The notes under the pieces were generated by a model that was not told the DNA's origin, ran no database searches, and saw nothing but the letters and a program-made list of their open reading frames with translations. Of a stretch of 64,000 nt of DNA, positions 1-64,000 are shown piece by piece. The DNA comes from Bugula neritina (lineage: Eukaryota; Bryozoa; Gymnolaemata; Cheilostomatida; Bugulidae): positions 4,995,733 through 5,059,732 of the forward strand of contig OZ037772.1 in the NCBI GenBank assembly GCA_964035545.1. The letters run 5' to 3'. Both the position numbers and the translations under genes were made by a program. The first letter of the stretch is position 1; each line of letters opens with the position of its first letter.

Positions 1-111
1 TTATATGCTAGGGAATAAGTTCAGTGAAGGATTACCTGATGTATTCACATCAATGACATCTCTAAGAAAGTTGGATATTGAGGACTGTGGACTACCAACT
101 CTAGCTGAGAG
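1..111 (+). CDS. LRR exon E1 (5' part outside the window)
   Basis: This is the 3' part of an LRR-pair exon. It reads in frame from the window edge (YMLGNKFSEGLPDVF..., then a second repeat with LDIEDCGLPTLAE) and ends GAG AG before the donor gttagtaaa, in phase 2 like all later array exons. Its 5' splice border lies outside the window, so the array continues to the left. Confidence 0.8.
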
Positions 112-2518
112 GTTAGTAAAAGCAACTCAATATGAAACCCAAATAAAATGCTTTTATCTATTGTATACGACATCTAGGATTTGCCAGCAGTTCTTTAGAC
201 TTAAATTTTTTGCTTGTAAATAATTTCTGAAATTTTTTCAAACCTGTTAAATTAGTCTTGCTTTATTCTATATAATATGCAAACAAATACTAGCCAATGA
301 AAAGGTTCTATGTAATATCATGACATGTGGTTATAGATTATATAAGACATGTTACAACATTTTAGTTCCCTATATTCCTTAACGCTTGAATTACATAAAA
401 GTTAATGAGTTTAGTTCAGTATATGATTTTTCTCTAAAAGATATACAGCTTACGCTCTATTATACAATATACAATATACATACCTGCAGACTAAAACTAG
501 CCATTGATCTGACAACATACTGTATAATTGATATGTAAAGTATACAGTCTGTTATTAAATACCACAAAAATATTAAATTTGACAATCTTTAAATTTCTAA
601 GTATAAAAAAAACCAATTATCTTAACGAATCTACTTTAATTATTGAAAATAAATTATTTTACTATGTGAATAAAATTTTAGTTGTAAATTTTATGCTTTA
701 CATGGTTTTGAAAAAAAATCATGCTGCAGTACATGTTTCACATGCATATGTAATATATACTGTATATTAATACTAATGTATTTTCTTCCAACTTCGTTTT
801 TCATGGGATAAAGTTTATATCTCAATCGGCAATTTTCTATTAGAATTACATTACATTACATGCCTGAAATAGTATATGTGCGTTCAGTTCCCTGCTACCA
901 TAAAGCAATTCACGTGCGCTAACCGTCATGATGTCATAACTTCAATCACAGGAGGCTGTAATCCTACATGCCCCTCCCTTCAAATAGGAGCACATTGCAC
1001 TTAACAGACATCAAATGGAAGTTGTAATTCTACATGCCCCTCCTTTTAAATAGAAGGACATCACAATTACTAGACATAACAAATTATTATAAGCGCATTA
1101 CAGGTAGCCTTCTATGAAATAAAATATTAGAATATATAATATCGTTATTTATGCAGTTATGTGTTACAAGAAAACCTAATCATCATGTTGTTTAGAGAAA
1201 AAACAGGTGTGACGGAGTTATCAACTTGCACTTCGTTCGTTTGTAACTCATAAACATTTATATAGTATATCAGCTGCACACAGTTGTAACTTTTTGACTG
1301 ATAAATTTGCAGAAAGTTGCTTTTTATAAGTCCTCAGATATTTCTGCAAATTAATAGATATCAGATGAAAGCATATCGCACGAAATAGACATCAAATTAT
1401 CATAAGCACATTACAGGTAGCCTTCTGTGAAATAAAATATTAAAATATATATTATCATTAATTATGCAGTTACAAGAAAGCCTAATATTCATGTTGTTCA
1501 AAGTGAAAACAGTTATGCCAGAGTTATCAAATTGAATTTCATTAAATTGTAACACATGAATATTCATATAGTATAATGGCTGTACACAGTTGTAATTTTT
1601 GACTGAGAAATTTAAAGAAAATTGCTTTTTTTGAGTTCGCAGATATTTCTGCAAATTAGACATCAAATGAATATGAACTAAGTATATGCAGCTTTTTATG
1701 AAATAAATTACAAAAAAAATATTATCGTTATTATCATGGTAGGTCAGGTCAGGTAGAATGCCTGCTACCGGATAACCATGAAAGTTGAAGTTGAAAAGGA
1801 TTTGGACAAAAATATAGAGTGTTGGGATGAAAATAATAATGACGTAGAGCAAATGTGGAAAATATGGAAGAAAACAGTGTTTCCAACTGCTAGTGAAGTG
1901 GTTGGGAAGCAAGGACGTAAACATCCGGATTGGTTGATTGAGAAGAGAAACAAGGCAAGACAAGCTTTCTTCTAGTGTATTACTAAATTGAGAAGAAAGA
2001 TTAGCTCAAAAGTGCAGAGCGGTTTTCAGAGATATACCGGAGAAATGAAAAAGAAACGGTGGAATAATTCTTGCTATATTGCGTATAATATGCAAATAAA
2101 TACAAGCCAATAAAAAGATTATATGTAGTATTATGACATATGATTCTAGAATATATAAAAAATGTTACAATACTTCAATTTCCTATATTCCTTAACGCTC
2201 GAATTAAGTAAAAGTTGATGAGTTAAGTTCAGTATATAGTTTTTCTTAGAGGATATACAGCTTTAGCTCTATCATATCATAATATACCTGCAGACTAAAA
2301 CTAGCCATTGATCTGACAACATAACGTATAATTGATAACTGAATTATACAGTTTTTTATTATATACAACTCAATACAGCTCGAGCTTCAATATGTAATAT
2401 CCTGCAGACTGAAATCAATTCTGTTGAGTTAGTGATATATAATGCTAAAGTAATTATTTTGTATTATGTATCTTAAGTATTATATATCTTGTATTATATA
2501 ATTTATGATCTGCTACAG
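112..2518. other. Array intron E1-E2 with relics
   Basis: The segment contains intron sequence shared with the rest of the array, for example the block near 482-535 beginning cctgcagactaaaact. At about 840-890 the sequence that normally precedes an exon joins directly to sequence found deep in the next intron, so one exon appears deleted. A roughly 306-bp tandem duplication covers about 1076-1380 and 1382-1690. A LINE scrap lies at 1680-2070 and is listed separately. I see no other gene. Confidence 0.6.
1680..2070 (+). pseudogene. Internally deleted LINE fragment
   Basis: The stretch containing EVVGKQGRKHPDW and EKRNKARQAFF matches the linker between endonuclease and reverse transcriptase of the larger LINE at 38830-42970 (same words at 40440-40560). 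The preceding 1690-1780 matches the flank at about 38690-38810, so roughly 1.5 kb of the longer copy is missing here. A TAG follows the Phe codons at 1971. It is non-functional. Confidence 0.65.
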
Positions 2519-2659
2519 TATGTCTAACCTGAAGAATCTGGAGACTCTTGATATGTCAAAAAATAACTTCAGTAAGGGTTTATCTGATGTATTCACATCA
2601 ATGACATCTCTAAGAGAGTTGAATATGTGGTACTGTACACTACAAACTTTACCTGCGAG
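2519..2659 (+). CDS. LRR exon E2
   Basis: This is a 141-bp phase 2-2 exon after acceptor ctgctacag and before donor gtttttaaa. It encodes MSNLKNLETLDMSKNNFSKG, then LSDVFTSMTSLRELNMWYC..LQTLPA: two LRRs of about 25 and 22 residues. Its distinctive residues are K at the SxN position and WYC in the second strand. The acceptor (tacag|T instead of tatag|C) and donor differ slightly from the array consensus, but phase and length are conserved. The function is that of the whole receptor described at 43418. Confidence 0.85.
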
Positions 2660-3402
2660 GTTTTTAAAAGCAACAATCATAGGGAATACATATAAAATGT
2701 TTTTATCTATAGTACACAACATCTAGAATTTGCCTGCAGTTCGTTATAATTAAATTATTTGCTGCCAAATAATTTCTGAAAATGTTTCAAATCTTTTCCA
2801 ACTAATTATTCTAAAATTATTAAGCTGCACCATCAACATTAATTACAAAAACCTTCAGGCTATTCAGTTGAAAACTGAAAGTTTAAAGTGAGCTCTTTTG
2901 TTTATACACTTAAAAGGCTGTATATGGTCCATTGCGATAGCGCAAGGGTTACTGATTTGTGGTTAAATGTGGTTAAATAATTATTATAACGTGTGGTTTA
3001 ATGGAAAATATATGTAAGAAGCTGTACAATATTTTAATTTAAAAAGCTTGGAATGAGTAAAAGTTAGCAAGTTGAGTTTCTTGGCTTTTTGAAAAATAAG
3101 AAGCTCAAGCTTCAATATGTAACATCCTGCAGACTAAAATGAGACTTTGATCTGGCAATATAATGTATAATTCATATTTAAGTAAGTCATACAGTATTTT
3201 GTTATACTATAAGCTGTAATAAACTTAAAAGTTTTAGAAACAATTAATCTGCATTTTGAAGTATGAAACAAAAATGAATAATTTTTAAAAAATACCAGTA
3301 ATGATAGAAAACATTATATACTAATGAAATGTAAACTTTATAGCTTGTATTCAGCTTAAGGTCTCTCAAAGAAGATGTCATGCAGCATATTTCACACACA
3401 TA
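2660..3402. other. Array intron, interrupted at about 3402
   Basis: This is array-type intron. Between 3390 and 3402 it contains ttcacacacatatg, which precedes exon units elsewhere (for example 19428-19440), but the expected continuation is replaced by foreign sequence beginning ggtcattccacgcc. The intron therefore appears broken by transposon insertion. A piggyBac-like MITE fragment lies at 2803-2954. Confidence 0.55.
2803..2954 (+). mobile_element. 3' fragment of the TTAA-type MITE
   Basis: The fragment matches the last ~180 bp of the complete element at 34917-35605. Shared words are attaagctgc, gttgaaaactg, aagtttaaagt and atatggtccattg, and it ends cgcaagggtta. It is truncated on the left, and the right TTAA is not intact. 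Confidence 0.6.
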
Positions 3403-6250
3403 TGGGTCATTCCACGCCAACTCAACAAGGTTTTTGAGGATTTTCACTGACACGTCTCAGATTTTTTCGAGACTTTAGTATGGTATTTCAAAATATGTCC
3501 ATTAAAAAAACATCAAATATTAGCCCTCAATTCCTAATAGTTTTGTAGTTATGGCACTTTTTGTGAGCAAAGATTGGTAAAAAATCGGTACTTTTTTATG
3601 GGTTTCGGTACCGAAGGTCAACTTCATGGGTTTATATCTCGGAGACGATTCAAGACAAGCTTTGGCAGTTTTTCAAAATTTTCAATTTTCAGGCACTTAA
3701 AACTCACCTTTTACAAATAGGTATGACCTTGATATTTCCAGCACCTAACAACTATATTATATATATTACAATAAAAAAGTTTCAGCTTTTTACTGGCATA
3801 GGTTTCATCAGAATTGTGTGTTGAAATCCAAAAATTTTTAGAATTATATGCTATTTCATCAGGAGAAAACTCAATGTGGGTATAAATGAATTTTTTTAAA
3901 AATGATTTCATTTTAAAGATGTTGGTATATATTATGTTATATTAAAAACTGAACGTTTGTATATCGTTCCTTCATAGGAAAATTTTGGATTAAATTGACG
4001 CATTATTTTCGATTTTCGCCTATGTTTAAAACTACACTCTATACAGTTACTAAACATGTAAAAAGTCATAAAAAATACCAAAATTGTTTACATATTACCT
4101 GCAATAATTTTCATAACATTTAAATTTAATTTGGATATCAGTAATCTTTATCCTTCATAAAATTGATTAAACTAGGTTCATTTTAGTTAAAACCGATAAG
4201 CTGTTAGAATTTAAAAGCACAATAGATTTAAATCTAATAAATGAGAAATTTTTTTTTTATAAATACCATTTATAATTGAATGGCATATTTATGAAAGTTT
4301 GCACAAATCTTTTACATAAAGCCTGAATAATATCCATGAGAGGAAGGTTGCATCGTATGCCTGTAGGTAGTGCTTCTTTCCATTGAATGTAATCGGTTTC
4401 TTAACATAACAGAGTACACATTGTTTTGGTGCCCAGCCTTTATCCTCCAGGGAAGGCCAGTGAAATGAGTGGGTAAGTCCATAGAAGTGCATACAATTAA
4501 TGAGCATTCATTTTCTTCCCAAAATTTGGTTAGGACACAACCTACTCACCAGTTATAATACGTGCATCTGTTGAAATATTCTACTTTTAGGCGAACAAAT
4601 TTTACCATGTTTGCATAAAGTTCACCTTAGGAGAAAACAGCAGTTTGTATTGTTGTATCATTTGCTGATATTTTCTTGGCAGTCAGTTCTTTGCTAACTG
4701 TAAGGGTAAAAAAATGATATTCACAGGTACCAGGCACGGCCTTTGCAAGTGAGAAGCGAGAATATTCTGAGATACGGGAATTATTAGTGATAGAGAAAAA
4801 AAGTCACATTTTTATATGTGGGATGAGCCCCACTGAAACAAGTCTTGGGAATTTAACAAATGTCTGGGAGTTGCTGCTTGCAAAAAATCTGCTAGCAGCT
4901 TTTCTTTTAATCGGTCCACCTACACCATCACAGGCATTTATGTCATGACTGGTTGAAAAAGAGTTCCACTAAGCATGAAATCTAAAATCATCTTCTTGAG
5001 ACACGAAATTCGCATTTTTTTTAAATTCTTATATTGGGCAGCTAGCTGCTCCGTCAGAGAAATAATAAATTTTCTTCAAGTGGGGGACATTTTCTTCACA
5101 AGATTCACGACTGTTTTCTAAAACATCCTGATAGGAACATATGTAATGTTGCAAACAGTCACCTATCATACACATGCAGTAATTAGGTTTAATCTCTCAA
5201 TCTTCGATAGGATATGTCACAAAGGGATTTACGGCAGGTTAGGAATTTTACCAAAGAAACCACTGCACCGCATTGTAACATTTAGTCCTTCGAAACAAAG
5301 AATTTTCAGGCTATAGCATTTGTGATGGCTGCTGTCATTTTTGGTCTCTTGGGGGTCATCCAAAATTTTTACTTTTTGATGTGGATGAATAGAGTAGGAC
5401 TTTGTGATCACATTGCACTTTAAATTTTTAAAATCAGTCAAATAGAACTAGAAATATGCCTGGTTATACACACAGCGGTCCACAACAAACGACTTTTATT
5501 ATTGCGAGTAACTAACAGTCAAAGTTCGGCGACTCATAATTGTACTAAATTCGTTGTTTATCTACCTAGCAACAGTGTCTTCAATCAGCTCCATCGGCCC
5601 AAAAGTTAGTTAACAGGGGTGGTTTTTTATGCTGATCATGAAAATATTAATTTAAAGTTCATATCTGCAATATCCTAATCAACATTTCAGAGTTGAGTTC
5701 AGTATAATGACAACATTTTGATGATTATCCTGAAAGATTAATACTATAATGCCACGTGGTTTCATAACAAAATCAAACTCTTTTGTATCACTGTTGTCAC
5801 TAAGTTCATCATTACTATTATCACCACTACTCTTCAGTCCTTGTCCTTAATTTTCAATGTAGAAACATTATTTTAAGTTGTCAATATCTGTTATCTATTA
5901 ACTTGCAGCGCGATCCAGTCGCCATGTTTATTATTAGTAACAATTCCCAGTCAAATTATACTTGACTACGTTGCACGCTACACTATGCCGCTATTTTAAC
6001 TGTTGTTAAAGGTCGCGCTATTATGCTCTAATCACGTGACCAGCTTGCCAACCATGGAATGGCTCATTAAAACACCAATCATTCCTAAACCATAGCAGAT
6101 ATCACAAAACCGATTGGACAGCTAGAAAGAGCACATGTTAATTGACTATTACACACTAAAAGCTAAAATTGACCTATTTATGAGAACTATAGATAAAACC
6201 CCTTATAACTAACAATAGCGAATAATGCCAAGAGACCAAAACTGACGGGA
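3403..6250 (-). pseudogene. Decayed transposon-type gene, family unassigned
   Basis: Minus-strand translation shows pieces of one protein recurrent in invertebrate repeats. From N to C: a segment at 5229-5441 with HPHQKVKILDDPQETK; a segment at about 4880-5110 with IYYFSDGAAS, then STSHDINACDGVGGPIKRKA; and a C-terminal segment at 4289-4507 with MHFYGLTHSFHWPSLEDKGW. I recall these FSDGAAS / TSHGK-DGxGG / SFHWP words from repeat-derived predicted proteins but cannot name the superfamily. Stops and frameshifts separate the pieces. The left end begins ggtcattccacgccaactc and is fused to array intron. I found no matching inverted end on the right, so the element is truncated or the limit at ~6250 is approximate. 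Confidence 0.5.
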
Positions 6251-6465
6251 GCCATCACATTTTATATCTATAGACCTAAATATGTAAATAGCAATATTTA
6301 TGTAAGATTTTCTGTTTTATCAAGAAATTGAAGTTTTTTTTCTAATTTACTTTATACATAGTTAAAGAAACAATTGCTAAAGCCTGCATATCTCTTTCAC
6401 GCCACCCTTCACTCACTCACCCACACCCTCATCCACCCATCATCTCTTACCTTCTTTCTGTAAAA

Positions 6466-6536
6466 CACCACACGCACACGCACACGCACACGCACACGCA
6501 CACGCACACACACACACACATACACACACACACCCA
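6466..6536. repeat. (CA)n / (CACACG)n microsatellite
   Basis: A run of cacacg and caca units is visible directly. It lies among AT-rich sequence and has no coding content. Confidence 0.95.
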
Positions 6537-6667
6537 CACTGTAAGAAACCTGCTCTCTCAGTTTAGCTGGCTTGCTAATGATAAAATACATTTTGTCAGT
6601 ATGCTTCATGAAGGTATCTCTACTTGATAAATTTACAGGTTGGAGCGGGTGGTGATTGTTTGGTAAA

Positions 6668-6838
6668 GGAATATATATACATATATATATACATATATAT
6701 GTATAAATATATATATAAATAAATATATACATATGATGTGATATATGATATGATATAACGTGGTATATGATATAATATGATATAATGTGATATATGGTAT
6801 GATATGATGTGTAAACTGGTATATATATATATATATAA
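6668..6838. repeat. TA-rich microsatellite block
   Basis: Imperfect (TA)n with gatatgatata-type units. Its right edge is exactly where the Penelope-like copy begins. Confidence 0.9.
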
Positions 6839-8439
6839 ATTGGTTTGAAAACATCAAGAACAAAAGCAGTAAGTCGTTTATTACTTTTGATATATGCAAT
6901 TTCTACCCATCAATAACCGAAGACCTCCTTTACAAAGCCCTTTCCTTTGCGTCACACTTTACCAACATACCAACTGAACACCAGGAAATAATTTTACACT
7001 CTAAAAAGTCCATCCTTATCTCCAATGGTGAACAATGGACAAAAAAACACGACAGTAATTTTGATGTCACTATGGGAAGCTATGACGGCGCCGAAACCTG
7101 CCAACTAATTGCAATATACTTGCTTAATCTATTAACTACTGAAATGAACATAGAATGTAATTTAGGCCTGTCTAGAGATGATGGATTCATAGTTTGTGAA
7201 GGAACACCTAGACATACAGAACAGAACAAAAAACAAATTTGCATTTTTTTTAGAAAATTTAATCTTTCAATCACAATAGAAGCCAATAAGAAAGTTGTAA
7301 ACTTCCTAGATGTAACATTTAACTTGACTAACCAATCCTATAAACCCCATACAAAACCTGGAAACACTATCCTCTATGTTCATAAACAAAGTGACCACCC
7401 ACCTGCAGTATTGAAAAACATACCAGAAAATATTAATAAAAGACTTAGCTCACTATCCTCCAATGAAGAAGAGCTTAACACCACCATACAACCGTACCAA
7501 GAAGCACTATCAAACAGCGGATATGACTATAAATTAAAATATAACCCGACACCCAAATCCAACAACAATAATAGAAATAGAAATAGAAACATTTTGTGGT
7601 ACAACCCACCTTTTAGTTCAACAGTAAAAACCAAAATAGGGAAGAAATTTCTTCAAATCATCATCAAATGCTTTCCACCATTCAACCAACTAAGTAAAAT
7701 TTTCAATAGGAAAACCATAAAAATTAGCTATTCATGCATGCCCAACATGAAAAATATTATTGATGGCTCGAACCATCACAAACTTAAAACCACACACACC
7801 CCCACTACCGCTACTAAACTAAATAACACACAATGTAACTGCAAACAACCTTCCCACTGTCCATTAAATGGTAAATGCTTATACAAAGGCGTAATATACC
7901 AAGCAACTGTAACAAGACATGACAATAATTCCAGCCATTCATACATAGGACTCTGTTCGACTACCTTCAAAACCAGATTCAATAACCACAAAGCCTCTTT
8001 TCTACATGCAGATAAAGCCAACAGCACGCAACTCAGCAGACACATCTGGAATTTAAAAAACAACAACACGAAATTCAGCTTAAAATGGAATATTTTAAAA
8101 AATTGCAAATCATACTCAAACCTAACCAACAGATGTAACTTATGCAACTATGAGAAGTATATGATTTCAAAACAACCGGAATTATCTTCCCTCAACAAAC
8201 GAAAAGAGCTTTCCACCACATGTAGACATAAACGCAAATTTTTACTTGCGCACTTAACAGACGCTAGTTAAAACATTCCAGCGTAGTAATACACTAACAA
8301 TACTAATTTCAAAACAAAATCACTCAAGCGTACACACAACGACCTGATGATCGTAGCTCGCACTACGTGAAACAATATTGTATAGTCAATAAATGAAGAT
8401 CTAAATTTATTTTTATATCCAAAATTGTATTAGTACCAA

Positions 8440-8443
<4 letters not shown>
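6839..8443 (+). mobile_element. Penelope-like retroelement copy A, 5'-truncated
   Basis: The open frame runs from 6841 to the stop at 8271, longer than the first ATG (7072) suggests. It opens with FITFDICNFYPSI, the metal-binding motif A of reverse transcriptase, continues to FDVTMGSYDGAE and SRDDGF (the motif C region, with Tyr replaced by Ser), then a linker with CNCKQPSHCPLNGKC, a Cys cluster that may bind zinc. A GIY-YIG-type endonuclease follows (VIYQATV...SYIGLCSTTFKTRFNNH) and a Cys-rich tail (CNLCNYEKY). RT followed by C-terminal GIY-YIG is the canonical Penelope-like order. The N-terminal RT portion is missing because the copy is cut at the (TA)n tract. The frame has no internal stop, but the lost 5' half means it is probably dead. 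A hammerhead-like motif lies in the 3' UTR at 8338-8387, and a longer (TA)n tract follows. Confidence 0.85.
8338..8387 (+). ncRNA. Hammerhead-ribozyme-like motif in PLE-A tail
   Basis: The core CTGATGA (8344-8350) is followed by a hairpin CGTAG/CTACG (stem II), then GAAA and a short self-complementary ACAAT/ATTGT stem III. Stem I is only GAC/GTC with two extra bases, so self-cleavage is uncertain. Penelope-like elements are known to carry hammerheads in their terminal regions. Confidence 0.45.

Positions 8444-8512
<69 letters not shown>
8441..8512. repeat. (TA)n microsatellite
   Basis: An almost pure TA run directly abuts the 3' end of Penelope-like copy A. Confidence 0.95.
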
Positions 8513-8514
<2 letters not shown>

Positions 8515-8645
8515 GTATGCTGATTGTCAATCTAGTTGGAGTTCCAGCAAAGTAAAGTGCTCGATATCACGGGTGACAGAGCTAATATAATGTAGTGTGT
8601 TCAGATTGTTAATGATACATATATATATTTTCATTTAAAAAATCT

Positions 8646-8692
8646 CACACGACTGTATAGTTTTGTACAGTAAACTGCACTCGTCAGGTGTT
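8646..8692 (-). ncRNA. Decayed hammerhead-like motif (minus strand)
   Basis: On the minus strand CTGACGA (8681-8687) is followed by a 6-bp stem II (8665-8680), then AAA where GAA is required, stem III ACT/AGT, and a 4-bp stem I (8647-8650 with 8688-8691). All three helices form, but the essential core G (G12) is A, so it should not cleave. Confidence 0.5.
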
Positions 8693-9195
8693 AGACTAAA
8701 AATAAATAAAATCTAGCTATATGAAGCATACAGATTATTCAAATTTTTACATAAAGAAAAGTATCATGCTAAACACAACGTAGCGAAGCCATACAACACA
8801 ACTACCAAAAGGTGTAATTTATGCCTATGGGAATGTTTCTTTATTTTATACAAACCTAACATGTGTACTTTAAACAAGCGAAATGAACTCTTATCAACCT
8901 GCCGACACTCAAAAAAATTCTTACTGTGCAACCACAAAACCTACAAACTCTGTAGCCTATTTATATTTTAAGTACTATAGTAAATAATATACAAATACCC
9001 ATAGAGAATAGTCACCCAACAAAAACTTCATGCATCTGCTATAAATTATGTTTTTACATTACATTATGGTTTTTTTTATATAATAATTTACACCTACAAA
9101 CCTATATAACAATACAGCCACTGTTATGTCTTCGTTACGTTTTACCTTGTGTTTAGCATTTTGATTTTCTTAATGTAAAAATTTAAATTCGTCAA

Positions 9196-9246
9196 TATTG
9201 TGCCTGAGGAGTGCCAAAGAGGCATGAAACTATTAGTAGTACAATA
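9196..9246 (+). ncRNA. Hammerhead ribozyme, type I layout
   Basis: Stem I pairs 9196-9203 with 9239-9246 (8 bp including one G-U). The core is CTGAGGA (9204-9210; the U7 position tolerates any base). Stem II is 9211-9225 (GTGCC/GGCAT with loop AAAGA), then GAA (9226-9228), and stem III ACT/AGT. The predicted cleavage is after A9238. All invariant core positions (CUGANGA, GAA, UH) are present. It sits in the 3' UTR of the Penelope-like family B fragment. Confidence 0.75.
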
Positions 9247-9371
9247 AAACAACATCTATATAACTAAATTGCTCTTTTCCTCAATAATATAATTGCTCAT
9301 TATTATACACATAATAATTTGAGCACTTTTTTATCCGCTGTTTTTAAAAATCTCACGATACAATTATTATA

Positions 9372-10072
9372 TATATATAGTCTAGAAGTAACCTCCCAAA
9401 AAGTGCTCAAAAAACTGGCTTATTAAACTTTACTAGGTGGCCACTCAAAAAAAAGTTGTTTTTAGATCAAAATTTTGTGCTGATTCTGAATCTACAAACT
9501 CTAGAATTCTATCTTTACCCAAACTCAAGATATTGCAAAAAACAAATTGGCATTTGTGAATTGTGCAAAATAGTATCCAATTTTATCAAGCTATCTTGAA
9601 GAAAAAATATTTGTTGAAATACCAAAAATAATTGCCTCTTACTTAGAATTCTATGCTGATACTGAATTTAAAGACTGCAAGAGGCTATCTCAAATTATAA
9701 CCATGTTGTTTATATAAACATATAATATAGTCTAGAAGTAACCTCCCAAAAAGTGCTCAAAAAATTGGCTTATTACACTTTACTAAATGGCCACTCAAAA
9801 AAAGTTGTTTTAGGATCAGAATTCTGTGCTGATTCTGAATCTACAAACCTTAGAACACTATCTCTACCCAAAGTCAAGTTATTGCAAAAGACAAATCGAC
9901 ATTTTAGATGAGTGATAAAAAAAAATGTGGATTGTGCAAAATAGTATTCAATTTTATCAAGCTATCTTGAAAAAAAAATAGCAAAAATAATTGCCTCTTA
10001 CTTAGAATTCTATGCTGATATTGAATTTATAAAGACTGCAAGACGCTAACTCAAATTAAAACCAAGTTGTTT
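9372..10072. repeat. 350-bp tandem duplication
   Basis: Two copies begin tagtctagaagtaacctccc at 9378 and 9728. Both contain ggccactcaaaaaa and ttgcctcttacttagaattc. The copies differ by small indels. No coding capacity was recognised. Confidence 0.85.
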
Positions 10073-10342
10073 ATATAAACATATGTGTTTGTTATGAATC
10101 GACATATATTGCATGAGGCATAAGCATGCAGAATAATCATGTATGACCAAGCTATTTATACAAAAATAAAAACAAAGTCATGCCAATGTGTGAAAAAACT
10201 ATATTTATAAAATTATAGTACAAAATAAATGTTGAAATGAATAAATATTGAAATCTTTTGAGCTCAGTCCAAGTGAACCATTTGCTATATAGTCTGTGGG
10301 TAGCCGATAAACGTCTGCAAAAATCAACAAGATTTTGTAAAA

Positions 10343-11827
10343 TTATTTAGAGGAACAGAAGCATGAGAGATTATCAGAAACAAATTGGTTGCAGTAAAAT
10401 ATATAACAAATGTCTAAAAATAGTGCTTTATTATGAAAAAGTATTCTCGCCATCATTGTCACTGCCATCAGTCTCATCAGCTTCTTCCCCAATATAGAGC
10501 TTCTTCTCAGGCAATCCTTACATTGACAAACATCAGTGTATGCACTGCATTTGAGATTTCTGACATCCACATCTTGATATGTTGCAGCTGGTCTTACAGG
10601 AGCAGTTTAAACTTTGCAATATACATGTTCAGGTACGGAAGCTTGAATCATCCACTTTATATTTATGTTGCCATGATTCTCAACAATCTTTTCATAATGT
10701 TCTGGGGTAGTGCATCAATATAGGCTGTTGTCACCCTTCTCTAAATGGCTGCCTGATAATTTGCTCTTTTTACATGCAAATTTAATTCATCTCTTGTTGG
10801 AGGCAGACTCTATTAAGTTATTTTAGACGGTGAACAAAATACAGTGTATCAGACATTATCTATATATGGATTTCTTGCTCCATAAAACTTATAGACAAAT
10901 TGTTCTACTTCACCCGCTGTAATGGCTTACAGCTTGAAATACTTCCCATGCAAGGTGTTCAAAGTTTCCCATACATTATGGATATTTTCTCAAAAAAGAG
11001 TAGGCTGTGCGCTATCCTTTTCCATAAAAAGCACTATAGTCGAATAAAAACCTGTTAAAGCATGAAATCATATAGTAAGTGCTGCACAAAACTGCAGTCT
11101 GGATTTATTTGCTGCAATGTTGACATCCAAATACTTAATATGATTATGGTTTCCTCCCAGCGAGACGCTGTTTTTATTTTGGTACCATATATATTAATAT
11201 TACCTATATAACTGATGAACTGATTGCTAATATGCTAATAGCTATATGTAGCTAATACATATACTAATACTAATACTAATACTAATATAGTAATACATTA
11301 ATAATAGACACTATCTTTAATGGATACTTATTAGCAAAATATATTTTCAAACAACAGGCAAGATGTATAAAATAATATACAAAATTAATAAGTTAATGCA
11401 AATCAAAAGAATTTATTTATGTGCTAAATAACAAGCAATTGATCCAAGTTTATTTAAATATACATATATTTCAATAATATTAAAATAAGTTGCACATGAA
11501 AATACATTTTACCAAAATAAATAACTAGCGTCTAAGTAGGAAATTTAGTCTAGCCTCTATTTGGCATGACACCATGGTTACCACATCAGTGAAAAAAAAT
11601 AATTGGTAAGAAGGTAATGTTTTGCAAATAGCGAGACTTAGGATGAAAGATTGAGATTTGATTATTACACGTGAGATTATGATGTTCATAAGATATTTTG
11701 CATGTAACAAAGTTTGTGTATCTGCTTCCTCATGATCTAATTGTAAATATTTGAGTTCTGCTTTCTTAAAAATGCCACCATGTTCAAAAAATTCTAGCTG
11801 AATACAATTTTTTTTGGTATGCAACAA
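10343..11827 (-). pseudogene. Decayed repeat-family gene with CXC-like cysteines and EEADT motif
   Basis: Minus-strand translation, from N to C, gives HEEADTQTLLHAKYL...RVIIKSQSF at 11525-11827, then FVYKFYGARNPYIDNV and LPPTRDELNLHVKRANYQA near 10735-10915, and a cysteine-rich piece (CSCKTSC...CQCKDCL) at about 10500-10610. I know this order from a multi-copy family of predicted proteins in invertebrates, thought to be transposon-derived, but I cannot assign the element type. Many stops and frame changes show it is dead. It lies in the mobile-DNA block between LRR exons E2 and E3. Confidence 0.5.
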
Positions 11828-14800
11828 CTATAATAATAATAATATTGTTCTCTAAAATATGTTTAGTCCATGTTTTACACAAAAATGCACCAGTCTCAAA
11901 CTCAACTTGTTTTATTTGCTGATAAGAAATTATTATTTTTGTAACAAATGGCACACATGAAAAAAATACATGCCTATGATCTTTGAATGAGGCAACCCAA
12001 GATCATTTTTCTAATGGGTGGTCTAAATATAACCATATATATTAAACATTATAGGAAAGCTTTAGAGTATTTCTTCTGTAACTATAACTGAGCTAAATTG
12101 GCTCTATAGTCATTATATCAAGATAGTATAAAAATATGCATTTTAACCAATAGCATTGTTTTAAAAACCAAATTGCTTATGTATATATATATAGTTCAGC
12201 CTAAATTTATTAGCAAAGCTCAATTGTACACATTTAAACAGTATATATTTTCCTAGAATGTTGTTTAGAGACATAAAAAAACTGCCTATGCACAACATAC
12301 TTTGCATCTGTTTAGTATCTCGTAATTAGACATAAAAAAATCAAAGCCAATTATAAGGCAAAAGACCATAATACTGTACTATCATTGGATAGTTCTTCAT
12401 CAATAAACAGGTAGTCGCCAGTGGTGGATATGAACCCCTCCTAGATGTTTCTCGTACTTCTTCCTCAAAAAACATTTTCATTAAGCCAAAAAGAAATAAC
12501 AATACACCTTTTTAGTTGACACTTTTTAATTTCTGACTGATATTTCACCTTATTTCCAATTATAATTAACTTTTAACCGGCACTTTTCTTTGTAGTAATT
12601 CCTACCCTTTAGACTGTGTACTTTGAAATGAGTCTGTTTTACTCGTTACATAAAGTATAGTTGCACTGGCTACAGGTTAACACAAAAGCAAGCCTATCTT
12701 GATAAAATCATGCGCAAATGTAGAAGCTACCGAGGGGTTTGTTCCTCATAATTAGAAATTGACAAATTATTTTTAATCCGTTTAAAAGCATCTGGTTAGG
12801 GAAGCATATGCCGTGTTCAATTTGTTATTCTAGCATTAACAATAACAGAATGCAATAATTATAAGTTTATGAAAGTAATTTGTTTTCTTTCTAATTACAA
12901 ATATAATATTTTAGTATATATTGTAAATTTATAAGGCTTGCATTAGGAATAACGCAGCTAAAACATCATTTTCCTTAAAGTCTTAAAAATATATAAGTAT
13001 AACATAATACACTATGCCAATAAACTTATTAAAGTACATGCAAGCAAGCTTAGCTAGTTTAAGAAAAATTACACTAGGTAAATTACCATTATTTATAGAA
13101 TGCTTGCTGATATTAGCTTTTGATGTAATTAAAGTAAATTATTATTTATCTTTCTAGCTAAAGATTTCTTGCCGTAAGTTTTGCTTTTATGCATGGAGAA
13201 ATGTCGTAACAAACGAGTTAAATTTTTATAGCACATAAAAATGTAATTTATAAGTCGAAGATATTTAAACTTAGCCATTAACTCATTTTAATTAGCAATG
13301 TAGCCTAAATCTAATACAATACAAAATATATACCAGTATATATAATATATTTTTACCATGCTGTTAATTACAGTATTTGTAAAACAAATTTTATGCTCAT
13401 TAATTAAATGCAACAAATATTTATAAAATACTAATAATGTTGAATAAATAAATTCAATAATTCCTTTTCTATTTAAATGGCTGCATAATTTCTTGCAAGG
13501 TTGTATAAAGGAGTTGTGGCCCACAACTTATTATGTGTTCAATTGCCACATATGTCTTAGGAAGAAGAAAACTCCCCAAAAATTCTTAGTTTGAAAATTC
13601 TAGTATAATTAAAATCACTTAATATATGTCTTTGAAATGCATTTTGCCACTCTGCAAAGTTGCAGGAACAAATATTGCATGAAGTAATAAATGATTTATG
13701 AAGTAATTAACAAACCAATGTAAAAACTGTTGTTGTATATAGAACACAACATATTGATTTTCTTCAATTTCCACATCAAATCTATATATTCAATTATATC
13801 TAACCAATGCTAATAAACTAAACATGCATGCATACAAATATTTGCATCATATGCAAGTAATATTAGCTAATTAGCAACTATAGCATTTTTTTCATTATCT
13901 TTATTGCTTGCATATGTCTAAGTATTATTAAAATAAGGTTTTTATTTGCAACTTTGCACCACAAATTACATAAAATCTAAAAACTTGAGTTGTGACATAG
14001 GGCTACCTATACACAAATAGACCTTCATAAAACTCTCAATGATTTTATTCAACTCATGTATGCAAAAGTTTTGCTTTAAAACAATTCTTCTAAATCACCC
14101 TAGAGCAGGAAATTATTACAAAAACAGCTTCTCATATATAATTTTTCCCCAGATTAATTTTTTTTCCTGTATTTAAACTAACTTAGCAAGTGAAGATAGT
14201 GATATCACTCAGGTAATCACATATATATTATTCATAGCTGTAATACTTTAGCAATGCATTGCTAAAGTATTACAGCTAAAGTATTACTATTCATGAATAG
14301 ATCATGTTTAATTTCCACTCTATACCTAGCAGTTTTTCAGAATTATAGAGTTATGTATATCGTGAAATTGGAATAGCCTAATAGTTTTACATGTGTTTAT
14401 AGCTAGACAAATTAACTTAACAAGCTTACAATAATTAGATGATATTTGCATTCTTTTGAAGGTTATGGTGAAGCTACTGCAAAACTGGCCATTAGTTTAG
14501 CATAATATGCAATGCCACGCAAAAGCATGCCAAACAAGCAATGTTTATTTACCTTACCAGTGCAATTTTATCACCTTAAACACAAAAGCAAGTATAAAAT
14601 ACACATCCATATTAGATTAACTGTCAAGTTAAAAAAAGACAACATATATTCATGAGCTGGTTCTGTTTGCACAAGTACAATTTAGACCAGCTTATTATTT
14701 AGATTGCCACAAAAATATGACATAAAATATGTCTTTAATCATTATTTTGATATTCACTGGTTGAAGATATTTTTTATATCCTAATATGTAAATATTGTAC

Positions 14801-17568
14801 ATAAATCTTAAAAATTAACTAGGTGAATAAGGAAAACTGCTAATTTTATGAAACTGTTATGTTAATAAAGACAATGGCTATCAACAAATCCTACCAGACC
14901 ACAAACTAATTGTAAATACTAAAGCAATTATATAGTGCTATGTGTTGATCTAGCCTAGTCAATACACCACAAATATGTATTATGACATACCACATTTTAG
15001 GTACTGGGTTACCATTTATTCTAATGGGTATTTGTTTAAACTGTTATATACAGCTTTTTGCACTACCAATATACAACCCAGTTGTTATTCTGTCACTTTT
15101 TATCTACATCTCTTTTTAATGCCAGTTACTTGTTAGCTTCAGTACAAACAGCTAAACATTCTACTCTACAGCCAATCTTACTGTTAACTCTTGTTTAATA
15201 ATATTACAATAATCTAAAAATTTGAGTGTGTTTTTAGTATAATATTCTATCATTATAACTTTTAAATGAAACAATAATATGATAAATGCATTATAACTTT
15301 CTGAAAAGTTTGTTTGCAAAGTATATGTTTTTGGAAAATAGTTTTACAACATTTGCTAGGAGCATTATATTTATTCCTATCTAAAATAATTTTGTTTGAA
15401 CTGCTATGTTTGTAATCATGTAATCAGAAGTAAAGCATCAGTAAAATGAGTATAAGTAGAAGCTTGACAGCTACATTAGGCATTGCTACATAGTACATAA
15501 ATATATGGCGGTATTAAATACTTAGCTGCATTCACAGATAAATGCATGGCTTGGAATTACAATACCATGAATACATTGTTTATTTAGCTGGGTAACTATA
15601 CAATTATGCCAAAGTGAAAAGCCTTTGGTTATTAATGCCTGAAATGTCTAACAATCTACTTGGGAGACCACCTTGTTGTTACAGAGTGAATGAGTTATTT
15701 GTTTGGCATTTGGATGATGGCACAAAGAAAGGCTATTTGGTTTGTTACTTGAGACTAGTAGCAAACTGCTACAGTCATAGCATCTTAGAAGATTTTGCAT
15801 CACTTGCTAGAATTGTACATTATTTTAATGTAGCTATTGAAATTAATATCTCACTGAAAACACAGTATATTGCAAAATCTTAAGCTGTACATAATTATAT
15901 TATGCATCAAAAAGTACTTCTGCTATTCGACTATCCCAGGTTTATTTTAAACTAGCACTGCCAAAGTGCCTTGACTCTATTACAGTGTTTACTAGCTAAT
16001 TTTGTTCTTCTCAATAGTGAAATAGATCTTTTGCAAGAAATTAATGACTAGATATAACAATAATGATTTTTAGGCAAGACTTTCGCATCTATATTGCTCA
16101 TCTGCTAGCTTGAAATACCCCTCTCCTTGGACTAATCTCAGGCTTTTCATTGTTGTTTAAACAGTTTTTAAACTCCTATTTCAATAAATCATTACCAACA
16201 CTGCCTGCATGTATTAATATTCATTAGTGCCATCAATGCACTGTGGAGACAGCACCTGATGTTCTGTATATTACATTATAGTACAGAGATACTAAATTCA
16301 AAACATCTAAAATAATTGATGCTTCTACCAGATTTTTAGCACACCTATAATATGTATTCCTGTAGTAAATATTAATAAGATGTTTTAACTGATAGTTTTT
16401 ATGCCATTATAATAGTTTGATACTATAACTACAACTTGAAACTCTTTAACCAGCACATTGGTTAGTAATATTGCTTCTTGATATTTAATTGCTGGTTCAC
16501 AAACTATCAATAATAGGGATGCATATCAAAACTTGACTGCATTCATAATATGATTTTAATGCTAGGTAATGACTAAGCATGTCTGGCTGATATGAGGTGA
16601 CTATTTTGTACACTGTTTAACAACATCAGCTTTTTGGGTTCATTTAAAGCATCTGCAAATCTGTATTATACATAATTACTGTTAGGGCCAATTAATTAAA
16701 TTGTTAACCCTGAAATGCTTTTTACACTGTAATACTAAGTAGTAAAAGACATGTATATATATATAAACTGATTGTAATTTATACATAACATTGTACATTT
16801 AAAAAAAATCACAAAGTACATAATTTATTAGCTAAATTTCAAGGCGTTTTGTAGGTAGTGGGTTAATGTCAATAAAGTAGAATCCGGGAAGTTGAGTAGC
16901 TTTATTCAAGAGGAAGGCTCTCCAACAGTTCTACCAAAGCCTAAATAACATGTATAAAATGAAGGTTATATGCACAATTTTTTTTCCAAAACAGCCTGCA
17001 ACTGTTTTGCTATTGCCCTTGAAGTTAAACTCCTAAAGTTTATCAAAGTACACACCTTCATCCTAGGTTCGAGAGGTAAGAGATGTTCTTCGCTCAATTT
17101 TATAATAATCCCATCGCCAGTTGGCACGTTCACTTTGCAGGTTGTAATTTAATATTGAATATTTTATTTACTGAGCTAGCTTTTACTAGTAACATATCAA
17201 TCTGGGCGAGATCAGTAACGCTTATAGCTACGTATTATATTACACAGAGCGGTTTATTTGAAGGCAGCGCACTGCAGCTGTGGAATGACTAGGGTAGCCT
17301 ATCCAGGAGTGGATGTAAATTATAAACGTTCTACGTGCTTTTTGAAAGCATTATAGTGATAGCATGCGATTTAGTCATTGATATAAAATTAAAGTTATTG
17401 TTTTAAAAATAATGATTTACTTAAAAAAACAGTTATTTATTTATTTTATTATTGATTTTTATAAAAAAAAAAATAATTGGTAAAGTTTTGAACACCCCTA
17501 ATAATACCACAACTATACTCCACTCTTTTAGTTGTAACTTAATTAGATTAGAAGTCGCATCTTCAATA
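11828..17568. other. AT-rich non-coding stretch
   Basis: I recognise no gene here. The longest open frame, at 15614-15883 on +, resembles nothing I know and has no splice or repeat support. Short CTAATA repeats lie near 11255-11290, and a perfect 44-bp palindrome lies at 14235-14278. Confidence 0.5.
14235..14278. repeat. Perfect 44-bp palindrome
   Basis: The left arm tagctgtaatactttagcaa plus tg is followed immediately by its exact reverse complement, with no spacer. It is not adjacent to any gene. Confidence 0.9.
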
Positions 17569-17732
17569 CACTGCGTTTCCATTATCGCATTATGGGAATG
17601 GATTTTTTCATTCGGCTGATGGAAACAGTTACATCGGATGAAACCGCAACTATAAGGTAATGCAAACCACAAACCACAAATAATCCGTACGAAGCATTCA
17701 TCTGCATTATGCGCAGTCATGGAAACGCAGTG
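17569..17732. mobile_element. 164-bp MITE with 14-bp terminal inverted repeats
   Basis: The ends CACTGCGTTTCCAT and ATGGAAACGCAGTG are perfect inverted repeats, flanked by AATA on both sides (17565-17568 and 17733-17736), a possible target duplication. It has no coding capacity, and the superfamily is unassigned. Confidence 0.65.
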
Positions 17733-19310
17733 AATACTGCTGCATCAGCTTTAAAGTTTAAACTGTAGTGAAGCTCTTACTGAATTAGTAGACTGAAAGT
17801 GCAAAACCTAGTAAGCTACCAACACTATAAATTGTTATAAGCGAGTAAAGGAAATGAACAGTATATGTGTACATAAAATTGTACTCAAATACACAAACAC
17901 CATAGTTATGGTTATTTGAGATGCAGTTGTATTAAAAATTGTGAATTGAATACTCATTATAGACATTACATCATGCTGAATCGGGTTACATATTTGACTA
18001 TTTAAAGCTGTTTTTATAAAATAACTTAACTAAGTTACTTATCAGTGACAAGTAATATAGCATTTATATTCAAACCATGAGCTCATTTCGGCTAAAAATA
18101 GCAGCACCTTGTCACTGCATATGTATGGCTGGCCACTGTTTGAGCCATTAGCAAAATGTAATTTATCAATATCCTCATCACTACACATACCTCATACTTG
18201 GTATACTCATGCACCTGGTTATAGTAAGATTACTTTTAAAATAAAGTTATGCAATTACTACTCAATTGATTAAAAATTCCCTCCAACAATTTTTGTAGAT
18301 TCTGAATTTTTTTAATATTTTGCATTAACAATACAATAAGCTTGGTTACAAATAATATATTATTAATTTAATTTAGATTGCTGTACAGAACCACAAAATA
18401 ATGTGCTTTGAAATCACACACAAAAGCTATAAAACTCAGTGGCTATTACCTCTCATTAGCATTATAAGGTGTTTGGGCTCTCATGCAAGCTGTATAATTA
18501 CTATAAACTGTTTTGGACTAAAAATATATAGGATGTACACTATAGAGTATACACCTGAACGCCACTAGCTTGGAAGCTCTGCTTCCTAGTTAGACTTCAG
18601 AAATTGCTTCAGCATTTTAGTACAACTAATAAATCTAGGTTCAAAGTAGACTACACATTGTATAGGGTATCAGTTGTAGGCAGTACAACAACATTGCCAT
18701 CACCAAGATTCTAACTACTATAGCTACTATAATATAATAACTAGTCTCATACCACCTATTTATTTTACTGCAGAGATGAACTTTAACCCTTGGGTTTAGC
18801 GTGCACAACATGAATCATAGGCTGCGTGAGCTCCCTGTAATCATTATGATGGCTCTGATGCAGCGCAGCTCTACCGTGTTCAACCAAGCATGCAGACTAA
18901 GTGAGAAGCAAAATTTCTAATAAAACCAGTGTATAAATTACATGTTTACACTTATTCTATTGAAGCTATGCAGAAAATTTGAAAAGGTTCCAATAGACAA
19001 ATATCTTATCACTCCATAGGTCAATTTTCACAAAGATATATCAATTAGAGATTGAATTATTTTTTGGGCACTGAGACCATGTGTTTTTGAGCAAAAATGG
19101 GCAAAATATGGTAGTTTTTGGGGCATAAAAGTGCAACAGATGACATAAATAAAAGTTTTAAAAGAGGTTCCAATAGAGCAGCAAGAGATATACAACATAG
19201 TTTTTGAATTTTGTTTCTAGACTCAAAATTGATTGAGTTATGAGTTGGGCACTGTTTCATATATAATTATAATGGAGCAATGAAATTACTGATTCAGTAG
19301 AAGGATGACC
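17733..19310. other. Non-coding, passing into array intron
   Basis: No gene was recognised. From about 19310 the sequence becomes recognisable array-unit intron (caccttaagatcttgaaaag, ttcacacacatatg). Confidence 0.5.
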
Positions 19311-19606
19311 TTAATCAAGCTGTGTAGTGGTAACAATAGAAAATATTGTTTATATACTAATAAAATCTAAATTTCATAACTGATATTCACCTTAAGATCT
19401 TGAAAAGAGAAACTCATGCAGTATATTTCACACACATATGTGATATTTATATGTAATAATGTATTTTATTCAAACTTCATTTTTCATTGGATGAAATTTT
19501 TATAATATCAATATACGACTTTATGCTAGAACTGCATCGCCTTTGCTTTAGATGGTTGTAATACTATAATTATAATGTTGCCTCAACTGGTATATGTTTA
19601 CTATAG

Positions 19607-19747
19607 CATGTCTAATCTGAAGAATCTGGAGACTCTTGATATATCATGGAATAACTTCAGCGAAGGATTACCTGATGTAGTCACATCAATGACATCTCTA
19701 AGAGAAATGAATATTAGTTTCTGTGAACTACTAACTCTACCTGAAAG
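19607..19747 (+). CDS. LRR exon E3
   Basis: A 141-bp phase 2-2 exon after tttactatag and before gttagtaag. It encodes MSNLKNLETLDISWNNFSEG and a second repeat with MNISFCELLTLPE. Distinctive residues are W after LDIS and ISF before the Cys. It opens the main array and is followed by the type-A intron carrying the tRNA-like SINE. Confidence 0.9.
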
Positions 19748-19923
19748 GTTAGTAAGAATGTATTAAATAAAATGTTCATTAGTGTGAAGGATATAATTCT
19801 GCATTAGATGTACCTATTTTTTAATAAAGTTATCTACATATTCTGAGGTTAGGCTTGGAAAGTTCTAGAAGCATTTTGACTAGCTTTCTAAAGTTTCTAA
19901 GTGCAACATGTTGGGTTCACAGT

Positions 19924-20010
19924 AGAATCACAAGTACCGACTGTGTTAAACATTTTCCACTAAAAGTTAACCACCGACTTTTCAGCCGACACCTTAACAT
20001 TTACACTACA
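19924..20010 (-). repeat. tRNA-like SINE relic (one of eight array copies)
   Basis: The minus strand reads like a decayed tRNA gene: an A-box-like tagtgtaatggttag (clearest in the copy at 36429-36511) and a B-box-like ggttgact about 30 bases later. Equivalent copies lie at about 21341-21422, 27255-27333, 29268-29348, 31154-31237, 32982-33064, 36429-36511 and 38281-38363, always in type-A introns at the same distance from the exon. The insertion therefore predates array amplification. It is too decayed to be a tRNA gene. Confidence 0.5.
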
Positions 20011-21017
20011 ATAACTACTGGGTAATCTTAACATCTCATTCAACCAATTCTTTTAAACTCCACTGGCCCCCTTTCTACTCAATAACTTTTAGGCTTCCCT
20101 GGCTTCTTAACTCGCTTTGCATACAAACATACTGCATGGCTGGCTATAGCAGTGTAAACAAACGCTGTACAGTTGTCTAATATAACATCTCATATCTCAT
20201 ATAACATGCTTACTTGAACATGTTTGATGTACATTTTTAGTAAACTATCACAAGAATTATAATAAATTTTTAATCTCTTCACTTAATGAACGTTGTTAAA
20301 TTGTTATAACAATTCTTGGTACAGTTATAAAGTCTGTGACTGTCTCCTCCCAGCAGAATAATAGCTAATACAATAATTATAATAGCAAATATAACTTGAG
20401 ATAGGAGTACGCTAATGTGTATACAGGTCTAGTTCAACTTCCCCTTCTGAGCCATCCCCCCTTATATATATGAGTGCATGGAGTAGGTAGTCCTGAGCTC
20501 ATTCAGGAAGCGCATTATACAAAATATAAATTATAACATAACATAATTCATAAACTAGCACGAAGAACAGTAAAAACATGCATGAGGGTCTGTCCAACAG
20601 GTCTCCTGCCTACATACTTGTGACCCTCAAATGCGTTACAGATAAACATATTTTTAAACATAAATATGAGTATAAAAAGAGAAAAATCATTTTTTAAATG
20701 TTGTTTTATATATAAATATATTACAAGACATGAAGCCTGCAACAATTATGAAAACTCCACTGTGTAATGATTCTTAAAAACCTAGAATAAAGTAGTTTGA
20801 AACAACTGATCTTGTGGCCCCCAGTTTAGCTGAAATTTATAATACGTGGCCCCCACCAAGAAATGCTCTGTTTCGAAAGCCCTCGCTATGAAAAGGTAGG
20901 AAAGCCCTGGTCCAATACATCAGCTGCATACTTGTGTGACACAGTAGATAAGCACAGCCATAATCTACTACAATATTACTATATGATGTTTTAATTAGTA
21001 TATTATGTTTGCTATAG

Positions 21018-21158
21018 CATGTCTAATCTGAAGAATCTGGAGACTCTCGCGGTATCACGGAATAACTTCAGTGAAGGGTTACCTGATGTAGTCACATCAA
21101 TGACATTACTAAGAGAGTTGAATATTAGTTCCTGTGAACTACAAACTCTACCTGAGTG
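21018..21158 (+). CDS. LRR exon E4
   Basis: A 141-bp phase 2-2 exon after gctatag. It encodes MSNLKNLETLAVSRNNFSEG, with AVSR replacing the usual DMSx, then LNISSCELQTLPE. It ends GAG TG rather than GAG AG before gttagtgag, so the residue across the next junction would be Cys or Trp instead of Ser. It is otherwise intact. Confidence 0.85.
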
Positions 21159-21831
21159 GTTAGTGAGAATGTATTAAATAAAATGTTCATTAGTGTGAAG
21201 GATACAATTCTGCATTAGATGCACCTGTTTTTTTAATAAAGTCATCTACATATACTGAAGATTAGCTTGGAAAGTTCTAAAAGCATTTTGACTAGCTTGC
21301 TAGAGTTTCTAAGTGCAATATGTTGGGTTCACAGTAGAATCACAAGTACCAACTGTGTTAAACATTTTCCACTGAGAGTTGACCACCGACTTTTTAGCTG
21401 ACACCTTAACAATTACACTACAATAACTACTGGGTAATCTTAACATCTCATTCAACCAATTCTTTTAAACTCCACTGGCCCCCTTTCTACTCAATAACTA
21501 TTAGGCTTCCCTGACTTCTCATCTCGCTTTGCATACAAACATACTGCATGGCTGGCTATAGCAGTGTGAACAAACGCTGTACAGTTGTCCAATATAACAT
21601 CTCATATCTAATATATAACATGCTAACTTGAACATGTTTGATGTACATTTTTATTAAGTCATCAGATGAATAATAATAAATTTTCATTTTCTTTACTTAA
21701 GGAAAGTTGTCAAATTGTTATAACAATTCTTGATACAGTTATAAAGTCTGTGATTGTCTCCTCTCACCAGAATAGTAGCTAATACAATAATTATAATAGC
21801 AAATGTAACTTGAGATAGGATTACGCTAATG

Positions 21832-23558
21832 CAGTGGTTCCCAACCTTTTTCGGACGATTCCCCCCTTTCATAAATGTTGACTATTAATTTCCCCCCTTT
21901 CGAAGAGCGAAGAGATTTTATGACTTACTCAATAAGAACATATGATCCAATGCAATATAATTATTTTGTTCTATTATATTTGCATATAATATATTTATCA
22001 TAATAGTAATAGTATCGTAACTTTTATGTTATAAAATACAGTGGAGTTCAATTATTAATGTTATGGCTTCATTTGATGCTTTTGTGCCAGCTAGCTTAAG
22101 CCTGGCTCTGTGTTTGACCAGGCCCATCTTAAGTAACTCTGCAGCTTAGGGCAGTTTCTCTTCTCTTTGAATTGATAAGAATCCTACCTCACAGGGATAG
22201 GTGGTGCTGGATGGCACCAAAACTCTGCTTTGTCAGTTATGTGTGGGAATAGTTTGGTTGTTGAAACCCACAATGATTTTAGATAAACTGGTGCATGTAA
22301 AAGTGGCACAGGTAATAATGGCACAAATGGATAAGCAAGTAAAATGGCACACTAATATTAAATTTTTCTAAATTCAAACCCCAAATCCTCCACCCCAAAC
22401 TCTCCACCCCAAGCCCCCAACCTTTGAACCCCAAACCCTCACTTCCTAACTCAAACCCCCAGCCCAAACTCCAGAACCCCAAGTACAAACCAAAGTCCTC
22501 ACCTCAAACCCCTCTTTCGAACTCCAAACCCCCCAATATTGAAAACATGTACCTTTTTTACTTAATTTTCCATTTGTACCATTATTACCTGTACCATTTC
22601 TACTGGACACTACTCACAATACACCAACTAGAGAAGATTTCAAATCACCCTTCATTGCTGAATTGTGAATTAACTCAATAAAATCCTCCTGTAACTTGTC
22701 TGAAAACTGTTCAACAAAGCATTGCAATGGGTCACATGTCAATTTAAAAATCTAGCTCTTTTCTTTGGAAGGTAGCTTAGAGAAATACCGTTAAAACTCC
22801 ATTGAAAGTTTAGAGAGATGCCTAGATTAAGCTTTTTGAAAAATGATCTGGAACAAAAGGTGTTTGATAAAAATGGCACAGGTGAAAATGGCAGAGGTAA
22901 TAATGGCACAAATGGAAAATTAAGTAAAAATAGCACATTTTCAATATTTGCATTTTAGATTTGAGTTGGGGGGTTAGGCGTTCAGAATGGGGGGTTCGAA
23001 GGTTTGGGAAATTTTAACACCAGTGTGCAATTTTTACCTGTGCCATCTTTACCTAAAATCAGAACAGGTTCTTCTCCGGGAAAAGTTCATTGAGTGTGGG
23101 GAAAAACACCATGTTTTTGATAGATGCCACCACTTTGGTGTAACTTTAAACACATTGCTGCTGCTATGACTATGACAAGCAATGATATGATGATTGCTCT
23201 CCTGCATTTTTAGGTTCAGATTGCTTAGCGTAGCAAATATATTTGTTAGGTATGTAGTAAACAGTTCATAGAGATTGACTTGCATGGCTGCTAAAAGTTG
23301 GCCTGTTGGTTTTTGCATATTTTTGACCTCCATTCGAAAAAGAACAGAAAGCACTTTGGGTATAGAGTAATTGATAAATACAAATAGAATTAAACTGAAA
23401 TTGTGGAATATGGTGTGGTTAAATAGATGAGCAAAGATGAAGGTTCATAGATATACATATAGTAATATACATAACTTGCAAGAGCTCAAAAACCGTCAAA
23501 AAATTGCATGAATTTGTCAAAATCCAAATTCCCCCCTAAAATGTCCAAATTCCCCCCC
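21832..23558. mobile_element. Insertion with hAT-like left end
   Basis: A 1.73-kb block interrupts a type-A intron. It starts CAGTGGTTCCCAACC, resembling hAT/Charlie terminal repeats, and ends in C-runs (attcccccccta). No matching right TIR is present. Inside are direct and inverted copies of a gtaaaaatggcacaggtaat-type unit (22295-22350, 22540-22600, 22865-22935, 23025-23055) and a CCCCAAAC-rich stretch (22375-22540). Intron sequence tagcaaatgtaacttgagata is repeated on both sides (21797-21817 and 23559-23579), far longer than a normal target duplication. Confidence 0.5.
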
Positions 23559-24199
23559 TAGCAAATGTAACTTGAGATATAGGAGTACGCTACTGTGTAT
23601 ACAGGTCTAGTTCAACTTCCCCTTCTGAGCCATCCCCCCTCATATATATGAGTGCATGGAGTAGCTAGTCCTGAGTTCATTCAGGAAGCACATTACATGA
23701 TATATAAATTTAAGCATAAAACAATTCGTAAACGAGCACGAAGAACAGTAAAAACATGCATGAGCATCTGTCCAACATGTCCCCTGCCTACATACTTGTG
23801 ACCCTTAAACCCGTTGTAGATAAACTTATTTTAAACATAAATATAAGTTATAAGAAGAAAAAAATCACTTTTTAAATGTTTTTTTATATAAATATATTAC
23901 AAAACATGGAGCCTGCAAAAATTATGGAAACTTCACTGTGTAATCATTTATAAGAACTTAGAACACAGTAATTTGAAATAACTGATATTGTTGCCCCTGG
24001 CCCAAGCTGAAGTTTAAAATATGTGGATCCCACCATGAAAGGCTCTGTTTTGAAAGCCTTAGCTATGTAGCTATGAAAAGGTAGAAAACCCGTCTAATAT
24101 ATGAGCTGGATACTTGTGTGACACAGTAGATGTGCACAGCCATAATCTACTACAATTTTACTAAATGATGTTTCAATTAGTATATTATGTTTACTATAG

Positions 24200-24340
24200 C
24201 ATTTCTAATCTGAAAAATCTGGAGACTCTTGATATAACAGGGAATAACTTCAGTAAAGGATTACCTGATGTATGGACATCAATGACATCTCTAAGGACGT
24301 TGGATATGAAAAACTGTGAACTACCAACTCTACCTGAGAG
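24200..24340 (+). CDS. LRR exon E5
   Basis: A 141-bp phase 2-2 exon after tttactatag and before gttggtaaa. It encodes ISNLKNLETLDITGNNFSKG, then PDVWTSMTSLRTLDMKNCELPTLPE. The initial Met of other exons is Ile here, which fits the exon being internal rather than a translation start. The variable positions read TG and KN. Confidence 0.9.
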
Positions 24341-24951
24341 GTTGGTAAAAGCAACTGAATATGAAATACAAATAAACTGTTTCTTTTTATTTAGGATTTT
24401 GCATGGATGTATTCTTCTAGACTTATATTTTTTTATTGCTAAATATCTTGTGAAAATCTCTCAAGTCTGTTGCAATTTTTTGCAATATTATTACATAAAT
24501 ATGCAAATAAATATATGCTAATAAAGCAATGGTATGTATATGAAATTATAACATGTGGTTAAATGGAATATATTATATGTAGCAAACGTTACAACATTTT
24601 AATTTCATATGCTTGAAATGAGTAAATTAGGTAAATTATAAGTTGACTTTATTAGCCTTTTTTTAAAAAATGAAAAGCATAGGTTTCAAAATGTAATATC
24701 CTGTAAACTAAAATCAGACCTTGATTCGGCAATATAATGTATATAATTGATATTTAAATAGGTTATACTGTCTTTTGCTATGCTATAAGCAGTAAAAAAC
24801 TTTAATGAACGTGTTATAAACAAGTAATCTGTATTTTGAAGTATAAAACAAAAACGAATTATTTCAGCAAATTACCTGTAGCTATATATGTTAGATGTTA
24901 GATGGTTGTACTATACTATTTCATATCTCAACTAGTATATGTTTACTATAG

Positions 24952-25092
24952 CATGTCTAATCTTAAGAATCTGGAGACTCTTGATACGTCAGAGAACAAC
25001 TTTATTAGAGGATTACCTGATGTATTCACATCAATTACATCTTTAAGAAATTTGAATATGCGATACTGTGCGCTACCAACTTTACCTGAGAG
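24952..25092 (+). CDS. LRR exon E6
   Basis: A 141-bp phase 2-2 exon after tttactatag and before gttagtaac. It encodes MSNLKNLETLDTSENNFIRG and a second repeat with LRNLNMRYCALPTLPE. It is intact and is followed by a type-B-like intron. Confidence 0.9.
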
Positions 25093-25812
25093 GTTAGTAA
25101 CAGCAACAATTATATATATGAAAGAAAAATAAATCAACTGAATATGAAATACAAATGAACTGTTTCTCTAGGATTTTGCACGCTTGCATTTTCTAGACTC
25201 ATATTTTTTGTTGCTAAATATTTTCTGAAAATTTCTCAAAACTGTTAAACATCTTGCTATTATAGTTAGTATATTACATAAAATACGCAAATAAGTGTAC
25301 AATATTTAAGAGATGGCTGTGTACAATATTATAAAATGTGGTCAACTGGATTTATAGTATATATTAGAAACTTTACAATAGTATAACTTCGTATCCTTGA
25401 AATGGGTAAAAGTTAGCAAGTTGAGTTTATTGGTTTTCTTTCATAGAAAATAATAAACTCACAATTCAATATGTAATATCCTGCAGACTAAAATCAGACT
25501 TTGATCTGGCAATATGATGTATATGATTGATATTTAATTGCCAAATACTTTGTCAAAATTTCTCAAATCTATTAGGTACAAAATCTTGCTATAATTATTA
25601 CATAAGATAATAAGTTATCTAAAATACAAATAAACTGTTTCTCTAGGATTTTGAATGCCTGCATTTTTCTAGGCTATGATATTTTTTGTTGCTAAATATT
25701 TTGTGAAAATTTCTCAAAACTGTTAAAAAATATTGCTATAGTTACTATATTATATAAAATGCGCAAATAAGTGTACAATAATAAGTATGCTGTGTATATA
25801 ATATTAGAAAAT

Positions 25813-26062
25813 GTGACCCAGGCAGTCAGAAAAGCACTTTGTGACAAAATTCACATTTTCAGTTAATGCTTGATTCTTATTTGCCTCTTTATACTGATTG
25901 ATTTGCTGTTTAAATTTTTGAAATCGGACTACTATTATAATAGTGGTCCGATTTCAAAAATTTAAAGTGCAAATCAATCAGTATAAAGAGGCAAATACGA
26001 ATCAAGCATTAACTGAAAATGTGAATTTTGTCACAAAGTGCTTTTCTGACTGCCTGGGTCAC
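25813..26062. mobile_element. 250-bp near-perfect palindrome (foldback MITE)
   Basis: The left arm gtgacccaggcagtcagaaa... runs about 125 bp to a centre at actattataatagt (about 25938) and then repeats as its reverse complement with only a few mismatches, ending ctgactgcctgggtcac. The flanks aaatgt are repeated on both sides, a possible target duplication overlapping the first bases. It is non-coding and lies in the intron between E6 and the broken E7. Confidence 0.8.
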
Positions 26063-26955
26063 AAATGTAGTTAACTGAATTTATATAATATTTTAAAAAC
26101 TTTACAATATTTTAATTCCGTATCCTTAAAATGGGAAAAAGTTAGTAAGCTAAGTTTATGAGCTTTTTCTTGAAAAATATGCAGCCCAAGCTTTATTATG
26201 TATTATCCTGCAGACTAAAATGAGACTTTGATCTGTCATTATAAATTCTTCAACTCTATTATATTGCTGCAAAATTGTATGTAATATACAAGTAAAGATA
26301 TCATGCTATAGAACATAGCCTGCAGTAATTATGGAAGTTCCACTATATGTGATGATTCATATAAGAACTTAGAATGAAGTAATTTGAAAAACTGATTTTC
26401 TGGCCCTTAGTCCAAGCTGAAGTTTATGAAATGAGTAAATTAGGTAAATTACAAGTTGACTTTACTAGCCTTTTCTTGAAAAATAAAAAGTGGAAGTTTT
26501 AAAATGTCATATCCTGCTGACTAAAATCAGACTTTAATCTGGCAATATAATGTATAATTGATATTTAAATAACTCATACAGTCTTTTGTTATACTATAAG
26601 CAGTAACACACTTTAAAGTTTTAGAAACAATTATTCTGTATTTTGAAGTACGACATAAAAGTGAATTATTTTCAAAAATAGCAGTAACGATAGAAAATAT
26701 TATTATATATATACACTAATAAAATTTAAGTTTTATAATTTGTATTCAACTTAAGGTCTTGAAAAAAAGAACTCATGCAGTGTATTTCACACACATATGT
26801 GATATTTATATCTAATAATGTCTTTTATTCAAACTTCATTTTTTATTGGATGAAATTTACAAATCAATAAACAACTTTATGCTAGAACTCCGTTTCCTTT
26901 GCTTTAGATGGTTGTAATACTATATGTTGTCTCAACTGGTATATGTTTACTATAG

Positions 26956-27073
26956 CATGTCTAATCTGAAAAATCTGAAAACTCATTGAAGGATTACCTG
27001 ATGTAGTCACATCAATGACATCTCTAAGAGAAATGAATATTAGTTCCTGTAAACTACTAACTCTACCTGAGAG
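26956..27073 (+). pseudogene. LRR exon E7, broken by a 23-bp deletion
   Basis: The acceptor tttactatag and the flanking intron match the array, but the exon is 118 bp. A 23-bp deletion after AATCTGAAAACTC removes the loop of the first LRR and shifts the frame, giving an immediate TGA. The donor is also altered (gttattaaa). Inclusion would truncate the protein, so it should be skipped or dead. Confidence 0.85.
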
Positions 27074-28328
27074 GTTATTAAATATGTATTAACTAAAATG
27101 TTCATTAGTGTGAAGGATATAATTATGCATTAGATGTACCTATTTTTTATTAAAGTTATCTACATATTCTGAAGTTAGGCTTGGAAATTTCTAGAAGCAT
27201 TTTGACTCGCTTTCTACAGTTTCTAAGTGCAATATGTTGGGTTCACAGCAGAATCACAAGTATTAACTGTGTTAAACATTTTCCACTGAGAGTTGACCAC
27301 CAACTTTTCAGCTGACACTCTAACAATTACACTACAATAACTACTGGGTAATCTTAACATTTCATTCAACCAATTCTTCTGAACTCCACTGGCCCCCTTT
27401 CTACTCAATAACTATTAGGCTTTCCTGGCTTCTCAACTCGATTTGTATACAAACATACTACATGGCTGGCTATAGCAGTGTAAACAAACGCTGTACAGTT
27501 GTCCAATATAACATATCATATATAATATAACATGCTTATTTGAACATGTTTGATGTAAATTTTTAGCAAACTATTAGATGAACAATAATAAGTTTTTTTT
27601 ATTTTCTTTATTTAAGGAAAGTTGTCAAATTGTAATAACAATTCTTGATACAGTTATAAAATCTGTGACGGTCTCCTCCCACCAAAAAAATAACAAATAC
27701 AATCATTATAATAGCAAATGTAACTTGAGATAGGAGTACGCTAGTGTGTATACAGGTCTAGTTCAACTCACCCTTCTGAGCCATCCCCCTTATATATATG
27801 AGTAGAATAGCTAGTCCTGAGTTTATTCAGGAAGCACATTACACTGAATATGGATTATAACATAACATAATTTATAAACGGGCACGAAGAACAGTAAAAA
27901 CATACACAAGCGTCTGTCCAGCAGGTCCCCTGCCTACATACTTGTGTCCCTCAAACACGTTACAGATAAACTTATTTTTAAACATAAATATAAGTTATAA
28001 GAGGAGAAAAATCTTCTCTTAAATGATTTTTTTACATAAATATATTACAAAACATGGAGCCTGCAATATTTATGGAAACTATACACACTGTGTAATAATT
28101 CTTAAGAACTTAGAATAAAGTAATTTGAAATAACTGATAATGTGGCCCATAGCCAATAAGCTGAAGTTCAAAATATGTGGCCCCCGCTATGAAATGCTCT
28201 GTTTTGAAAGCTCTCAGTATTAAAAGGTTGAAAACCTTTGGTCTAATACATGCAGTAGATTTTACCAGCCATAAGCTACTACAATATTACTAAATGATGT
28301 TTCAATTAGTATATTATGTTTACTATAG

Positions 28329-28469
28329 CATGTCTAATCTGGAGAATCTGGAGACTCTTAATATAGCAAGAAATAACTTCAGTGAAGGATTGCCTGATGT
28401 ATTCACATCAATGACATCTCTAAGAAAGTTGCATATGCGGTACTGTAAACTACCAACTCTACCTGAGAG
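28329..28469 (+). CDS. LRR exon E8
   Basis: A 141-bp phase 2-2 exon after tttactatag and before gttagtaaa. It encodes MSNLENLETLNIARNNFSEG and a second repeat with LRKLHMRYCKLPTLPE. Distinctive residues are NIAR and HMRYCK. Confidence 0.9.
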
Positions 28470-28945
28470 GTTAGTAAAAAAAGAAACTTTGTATAAAAGG
28501 CTCATATATAATTTTCATCTATAGCATATGACTCTTATAAGATTCGACTGCATGTATTTTATAACTGCCACTTCTGTTGCTAGATGTTTTGCAATAAAAT
28601 CCTAAACCTATTGAATTGTTTTAAAATTAGATACAGTTTGCAAATAAGTTTATGCTAACAAAGATATACATACATATAAATATCATGAGATGTTATAGTC
28701 ATGGAAAGCATAAGACATGTTACAATATTTTAATTTCTCCCGTTTGAAGTGAGCAAAAGTTAGAGAGTTAAGTTCATTATAAAGTTTTTACTTGGGAAAT
28801 AAACAGTTCAAGCTTCATTGTGTAATATCTTGCAGACTAAAATCAATTGAGTTGAGTTAGCAACATATAATACTAAATAAGTTTTTTGTTATATATATAT
28901 TTTGTATTATATAAGTTGTATTATATAATCTATTGTCTGCTATAG

Positions 28946-29086
28946 CATGTCTAACCTGAAGAATCTGGAGACTCTTGATTTGTCACATAATAACTTCAGT
29001 GTAAGACTACCTGCTGTAGTCACATCAATGACATTACTAAGAGAGTTGAATATTAGTTTCTGTAAACTACCAACTCTACCTGAGAG
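28946..29086 (+). CDS. LRR exon E9
   Basis: A 141-bp phase 2-2 exon after ctgctatag and before gttagtaaa. It reads MSNLKNLETLDLSHNNFSVR, then LPAVVTSMTLLRELNISFC and KLPTLPE with no stop. VR and PAV replace the usual EG and PDV in the repeat loop. Confidence 0.9.
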
Positions 29087-30852
29087 GTTAGTAAAAATCT
29101 ATCAACTAAAATGTTCATTAGTGTGAAGGATCCAATTCTGCATTAAATGCACCTATTTTTTTATTAAAGTTATCTACATACTCTGAAGGTAAGCTTGGAA
29201 CGTTCTAGAAGCATTTTGACTAGCTTTGTAGAGTTTCTAAGTGCAATATGTTGGGTTCACAGCAGAATCACAAGTACCAACTGTGTTAAACATCTTCCAC
29301 TGAGAGTTAACCACCAACTTTTCAGCTGACACTCTAACAATTACACTACAATAACTACTGGGTAATCTTAACATCTCATTCAACCAGCTCTTTTAAACTT
29401 CACTGGCCCCCTTTCTACTCAATAACTATTAGGGTTCCCTGGCTTCTCATCTCGCTTTGCATACAAACATGCTGCATGGCTGGCTATAGCAGTGTGAACA
29501 AACGCTGTACAGTTGTCCAATATAACATCTCATATTTAATTTAACATGCTTACTTGAACATGTTTGATGTAAATTTTTAGTAAACTGTCACATGAACAAT
29601 AATAAATTTTCATTTTCTTTATTTAAGGGAAAATGTCAAATTGTTATAACAATTCTTGATACAGTTATAAAATCTGTGATCGTCCCCTCTCACCAGAATA
29701 ATAGCTAATACAATGATTATAATAGCAAATATAACTTGAGATAAGAGTACGCTACTGTGTATACAGGTCTAGTTCAACTCACCCTTCTGAGCCATCCCCC
29801 TTATATATTTGTGTGGAGTAGCTAGTCCTGAGTTCATCCAGGAAGCGCATTACATGATATATAGATTTAAGCATAAAATAATTCGTAAACGAGCACGAAG
29901 AACAGTAAAAACATGCATGAGGGTCTGTCCAACATGTCCCCTGCCTACATACTTGTGACCCTCCAACGCATTACAGATAAACTTATTTTTAAACATAAAT
30001 TTGAGTTATGAAGAGAGAAAAATCACCTTTTAGATGTTTTTTTATATAAATATAATATTACAAAACATGGAGCCTGCAATAATTATTGAAACTCCACTGT
30101 GTAATGATTCTTAAGAACTTAGAATAAAGTAATTTGAAATAACTGATAATGTGGTCCCTAGCCCAAGGTGAAGTTTAAAATATGTGGCCCTCACCATGGA
30201 ATGCTCTGTTTCAAAAGCCTTAGCTATGAAAAGGTAGGAAACCCTTGGTCTAATACATGAGCTGCCTACTTGTATGACACAGCAGATGTGCACAGCCATA
30301 ATCTACTACAATATTACTAAAGGAGTAAAAACTTATTTATGATTTGACTTTTTTAGCTGTTTCTTGAAAAATAAGAAGCTCAAGCTTCAATATGTCATAT
30401 ACTGCAGACTAAAATCAGACTCTGATCCGGCAATATATAAATTATAATATATGATTCATATTTAATTAAGTCATACAGTATTTTGTTATATTATAAGCTG
30501 TGATAAACTTTACAAATTTAGAAACAACTATAAATCTGCATTTTGAAGTATAAAACAAAAATGGATTATTTTCAAAAACTACCAAAAATGATAGAAAATA
30601 TTGTCGCATATACTAATAAAATATAAATTATATAACTGGTATTCAGCTTAAAGTCTTGAAAAGAAGAACTTATGCAGTATATTTCACACACATATGTGAG
30701 ATTTATATCTAATAATGTCTTTTATTCCAACTTCATTTTTCATTAAATAAAATTTATATATCAATAAAAAACTTTACGCTAGAATTACATTGCTGTAGCT
30801 TAAGATGGTTGTATTACTATATGATGTCTCAACTGGTATATGTTTACTATAG

Positions 30853-30993
30853 CATGTCTAATCTGAAGAATCTGGAGACTCTTGATATGTCACATAATAA
30901 CTTCAGTGAAGGATTACCTGATGTATTCACATCAATGACATCTCTAAGAGAGTTGAATATTAGTTCCTGTGAACTACCAAATCTACCTGGGAG
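30853..30993 (+). CDS. LRR exon E10
   Basis: A 141-bp phase 2-2 exon after tttactatag and before gttagtaag. It encodes MSNLKNLETLDMSHNNFSEG and a second repeat with LRELNISSCELPNLPG. It is intact and followed by a type-A intron. Confidence 0.9.
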
Positions 30994-31080
30994 GTTAGTA
31001 AGAATGTATTAAATAAAATGTTCATTAGTGTGAAGGATATAATTCTTCAATAGAAGTACTTTTTTTTTTATTAAAATTAT

Positions 31081-31980
31081 CTACAGGTTTTAAAGTTCTA
31101 TAGTTTTACAAATTTTCTGCGTTTCAAAAGTGCAATATATTAGGTATTATAGAATCACAAGTACCAACTGTGTTACATACTTCCCATTGAAAGTCAACCA
31201 CCGGCTTGCCAGCTGACGCACTAACTATTACACTACAAGGGTAATCCTAAAACTCCATGCAACCAGTTATTCTAAACTCTGCTGGTTCCCTTACTACTCA
31301 TTCAGTTTAGGCTTCCCGGGCCTCTCAACTCTCTTGGCGTACTACCAAAATGCTATACTAAATGTGAAAGAGTTTGCTAACAATTACACATGGGTCGTTA
31401 GGTAATCTCAACACCACACCAAGCTGTTCACATGTGCATTCAGCTCCCTGCTACCATAAAGCTATTCACGTGCACTAACCGTCATGATGTAAGAACTTCA
31501 ATTACAGAAGGTTCTAATTTTACATGCCCCTCCTTTCAAATGGAAGGATATCACAATTACTAGACATCAAATTTTTATAAGCGCATTACAGAGATTACTT
31601 GATTAGCATGTGAATAAAATCTTAGTTGTATATATTATATGCTTCACTTGGTCTAATACATGAGCTGCCTACTTGTATGACACAGCAGATGTGCACACCC
31701 AAAATCTACTACAATATTACTAAATGATGTTTCAATTACTATATTATGTTTACTATAGCATGTCTAATCTGGAGAATCTGGAGACTCTTGATATGTCAGG
31801 GAATAAGTTCAGTGAAGGATTACCTAATGTATTCACATCAATGACATCTCTAAGAACGTTGAATATGCAGATCTGTGAACTACCAACTCTACCTGAGAGG
31901 TTAGTGAAAGCAACTCAATATGAAATACAAATAATATGTTTTTATCTGTAGTACACGATACCCATTTCTTTATACTTAAA
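31081..31980 (+). repeat. Recent duplicate block carrying E11 (copy at 32907-33807)
   Basis: About 900 bp including exon E11 and both flanks are almost base-for-base identical to 32907-33807 (E13), offset 1826 bp. Elsewhere in the array, copies differ at many sites. This implies a very recent duplication or gene conversion. Confidence 0.85.
31759..31899 (+). CDS. LRR exon E11
   Basis: A 141-bp phase 2-2 exon after tttactatag and before gttagtgaa. It encodes MSNLENLETLDMSGNKFSEG and a second repeat with LRTLNMQICELPTLPE. The encoded protein is identical to that of E13. Confidence 0.9.
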
Positions 31981-32680
31981 TTTTTTGCTGTCAGGTAATT
32001 TCTGAAAATTTTTCAAACCAGTGAAATTATTCTTGCCATATTGTATATAATATGCAAATAAATACAAGCCAATAAAAATATTCTATGTAGTATTATGACA
32101 TATGGTTCTAGAATATATGAAAGATGTTACAATATTTTAATCTCCTATATTCCTTAATGCTTCAATTAAGTAAAAGGTAATGAGTTAAGTTCAGTATATA
32201 ATTTTTTTTCAGAAGATATACAGCTTAAGCTCTATTTTATAATATACCTGCAGACTAAAACTAGCCATTGATCTGACAACATAACGTATAATTGATATCT
32301 AAATTATACAGTCTTTTATTAGATACAATAAAAATTGTTAATTTGACAATCTTCAAATTTTAAAATATAACAAAAACAATTTATTTTAGCAAATCTTATG
32401 TAATTATCGAAAAGAAATTATTATTTATATGTGAATAAAATTTTAGTTGTACATCTGATGCTTCACTCAGTTTTGAAAAAAAGCTCATGCTGCAGTACAT
32501 GTTTCACATTTATATGTAATATCTACTGTTTATCTACTAATGTATTTTATTCTAACTTCATTTTCAATCGAATGAAATCTGTATGGCAATCGGCAATTTT
32601 ATGCTAGAATTACATTGTTTTAGCTTAAGATGGTTGTATTACTATATGATGCTTCAACTGGTATATTATGTTTACTATAG

Positions 32681-32821
32681 CATGTCTAACCTGAAGAATC
32701 TGGAGACTCTTGATATGTCACAGAATAAGTTCAGTGAAGGATTACCTGATGTATTCACATCAATGACATCTCTAACTACATTGTATATGCAGATCTGTGA
32801 ACTACCAACTTTACCTGAGAG
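32681..32821 (+). CDS. LRR exon E12
   Basis: A 141-bp phase 2-2 exon after tttactatag and before gttagtgag. It encodes MSNLKNLETLDMSQNKFSEG and a second repeat with LTTLYMQICELPTLPE. Its closest relative is E15, 3447 bp downstream. Confidence 0.9.
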
Positions 32822-33584
32822 GTTAGTGAGAATGCATTAAATGAAATGTTCATTAGTGTGAAGGATATAGTTCTTCAATAGAAGTACTTTTTTTTAATAA
32901 AATAATCTACAGGTTTTAAAGTTCTATAGTTTTACAAATTTTCTGCGTTTCAAAAGTGCAATATATTAGGTATTATAGAATCACAAGTACCAACTGTGTT
33001 ACATACTTCCCATTGAAAGTCAACCACCGGCTTGCCAGCTGACGCACTAACTATTACACTACAAGGGTAATCCTAAAACTCCATGCAACCAGTTATTCTA
33101 AACTCTGCTGGTTCCCTTACTACTCATTCAGTTTAGGCTTCCCGGGCCTCTCAACTCTCTTGGCGTACTACCAAAATGCTATACTAAATGTGAAAGAGTT
33201 TGCTAACAATTACACATGGGTCGTTAGGTAATCTCAACACCACACCAAGCTGTTCACATGTGCATTCAGCTCCCTGCTACCATAAAGCTATTCACGTGCA
33301 CTAACCGTCATGATGTAAGAACTTCAATTACAGAAGGTTCTAATTTTACATGCCCCTCCTTTCAAATGGAAGGATATCACAATTACTAGACATCAAATTT
33401 TTATAAGCGCATTACAGAGATTACTTGATTAGCATGTGAATAAAATCTTAGTTGTATATATTATATGCTTCACTTGGTCTAATACATGAGCTGCCTACTT
33501 GTATGACACAGCAGATGTGCACACCCAAAATCTACTACAATATTACTAAATGATGTTTCAATTACTATATTATGTTTACTATAG

Positions 33585-33725
33585 CATGTCTAATCTGGAG
33601 AATCTGGAGACTCTTGATATGTCAGGGAATAAGTTCAGTGAAGGATTACCTAATGTATTCACATCAATGACATCTCTAAGAACGTTGAATATGCAGATCT
33701 GTGAACTACCAACTCTACCTGAGAG
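33585..33725 (+). CDS. LRR exon E13
   Basis: A 141-bp phase 2-2 exon after tttactatag and before gttagtgaa. Its protein is identical to E11. The exon lies inside the duplicated ~900-bp block. Confidence 0.9.
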
Positions 33726-34504
33726 GTTAGTGAAAGCAACTCAATATGAAATACAAATAATATGTTTTTATCTGTAGTACACGATACCCATTTTTTTATA
33801 CTTAAATTTTTTGCTGTCAGGTAATTTCTGAAAATTCTTCAAATCTGTAAAAGTATTCTTGCTATATTGTAAATAATATGCAAATAAATGCAAGCCAATG
33901 AAAAAGATTCTATGTAGTATTATGACATATGGTTCTAGAATATATAAAAATGTCACAATACTTTAATTTCCTATATTCCTCATCGCTTGAAATAAGTAAA
34001 AGTTGATGAGTTAGGTTTAGTATATAATTTTTTTCTTGAAAAGATATACAGCTTAAGCTCTATTATATAATATACCTGCAGACTAAAACTAGCCATTGAT
34101 CTGACAACATAATGTATAATTGATATCTAAATTATACAGCCTTCTATTAGATACAATAAAAATTGTTAATTTGACATTCTTTAAATTTTAAAGTATAACA
34201 AAAACAAATTATTCTAGCAAATCACCTGTAATTGTTGAAAAAAATTTCTTTTATATGTGAATAAAATTTTAGTTGTACATCTGATGCTTTACACAGTTTT
34301 GAAAAAAGGCTCATGCTGCAGTACATGTTTCACATGCATATGTAATACCTACTGCTTATCTACTAATATATTTTATTCCGACTTCATTTTCCATCGAATA
34401 AATGTATGCATGTCAATTGGCAATTTTATGCTAGAATTACATTGCTTTAGCTTAAGATGGTTTTATTACTATATGATGTCTCAACTGGTGTATGTTTACT
34501 ATAG

Positions 34505-34646
34505 CATGTCTAATCTAAAGAATCTAGAGACTCTTGATATGTCAGGGAATAAGTTCAGTGAAGGATTACCTAATGTATTCACATCAATGACATCTCTAAA
34601 GAACGTTGAATATGCAGATCTGTGAAATACCAACTCTACCTGAGAG
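34505..34646 (+). pseudogene. LRR exon E14, broken by a 1-bp insertion
   Basis: It has the same borders as its neighbours but is 142 bp. An extra A in tctctaaagaacg (tctctaagaacg in E17) shifts the frame in the second LRR. The first LRR reads MSNLKNLETLDMSGNKFSEG normally. Its sister copy E17 lacks the insertion, so the break follows their duplication. A sequencing error cannot be excluded. Confidence 0.8.
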
Positions 34647-34916
34647 GTTAGTGAAAGCAACTCAATATGAAATGCAAATCAACTATGTTATCTGTAGTAC
34701 ACGACATCCAGGATTTGCTTGCATTTCTTTATACTTAAATGTTTTGCTGCCAAATAATTTCTGAAAATTTTTCAAACCAGTGAAATTATTCTTGCCATAT
34801 TGTATATAATATGCAAATAAATACAAGCCAATAAAAAGATTCTATGTAGTATTATGACACATGGTTCTAGAATATATAAAAGATGTTACAATATTTTAAT
34901 CTCCTATATTCCTTAA

Positions 34917-35605
34917 CCCTTTGGCGATCAACTTTGAAGTTACGTAATTTCAAGCCTCGTTTGAGTTTATCGCGAAATTTGCTAACAAATTTTGCATAAC
35001 TTTCAATTTCAATATTAAAAAGTTACACTTGATTTTGGCCTTAATTAAACTGGGTAATATAATTTTAAGAGTCTTTTCTTTTATAAAAAGCTTCTTAAAG
35101 TGACGGGAGACCTCAATTCTAGCTAAAATCAGTCATTTTAATTTGCCTCTCAAAACCGCTATTTTAAAATTGAAAAATCAAAATGATAAAATTAGTTTAT
35201 AATATGATTCAAAATATAGTGAATTTAACATTTCTGTTTATTTAGATAATCTTCTAAATGTAATCTGAATAAAATAAACTGGCTCTCTATAATTTGACAG
35301 CAGTTTCATGCATTTGAAAGTAGCGTTAAAATTTACCGATAATTTTGAAATTTAAGGATTAAATTGAAAAGCAACTAGCTGGCTTGGTAGCTATTAATTT
35401 AATCAAATTTAATGGCTCTAATTTTTCCAAAATTACTAAGCTGCCCTATCAACCTCAATTACAAAAAGTTTTAGGCTTTTCGGTTGAAAACTGGAAGTTT
35501 AAAGTAAGCGCTATTGTTTGTTTACCTAAAAGACCATATATGGTCCATTGATCTGTGGATAGTGTCGCTTTCAGGGACATATATGGTCCATTGATCGCGT
35601 AAGGG
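34917..35605. mobile_element. piggyBac-like MITE with TTAA target duplication
   Basis: A 689-bp block interrupts an intron that elsewhere reads ttccttaatgcttcaattaag. TTAA flanks it on both sides (34913-34916 and 35606-35609). The ends are inverted repeats: TTAACCCTTTGGCGATCAA on the left, and TTGATCGCGTAAGGGTTAA on the right (17 of 19 match). A TTAA target and CCC-starting termini are typical of piggyBac-type elements. There is no ORF. The word catatatggtccattgatc occurs twice near the right end. Relatives lie at 2803-2954 and about 56211-56640. Confidence 0.8.
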
Positions 35606-36127
35606 TTAACGCTTGAATTAAGTAAAAGGTAATGAGTTAAGTTCAGTATATATTTTTTTTTCAGAAGATATACAGCTTAAGCTCTATTATATAATATACC
35701 TGCAGACTAAAACTAGCCATTGATCTGACAACATAACGTATAATTGATATCTAAATTATACAGTCTTTTATTAGATACAATAAAAATTGTTAATTTGACA
35801 ATCTTCAAATTTTAAAATATAACAAAAACAATTTATTTTAGCAAATCTTATGTAATTATCGAAAAGAAATTATTTTATATGTGAATAAAATTTTAGTTGT
35901 ACATCTGATGCTTCACTCAGTTTTGAAAAAAAGCTCATGCTGCAGTACATGTTTCACATTTATATGTAATATCTACTGTTTATCTACTAATGTATTTTAT
36001 TCTAACTTCATTTTCAATCGAATGAAATCTGTATGGCAATCGGCAATTTTATGCTAGAATTACATTGCTTTAGCTTCAGATGGTTGTGTTACTATATGAT
36101 GCTTCAACTGGTATATTTTTACTATAG

Positions 36128-36268
36128 CATGTCTAATCTGAAGAATTTGGAGAGTCTTCTTATGCCATGGAATAAGTTCAGTGAAGGATTACCTGATGTA
36201 TTCACATCAATGACATCTCTAAGATTGTTGTATATGCCGATCTGTGAACTACCAAGTCTACCTGAGAG
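36128..36268 (+). CDS. LRR exon E15
   Basis: A 141-bp phase 2-2 exon after tttactatag and before gttagtgag. It encodes MSNLKNLESLLMPWNKFSEG and a second repeat with LRLLYMPICELPSLPE. It derives from the same duplication as E12 but has several amino-acid changes concentrated at the variable positions (LMPW, LYMPI). Confidence 0.9.
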
Positions 36269-37031
36269 GTTAGTGAGAATGCATTAAATGAAATGTTCAT
36301 TAGTGTGAAGGATATAGTTCTTCAATAGAAGTACTTTTTTTTAATAAAATAATCTACAGTTTCTAAAGTTCTACAGTTTTACAAACCTTCTGCATTTCTT
36401 AAGTGCAATATATTAGGTTCACGGTAGAATCACAAGTACCAACTGTGTTACAAACTTCCCATTAAAAGTCAACCACCAGCTTGCCAACTGACCCACTAAC
36501 CATTACACTACAAGTGTAATCCTAACACTCCATGCAACCAGTTATTCTAAACTCTGCTGGTCCCCTTACTACTCATTAAGTTTAGGTTTCCCGGGCCTCT
36601 CAACTCTTTTGGCGTACTACCAAAATGCTATACTGAATGTGAAAGAGCTTGCTAACAATTACACATGTGTCACTAGGTAATGTCAACACTACACTAAGCT
36701 GCTCACATGTGCATTCAGCTTCCTGCTACCATAAAGCTATTCACCTGCACTAACCGTCATGATGTAAGAACTTCAATTACAGGAGGTTCTAATTCTACAT
36801 GCCCCTCCTTTCAAATAGAAGGAAATCACAATTACTAGACATCAAATCTTTATAAGCGCATTACAGAGATTACTTGATTAGCATGTGAATAAAATCTTAG
36901 TTGTGTATTTTATGCTTCACTTGGTCTAATATATGAGGTGCACACTTGTATGACACAGTAGATGTGCACAGCCATAATCTACTACCATATTACTAAATGA
37001 TGTTTCAATCACTATATTATGTTTACTATAG

Positions 37032-37172
37032 CATGTCTAATCTGGAGAATCTGGAGACTCTTGATATGTCACAGAATAACTTCAGTAAAGGATTACCTGA
37101 GGTATTCACATCAATGACATCTTTAGGAGAGTTGCATGTGAAGAATTGTAAATTAGAAACTCTACCTGAGAG
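37032..37172 (+). CDS. LRR exon E16
   Basis: A 141-bp phase 2-2 exon after tttactatag and before gttagtgaa. It encodes MSNLENLETLDMSQNNFSKG, then PEVFTSMTSLGELHVKNCK and LETLPE. Its flanks match E13 but its coding sequence differs at about ten residues. Confidence 0.9.
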
Positions 37173-37963
37173 GTTAGTGAAAGCAACTCAATATGAAATA
37201 CAAATAAACTATTTTATCTGTAGTACACGACATCCAGGATTTGCCCGCATTTCTTTATACTTAAATTTTTTGCTGCCAAATAATTTCTGAAAATTCTTCA
37301 AATCTGTAAAAGTATTCTTGCTATATTGTAAATAATATGCAAATAAATGCAAGCCAATGAAAAAGATTCTATGTAGTATTATGACATATGGTTCTAGAAT
37401 ATATAAAAATGTCACAATACTTTAATTTCCTATATTCCTCATCGCTTGAAATAAGTAAAAGTTGATGAGTTAGGTTCAGTATATAGTTTTTTTCTTGAAA
37501 AGATATACAGCCTAAGTTCTATTATATAACATACCTGCAGACTAAAACTAGCCATTGATCTGACAACATAACGTATAATTGATATCTAAATTATACAGCC
37601 TTCTATTAGATACAATAAAAATTGTTAATTTGACATTCTTTAAATTTTAAAGTATAACAAAAACAAATTATTCTAGCAAATCACCTGTAATTGTTGAAAA
37701 CAATTTCTTTTATATGTGAATAAAATTTTAGTTGTACATCTTATGCTTTACACAGTTTTGAAAAAAGGCTCATGCTGCAGTACATGTTTCACATGCATAT
37801 GTAATACCTACTGCTTATCTACTAATATATTTTATTCCGACTTCATTTTCCATCGAATAAATGTATGCATGTCAATTGGCAATTTTATGCTAGAATTACA
37901 TTGCTTTAGCTTAAGATGGTTTTATTACTATATGATGTCTCAACTGGTGTATGTTTACTATAG

Positions 37964-38104
37964 CATGTCTAATCTAAAGAATCTAGAGACTCTTGATATG
38001 TCAGGGAATAAGTTGAGTGAAGGATTACCTAATGTATTCACATCAATGACATCTCTAAGAACGTTGAATATGCAGATCTGTGAACTACCAACTCTACCTG
38101 AGAG
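37964..38104 (+). CDS. LRR exon E17 (last small LRR exon)
   Basis: A 141-bp phase 2-2 exon after tttactatag and before gttagtgag. It encodes MSNLKNLETLDMSGNKLSEG and a second repeat with LRTLNMQICELPTLPE. It is the unbroken sister of E14. It is the last array exon before the ROC-COR exon, 5.3 kb away across a LINE insertion. Confidence 0.9.
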
Positions 38105-38829
38105 GTTAGTGAGAATGCATTAAATAAGAAGTTCATTAGTGTGAAGGATATAGTTCTTCAATAGAAGTACTTTTTTTATTAACATTTTCTACAGTTTTAA
38201 AGTTCTACAGTTTTTAAAGTTCTTCAGTTTTACAAACCTTCTGCATTTCTTAAGCGTAATATATTAGGTTCACAGTAGAATCACAAGTACCAACTGTGTT
38301 ACATACTTCCCATTGAAAGTCAACCACCGGCTTGACAGCTGACGTTCTAGCCATTACACTACAAGTGTAATCCTAACACTCCATTCAACCAGTTATTCTA
38401 AACCCTGCTGGTTCCCTTACTACTCATTCAGTTTAGGCTTCCCCGGCCTCTCAACTCTCTTGGCGTACTACCAAAATGCTATACTGAATGTGAAAGAGCT
38501 CGCTAACAATTACACATGTGTCACTAGGTAATCTCAGCACTACACCAAGCTGTTCACATGTGCATTCAGTTCCCTGCTACCATAAAGATATTCACGTGCG
38601 CTAACCGTCATGATCTCATAACTTCAATTACAGGAAGTTGTAATTTTACATTTTATCTGCAGACATATTGGCAAATTAATAAACATCAAATGAATATGAA
38701 GTCAGTATAAGCAGCTTTTTATGAAATAAATTACAAAAAAATTATTATGATCAATAATATTATCATTATTATCATAGTAGGTCAGTTCAGGTAGAATGCC
38801 TGCTACCAGACAATTATGAAAACCGGTAC

Positions 38830-41800
38830 AACCTAATTCATGTGGCTAGTGGTCAGCGACTAAACTAACAAGTGAGTGTGACTGGACATCTTTAGGTCTG
38901 TGGTGGGGGGGGCAAGCCAGTCGGTGTGAGGTGACACACACTCCCAGAAGTGCAGGGATTAACATACCTCTCTCTTAGTCAGTCCCTGCCACGTAAGTGC
39001 TATAGGTCATGCAAAAGCCAGTAGTACCTTCACTTCTTTGCAAGCCGTTTTCATGAAATGGTACGTCAATAGCACATTCATGCCGGCTCGAACATCGCTC
39101 AGAATAAGAAGATCTGCACTGATCTGTTCTTACTCTGGCAGTCAGCGTACAGTGTGCTTGGAGACAGAAGGAAAAGGGAAGAGATTTTCCCTTATATGTA
39201 ACAGAATAAAATGCACAAACACTAATTGATCTATCACAAGCACAGAATCCAGAAAGACAGACAGCTCTTGTAGCCATGGAGATGGACAAATATGGCATCA
39301 TTGCCAGGCTATGATAGTTTAATAGATCATAGGTATTTCTTCTACTAGAGTGGAAAGTCAGCTGATGAAAGTTGAGAAGCAGGAGTAGGACTTGCCGTCA
39401 AAAAAGAAGATTGCTGCCACTTTGAAGGGCAAACCAACTCCTGTGAATGATTGAATCATGATGATGAAACTTCCTTTTCAAAAGAGATTTCACGCGATTA
39501 CTATGACGAATACTGAAGAAGTAAACAAACAGTTCTACATTTATCTGAGAGACACAATCCATTGTGTTCTAGCTAATGATATATTAACACTGAGTGGTAA
39601 TTTTGTTGCAAGGATAGGCTCAGTTTTTGAGAAATAGAAAGGAGTACTTGGTAGTCATAGTGTAGGTAAGTGCAATAGAAATGGAGAGTTGCTTTTAGCT
39701 CTCTGTTTAGAGTACAGTCTTGTGTTAGCCTAGGGCCACACGGTGCGTATTTTTGCATGCGAAAATTGAAATCACAAGTAGCAAAGGTGTCCACTGTATG
39801 CGTTGAGAAAACATTCGCACTTGTCGCTCTGCATTTTCAACGCAAGTGCGAATCGTCTCTGTCGTCGTCACCTAATTGGCTGGTAGTTATTCAGCGAGCC
39901 CAATTTCTTTATTTAGTGCTATATTCCAGCAAATTGCGTTTTATTGAAAGCGAGTGCGATTTAAAAATGAAAGCTTTATTTATCACGCATCACTGACGCT
40001 ACAGTGGACACCTTTGCTACTTGTGATTTTAATTTTCGCATGCGAAAATACGCACCGTGTGGCCCTAGGCTTAACTAATACCATCTTCAAACACAAGGAA
40101 TCACACAGGAGTACATGAATGCTTCCACAAGTTAACAAATGGAACTTACTGGATTACATCATTCTCAGGCGAAGGAATTTGAGTGAGGTTTTAGTTACTC
40201 GAGCTGTAAGAGGAGCAGATTGTGGCACAGATCATGTAATGCTAAAATCAAAAATATAAGGATTAAAAGATAAAACATTGCAAGAAAGCCACCAATTAAA
40301 CTAAGCACTGTTATGCTGAAAGATCCAGAAAAAACAGAACAACTTAAAAAGAAATTGAATAAGAATATAAAGTGTTGAGATGAAAATAATAATGAGATAG
40401 ACAAATGTGGAAAATTTTGAGGAAAACGGTGTTTTCAACTGCTAGTGAAGTGGTTGGGAAGCAAGGCCGTAAACATCCGGATTGGTTTAATGAGCATGAT
40501 GAGCTACTACGGCAGTTGATTGAGAAGAGAAACAAGGCAAGACAAGCTTTCTTCCAGTGTAATACCAGAGTGAAAAGAAAGAGCTGCTTAAAAGTGCAAA
40601 GCAGTCTTCAGAGGTATACCAGAGAAATGAAAAATAACTGGTGGGAAAAAAAAGCAATAGAACTCCAAATGTCAGCAGACAGAAAAGACATGAAAGCATT
40701 ATATTTAGGCTTAAAAGAAGTTTATGATCCGAAATCAAGAGTAACGATTCACCTACGAGACCATAATGGAAACACAGTTTTACACGAGAAGGAAAAAATA
40801 TTAGAAATAATATCTGATCACTTCAATCCTTTGCTCAACATACCAGGCGAGCTGGATAAAGCAGCAAAAAACATAATGCAAAGGTCACGTGTTGCACTTT
40901 TGGATGGTCCGCCCAATATGGATGAGCGTGTGTCGGCAATTAGTTCATTGCGGGATGGAGAAGTTGTTGGCAGAAATGGTATTCCATTTGTGGTATGAAA
41001 GCATGCTGGTCAAAAAATGGCAGGGTGTCTTTACAATACAGAATGTATGGGACACCTAGACGGTACCACCAGACTGGACAGAAGCAAGCATTTTTCAATT
41101 TTTAAGAAAGGCAATATGAAAGTAAACGGGAATTATCGGCACATATCTTGTATCTATTGTAGGCAAGATTTTCTCTTGCATACTATCGACTAATTGCACA
41201 TACTATCCAAGAGGTGCTAGTGGAGTCTCAGTGTAAATTCAGGAGTGCGGAAAGAAGTCCAAGTGTAAAAGAGGTGCACAGAACAAAATATGCTACTTTT
41301 CGCAGTATTTTTTGACCTCAGTAAGGCATTTGATATTGTATATATTGCAAGCCTTCGGCAGGTCCTTAAAAGGTTTGGCTTCCCAGACAAGTTTATTTGC
41401 AATAATGAAGCACCTCATACAGGCATGCAAGTATATGTACCAATGAGTAGTTCTACTGCAAATGGAAAGCTTGGAAAAGGTATATATGTGAACACTAGAA
41501 AAGAAGCAGACCTGTTTGATGTAACTCATTTCAACTTTAAAACCAAAACCTTTACCGAGTTAGAGACTTGTTAAGGAAATGACAGGTTGTTTTTTTAAGC
41601 TTTTCCGGAGTGTGTGGGATACCACGACTGTTCCACAACACTTGAGCAATGCAAGCATTATCCCATTATTTAAGAAAGGCAATACACCAGGGGTGGGAAT
41701 TACTGGGGCATATCCCCTCTATCTATTGTAGGCAAGACTCTTTCCCATTGCTATTAAATCGGCTAAATGCCCATATTTTCTCAAAGGTGGTACTAGAGTC

Positions 41801-42970
41801 TTAGTGTTTTTTCAAGAGTGGAAGAAGTACAATTGATATGGTTTTCTGCTTGAAGGAAGTGCAAGAGAAGTGCATAGAACAAAATATGCCACTTTGCATA
41901 GTATGTTTTGATTTCAGCAAGGCATTTGACACTGTTTCTAGAACAGGCTTTTGGCAAGTCATTAAAAGGTTTGGCTGCACAGAAAAGTTTACCGGCAATA
42001 CTGAAGCTTTTTATACAGGCATGCAAGCAAATGTGGCAGTGAACGGTTCCATCTCAAATGAATTTGCAGTAACAAATGCTTGAGGTTGTCTTTAAAGAAT
42101 TAGAAAAGAGTCGGATCTGTTTGATGTTAGTCATATCAAGTCAAAATTTAAGACCACTACTGAGTTAGTGAAAGACTTGCTATTTGCTGGTGATATAAGT
42201 ACTTCAGTTTTTTTTTGTTCTCATGCTATACAGACTCCGGTCAACAGATTTGCCAATGCTGCAAAATATTGTAATCTTCAAAATTAACATCGACAAGACA
42301 GAAAGCCTCTACCAGCTTGCAAAATTTGAAAATGAAGCATATCAGCCAAACCCTATAGCCATCAATGGATAACTTTTAAAAAAGTGTCAAACCTTCAAGT
42401 ACTTTGGAAGCACAATAGCAGTGAGCACTAAACAAGATAATAAATTTATCTGAGAATTGGAAGCACTAGTGCAGTGTATGAAAAGTTGAGAACCAGACTT
42501 TGCACTGATTGTTAATTTTTAATCAAAGTCAAGTATCAGATGTACCATACTATAGTACTCGCTGCCTTACTGTATGGTGATGAGACTTGGAACATACACA
42601 GTGTGCAAGTAGACAGACTGCAAGCATATGTCATGCAATAAATATGCTCAATCATGGGTGTATTTTAGAGAGACAAGATTACTAACCAAAAAGTACAAAA
42701 GAGAGCTAGCTTAGCATCTTCAAAATCTGTCCTTATTCAAATAAACTTGAAATAGCTAGGGCATCTCGAAAAGATAGGTCATAGCCACTTACCTAAACAA
42801 CTTTTTTATCCGCAGCTAAAAAAAAGTAAACAAAGCCAAGGGAAGCCAATATTGAGATTTAAAGACACTGTAAAGCGAAATATAAAAAAGTTGGACATGT
42901 ACAGAGATAGCTGGCAAAGGAAGGGTTAATGTAGATATGGATGGAGACGTTTGATCAAACTAAATTGAAA
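38830..42970 (+). pseudogene. Decayed RTE/BovB-like LINE
   Basis: Pieces appear in the order of a LINE ORF2. The endonuclease start (RTALVAMEMDKYGIIA) lies near 39260-39305, followed by further endonuclease words (GKSADESREAGVGLAVKK, EVNKQFYIYLRDTI) to about 39725. A Harbinger-like MITE interrupts, then TNTIFKH and WNLLDYIILRR...TRAVRGADCGTDH (40080-40255). The linker WWEKKAIELQMSADRKD...LKEVYDP is at 40400-40998. Two reverse-transcriptase motif-A segments follow (FDLSKAFDIV near 41310 and FDFSKAFDTVSR near 41910), then FAGD near 42185, and QTFKYFGSTI near 42390. Numerous stops and frameshifts are present. The element fills the intron between E17 and the ROC-COR exon. The clade is judged from the endonuclease/linker words only. 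Confidence 0.7.
39728..40070. mobile_element. Harbinger-like MITE inside the LINE
   Basis: The 343-bp element has ~75-bp inverted ends: gcctagggccacacggtgcg on the left, and its reverse complement at the right. It is flanked by TTA on both sides (39725-39727 and 40071-40073). A 3-bp TTA/TAA duplication fits PIF/Harbinger-type elements. Removing it restores continuity of the LINE endonuclease, so it inserted later. Confidence 0.75.
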
Positions 42971-43005
42971 AGAGTCATTGTCGCACCGACAGACTGCTCT
43001 GATGA

Positions 43006-43051
43006 CGACAGTGATGGTGATGATGATAATGATGATGATGATAATGATGAA
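43006..43051. repeat. GAT/AAT trinucleotide microsatellite
   Basis: A short gatgatgataatgatga run lies just beyond the LINE relic and shows no coding support. Confidence 0.8.
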
Positions 43052-43417
43052 AATTCTCCTTATTACTTTTATTGTTGTTTTAAGATCATAGAAAACCAGA
43101 TATTTAATTTGTTCAAAAAAAACAGTTAGGTTTGATGTATCTATAACATTATCTTTTATAACATTTTGCTGTATTTAGTTTACTTCCAAGTGATGCTGAA
43201 AAATTTCTACAGTAAAACAGTTGCATAGAGCTGAGGTTTTTTAAATGACGTGTTTAAGAAAAATTTCCAGTGATAAGTTTGCAGACATCTTTGCAAATGC
43301 ATTATCGTCTGAAATGGGTGAAATATATTTTTTTAAAGATCTTCAAAAGCTATATTCAGAAGCAACTTGTTTGCTAGAATCTGACTTATTATATATCATA
43401 TTTTATCTGAATTACAG

Positions 43418-45339
43418 TTTGCAGTATTTGGAGAATCTGGAAGTTCTGGACATTCAGCGCAACAACATGACTATAATTCCAGAGGCGGTCTGCAACTTGA
43501 AAAAATTACGTAAAATAGATGTTTTTGGATGTGAAAGTCTAACCACTCCCCCTTATGAAGTCTGTACAGAAGGATTATCAGCTATCAGACAATACTACAG
43601 AGATCTTGCTAAAGGTAAAGGAAAAAGTCTTCCCCTAGTCACCATTGCCGTGATTGGTAACACAATGGCAGGGAAAACGAGTCTCATCAGAACATTGCAG
43701 AGTGAAGAGAGAAAAAGAGTGCTGACAAATCGTGGACCTGAGGTTGCCGTTGACGAAACAACTAAAGTTTTTAAAGTCGAAGAGTTGAAAGTAAATAATA
43801 CAGTTTTGAGACTAATTGACATGGGAGGACAACCAGTGTATCACATGACATACCAGCTAACACTTAAACAAAACTGCATGCCGATAGTAGTGGTGAACAT
43901 GGAGCATTATCATCAGCTGGCACAAGAAAAGGGAGACAGAGAGGCTCTGAGAAGACTGGCTTTTGATTGGCTGGCTCATTTATATGTGGCAAATCCTGGA
44001 ATTAGACAACCGAAACTGGTTTTTACTCACAAAGACAAGTTTGATGAGGAGAATTTCACAAAGCTGACTTATAATTTCACTAACACAGCTGATCTACTGA
44101 AAGATGAAATTATCAGAGAAGAGAAACAACTAGACCAAAGCTTAGCAGAGATAGAACATTTCCATCAACACAAAGAGCTGTTTCTGCGTGAGGATATCTA
44201 CTCAGTTGGAAAAGAAGATACTTTTCAAGTTTTTGAGAATATGAAATCTGCCATTTTTAATTCAGCTCAAAAATTTGTAAAGGTATTGCCAAAACTATGG
44301 GAAGATGTAAATGAGAAGGTTTTAGGATTGCAGACAGCATTCAGTACATTTGATGAGATACTTCATGCAGTGCAACAAGTAGGTAGAAGTATCACACCTG
44401 ATCAGCTCACCACAATCCTCACCTACATGCATGATTGTGGTAAGGTCTTGTGGTACAAAGATATCAAGGAGTTGAACTTGATTATTTTTCACAAAATTGA
44501 GGAAGTTACTAAACTACTCAAAGTCTTGTGTCGTCATGATAAAGATGCGTGCCATACTTGGCAATCAAGTTTTCAACCATTGCGATTGACTAATGGAGCC
44601 TTTCTTGAAGAAGAACAATTTGGAAAACTTGTAAGAGATTTCTTGTCAGCAGGAATCATGGGAAGCCAACTTCTAGAATATTTATTCAAAGCTGAGACAG
44701 CATTCTTTGATGAAAATGCATACCTACTTGCTGTCACTTTGCTGCAGAAAATCAGCATTATCTACGGACCAGTTGATCTGGAATCAAGGAGCTGCTTCAT
44801 TGTTCCCTTCTACTCTACTGATTACTTTGAAAACAATCTTACTACTGATGAAGACGTCATTCTCCATGCTGAAATCATGTTCAAAGGTCTCTCAATTCCA
44901 CAATATGTCTACCAGCAGATGAGTGTTGTTGTCCTACAAATGTTCCCGGATGAGACAAGTTTTTCCCTTGTTAGAAAAAACGGAGTAAAGGTTTTCCACG
45001 ATGACATCTCGGTGCGCCTTGTCCATGATGGTCTTTCAAGGAAGGCAGATGTTACAGTGTCTGGAGCAACAGAGAAAATCACAAACTGTTGGAAACACAT
45101 GGTCAGCATAACCAGGCAAATATCCAAGGAGATTCGGCGTTCATGGCCTGCCAGCAGAATGGTACACAAGTCTAGTTGTACGCACTGCATTCTGAAAGGT
45201 GAATCCAGTCCTGAATTTCAGGTTACTCCCAGCTGGTGTCTTGAATTTCAAACTGACGAACCATATCATCAGTTTCAGAAGGAGATGGTGACAGTTCTCT
45301 GTAGAGGAGATAAGATTTTGAGTCCACTTGTTCATCCCT
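43418..45339 (+). CDS. ROCO core exon: LRR pair, ROC GTPase and COR
   Basis: This 1922-bp exon starts after ctgaattacag in phase 2 (one base completes a Ser codon), exactly compatible with every array exon, and ends before the strong donor gtaagt in phase 1. Residues 1-48 are a final LRR pair (LQYLENLEVLDIQRNN; KIDVFGCESLTTPP). The ROC GTPase has the P-loop GNTMAGKT (80-87), DMGGQ (134-138, G3) and THKD (203-206, G4). A COR domain follows at about 290-430 (KVLPKLWEDVNEK; LTYMHDCGKVLWYKDIKEL; FLSAGIMGSQLLEYLF), then a C-terminal region with a CTHC pair. ROC-COR modules are GTP-dependent switches or dimerisers. The layout resembles the MFHAS1 branch of Roco proteins. No kinase domain follows; the next exons encode a linker and a caspase. 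An upstream in-frame ATG at 43245 could give an LRR-array-less isoform but may be chance intron reading. Confidence 0.9.
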
Positions 45340-45441
45340 GTAAGTCAGTAATGAGTAGTTGTGTGATGTTTCAATTGCAAGTAATATCATACTAGTTACC
45401 TGTTTGCACCGCTGAGTGCATGTCTGGTGTTGCTATTCCAG

Positions 45442-45531
45442 GCACCTCTTTAACAAGCCAAGAAACTCAAAGTCTCAAGAACATCATTGCAGGACTGAGA
45501 GAAAAAAAACAAGAGAAAAGCTCCAAAAGTG
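45442..45531 (+). CDS. Linker exon 1 of the ROCO-caspase gene
   Basis: A 90-bp exon, phase 1 to phase 1, between gctattccag and gtgagc. It encodes TSLTSQETQSLKNIIAGLRE, then KKQEKSSKS: a short helical, basic segment with no recognised domain. Phase and splice sites match both neighbours, which is the main support. Confidence 0.75.
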
Positions 45532-45789
45532 GTGAGCTACAGCCTTTCTTCAACATCTAGTAAATCCTTTTCTCATTTAGTATGTTGGTCTATAGCAAAC
45601 ATAAATGTCAAGTTTCTTGTTTTTGCAATAGCAAAGACACTCTAAAACAAAAACAAACTAGCGCAAGGTGACCAATGCAAAAATCATTAGAGAAAAAAGT
45701 ACATAAAATCTAAGTGCCTACATTTATACATTTTTTTTTCTATCAGAGTATTATTTTAATGAAACAATATGATAATTTTTACAATACAG

Positions 45790-45974
45790 AAGCTGTCAAA
45801 TCTCATCAGCAAACCACCACCACCTCTGTGGAAGATGAGCTGAGTGATCTCTCTGATGATGATGAATATATTCTACCTCCACAATCTGCTGTTGACAAAT
45901 TAAAACATCTTAAGCAAGTCCCTGTCTTTACAACTAAACAAAGTATAAAAGAGCTCTTTTCAAACACTGAGAAG
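45790..45974 (+). CDS. Acidic linker exon 2
   Basis: The exon is taken to start after tttacaatacag (phase 1), the acceptor that keeps the frame, and to end GAGAAG before gtaatg in phase 0. It encodes AVKSHQQTTTTSVEDELSDL, then SDDDEYILPPQ... to ELFSNTEK. The segment is Ser/Asp-rich and resembles a caspase prodomain linker with possible Asp cleavage sites, but no CARD or DED is visible. Confidence 0.7.
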
Positions 45975-46202
45975 GTAATGTAACAGCTTTTCGTACAACT
46001 CTATGGAAAGCCTTCAGCATTGCTCAAAAATACATGTATAGTAGTAATTTAAAAATATTTGTACTATTTTTGTCTCACAATTATAAAAAAAGTGTGTTAT
46101 TAGTATTAACTTCCTAACGTGCCTGTGTTATGCTTTAAGGGTATGTTATTAATTTAGCATTATTAGGTTCAGCACTTCACCTATCATATGTATTCCAATT
46201 AG

Positions 46203-46367
46203 GTGTTTGGTATGACAATGCCAAGAGGAACCGCTTTGATAATCAACAATGAAAAGATAACCAATAGCTCAGACAGACCAGGTTCTCAAGTTGATGTTCA
46301 AAATCTGAGTGACATGCTACGATCCTTTCAGTTCAATATTGAGATGAAAACAGATCTCACAGCTGAG
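46203..46367 (+). CDS. Caspase p20, first exon
   Basis: A 165-bp phase-0 exon after ttccaattag. It encodes VFGMTMPRGTALIINNEKI, then DRPGSQVDVQNLSDMLRSF and NIEMKTDLTAE. This is the caspase start (LIINN), the S1-pocket Arg in DRPGSQVD (the RxG..VD motif), and the strand before the catalytic His. The donor gtggca is weak but the junction to EIYQTV in the next exon is seamless. Confidence 0.85.
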
Positions 46368-46627
46368 GTGGCAGTTATGACCAATTTTGTTGTTTCTTTT
46401 AATTAATTTTAAGCTATATAATCACAAGTGTTGTTATAAGCAAATTCGACTCAGATATAATATAAGAGCTGAGTTTAAATCTTTTGATTTCTAATAATTT
46501 ATAAGTTAAAAGTTACGATTGTGCTTCTCATTTGCTTTTATATACTTTTAACCGTCTGAATCGTTTTACAAAAGCTCACAACTTTTACACAAATATACTC
46601 ATTATTTCCAATTTTTTATACAAACAG

Positions 46628-46847
46628 GAAATATACCAAACGGTTAAAGCAGAAATTAACAACAGCAGAAATGCTGACCACGGAATGTTCTTTCTGTTCA
46701 TTGGTTCTCATGGAGTTGAGAATCATGTCTATGGATCAGATGGAGAGTTGGTAAAACTGACAGACCCGTATGACCTGCTATCTGTTCCTCAGAATCCAGT
46801 GGTTGCTGACAAGCCTAAACTGGTTGTCATCCAAGCTTGCAGCATTG
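46628..46847 (+). CDS. Caspase p20, catalytic exon
   Basis: A 220-bp exon from phase 0 to phase 1, between acaaacag and gtgagt. It encodes EIYQTVKAEINNSRNADHGM, FFLFIGSHGVENHVYGSDG and PKLVVIQACSI. GSHG holds the catalytic His (codon 46709-46711) and QAC holds the catalytic Cys (codon 46838-46840). Gln before Ala-Cys is the S1-pocket Gln. The usual QACRG pentapeptide is QACSI here, with the Arg replaced by Ser; the last residue depends on the next splice site. Confidence 0.9.
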
Positions 46848-46965
46848 GTGAGTATTCTATATTTTCCATCTTACTATAAGCCCATGTATTTCAGCATCAA
46901 AAGTACCTCTACCAATCAAATACAATATATGAATCATTTAGATCTACCTAAATCTAAGAAAACAG

Positions 46966-47082
46966 AACACCCTGGTGCTGAGACTGCTACACCTTCAGTT
47001 TCTGTTGCTAGTACCATAGACAGAAGTCTGCTGGAGAGACGTCATGGTGAAAATTTATATGTTATGAAAGCTAGCTTTCCGT
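46966..47082 (+). CDS. Caspase intersubunit linker exon
   Basis: The frame after the phase-1 junction is met by an acceptor at aagaaaacag, giving HPGAETATPSVSVASTIDRS, then LLERRHGENLYVMKASFP, and ending before gtgagt. VMKASFP is the strand preceding the p10 SWR motif. ATPSVSVASTID is a plausible interdomain cleavage linker. The polypyrimidine tract is weak, so the 5' border is less certain than the rest. Confidence 0.65.
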
Positions 47083-47239
47083 GTGAGTAAAAAGTTCTTT
47101 TTTTTAGATTACTATGTTCTCTGTAGATATTTGCTTTTACATCTAAACATAAAGTTGTTCTGTATGTGCTAACTTTTTTACAAAAAACCAAAATATTGCA
47201 TTCCAGTTCATGTCAGTTAGTAGAGCAATTTTCACATTA

Positions 47240-47339
47240 GTAGTAGAAAAGTGTTGGTTCTGGCTCAATCCCTGACACCGGAGAGTCGAAGACTCGACGG
47301 GGGAAGGGGGTTGAGCCAGAACCAACACTTTTCTACTAC
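47240..47339. mobile_element. 100-bp MITE with 8-bp target duplication
   Basis: The ends are near-perfect ~32-bp inverted repeats starting GTAGTAGAAAAGTGTTGG, with a short centre rich in cgacgggggaagg. TCACATTA flanks both sides (47232-47239 and 47340-47347). An 8-bp duplication fits hAT-type (or Merlin/P) elements. It sits in an intron of the caspase part of the gene. Confidence 0.75.
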
Positions 47340-47400
47340 TCACATTATTACTTATAGCTATTCAAGTACTAAAAGTTCAGCTTTGTTGTATATTGTATAG

Positions 47401-47510
47401 CTTATAGTGCCTGGAGATTTTCTGACTGTGGATCTCTATTCATCAGATGCTTTGTTAGGACCATGTACCGACATGCCGGTCACAGAGACATGCATGAGAT
47501 CTATAAAATT
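47401..47510 (+). CDS. Caspase p10, first exon
   Basis: A 110-bp exon after tattgtatag and before gtgagt. It encodes (S)YSAWRFSDCGSLFIRCFV, then RTMYRHAGHRDMHEIYKI. The motif YSAWR..GSLFI matches the p10 YxSWR...GSWFI signature; its Arg completes the S1 pocket, supporting cleavage after Asp. Confidence 0.85.
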
Positions 47511-47767
47511 GTGAGTGTGCTACATTTCATCTGATATAATATAGTAACATAGCTTCTCTCAAAACTTGTTTATGTATTCGGTGTCTCATCTCTTTTGTTT
47601 TCATAACGTGAAAGACCATAGTAATTAAATGAAAATAACTCAGAAAGAAATAGAAACACTGATTATGTTGACTTTCTCAATTTGAGAATATTTCTACATT
47701 ATGTTTCAACTCACATTTAAGTCTAAGAATTCCTTCTGGGGTGACAAGTTGCATTATTTTTATGTAG

Positions 47768-48121
47768 GTACAAAATCGGGTTAGAAAATTTTGTACAGAA
47801 AAGAGACTTTCTCTTGGACAACTACCAGTTGCTACAGACACTCTGACACACCACAGAAAGCTCTACCTGTTTCCAGGATACAATGGAAGTTCTGGTAAAG
47901 AGAAGGAGCTGAGTTTACTTCAACTCAGAAAGAGACATCAACATCCTCCATCCAAGTCATTTCTGTCCAGTTTAGCTGCACAGTCCACACTGTCAGAGTC
48001 AGCTAGCACTTCACAGCAGGCAGAGAGTGGACAAGGCAGCAAATCAAATAACCAGAAGAGAAAATTAGACTCCAGCAAGGATAGCATGCAAATTATAAAA
48101 CACAGAAAGTTGAGTGAATGA
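47768..48121 (+). CDS. Caspase p10, last exon and C-terminus
   Basis: A phase-0 exon after tttatgtag, running to TGA at 48119-48121. It encodes VQNRVRKFCTEKRLS...HHRKLYLFPGYNG, completing the p10 subunit, and then a tail of about 85 residues. The tail is Ser/Gln-rich (AAQSTLSESASTSQQAESGQ) with basic NQKRKLDSSKD and KHRKLSE, possibly a nuclear targeting signal. The eight exons from 43418 to here add up to 1053 codons plus stop with consistent phases. Confidence 0.85.
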   Translation, partial: VQNRVRKFCTEKRLSLGQLPVATDTLTHHRKLYLFPGYNGSSGKEKELSLLQLRKRHQHPPSKSFLSSLAAQSTLSESASTSQQAESGQGSKSNNQKRKLDSSKDSMQIIKHRKLSE

Positions 48122-49700
48122 ATTTGGATGCAAGCTTCATAAAAACCTCTCAGTATCTAAATTGGCATGTTTTTGGTTTTTTTATACAGCTCATAACAAA
48201 CACTAGATGTTGTTAAAACCATTGAGCATGGCTGACAAAGAGTGCTTAGAAAAAAGTATTCAATATGATTCACACACATCATTATGTTTGAGCTAAGACT
48301 TTTGTCAATATAATGCAATTATTAGAAATGTAGGAAAGCTTCTTTTCAAACTACATAATATTGGACAGTTACTCTACTAAACTAAATGATTTTATGGTGT
48401 CAGCTTTTAACAAACTCTGCATTTGCATAACCAATATTTTGATATCTATATAATATGTTATCCTCATATTACACTTTCCACAATAATAACAGTATGTTAT
48501 ATGTTATTATCATTTATTCTTAGCATAGAATTGTCTTACCTATTTCCTTTTATTTTGTACCCTTAAACTTGATGTATGTTACAATTTACTATTATTTTGG
48601 TCAATTTAAACTGTGATTATATATAAGCATTGTTTACTGTGTTTTGCTATATAATTAGAAACTTTAATATTTCTTGTAACTTATATGCCTATAGTTTGTG
48701 TGAACAAATATAATATTCTGTAAGATGTCACAGTTCAGGAAGTTTCTTATGTTTATCAGCTGGCTTTTTATAAAGTTCAAACAGCAACTCAAATTGCTAT
48801 TAATTTAGAATCTAGCATTTCACTAAAAATTATGACAAGACTTGATATTATACTGTATATAATTAACTGCTAAAATATACTATACGTATGTCAAATGTTA
48901 CCAACTAAATTAAGGTGTGAAAAGAACCTCTTCAGAATAGATATAGTTTCTTATAATATATTGCCTGCATGTGGTCCTGTGTGCAAGTATGATTGTTACA
49001 TATTAGCTTTAGTTTGGATAAGTCCAGGTCTTACAATAGTGTAGACTGTTATCTAAACCTTGTAAAGTGTCAGCTAGTATAACAGTCACAACATTATAAT
49101 TATCTTATTCATTGTCATGGAATGAATAAACAAAGTAAGAAACTTGCCTAGTTCATTAATTGCTGAATACCTGATAACATGAGTCACAAAGAAGTTTATA
49201 TGAACTTACGAAAAAAGTATTTTGGAAAGCACAGTTGGTACATAATAATTGGCTGATTCATGTCTTAAATTAAATTGGTATTGTCATGCATATACAGTAG
49301 ATGAGACAGAAAGATTGACCAAAATAACCAATTATAGGGCAAGATGCACAGTAACTCATAAAAACATGTTGCTGTGTAACAGAGTAGTTTCTCCATTTCT
49401 GAATTATTTATAGTAGACCATCCTCATGTCTCTACTAGAGAGGATGTTTTGAGGTACACTTGTCCACTTTAAAAAATACTCAGGAAATTGCAGATTCTGA
49501 GCTAAGGTAGAGATATGCACCAATGAGGTCAAAGGTTGTAAAACTAGAGTTCTGTTTATTCAGATAAAATATGGTTCTGGTGTACCGTGTTACTCAAATT
49601 CTGACAGTTACGGCTGCATTGTTATGGGTTTTTTTATTAAAGCAAACTGAAGACTTATTATTCAAATGAGGCACAAGAGCAATTCTCTAACATCACCAAT
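48122..49700. other. 3' flank of the ROCO-caspase gene
   Basis: AT-rich 3' UTR or intergenic sequence. AATAAA at 49125-49130 is one possible polyadenylation signal but lies 1 kb from the stop. No gene was recognised. Confidence 0.4.
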
Positions 49701-49704
49701 GGTC

Positions 49705-49775
49705 TTTGTCGACGCTCGAACCCATGACCTCGTGTTTATTGAGTAAACGATCTAACGCCTAAACCATTGCTTCTC
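49705..49775 (-). repeat. tRNA-derived SINE-like sequence
   Basis: The minus strand reads like a tRNA: tggtttaggcgttagatcg (A-box-like), an anticodon-arm-like gtttactcaataaac, and ggtcatgggttcgagc (B-box-like). The acceptor arms do not pair, so this is a SINE or tRNA pseudogene rather than a functional tRNA. Confidence 0.5.
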
Positions 49776-51229
49776 TCTATAGTAATAAGACATAGATTTC
49801 ACAAAAATTTAAAAAGGGAGTAAAACATTGTTACACAATTTGTGCTACTTGCTTCTTGACTTTGTGAAAAAAATTTAATATCAAATCAAAGTTTTAGCAG
49901 TCAAATGGGTAAAAACAATTATATGCTTCATGCTTCATTGATGAAGCTTATTTAGACATGATTAGTAAAAATGGTATTGATCTAGCATGATTTTACACCC
50001 AAAGACTGTTGCAAAAGTATCAGATGAATAAACCCCTTGTATTTGTATAACATATTCCAAAGTATATAAATATGGGCAAATTTTCCAAATAGAAATACTA
50101 ACCAATGCAATATGTTTTTTAATAATGTGCTCAGATTTCCAATAAGCCATTAAAGTTCCTAAAAATTAAATCAGTTTATTATAATATATTATTCAATCAA
50201 CCTGCATAGATGTCCATTTCATTTTCCTACTTACCGTGAGTTGCCTTCCTTATGTTACTTTGATATAAATACAAAAACACTGACATATGCATGTATAAAA
50301 GCATGTTCACAAGCACAAAGAGGCACACACCTAGATACACCTGTAAACAAAGACACACACACGCACACTCACCCACACACTCACACGCACACGCACACTC
50401 ACACGCGCCTACACCATTAATTTCACACCTAAGTCAGACCTAATTTAGACTCAATTCACACCACTTTGCACCTGGTACCCAGTATATATACACCAACATA
50501 ACCTTTTATACTAGGGTGCAGAAATTGTGGGAAGAAAGTAATAAACAGATCTGTGTCATGCTTAAAACTAATTCAATATGTAATCTTTTCATGGCTGTCA
50601 TTCAATTAATGATGAGTGTTTGCAGCATTTTTTTATAATTCTAAGCCACATAAAAAATGTTGCTAATAATCTCAAGAAGTTATAACAAGCAGACATATTG
50701 AATACAGCCAACACTGAGTATTATGTTGTATTAGACGACACTTTCTTCATTATCAAGGTGTGATAACTTTTGTTCATTGTCTCCTCTAATATAAAATAAT
50801 ATCATATATATTATATGACTGCTCCTTTAACCTAACTTATAGACTTGTTCTTTCACTAAATGCACTACATTATTGTTTTCACAATACGAAGCTATCGAGT
50901 CTTTCATTAAAACCAGGTCTCCCAATTGCAAGTTTTGCTTTTGCTACTCTTTTACCTAGACTGTGCTCATTCTATAACCTTAAATTGTTTCAGCTCATTC
51001 AATGATGTATTTAGTTCTGTGCAAAACTAATTATGTTGATCAAAGTGAATATTCTCTTTTCATTTCAATTTATACTTTTATTTGGCAATATAAAAATCTG
51101 AAAAGCAAGGTTCATACTTCAAAGCAGATGTCTACTTATTCATTGCAAACCAAGATTTTTTCAATCTACATCAGCTACGAATAGTCACAAAGGGTATGAC
51201 TTTACTGCATTTTGATTTTTTTAAACAGA
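49776..51229. other. Non-coding stretch with (CA)n
   Basis: No gene was recognised. A CA/CACACG-rich microsatellite lies at about 50350-50410. Confidence 0.5.
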
Positions 51230-51390
51230 TCCACACGTTAATATCTGGTTTATCTAAAGACCACTTGAGGAATCAGAATGTAGATTGCAGTTTATTGGCA
51301 AACTCCTTCAAATTGTTTTTGAGAGTCCAAAGAAGTGAAAAATTCAACTTGGCACAGATTATTGACATAATGAGTGATACACAAGTATGA
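51230..51390 (+). CDS. Candidate exon, unknown gene (copy 1 of a triplicated unit)
   Basis: After tttttttaaacag the frame reads IHTLISGLSKDHLRNQNVDC, SLLANSFKLFLRVQRSEKF and NLAQIIDIMSDTQV, then stop; a donor gtatga overlaps the stop. Related but broken copies lie at 52213-52345 and about 63120-63240 with the same C(N/S)LL.N.F.L(L/F)L pattern. I recognise no domain. Conservation of the pattern suggests a former or real terminal exon, but the rest of the gene was not found. Confidence 0.35.
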
Positions 51391-51898
51391 AATGTTTTAA
51401 TAGTTTGCATATTGCATGATTATTGCATGCAAACAAAACTAATTTCATACATTAAACTAACTCTCTAATTAAAAATATGATATTTTATTGATTTTGGACT
51501 CTATTTCTTATCCATTTGTTAATTGGCATTTATTTTCAGCAATATATTTCTACTAGCAAATTATCTATACACAAGTTAACATGAGTGAATTAACTGCAGT
51601 TCGAGATGCTCTGTAACAATACCTGGGTCTTATATGTTCAATAATTCCATATCTTTTGCAATGAATTATAAAAATATATTTTACAAGTTTTCAGATTTAT
51701 TATCGTATCAAAATTTACATAGTGAAACTAAAATTTAAACTTTTGATAAAACAGTGTACCTGAGGTTCTTTAGTTGCTAATTTTTTATTTCTTAGCTGTT
51801 TTTTATTACTGACTGCTTATATTTTGGAGAAAGTTGGCTATGGAAAATAACAATTAGAAAAACACTATATTATATATATAATATATATAATATATATA

Positions 51899-51978
<80 letters not shown>

Positions 51979-53296
51979 TATATATGTTTTATAGTATGAG
52001 AAGCATAATACTATATATATTATAGTATGAGAAGTATAATACTAGGTCAAACTTGTCCAGCTGTGGTAATATATTGAAAAGCCTCATTCAGTTTAAATAT
52101 TCAATTAATTTAGGAAATATTGTGCAATTTTATGTTCTTAAAATTAATAGATTTTCTTTGATTTTATATACACTGTTTCATTAATTTAGTGTTTTGCAAC
52201 TTTTTTAAACAGACCCTTAAGCAAATGTCAAACTTGTCTGAAAACACTTTCAGCAATAGAATTGCAGATTGCAATTTATTGATAAACTTCTTCAACTTGC
52301 TTCTGACAACCATAAACGTTGAACATTTAAATTGACACTAAAATTATTGACATAATGAGTCATTTACTAAAATGGGCTGCTTTACTAATATATAATATAT
52401 ATCTAATAGAAACGCAATATTGCCTGCATACAAGTAAAACTTATTTTATGCATACAACCAACCCTTTAATTGACAAAATTGTAGTATTTTTTTATTTTGC
52501 ATTTAATGTTAGCAATTTTTTTTCGCCTACAGTCAATCAGCTATAGATTACTAAATTTTACACCAATGACTCATCCACAGTTCCTGATGCTCTAAAAGAA
52601 CATTTGGGTCTCAGCTGGTTAAGAATTATGCATCACTCTGTAATTTAAAAACTGAAACTTTATACTTATGCCAGTTTTACCAACACTCTGTAGGACTTAA
52701 ATAGTAAAACTTTGAATCTGTAACAGATCTGCAATCAAACGGTCTGGATACAGATTGTTGGAACTTGAACTAAAGATGATAATAATATAATCTAAACTAT
52801 TGACTGTATCAAGCAATCCGATAATATTGTTTATCACGTTTCGGGTTTTTTGAACTTATGATAAAACAGCGTTCTACTGTCATTGCTATAGTGTACTGTG
52901 TTTTTTATCTTTTCTTCTGTTGATTGTTAAATTCCTGCATGTGCTAGTGCTTTTGAGAAAAAGGAGTTATTTTGAGTTATTTACAGAATTTCATATTTGA
53001 GGTACAATATTTAGCACTTTATTAAAGTATTTCAACAGATTTCAAAGCAAATAAAGAAGAAAACTTCAAATAGAATTTTTATGAAAACAGGATCAGCTAG
53101 TTTTACATACAACATATAAATATTCATTCACATCACAACTCACAATCGACAGCATTTGCGACAACAGTTAATTGTCAATTTTACTTCAGAAAGAACAAAA
53201 AGTTAAAATATTTTAGTGACTTTAAGCATTTTAATAGCTTATGCAATTCAATAACAATACAACATTCTGGAAATCAAAATAAGATAATGTGGATTG
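51391..53296. other. Diverged copies of the exon unit; no intact gene
   Basis: Sequence after copy 1 (51391-51850) resembles that after copy 2 (52345-52760). Copy 2 (52213-52345) reads TLKQMSNLSENTF...CNLLINFFNLLL and stops early. From about 52680 to 53090 it also matches 63617-64000. A (TA)n tract lies between the copies. Confidence 0.5.
51868..51985. repeat. (TA)n microsatellite
   Basis: A long TA run with tataatatata interruptions is visible directly, followed by two tagtatgagaag.ataatac repeats. Confidence 0.95.
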
Positions 53297-54259
53297 TTAG
53301 TTGATTCCCATAGGTCGAATAACTCTGTGAGAACGTGTACCTATTCTTAAAATGTTTCTCACATGATCAATGTATTTTGGATGAAAAAAAATAAACATGA
53401 AGACATTCACAATCCCATACAATGAAAACAGACTTGCACTGACTGTCTCTAATACAACAGCTAATTTTGCAAGAAAACTAAAACTCTGACAAATAAGAAA
53501 TACGACACCGAGCGAAAAATGAAGTTGATAAAGCAGATAACTCCATATAATATATTTACTGGCTGATATTACCAGCTCATCTCCTGGTAAATTTCTTTGA
53601 GCCATCAGCTTCAGCTCTTTCCATACTTTGACAAGGAAAAAAGATGTAATGAATGACAGAGCTAGGAGCTCGAGTGCATACAAGATATACACTACACTGT
53701 ATCCCATCTCTCTTGACACAATTTGTATTGCTATTGCAGTCCAACAGAATTCTACTGTTGCTATCATATTAAGTGCAAAACAGTTTAACACTCCTAGAAG
53801 ATAAATTATTCCAGTCATAGACTTTATATTGTTAATGAAAAGGTGTGTGCCATATCTGTATGGGTGACACACTCCAATATATTTCTCAACGCTTGAAACC
53901 AGAAACACAAGAACTCTTGAAAAGGTTCCACATGCGATTATAGAAATTAGAAGTTTTGAAACCCAATAAGCTGTTTGTACACCGAGCTGTAAAACAATTT
54001 CTTTAAGTTTGCAACTGAAGAACACAGCATCCGAAACGCTGTATATTATGTCAGATAAACCGATGTTTACCAAAACCCAGAAAAATTTGGTTCTCTTAAG
54101 TTCTTTCATTCGGTTGAGTATAATGAGATGCAAGACATTGACAATAATAGAGAGGCAGTTTATCCCATCATTAATCTGTACAAATGAGTGGTAACACTTT
54201 TCTGTCTCATTGTGACATGGTAAAATCTCGTCATATGATGAGGTGTTGTTTCCTTCCAT
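53297..54259 (-). CDS. Orphan rhodopsin-like GPCR, single exon
   Basis: A 320-residue intact frame with seven hydrophobic segments. The N-terminus carries glycosylation sites (NNT, NTS, NET), and TM1 has Asn at about residue 41 in IIVNVLHLIIL (the 1.50 position). GLSD near 67-70 matches the conserved TM2 Asp. VEKYIGVCHPYRY at about 124-136 corresponds to the DRY region (EKY in place of DRY) with the usual CHP.RY second loop. After TM7 comes FFHPKYIDHVRNIL; the canonical NPxxY is not seen. The family's usual role is surface ligand sensing through G proteins, but the ligand is unknown. The ATG at 54259 is chosen because it gives a full extracellular N-terminus. Neither flank encodes a partner. 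Confidence 0.85.
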   Translation of the reverse strand: MEGNNTSSYDEILPCHNETEKCYHSFVQINDGINCLSIIVNVLHLIILNRMKELKRTKFFWVLVNIGLSDIIYSVSDAVFFSCKLKEIVLQLGVQTAYWVSKLLISIIACGTFSRVLVFLVSSVEKYIGVCHPYRYGTHLFINNIKSMTGIIYLLGVLNCFALNMIATVEFCWTAIAIQIVSREMGYSVVYILYALELLALSFITSFFLVKVWKELKLMAQRNLPGDELVISASKYIIWSYLLYQLHFSLGVVFLICQSFSFLAKLAVVLETVSASLFSLYGIVNVFMFIFFHPKYIDHVRNILRIGTRSHRVIRPMGIN

Positions 54260-55984
54260 TTTTTATAGCAAGAGAAAGTACATAATTAGTAAATCCACAA
54301 AATGATATGTATACAAACTAACTATAAGGTATGTAAATTAAGAACAACAAATCCAACAAAAATAAATTGTACCTTTGACTTCTGTGACTAAATTGTTTTT
54401 TAAAGTGAATGACGCTTACCAGCAGACAGAATAAAACAGCTAAGCTCGACCATTAATGGATCTGGTTTGGTTTTTTAATTATTCTCAGGTGTTCCTTTAG
54501 TGTGCTGTTGCTGAATCTCTAATGATGTACTGCAGTGTATCTCTTATTTCTTATGTCTTATCTTTTATCTCTTTCGCTAAATTCAGGCTTCAAGCAACAA
54601 TTCTGAGCCAGCATCACGTGATTCAAATCTCCTCAGTCAACGCCATTGATTGGCTCTACTTCAGCATCAACTCAATCTGATTGCTTAAAACTTTATTTGA
54701 ATATTTGTTAATTTATATAGAAAAAGGTGAATGATTGGTTTAGTCTAACAATATTATTTAACGTTATTGGTTAAAATGTATTGCGAAGCAAGTTACATCG
54801 TTTATATATAGATATTGAATCATATGCATCGCATATATATCTATATCGACTCAGGAAAATTTAAAATACCATGTTATTATATTACACCATTTGATGCTAA
54901 ATGTTGTACCACTGTATCAATTGACGTTGAAGAATAGTCTACAATTATATAAGTAATAGCTACCTGTGATAGACTCAATCACTACCTGCATGGTTTTTTG
55001 AAAAAATTGCAAATTTAGACAGCATGCACAATGCTTGTTATAGGAGCATATTTCCAAGCAGGTTTACAATAAAAACCCAGTCCAATTTAATAAAGTAGAA
55101 TATAATAATCAATGACACTAAAACAAACCTATACATGTAGATATGCTAAAAACATGAATCATAATTTAAAACAACAAACCTATTAAAGTTTGAAAAACAG
55201 TGAAACCCTAGATGAGTATATAACATACTATACAGCTCTATGTACACTGTTTATTAATTATGTGTACTTCAAGTATAATAATGGGTACGCTATACCAACA
55301 ATTTTATGAGTTACCCGGGAATTTTGCTAGTCCTATGAACATCACTAGTTATCACAAGTTTAACATTATGTTGGCACTTCTGAATGGTTTTGATTGAGTT
55401 TTTAATTGCAGCTGTAGGCCAGGCACCAAGTTTTTTATTTATCAATTCATTAGAAATCAGGTTTTCTCAGTTATATGCTGAAGATTATCATATTAGAAAA
55501 CTAAGAAAATAAAAGATGAGTGTAAAGGTCACAGGCAATATATATAGTAAGTTTAGATCAATTCTGTTAGCAAAATTGTGTTAATATATACCGAGTGGAT
55601 CATCAGAACAATATTTGCTAATGCTTTAAGCTAAGTGTTACTGATTAGGCTGTTTTTCTGTATTATTAAATTATTATTCATTTTTATAGAGCACAAAATG
55701 TTTATTTATAAACTACAATTGCTAGCATACTTTTGCATATAGTGACATCTAAGACACTGTGAGTAAATCAAATTTAACTGGAAGATTTTGATGATTGTTT
55801 ATTTGTATATGCTCATTACACTCAATTTTGAAAAAAGTCCTAGAAAAGGCCAGATTTAAAAGTTCAAGTTGCAAACTTTCATGTTTATAGTTTTTGAACC
55901 AAGGGGACTGTTTTGTAGGGTTAGAATAAAAACAACTTTTTTTGTCATTTGAATATCATTGGAGGTTCTTCTCTAACTATTTTA
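54260..55984. other. Upstream region of the GPCR gene; non-coding
   Basis: No gene was recognised. A CACGTG E-box-like palindrome at about 54615 and an inverted CCAAT (attgg) near 54648 could belong to the receptor promoter, but such short words are weak evidence. Confidence 0.35.
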
Positions 55985-56175
55985 TGTTGTCATCAGTGTT
56001 GCAATGCAAAATGTGATCTGGAGATCTCAGCCTCAAGAGCATCTTCCACAGAGTAGTCCAGTCAACATTGTCAACGGCGTTAGTAACATCAATGAATATT
56101 ATGCACAAAGGCATATTTTATTTATTGTTTTTTTTTGAAGAACTGTAGCAATGTTCCAGGTTTCTTGGATGATGT
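55985..56175 (-). pseudogene. LINE reverse-transcriptase scrap
   Basis: The minus strand reads LCIIFIDVTNAVDNVDWTTL, then WKMLLRLRSP, recognisable as the RT motif-A region (F.D..KAFD.V.R..LW) with K and F changed. It is a short isolated fragment. Confidence 0.65.
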
Positions 56176-56210
56176 CAAAAAAGGCACATAAAAGCTTTGG
56201 GTCTCCTTTA

Positions 56211-56640
56211 TTAACCTTTCAGCTACCACCTTCAAATTTATATAATAATACGGCTTGTTTGAAATTATTGTGAAATTTGCCTTCAACTTTTGGTATTAGG
56301 TTTTATTTAATTACTAATAAGTGACAAGATTTTTTGTCATAAATTAACTAGTCAATAGCATTTTAAGTGCATTTTCTATTCTAAAAAGCTGTTCAAAGTG
56401 ATAGGAGACTAAAATTATCAATATATAGAATCAATCATTTCAATTAGCGACCTCAAAGCGACTGCCTGCGAACTGAAAAAACCAAAACAATAACAAAATT
56501 CGATAAAACCAAGCATAACATTGCAATTTGAACATTTTTGTTTATTGTATTTTCTTTATAAAAAATGCCTGAATAAAATCAGCTGGGTGGGCATAATTTA
56601 ATAACAGTTTGTTGCATTGAAAACTTGCTGGTCATTTATT
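56211..56640. mobile_element. Diverged relative of the TTAA-type MITE, right end missing
   Basis: It begins ttaacctttcagc and follows the order of the 34917-35605 element. An aligned stretch is agctgttcaaagtgataggag, which is agcttcttaaagtgacgggag in the complete copy, each followed by a tcatttcaatt-type word. No right terminal repeat was found. Confidence 0.5.
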
Positions 56641-56798
56641 CAGACTTGATGTTTATAATTATTTGTAGACTACTAAGCTAAGTTATTAACATCACTTACA
56701 AAAAAATTTGGAGCAACTTTACCACGAACGTGTTTCTAATGTTGCGTTTTGTTCTGATGAGAGAACAAATCCCAAAACAGCTGCTGTTCATAGATTGA

Positions 56799-56832
56799 GA
56801 TATATATATATATATATATATTTAAATATATC
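56799..56832. repeat. (TA)n at the distal end of PLE-C
   Basis: A short TA run abuts the tail of the minus-strand Penelope-like copy. Confidence 0.9.
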
Positions 56833-57962
<1,130 letters not shown>

Positions 57963-58379
57963 ATTGTAAATTTAAAAGATGCAGTTTTAGCACAATATTT
58001 ATCTATATCTATGCAGCTGGGACAAGGAAACTTTGCAACTCAATTGCAGATATTTCTAAAGTTAGTAAAATTTAAAGTACTTGATGTTGCAAAAACATTT
58101 AGTATATTTGGTTCTCATCATAATGTTTGAAAGTTTATTTTCATTATGGTCTGAAATCTATCTAATCAAATAACACTAAGTATTATAACAATTAATAGCA
58201 TAGTATAGTAGTCATTTATAGTTTTTTATCAAGATACAAGACTTTCAACTTATTAAATATATTTTAAAGCAGATGTGAAGAGGTTTATCAATAAAATACA
58301 ATTTATATTTTAATATAAATTCATTTATATATTGTAAATGCATTCCATTTAAAATATCAGCCTATATGTATATACATTG

Positions 58380-58955
58380 GTGTTGCCACTCTCTTGGAGT
58401 TATACTACATATACGTGAATATTGTAAAGAGTTGTGCCCCTGTGTATATTGAAAGGACAACTCCAATATCTTCATTCTGTTATCCTAATGCGTAGCGTCT
58501 CTAGTACACTCAGCCTAACAGTGTCTACATTACTACACTACTGACTTACGCTCTGAACAAAGGGAGGATCAACCAAATAGAATGGAACTAACAATGACAC
58601 TGACATGGGCTAATCAGTAGTGCACTTGGATAAGCGCAGTTGGACAGTGGCATTGATTTAGATAGGTTGTGTTATGCTGTCTGTAATTACGCAGTGTTTT
58701 CATTATTTCTGTATTAGTTTTACTTGTGTATCTTTTGACAAAGTCTTTGTGGCTCTACACTTGGCAGTATTGCATTAGCTATAAATACCCAGTAACTAGT
58801 GAGTTCGCAAATTCACAACAATATGATGACTTATTAGCAGATCACTGGTACAACACCAGATAATCACGTAGTTGTCTTCCCATTTCTAATAAAACCATTG
58901 AACTATACTCACTCTTTAATAATATGTTTTATTACAATTGAAAGTTAAATAACAT
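58380..58955 (+). mobile_element. Probable solo LTR
   Basis: The 576-bp block is flanked by CATTG on both sides (58375-58379 and 58956-58960). The ends are gTGTTGCC and AATAACAt, close to the TG...CA rule but offset by one base. Inside, TATAAATA lies at about 58780 and AATAAA at about 58888, the order expected of an LTR promoter and polyadenylation site. It has no coding capacity, and the family is unknown. Confidence 0.4.
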
Positions 58956-58960
58956 CATTG

Positions 58961-59307
58961 ATTACACTTTTGTTTTTTTATTTTTAGTATATGCAATATC
59001 AATGATTTATCTCAGCACTGTATTTATAAACGCAGGTATAGTTCTGCTGAACAATATTCAGCCTATTATTGTTAAATTGCTTGCCACCGTTGTCCTCTCT
59101 CCTAATCAAAGTTCATTTTTATAAAATATGCTGCTGTACCAGTCCTCCAAACTGCTTTTCGTTATTTATCATTTTGTTATACTAGATAACCAGGCTTCCC
59201 TTTTTTTTTCTGCCTTAATTGCTTCTTGCTTTGACTTAAAAGACCGGATAACATTTCTTTTTTTTAAGTGAATTGCCTAAGAAACGTGTTTTTATTGGGA
59301 ATATGTT

Positions 59308-59317
<10 letters not shown>
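58961..59317. other. Non-coding
   Basis: AT-rich sequence without a recognised gene. Confidence 0.5.

Positions 59318-59370
<53 letters not shown>
59318..59370. repeat. (TA)n microsatellite
   Basis: A TA run at the outer end of the left (minus) arm of the inverted Penelope-like pair. Confidence 0.95.
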
Positions 59371-59375
<5 letters not shown>

Positions 59376-61244
59376 ATAGGTATACGAGAAACATTGTTAT
59401 TTATTACTTTATTAGGTAAAGTAATTACACTGATATTTCGGGTACCACTGTACCCATCTTCAGAGTAGCAATGAATGAAATTCAAAAATTATTATGTTAC
59501 GTTAGACGTTATGCATGACACAAAGAATAGAGAGTGACAGTTATTGTAAATTATTGAAACTTAAAGGAGATAATCTTTTTTTATATATTACACAGGTCAA
59601 AAATTATACTGATTTTTTTTTTCTTTATTTTTTGCATAAAAAATAAATTAGAGTTGACAAAATAAAAAAAAAAAAAAAAAAAATTAGATATATCCAAATA
59701 TAAAAACAGCAAGAATTAGTGAAACTATGTGAGAGTTGAGTAGTGTGGGGCTATTGATATAGTTTGAGTGGTATGGAGTAATTTTGTTTATTGAGTTGCG
59801 GTTTTATTTGTTTAATGTAGAGAGCTTCGGCTACTTTTCGATGGTGGATTCCTTTAAATGAATAATTTAAAACTGTTACATTGTCTATTGATATGTTTCC
59901 ATGATTAGTGGTAGAGATGTGTTGATGAATTTTGGAATTGATGTCATTGCAGTGTTCATGTATCCTGTGTGATAGGCGACGTCCGGTTTCGCCTACATAT
60001 GTTTGTTGACAGGTAGCTTCAGGGCAGGTTATTTTGTAGACTAGGTTGTGAATGTGTTCTTCATTGGTTTTATCTTATAGCTCAGTGGAAACCGCAGTAT
60101 TCCGCAAACCAACACATAACGATACATACTTACATTGGAACTCTTTCTCACTAAAAACGTGGAAGCTAAGCACACTCAAGTCACTAGTATTAAGGGCTAA
60201 TAAAATCTGTTCTACTCCAGCACTTAAGACCCAAGAACTAAACTATATTCGAAATGTTTTTGAACATAAAAATGGTTACCCTAAATATGTAATAGAGAAA
60301 ACTATTAACAACATTGGTGACGGACTACTCAGTGAAAAAGACAACAGGAAACACATTTTACTTCAGCTGCCTTATAAAGGAGTAACAGGAGAAAAACTAA
60401 TCCGCTCCCTCAATAAATTAATTACAGACTCTTTTTCAAATGAACTCAATGCCCGTATTTTATTTAAAGGAACCCCCTTAAGTTCACATTTTAATCTCAA
60501 AGATAAAACCAATAAAGAACACATTCACAACCTAGTCTACAAAATAACCTGCCCTGAAGCTACCTGTCAACAAACATATGTAGGCGAAACCGGACGTCGC
60601 CTATCACACAGGATACATGAACACTGCAATGACATCAATTCCAAAATTTATCAACACATCTCTACCACTAATCATGGAAACATATCAATAGACAATGTAA
60701 CAGTTTTAAATTATTCATTTAAAGGAATTCACCATCGAAAAGTAGCCGAAGCTCTCTACATTAAACAAATAAAACCGCAACTCAATAAACAAAATTACTC
60801 CATACCACTGAAACTATATCAATAGCCCCACACTACTCAACTCTCACATAGTTTCACTAATTCTTGCTGATTTTATATTTGGATATATCTATTTTTTTTT
60901 ATTTTTTTTTTTTTTTTTTTTTTTTTATTTTGTCAACTCTAATTTATTTTTTATGCAAAAAAAAAAAAAAAAATCAGTATAATTTTTGACCTGTGTAATA
61001 TATAAAATAAGATTATCTCCTTTAAGTTCCAATAATTTACAATAACTGTCACTCTCTATTCTTTGTGTCATGCATAACGTCTAACGTAACATAATAATTT
61101 TTGAATTTCATTCATTGCTACTCTGAAGATGGGTACAGTGGTACCCGAAATATCAGTGTGATTACTTTACCTAATAAAGTAATAAATAACAATGTTTCTC
61201 GTATACCTATTTATAATCAAATTACTAGCTCGTAAAGATATATT

Positions 61245-61245
<1 letters not shown>
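59371..61245. mobile_element. Penelope-like copies C2/C3 as a head-to-head inverted pair
   Basis: The left arm (59371-60075) is a minus-strand copy of the C-terminal GIY-YIG region and UTR. The right part (60076-61245) is a plus-strand copy. The plus frame runs in phase from about 60076 to 60825. It opens with SSVETAVFRKPTHNDTYLHW (end of the RT palm/thumb), then SLVLRANKICS, and the full GIY-YIG domain (YVGETGRRLSHRIHEH). Outer arms of 700-730 bp (59371-60075 and 60500-61235) are inverted repeats; 60076-60499 is the single-copy loop. Partial inverted copies at the 5' end are a known habit of Penelope-like elements. The first ATG at 60052 lies in the minus-copy junction sequence and is probably not a real start. 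Confidence 0.85.

Positions 61246-61334
<89 letters not shown>
61246..61334. repeat. (TA)n microsatellite between two Penelope-like families
   Basis: A TA-rich run with taaata interruptions; family C ends on its left and family B begins on its right. Confidence 0.95.
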
Positions 61335-62999
61335 CTACTCTTCAACTCTGGAAAGGCATGGGGAAAACATAACCACAACCTCTTCGACGTTACAATGGGA
61401 GGATACGACGGCGCGGAAACATGCGAATTAGTTGGGGCTTACATTTTAAACTCAATAACACTAAAACATGGCAAAAACTTTGGCCTGTACAGAGATGACG
61501 GCTTAGGAGTCTCTGACAAAACACCCAGAGAAATAGAGAACATAAAAAAGGACATCTGCAAAATATTTTCTGAAAATGGATTAAAAATAACAATCGAAGC
61601 AAATAAAAAAATTATTAACTTCTTAGACACCACACTCAACCTAAATAATAAAACCTACACACCATACACTAAGCCAAACAGTTCTACTAAATATATTCAT
61701 AACAAATCCAACCACTCAGCAAGCATAATCTCCAACCTACCCTCGTCCGTTAATAAACGACTGTCGTCAATATCATCTAACGAGAAAATTTTCACACAAT
61801 CCACCTACAACCACCAAAACCTCCTAAACCAAAGTGGCTACAAACACCAACTACAATTCCTACCAAGAACCCAAACAAACAACACACAACAGAAATCTCG
61901 AAACCAAAAAAGAAAAGTTGTTTGGTACAATCCACCATACAGCCAACATGTAACCACAAGAATTGCAAAAATCTTCTTTAAAATCATGAATGAGGAATTT
62001 CCAAAACAACACCCACTCTATAAAATAATCAACAAAAACACTATAAAGGTTAGCTACAGCTGCATGCCAAACATAAAACAGACCATAAATGCCCACAATA
62101 ACAGACTATTAGAGAAACAGAAGCAACAAAACAAAACCCCTAGAAAAAACTGCAACTGTAGAAAAAAAGAAAGTTGTCCGCTGAAAGGAAGCTGCCAGGA
62201 GAGCAGAGTTATATACCAAGCAACTGTGGAAACTACCGAAAACGAGCCTGCAACATACATTGGCCTAAGTGAAGGACCGTTCAAACTAAGATACGCAAAC
62301 CACAGATCATCATTTAAAAACAAGGAGAAAGCAAATCAAACAGAACTTAGCAAACACATTTGGCAACTAACTAACAAAAACATTAAGCACAACATAAGCT
62401 GGAAAATATTAAGAAAAGCGAAACCATACAACACAACTACCAAAAGGTGTAATTTATGCCTATGGGAATGTTTCTTTATTTTATACAAACCTAACATGTG
62501 TACTTTAAACAAGCGAAACGAACTCTTATCAACCTGCCGACACTCAAAAAAATTCTTACTGTGCAACCACAAAACCTAGAAACTCTGTAGCCTATTTATA
62601 TTTTAAGTACTATAGTAAATAATATACAAATACCCATAGAGAATAGTCACCCAACAAAAACTTCATGCATCTGCTATAAATTATGTTTGTACATTACATT
62701 ATGGTTTTTATATATTAATTTACACCTACAAACCTATATAACAATACAGCCACTGCTATGTTTTCGTTACGTTTTACCTTGTGTTTAGCATTTTGATTTT
62801 CTTAATGTAAAAATTTAAATTTGTCAATATTGTGCCTGAGGAGTGCCGAAGAGGCATGAAACTATTAGTAGTACAATAAAACAACATCTATATAATTAAA
62901 TTGCTCTTTTCCTCAATAATATAATTGCTCATTATTATACACGTAATAATTTGAGCACTTTTTTATCGCTGTTTTTTAAAAATCTCACGATACAATTAT

Positions 63000-63000
<1 letters not shown>
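61335..63000 (+). mobile_element. Penelope-like retroelement copy B, 5'-truncated
   Basis: The open frame runs from about 61335 to the stop at 62579. It reads LFDVTMGGYDGAETCELVGA, then LYRDDGLGV (RT motif C with Tyr kept), a linker with CNCRKKESCPLKGSC, and a GIY-YIG-type domain (VIYQATVETT...TYIGLSEGPFKLRYANH). It ends CNLCLWECF...[12 protein letters not shown]. The N-terminal RT is missing because the copy starts at the (TA)n tract. It is the same broad type as copy A (shared GYDGAE/SYDGAE, Cys cluster and tail) but clearly diverged. The 3' UTR carries a hammerhead at 62828-62878 and is almost identical to 8787-9366. Confidence 0.85.
62828..62878 (+). ncRNA. Hammerhead ribozyme, type I layout
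   Basis: Same design as at 9196-9246. It has an 8-bp stem I, core CTGAGGA (62836-62842), stem II GTGCC/GGCAT with loop GAAGA (one loop base differs), then GAA and stem III ACT/AGT. Predicted cleavage is after A62870. The only change from the other copy is in a loop, so both should be active if transcribed. Confidence 0.75.
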
Positions 63001-63034
<34 letters not shown>

Positions 63035-63040
63035 ATACAT
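63001..63040. repeat. (TA)n microsatellite
   Basis: A TA-rich run at the 3' edge of Penelope-like copy B. Confidence 0.9.
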
Positions 63041-63059
63041 ATAGGGTACAAAAATTGTG

Positions 63060-64000
63060 TAAATAATGTTACAAACAGAGCCGTGGAAAAAGGTGTCACT
63101 AGTATCGGAAAATGACAAATGGACCCTTCAGAAACGTCTGAAAACCTTGAATGATGGAAATGCAAATTGCAATTTATTGATAAACCTCTTCAGATTGCTT
63201 CTGACAGGTATAAGAAAGTTGAACATCTAATTTGACAACTATTATTGACATCATAAGTAATATACTATGTGGTATGGAGTGCTATATTATCAATACTTAT
63301 ATTTCCCTAAAAGAAACGCATGCAAGTAAAAGTTATTTTTACATTGCAACTGACTTCTTAAATTTGGAAAGTTGTGGAACTTTCTTTCTTTTGAGTTTAA
63401 TTTTTTATCAAAACCTTTGCATTAAATCCTAGCAAAATATTAGCCAGATAACTCAACTATTTACACCAATGGCTTATCCCCAGTTCCAGATGCTCTAAAA
63501 TAATATTTTGGTCTCAGTTGCTTAAAAATTATGTATTCCTCTTTAATTTATAAACATATATTTTATATCTTTGCCAGTTTTACCACTACTCTGTAAGAAT
63601 TGGATAGTAAAACTTGAATCTGTAACAGATCTGCAGTCAAACAGTCCAAATGAAGACTGTTGGCACTTGAATAAAAAAGAATAATAATATAATCTAAACT
63701 ATTAGCTGTGTAACACAAGCCCAGCATAGCATTGTTCATCACATTTTGGTGTTGTTGAACTTTTGATAAAACAGTGTTTGTTCATTGCTCTGGTCTTGTA
63801 TTGTTTATCCTCTTTTTTATTAAGTGTTAAATCGCTGCATCTGCTAAAGCTTTTGAAAAAAATAATTCTTTTGAATAATTTACGGCACTCTATATATAGA
63901 AAAAACAATATATTTAGCATTTCATTAAAGTCTTTTAACAGCTTTCAAAACAAATAAAACTGTGCAACTTCAAATAGAATTTTCATGAAAGCAACAACAG
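63060..64000 (+). other. Diverged duplicate of the 52190-53090 segment
   Basis: The order of conserved words matches the segment next to the GPCR gene: GNANCNLLINLFRLLL at about 63165, then ctgtaacagatctgca at 63618, aataatataatctaaactatt near 63680, ttttgataaaacagtgtt near 63760, and ttcaaatagaattttcatgaaa at the end. The exon-like frame is broken here. In the first copy the GPCR gene begins about 200 bp further on. Confidence 0.6.

What the first reader, a model, noticed from the sequence alone, without database searches (positions are those of the whole stretch)
1..45339. Combinatorial LRR exon array feeding one ROC-COR exon
Fourteen complete intact LRR exons are exactly 141 bp, start with one base and end with two bases of a split codon, and share acceptor and donor words. 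The ROC-COR exon starts in the same phase. Any number or order-preserving subset of LRR exons can therefore splice to it in frame, giving from 2 to more than 30 LRRs. This resembles Dscam-like diversity, but on an intracellular ROCO protein. The array runs beyond the left edge, so the repertoire is larger than seen.
Basis: partly seen in the sequence, partly recalled or inferred. Interest (0 to 1): 0.92.

Follow-up and report, generated by a model that had tools for sequence, protein, structure and literature searches.

The report
Bryozoan caspase receptors with LRR arrays
In a bryozoan (a small colonial sea animal), a gene carries about twenty interchangeable sensor exons in front of a GTPase switch and a cell-death protease, and dozens of similar genes fill the genome, so this looks like a family of intracellular immune-type receptors, although no RNA was available to show how the exons are combined.

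Summary
Fourteen intact 141-bp, phase-2, two-LRR exons lie where stated; the array runs 10 kb further left: 22 copies, 20 intact, two frame-broken. The assembly matches Bugula neritina tzBugNeri2.1, chromosome 8. It has a family: 65 of 67 listed ROC-COR exons have a caspase match within 8 kb 3'; the genome gave one NACHT and no NB-ARC match. Variation concentrates on the concave LRR face while Roc and caspase are conserved. Frame-compatible exons permit combinatorial splicing but do not prove it; no transcript was available. The broken exons keep splice sites, so a transcript holding every exon would be nonsense: skipping, later starts, or reliance on the other haplotype follows. Brown-algal ROCO genes are the closest precedent (exon arrays plus splice variants). 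New here: an animal, two-LRR exons, a fused caspase.

The parts
1..111 (+). right part of a 141-bp LRR exon that starts 30 bases left of the window (C8:4995703)
2519..2659 (+). intact two-LRR exon
19607..19747 (+). intact two-LRR exon
21018..21158 (+). intact two-LRR exon (ends TG, so the join codon is Cys)
24200..24340 (+). intact two-LRR exon
24952..25092 (+). intact two-LRR exon
26956..27073 (+). frame-broken LRR exon, 118 bp, acceptor and donor kept
28329..28469 (+). intact two-LRR exon
28946..29086 (+). intact two-LRR exon
30853..30993 (+). intact two-LRR exon
31759..31899 (+). intact two-LRR exon, identical to 33585
32681..32821 (+). intact two-LRR exon
33585..33725 (+). intact two-LRR exon, identical to 31759
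34505..34646 (+). frame-broken LRR exon, 142 bp, acceptor and donor kept, stop inside if included
36128..36268 (+). intact two-LRR exon
37032..37172 (+). intact two-LRR exon
37964..38104 (+). intact two-LRR exon, last of the array
43418..45339 (+). exon with the last two LRRs, Roc GTPase (GNTMAGKTS, DMGG, THKD read by eye) and COR-type region
45442..45531 (+). linker exon
45790..45974 (+). linker exon, acidic
46203..46367 (+). caspase exon 1 (PRGTALIINNE)
46628..46847 (+). caspase exon 2 with catalytic His (GSHG) and Cys (QACS)
46942..47082 (+). caspase exon 3, inter-subunit stretch
47401..47510 (+). caspase exon 4, small-subunit start (YSAWRFSDCGSLFI)
47768..48121 (+). last exon: end of caspase, tail, stop codon

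Best explanation
This is one gene of a large bryozoan family of intracellular receptors of the form (two-LRR unit)n - LRR cap - ROC GTPase - COR - caspase. The LRR solenoid senses a ligand, ROC-COR acts as a nucleotide-controlled dimer or oligomer switch, and the fused caspase is the output (a one-chain counterpart of an NLR plus its recruited caspase). The sensor grows and changes by tandem duplication and unequal exchange of intron-exon-intron units of about 0.9 and 1.8 kb. Several LRR exons in a row are spliced onto the ROC exon, and at least the frame-broken ones are skipped or lie upstream of the used start, so transcripts of differing LRR number are likely. Shown: exon anatomy, frame, caspase, family, selection pattern. 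Inferred: splicing pattern, sensing, switch and caspase activation, immune role.
For: Exons. One continuous frame over 14 LRR exons plus 8 further exons with GT-AG introns, 1720 codons with a single stop, at the end. Caspase Pfam 1.8e-33; best solved relative CED-3, 7e-19. Caspase match within 8 kb 3' of 56 of 67 listed ROC-COR exons with the list, against 0 of 67 on the 5' side and 0 of 67 on the other strand; a second caspase search supplies 9 of the 11 missing, 65 of 67 in all. 143 of 150 listed LRR exons have a same-strand ROC-COR exon within 70 kb 3' (control, ROC on the 5' side: 51 of 150, since loci cluster). Database gene predictions also join Roc and caspase: Bugula neritina EB796_002463 (Roc over cut-off, partial caspase) and Watersipora subatra P0044 (LRR, full caspase, Roc 26.2 bits just under its cut-off of 27). 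Window against its paralog: dN/dS Roc 0.17, COR 0.34, caspase 0.16 (only 11 changes), LRR cap 1.32 (17 changes). The seven longest repeated blocks inside the array, introns included, are 86-95% alike. Concave codons dN 0.40 against 0.10 elsewhere.
Against: No transcript of this gene was seen; the last protein search listed no Bugula protein made of these units joined (best 120 of 944 hits listed, none over 40% identity). The first coding exon was not found. Pfam COR-A does not match the window protein itself, only 9 of 27 aligned sequences. Concave dN/dS is 1.11 with bootstrap range 0.84-1.44, so diversifying selection is suggested, not proven. The broken exons could also mean that this haplotype is weakened. 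Immune function is inference.
Confidence: 0.58

Rival explanations
1. One reading: Dscam-like combinatorial splicing, each cell or individual choosing many different subsets of LRR exons to build a large repertoire from one gene.
For: All 20 intact exons join in frame in any order-preserving subset; near-identical splice words; 40 different proteins among 41 intact exons of three arrays; splice variants with differing LRR exons reported for brown-algal ROCO genes.
Against: No RNA. Frame compatibility is a by-product of duplication. One array only, no separate clusters with one-of-many choice as in Dscam (recalled). Donors not weaker than those of the downstream exons. Mouse and pig Nlrp3 showed no LRR exon skipping in the cells tested.
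Confidence: 0.17
2. Constitutive receptor: one fixed set of LRR exons is spliced in each gene; the array is only a record of rapid exon duplication, and diversity lies between genes, haplotypes and individuals.
For: Tandem unit duplications, two identical exons; three neighbouring arrays differ in copy number: 22 here, 11 in the 27 kb read of array A, 13 in the 20 kb read of array B; mouse and pig Nlrp3 keep modular LRR exons without detected skipping; predicted Watersipora proteins carry such units in a row, two in P0044 and more in P0033 (by eye).
Against: A transcript with all exons would be frame-shifted: 2 of 22 copies here and 2 of 11 in array A are broken while keeping splice sites, yet Roc and caspase stay conserved. 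A fixed set must therefore avoid them, for example by starting 3' of 34646, which leaves three exons.
Confidence: 0.2
3. Decaying gene: the locus is a non-functional duplicate and the array is debris.
For: Broken exons, element insertions in introns, no first exon found.
Against: Eight 3' exons intact over 3.2 kb of coding sequence; the paralog keeps the same frame (one GC instead of GT donor and a 1-base length difference near its stop); dN/dS 0.16-0.34 in Roc, COR and caspase; 20 of 22 LRR exons open.
Confidence: 0.05

Closest known systems
Brown-algal LRR-ROC-COR (ROCO) genes with shuffled LRR exons (Zambounis 2012, recalled and cited in PMC11378527, not read; Teng 2024, PMC11378527, abstract and sections 11 and 15 read)
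   Same: LRR-ROC-COR order, tandem LRR exons of one length in phase 2, concave-face variation, large gene family, proposed immune receptors
   Different: There 72-bp exons with one LRR and splice variants documented; here 141-bp exons (138 and 144 bp at two other loci) with two LRRs, an animal, a fused caspase, no transcript evidence. Probably convergent (inference, no tree made)
Vertebrate NLRP genes (NLRP3; PMC6642158, passages read)
   Same: Each exon codes for two LRRs and preserves the frame; alternative splicing reported for human NLRP3; works with caspase-1
   Different: NACHT switch instead of ROC-COR and caspase recruited rather than fused (both recalled); 171-bp exons
LRRK1/LRRK2 and bacterial Roco (PDB profile matches over the LRR-Roc part; that the chains named Rab family protein are Roco is recalled)
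   Same: LRR-Roc order
   Different: Kinase or no such effector instead of a caspase (recalled)
CED-3 / caspase-1 / caspase-3
   Same: Caspase domain with His and Cys
   Different: Here preceded by LRR-ROC-COR
Dscam of arthropods (recalled; also mentioned in section 15 of PMC11378527)
   Same: Tandem alternative exons
   Different: Separate clusters with mutually exclusive choice, Ig domains at the cell surface

Membership tests
ROCO proteins | Roc GTPase domain | tested here: met
   Pfam PF08477 3.1e-7, 31.1 bits over cut-off 27; 27 of 27 aligned sequences match at 0.001
ROCO proteins | COR domain after Roc | tested here: inconclusive
   Window protein gives no COR-A match at 0.01 or 0.001, 9 of 27 aligned sequences do; B. 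neritina P0043 has COR-A and COR-B below their cut-offs; structure prediction switched off
ROCO proteins | LRRs before Roc (common, not universal; recalled) | tested here: met
Caspases (peptidase C14) | Domain with catalytic His and Cys | tested here: met
   PF00656 1.8e-33, positions 1-229 of 233; SHG and QAC aligned to CED-3
Caspases (peptidase C14) | Protease activity | not testable with these tools
   -
Brown-algal type exon-shuffled LRR-ROCO | Tandem symmetric LRR exons in phase 2 | tested here: met
   length differs (141 against 72 bp)
Brown-algal type exon-shuffled LRR-ROCO | Positive selection on concave LRR sites | tested here: inconclusive
   dN/dS 1.11 (0.84-1.44) at 10 concave codons, 0.61 elsewhere; 0 of 5000 random sets of 10 codons reach the concave pN
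Brown-algal type exon-shuffled LRR-ROCO | Splice variants with different LRR exons | not testable with these tools
   no transcripts at hand
NLR receptors | NACHT or NB-ARC switch | tested here: not met
   Pfam scan of the spliced 3' part (1061 aa) shows Roc, no NACHT or NB-ARC; the first exon is unknown
Dscam-like hypervariable receptor | Mutually exclusive or combinatorial exon choice in RNA | not testable with these tools
   -

The most novel reading that the evidence does not exclude
Bryozoans lack an expanded NLR set and instead use at least 65 self-contained LRR-ROC-COR-caspase receptors whose LRR exon arrays are spliced combinatorially, giving a cell- or colony-specific repertoire of cell-death receptors for defence or for self/non-self recognition between colonies, evolved independently of the brown-algal ROCO arrays.
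Probability: 0.2. Interest if true: 0.93.

Novelty: new variant of a known kind. Interest (0 to 1): 0.72.

Why it matters
It places LRR-exon-array ROCO receptors, reported in brown algae (PMC11378527), in an animal and fuses them to a caspase, so sensing and cell-death output sit in one chain. It suggests that an animal phylum may have built its intracellular receptor repertoire on ROC-COR rather than NACHT. The splicing question is directly testable with cDNA, and colonial bryozoans offer a natural setting for self/non-self tests.

Tried and rejected
A 2363-residue open frame listed for one ROC-COR hit looked like a spliced retrocopy that would prove exon joining; it was mostly N and proves nothing. 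Weak donors as a sign of regulated exons: 20 LRR donors average -7.4 kcal/mol to U1, seven downstream donors -5.4 to -11.1, mean about -7.6: no difference. (Some downstream positions were off by a few bases; one search replaces them.) First coding exon: sought by an LRR profile over 204 kb, by comparison with array A and with Watersipora N-termini; repeats, short non-coding similarity and the known LRR exons were all that matched. Joined LRR units in a public protein as proof of splicing: none close among the 120 listed hits. dN/dS: the first script stopped at a frame-shifted exon; rerun with 19 different of 20 intact window-array exons, then 40 different of 41 intact exons of three arrays; broken or partial copies were left out (2 of 22, 2 of 11, 1 of 13).

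Searches for earlier reports, seen as listings with starts of abstracts: 20 of 37 papers listed; 20 of 92; 15 of 720; 3 of 3; 12 of 34; 15 of 22; 15 of 49; 10 of 22. No listed title or shown abstract describes bryozoan LRR-ROC-COR-caspase genes; subscription papers and preprints are mostly not in that library. Opened: PMC11378527 (abstract, sections 11, 15), PMC11480708 (passages, section 5), PMC6642158 and PMC8195603 (passages; the latter has nothing on bryozoan ROCO genes in them).
Full report
What is there. A mechanical scan recovers the 14 claimed exons: 141 bp, AG before, GT after, one base + 46 codons + two bases, that is intron phase 2. With the join codon each codes for 47 residues, two LRRs (by eye 24 + 23 residues; consensus MSNLKNLETLDMSxNNFSEGLPDVFTSMTSLRxLNMxxCELPTLPE). 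A DNA profile adds two broken copies and one cut by the edge. In 100 kb fetched to the left the array goes on for 10 kb (six more intact copies including the cut one) and then ends; 40 kb to the right hold none. So 22 copies, 20 intact. The copies and their introns are recent tandem duplicates, in units of about 0.9 and 1.8 kb: the seven longest repeated blocks in the array are 86-95% alike, shorter ones down to 72%; two exons are identical.

Where it is. The longest contig has exactly the length of the longest scaffold of the Bugula neritina assembly tzBugNeri2.1, 35,640,107 bp (against section 5 of PMC11480708), and C8, 13,348,985 bp, fits chromosome 8 of 13.35 Mb. The held genome has 215.85 Mb in 295 contigs, the published one 216.01 Mb in 320 scaffolds, so a few are not held. 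The only named hits of the two ROC-COR protein searches at E below 1e-50 are from the bryozoans Bugula and Watersipora.

The ROC-COR exon ends at 45339 and seven further exons follow with GT-AG borders and matching phases to a stop at 48119-48121. They code for a linker and a caspase: Pfam Peptidase_C14 1.8e-33 over positions 1-229 of 233, best solved relative CED-3 at 7e-19, with the His of GSHG and the Cys of QACS in place. Joined with the 14 LRR exons the frame is 1720 codons with one stop, at the end. Roc matches over its cut-off; the G-motifs GNTMAGKTS, DMGG and THKD are read by eye. COR-A is matched by 9 of 27 aligned sequences, not by the window's; a profile of the exon matches bacterial Roco, LRRK1 and LRRK2 chains of the PDB over the LRR-Roc part, after LRR-only proteins (best 60 of 204 shown).

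A family. A search with the ROC-COR exon lists 67 copies (67 of 241 candidates scored, so a lower bound): the window's own, five at 78-88% and 61 at 45-49% identity. A caspase match lies within 8 kb 3' on the same strand in 56 of 67 (150 of 176 caspase matches were listed and used); of the other 11, nine are supplied by a second caspase search (12 of its 130 rows were checked), giving 65 of 67; on the 5' side and on the other strand the first list gives 0 of 67. Of 150 listed LRR exon matches (150 of 826 candidates scored), 143 have a same-strand ROC-COR exon within 70 kb 3', at 33 loci; the control, ROC on the 5' side, is 51 of 150 because loci are clustered. Two other loci read in part show LRR exons best read as 138 bp (C6:4652815) and 144 bp (C1:33884503), in the same phase. 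NACHT gives one match in the whole genome and NB-ARC none; such searches go exon by exon, so split domains can be missed. Predicted proteins in public databases show the fusion outside this assembly: B. neritina EB796_002463 has Roc over its cut-off, COR-A and COR-B below theirs, and part of a caspase; Watersipora P0044 has LRRs, a full caspase and Roc at 26.2 bits, just under the cut-off of 27; P0045 a full caspase and a weak Roc match well under it. The other eight of the 11 hits carry no caspase annotation.

Selection. Between the window gene and its paralog at C8:4819982 (first seven of the eight 3' exons), dN/dS is 0.17 in Roc, 0.34 in COR, 0.16 in the caspase (7 silent, 4 replacement changes) and 1.32 in the short LRR cap (3 against 14). 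The paralog keeps the frame, but one of its donors is GC and its last exon differs by one base in length near the stop. Among 40 different intact LRR exons of three arrays, ten codons taken from the LRR rule LxxLxLxxN as concave-face positions (chosen by the rule, but after the sequences had been seen) have dN 0.40 against 0.10 elsewhere, dN/dS 1.11 (0.84-1.44) against 0.61 (0.49-0.77), and 0 of 5000 random sets of ten codons reach their pN (for the window array alone: 1.32, 0.91-2.10, against 0.58, and 1 of 5000). Synonymous divergence is also raised at these codons (0.36 against 0.17), so exchange between copies may contribute. Exons differ by 0.149 on average, the 200 bases of intron beside them by 0.415, partly because some introns are unrelated.

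Does splicing vary? The exons can be combined freely, but that follows from duplicating a symmetric exon. Stronger evidence is that broken exons sit inside the arrays with both splice sites kept: 118 and 142 bp here, 140 bp and an in-frame TGA in array A, while the downstream domains stay under purifying selection. A transcript with every exon would not be read through. Hence either some exons are skipped, or transcription starts 3' of the last broken exon, or the other haplotype carries the working gene. I think skipping or alternative starts the most likely (inference). Dscam-like use of many subsets is possible but nothing here demands it.

Precedents. Teng et al. 2024 (PMC11378527; abstract and sections 11 and 15 read) describe brown-algal ROCO genes with 72-bp phase-2 LRR exons, splice variants with different LRR exons and four positively selected sites on the concave side. 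Hoss et al. 2019 (PMC6642158, passages read) describe 171-bp two-LRR exons in NLRP3, a human isoform without exon 5, and no skipping detected in mouse macrophages or pig blood cells. So both exon modularity and its use in splicing are known; the animal ROCO case with a fused caspase was in none of the search listings named in Tried and rejected.

Verdict.

Noticed in passing
whole genome G000; e.g. C6:2.6-6.2 Mb, C1:33.8-35.5 Mb: Dense clusters of ROC-COR plus caspase genes; NACHT one match and NB-ARC none in the genome.
   Followed up: partly
L001 (C58:153163-153507) and other small contigs: A Rab-like frame reads through with TAA and TAG as Gln (NCBI table 6, seven such codons), and other small contigs show similar stops, so the assembly probably holds contigs of a ciliate living with the colony.
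   Followed up: partly
window 53297-54262, strand -: Single open frame with a weak match to rhodopsin-type GPCRs (7tm_1, 0.0022, below cut-off).
   Followed up: no
window 6808-8271 (+), 57223-58002 (-), 60052-60825 (+), 61248-62579 (+): Four frames that look like pieces of Penelope-type retroelements (recalled; no Pfam match); DNA blocks around them are 95-97% alike.
   Followed up: no
window 40106-41453 and L024 656-1993: A LINE-like element (recalled from its text) in the last intron before the ROC exon is also in the paralogous gene at 89% identity, so it is probably older than the gene duplication.
   Followed up: partly
L026 (C6:4643001-4653000): A three-exon block repeats at a distance of 1393 bases with nearly the same exon proteins, a very young array duplication at another locus.
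   Followed up: no
P0058, Watersipora subatra: A protein named SHOC-2-like isoform X2 has the same kind of LRR units, an MGSQHS start that might be myristoylated, and the start of the ROC linker but no Roc: perhaps a truncated form of this family.
   Followed up: no
C8:4901744-4902570 (L009), left of the window: Caspase exons 94% like the window's with no ROC-COR exon listed within 8 kb 5' of them: perhaps a leftover of another gene of the family.
   Followed up: no
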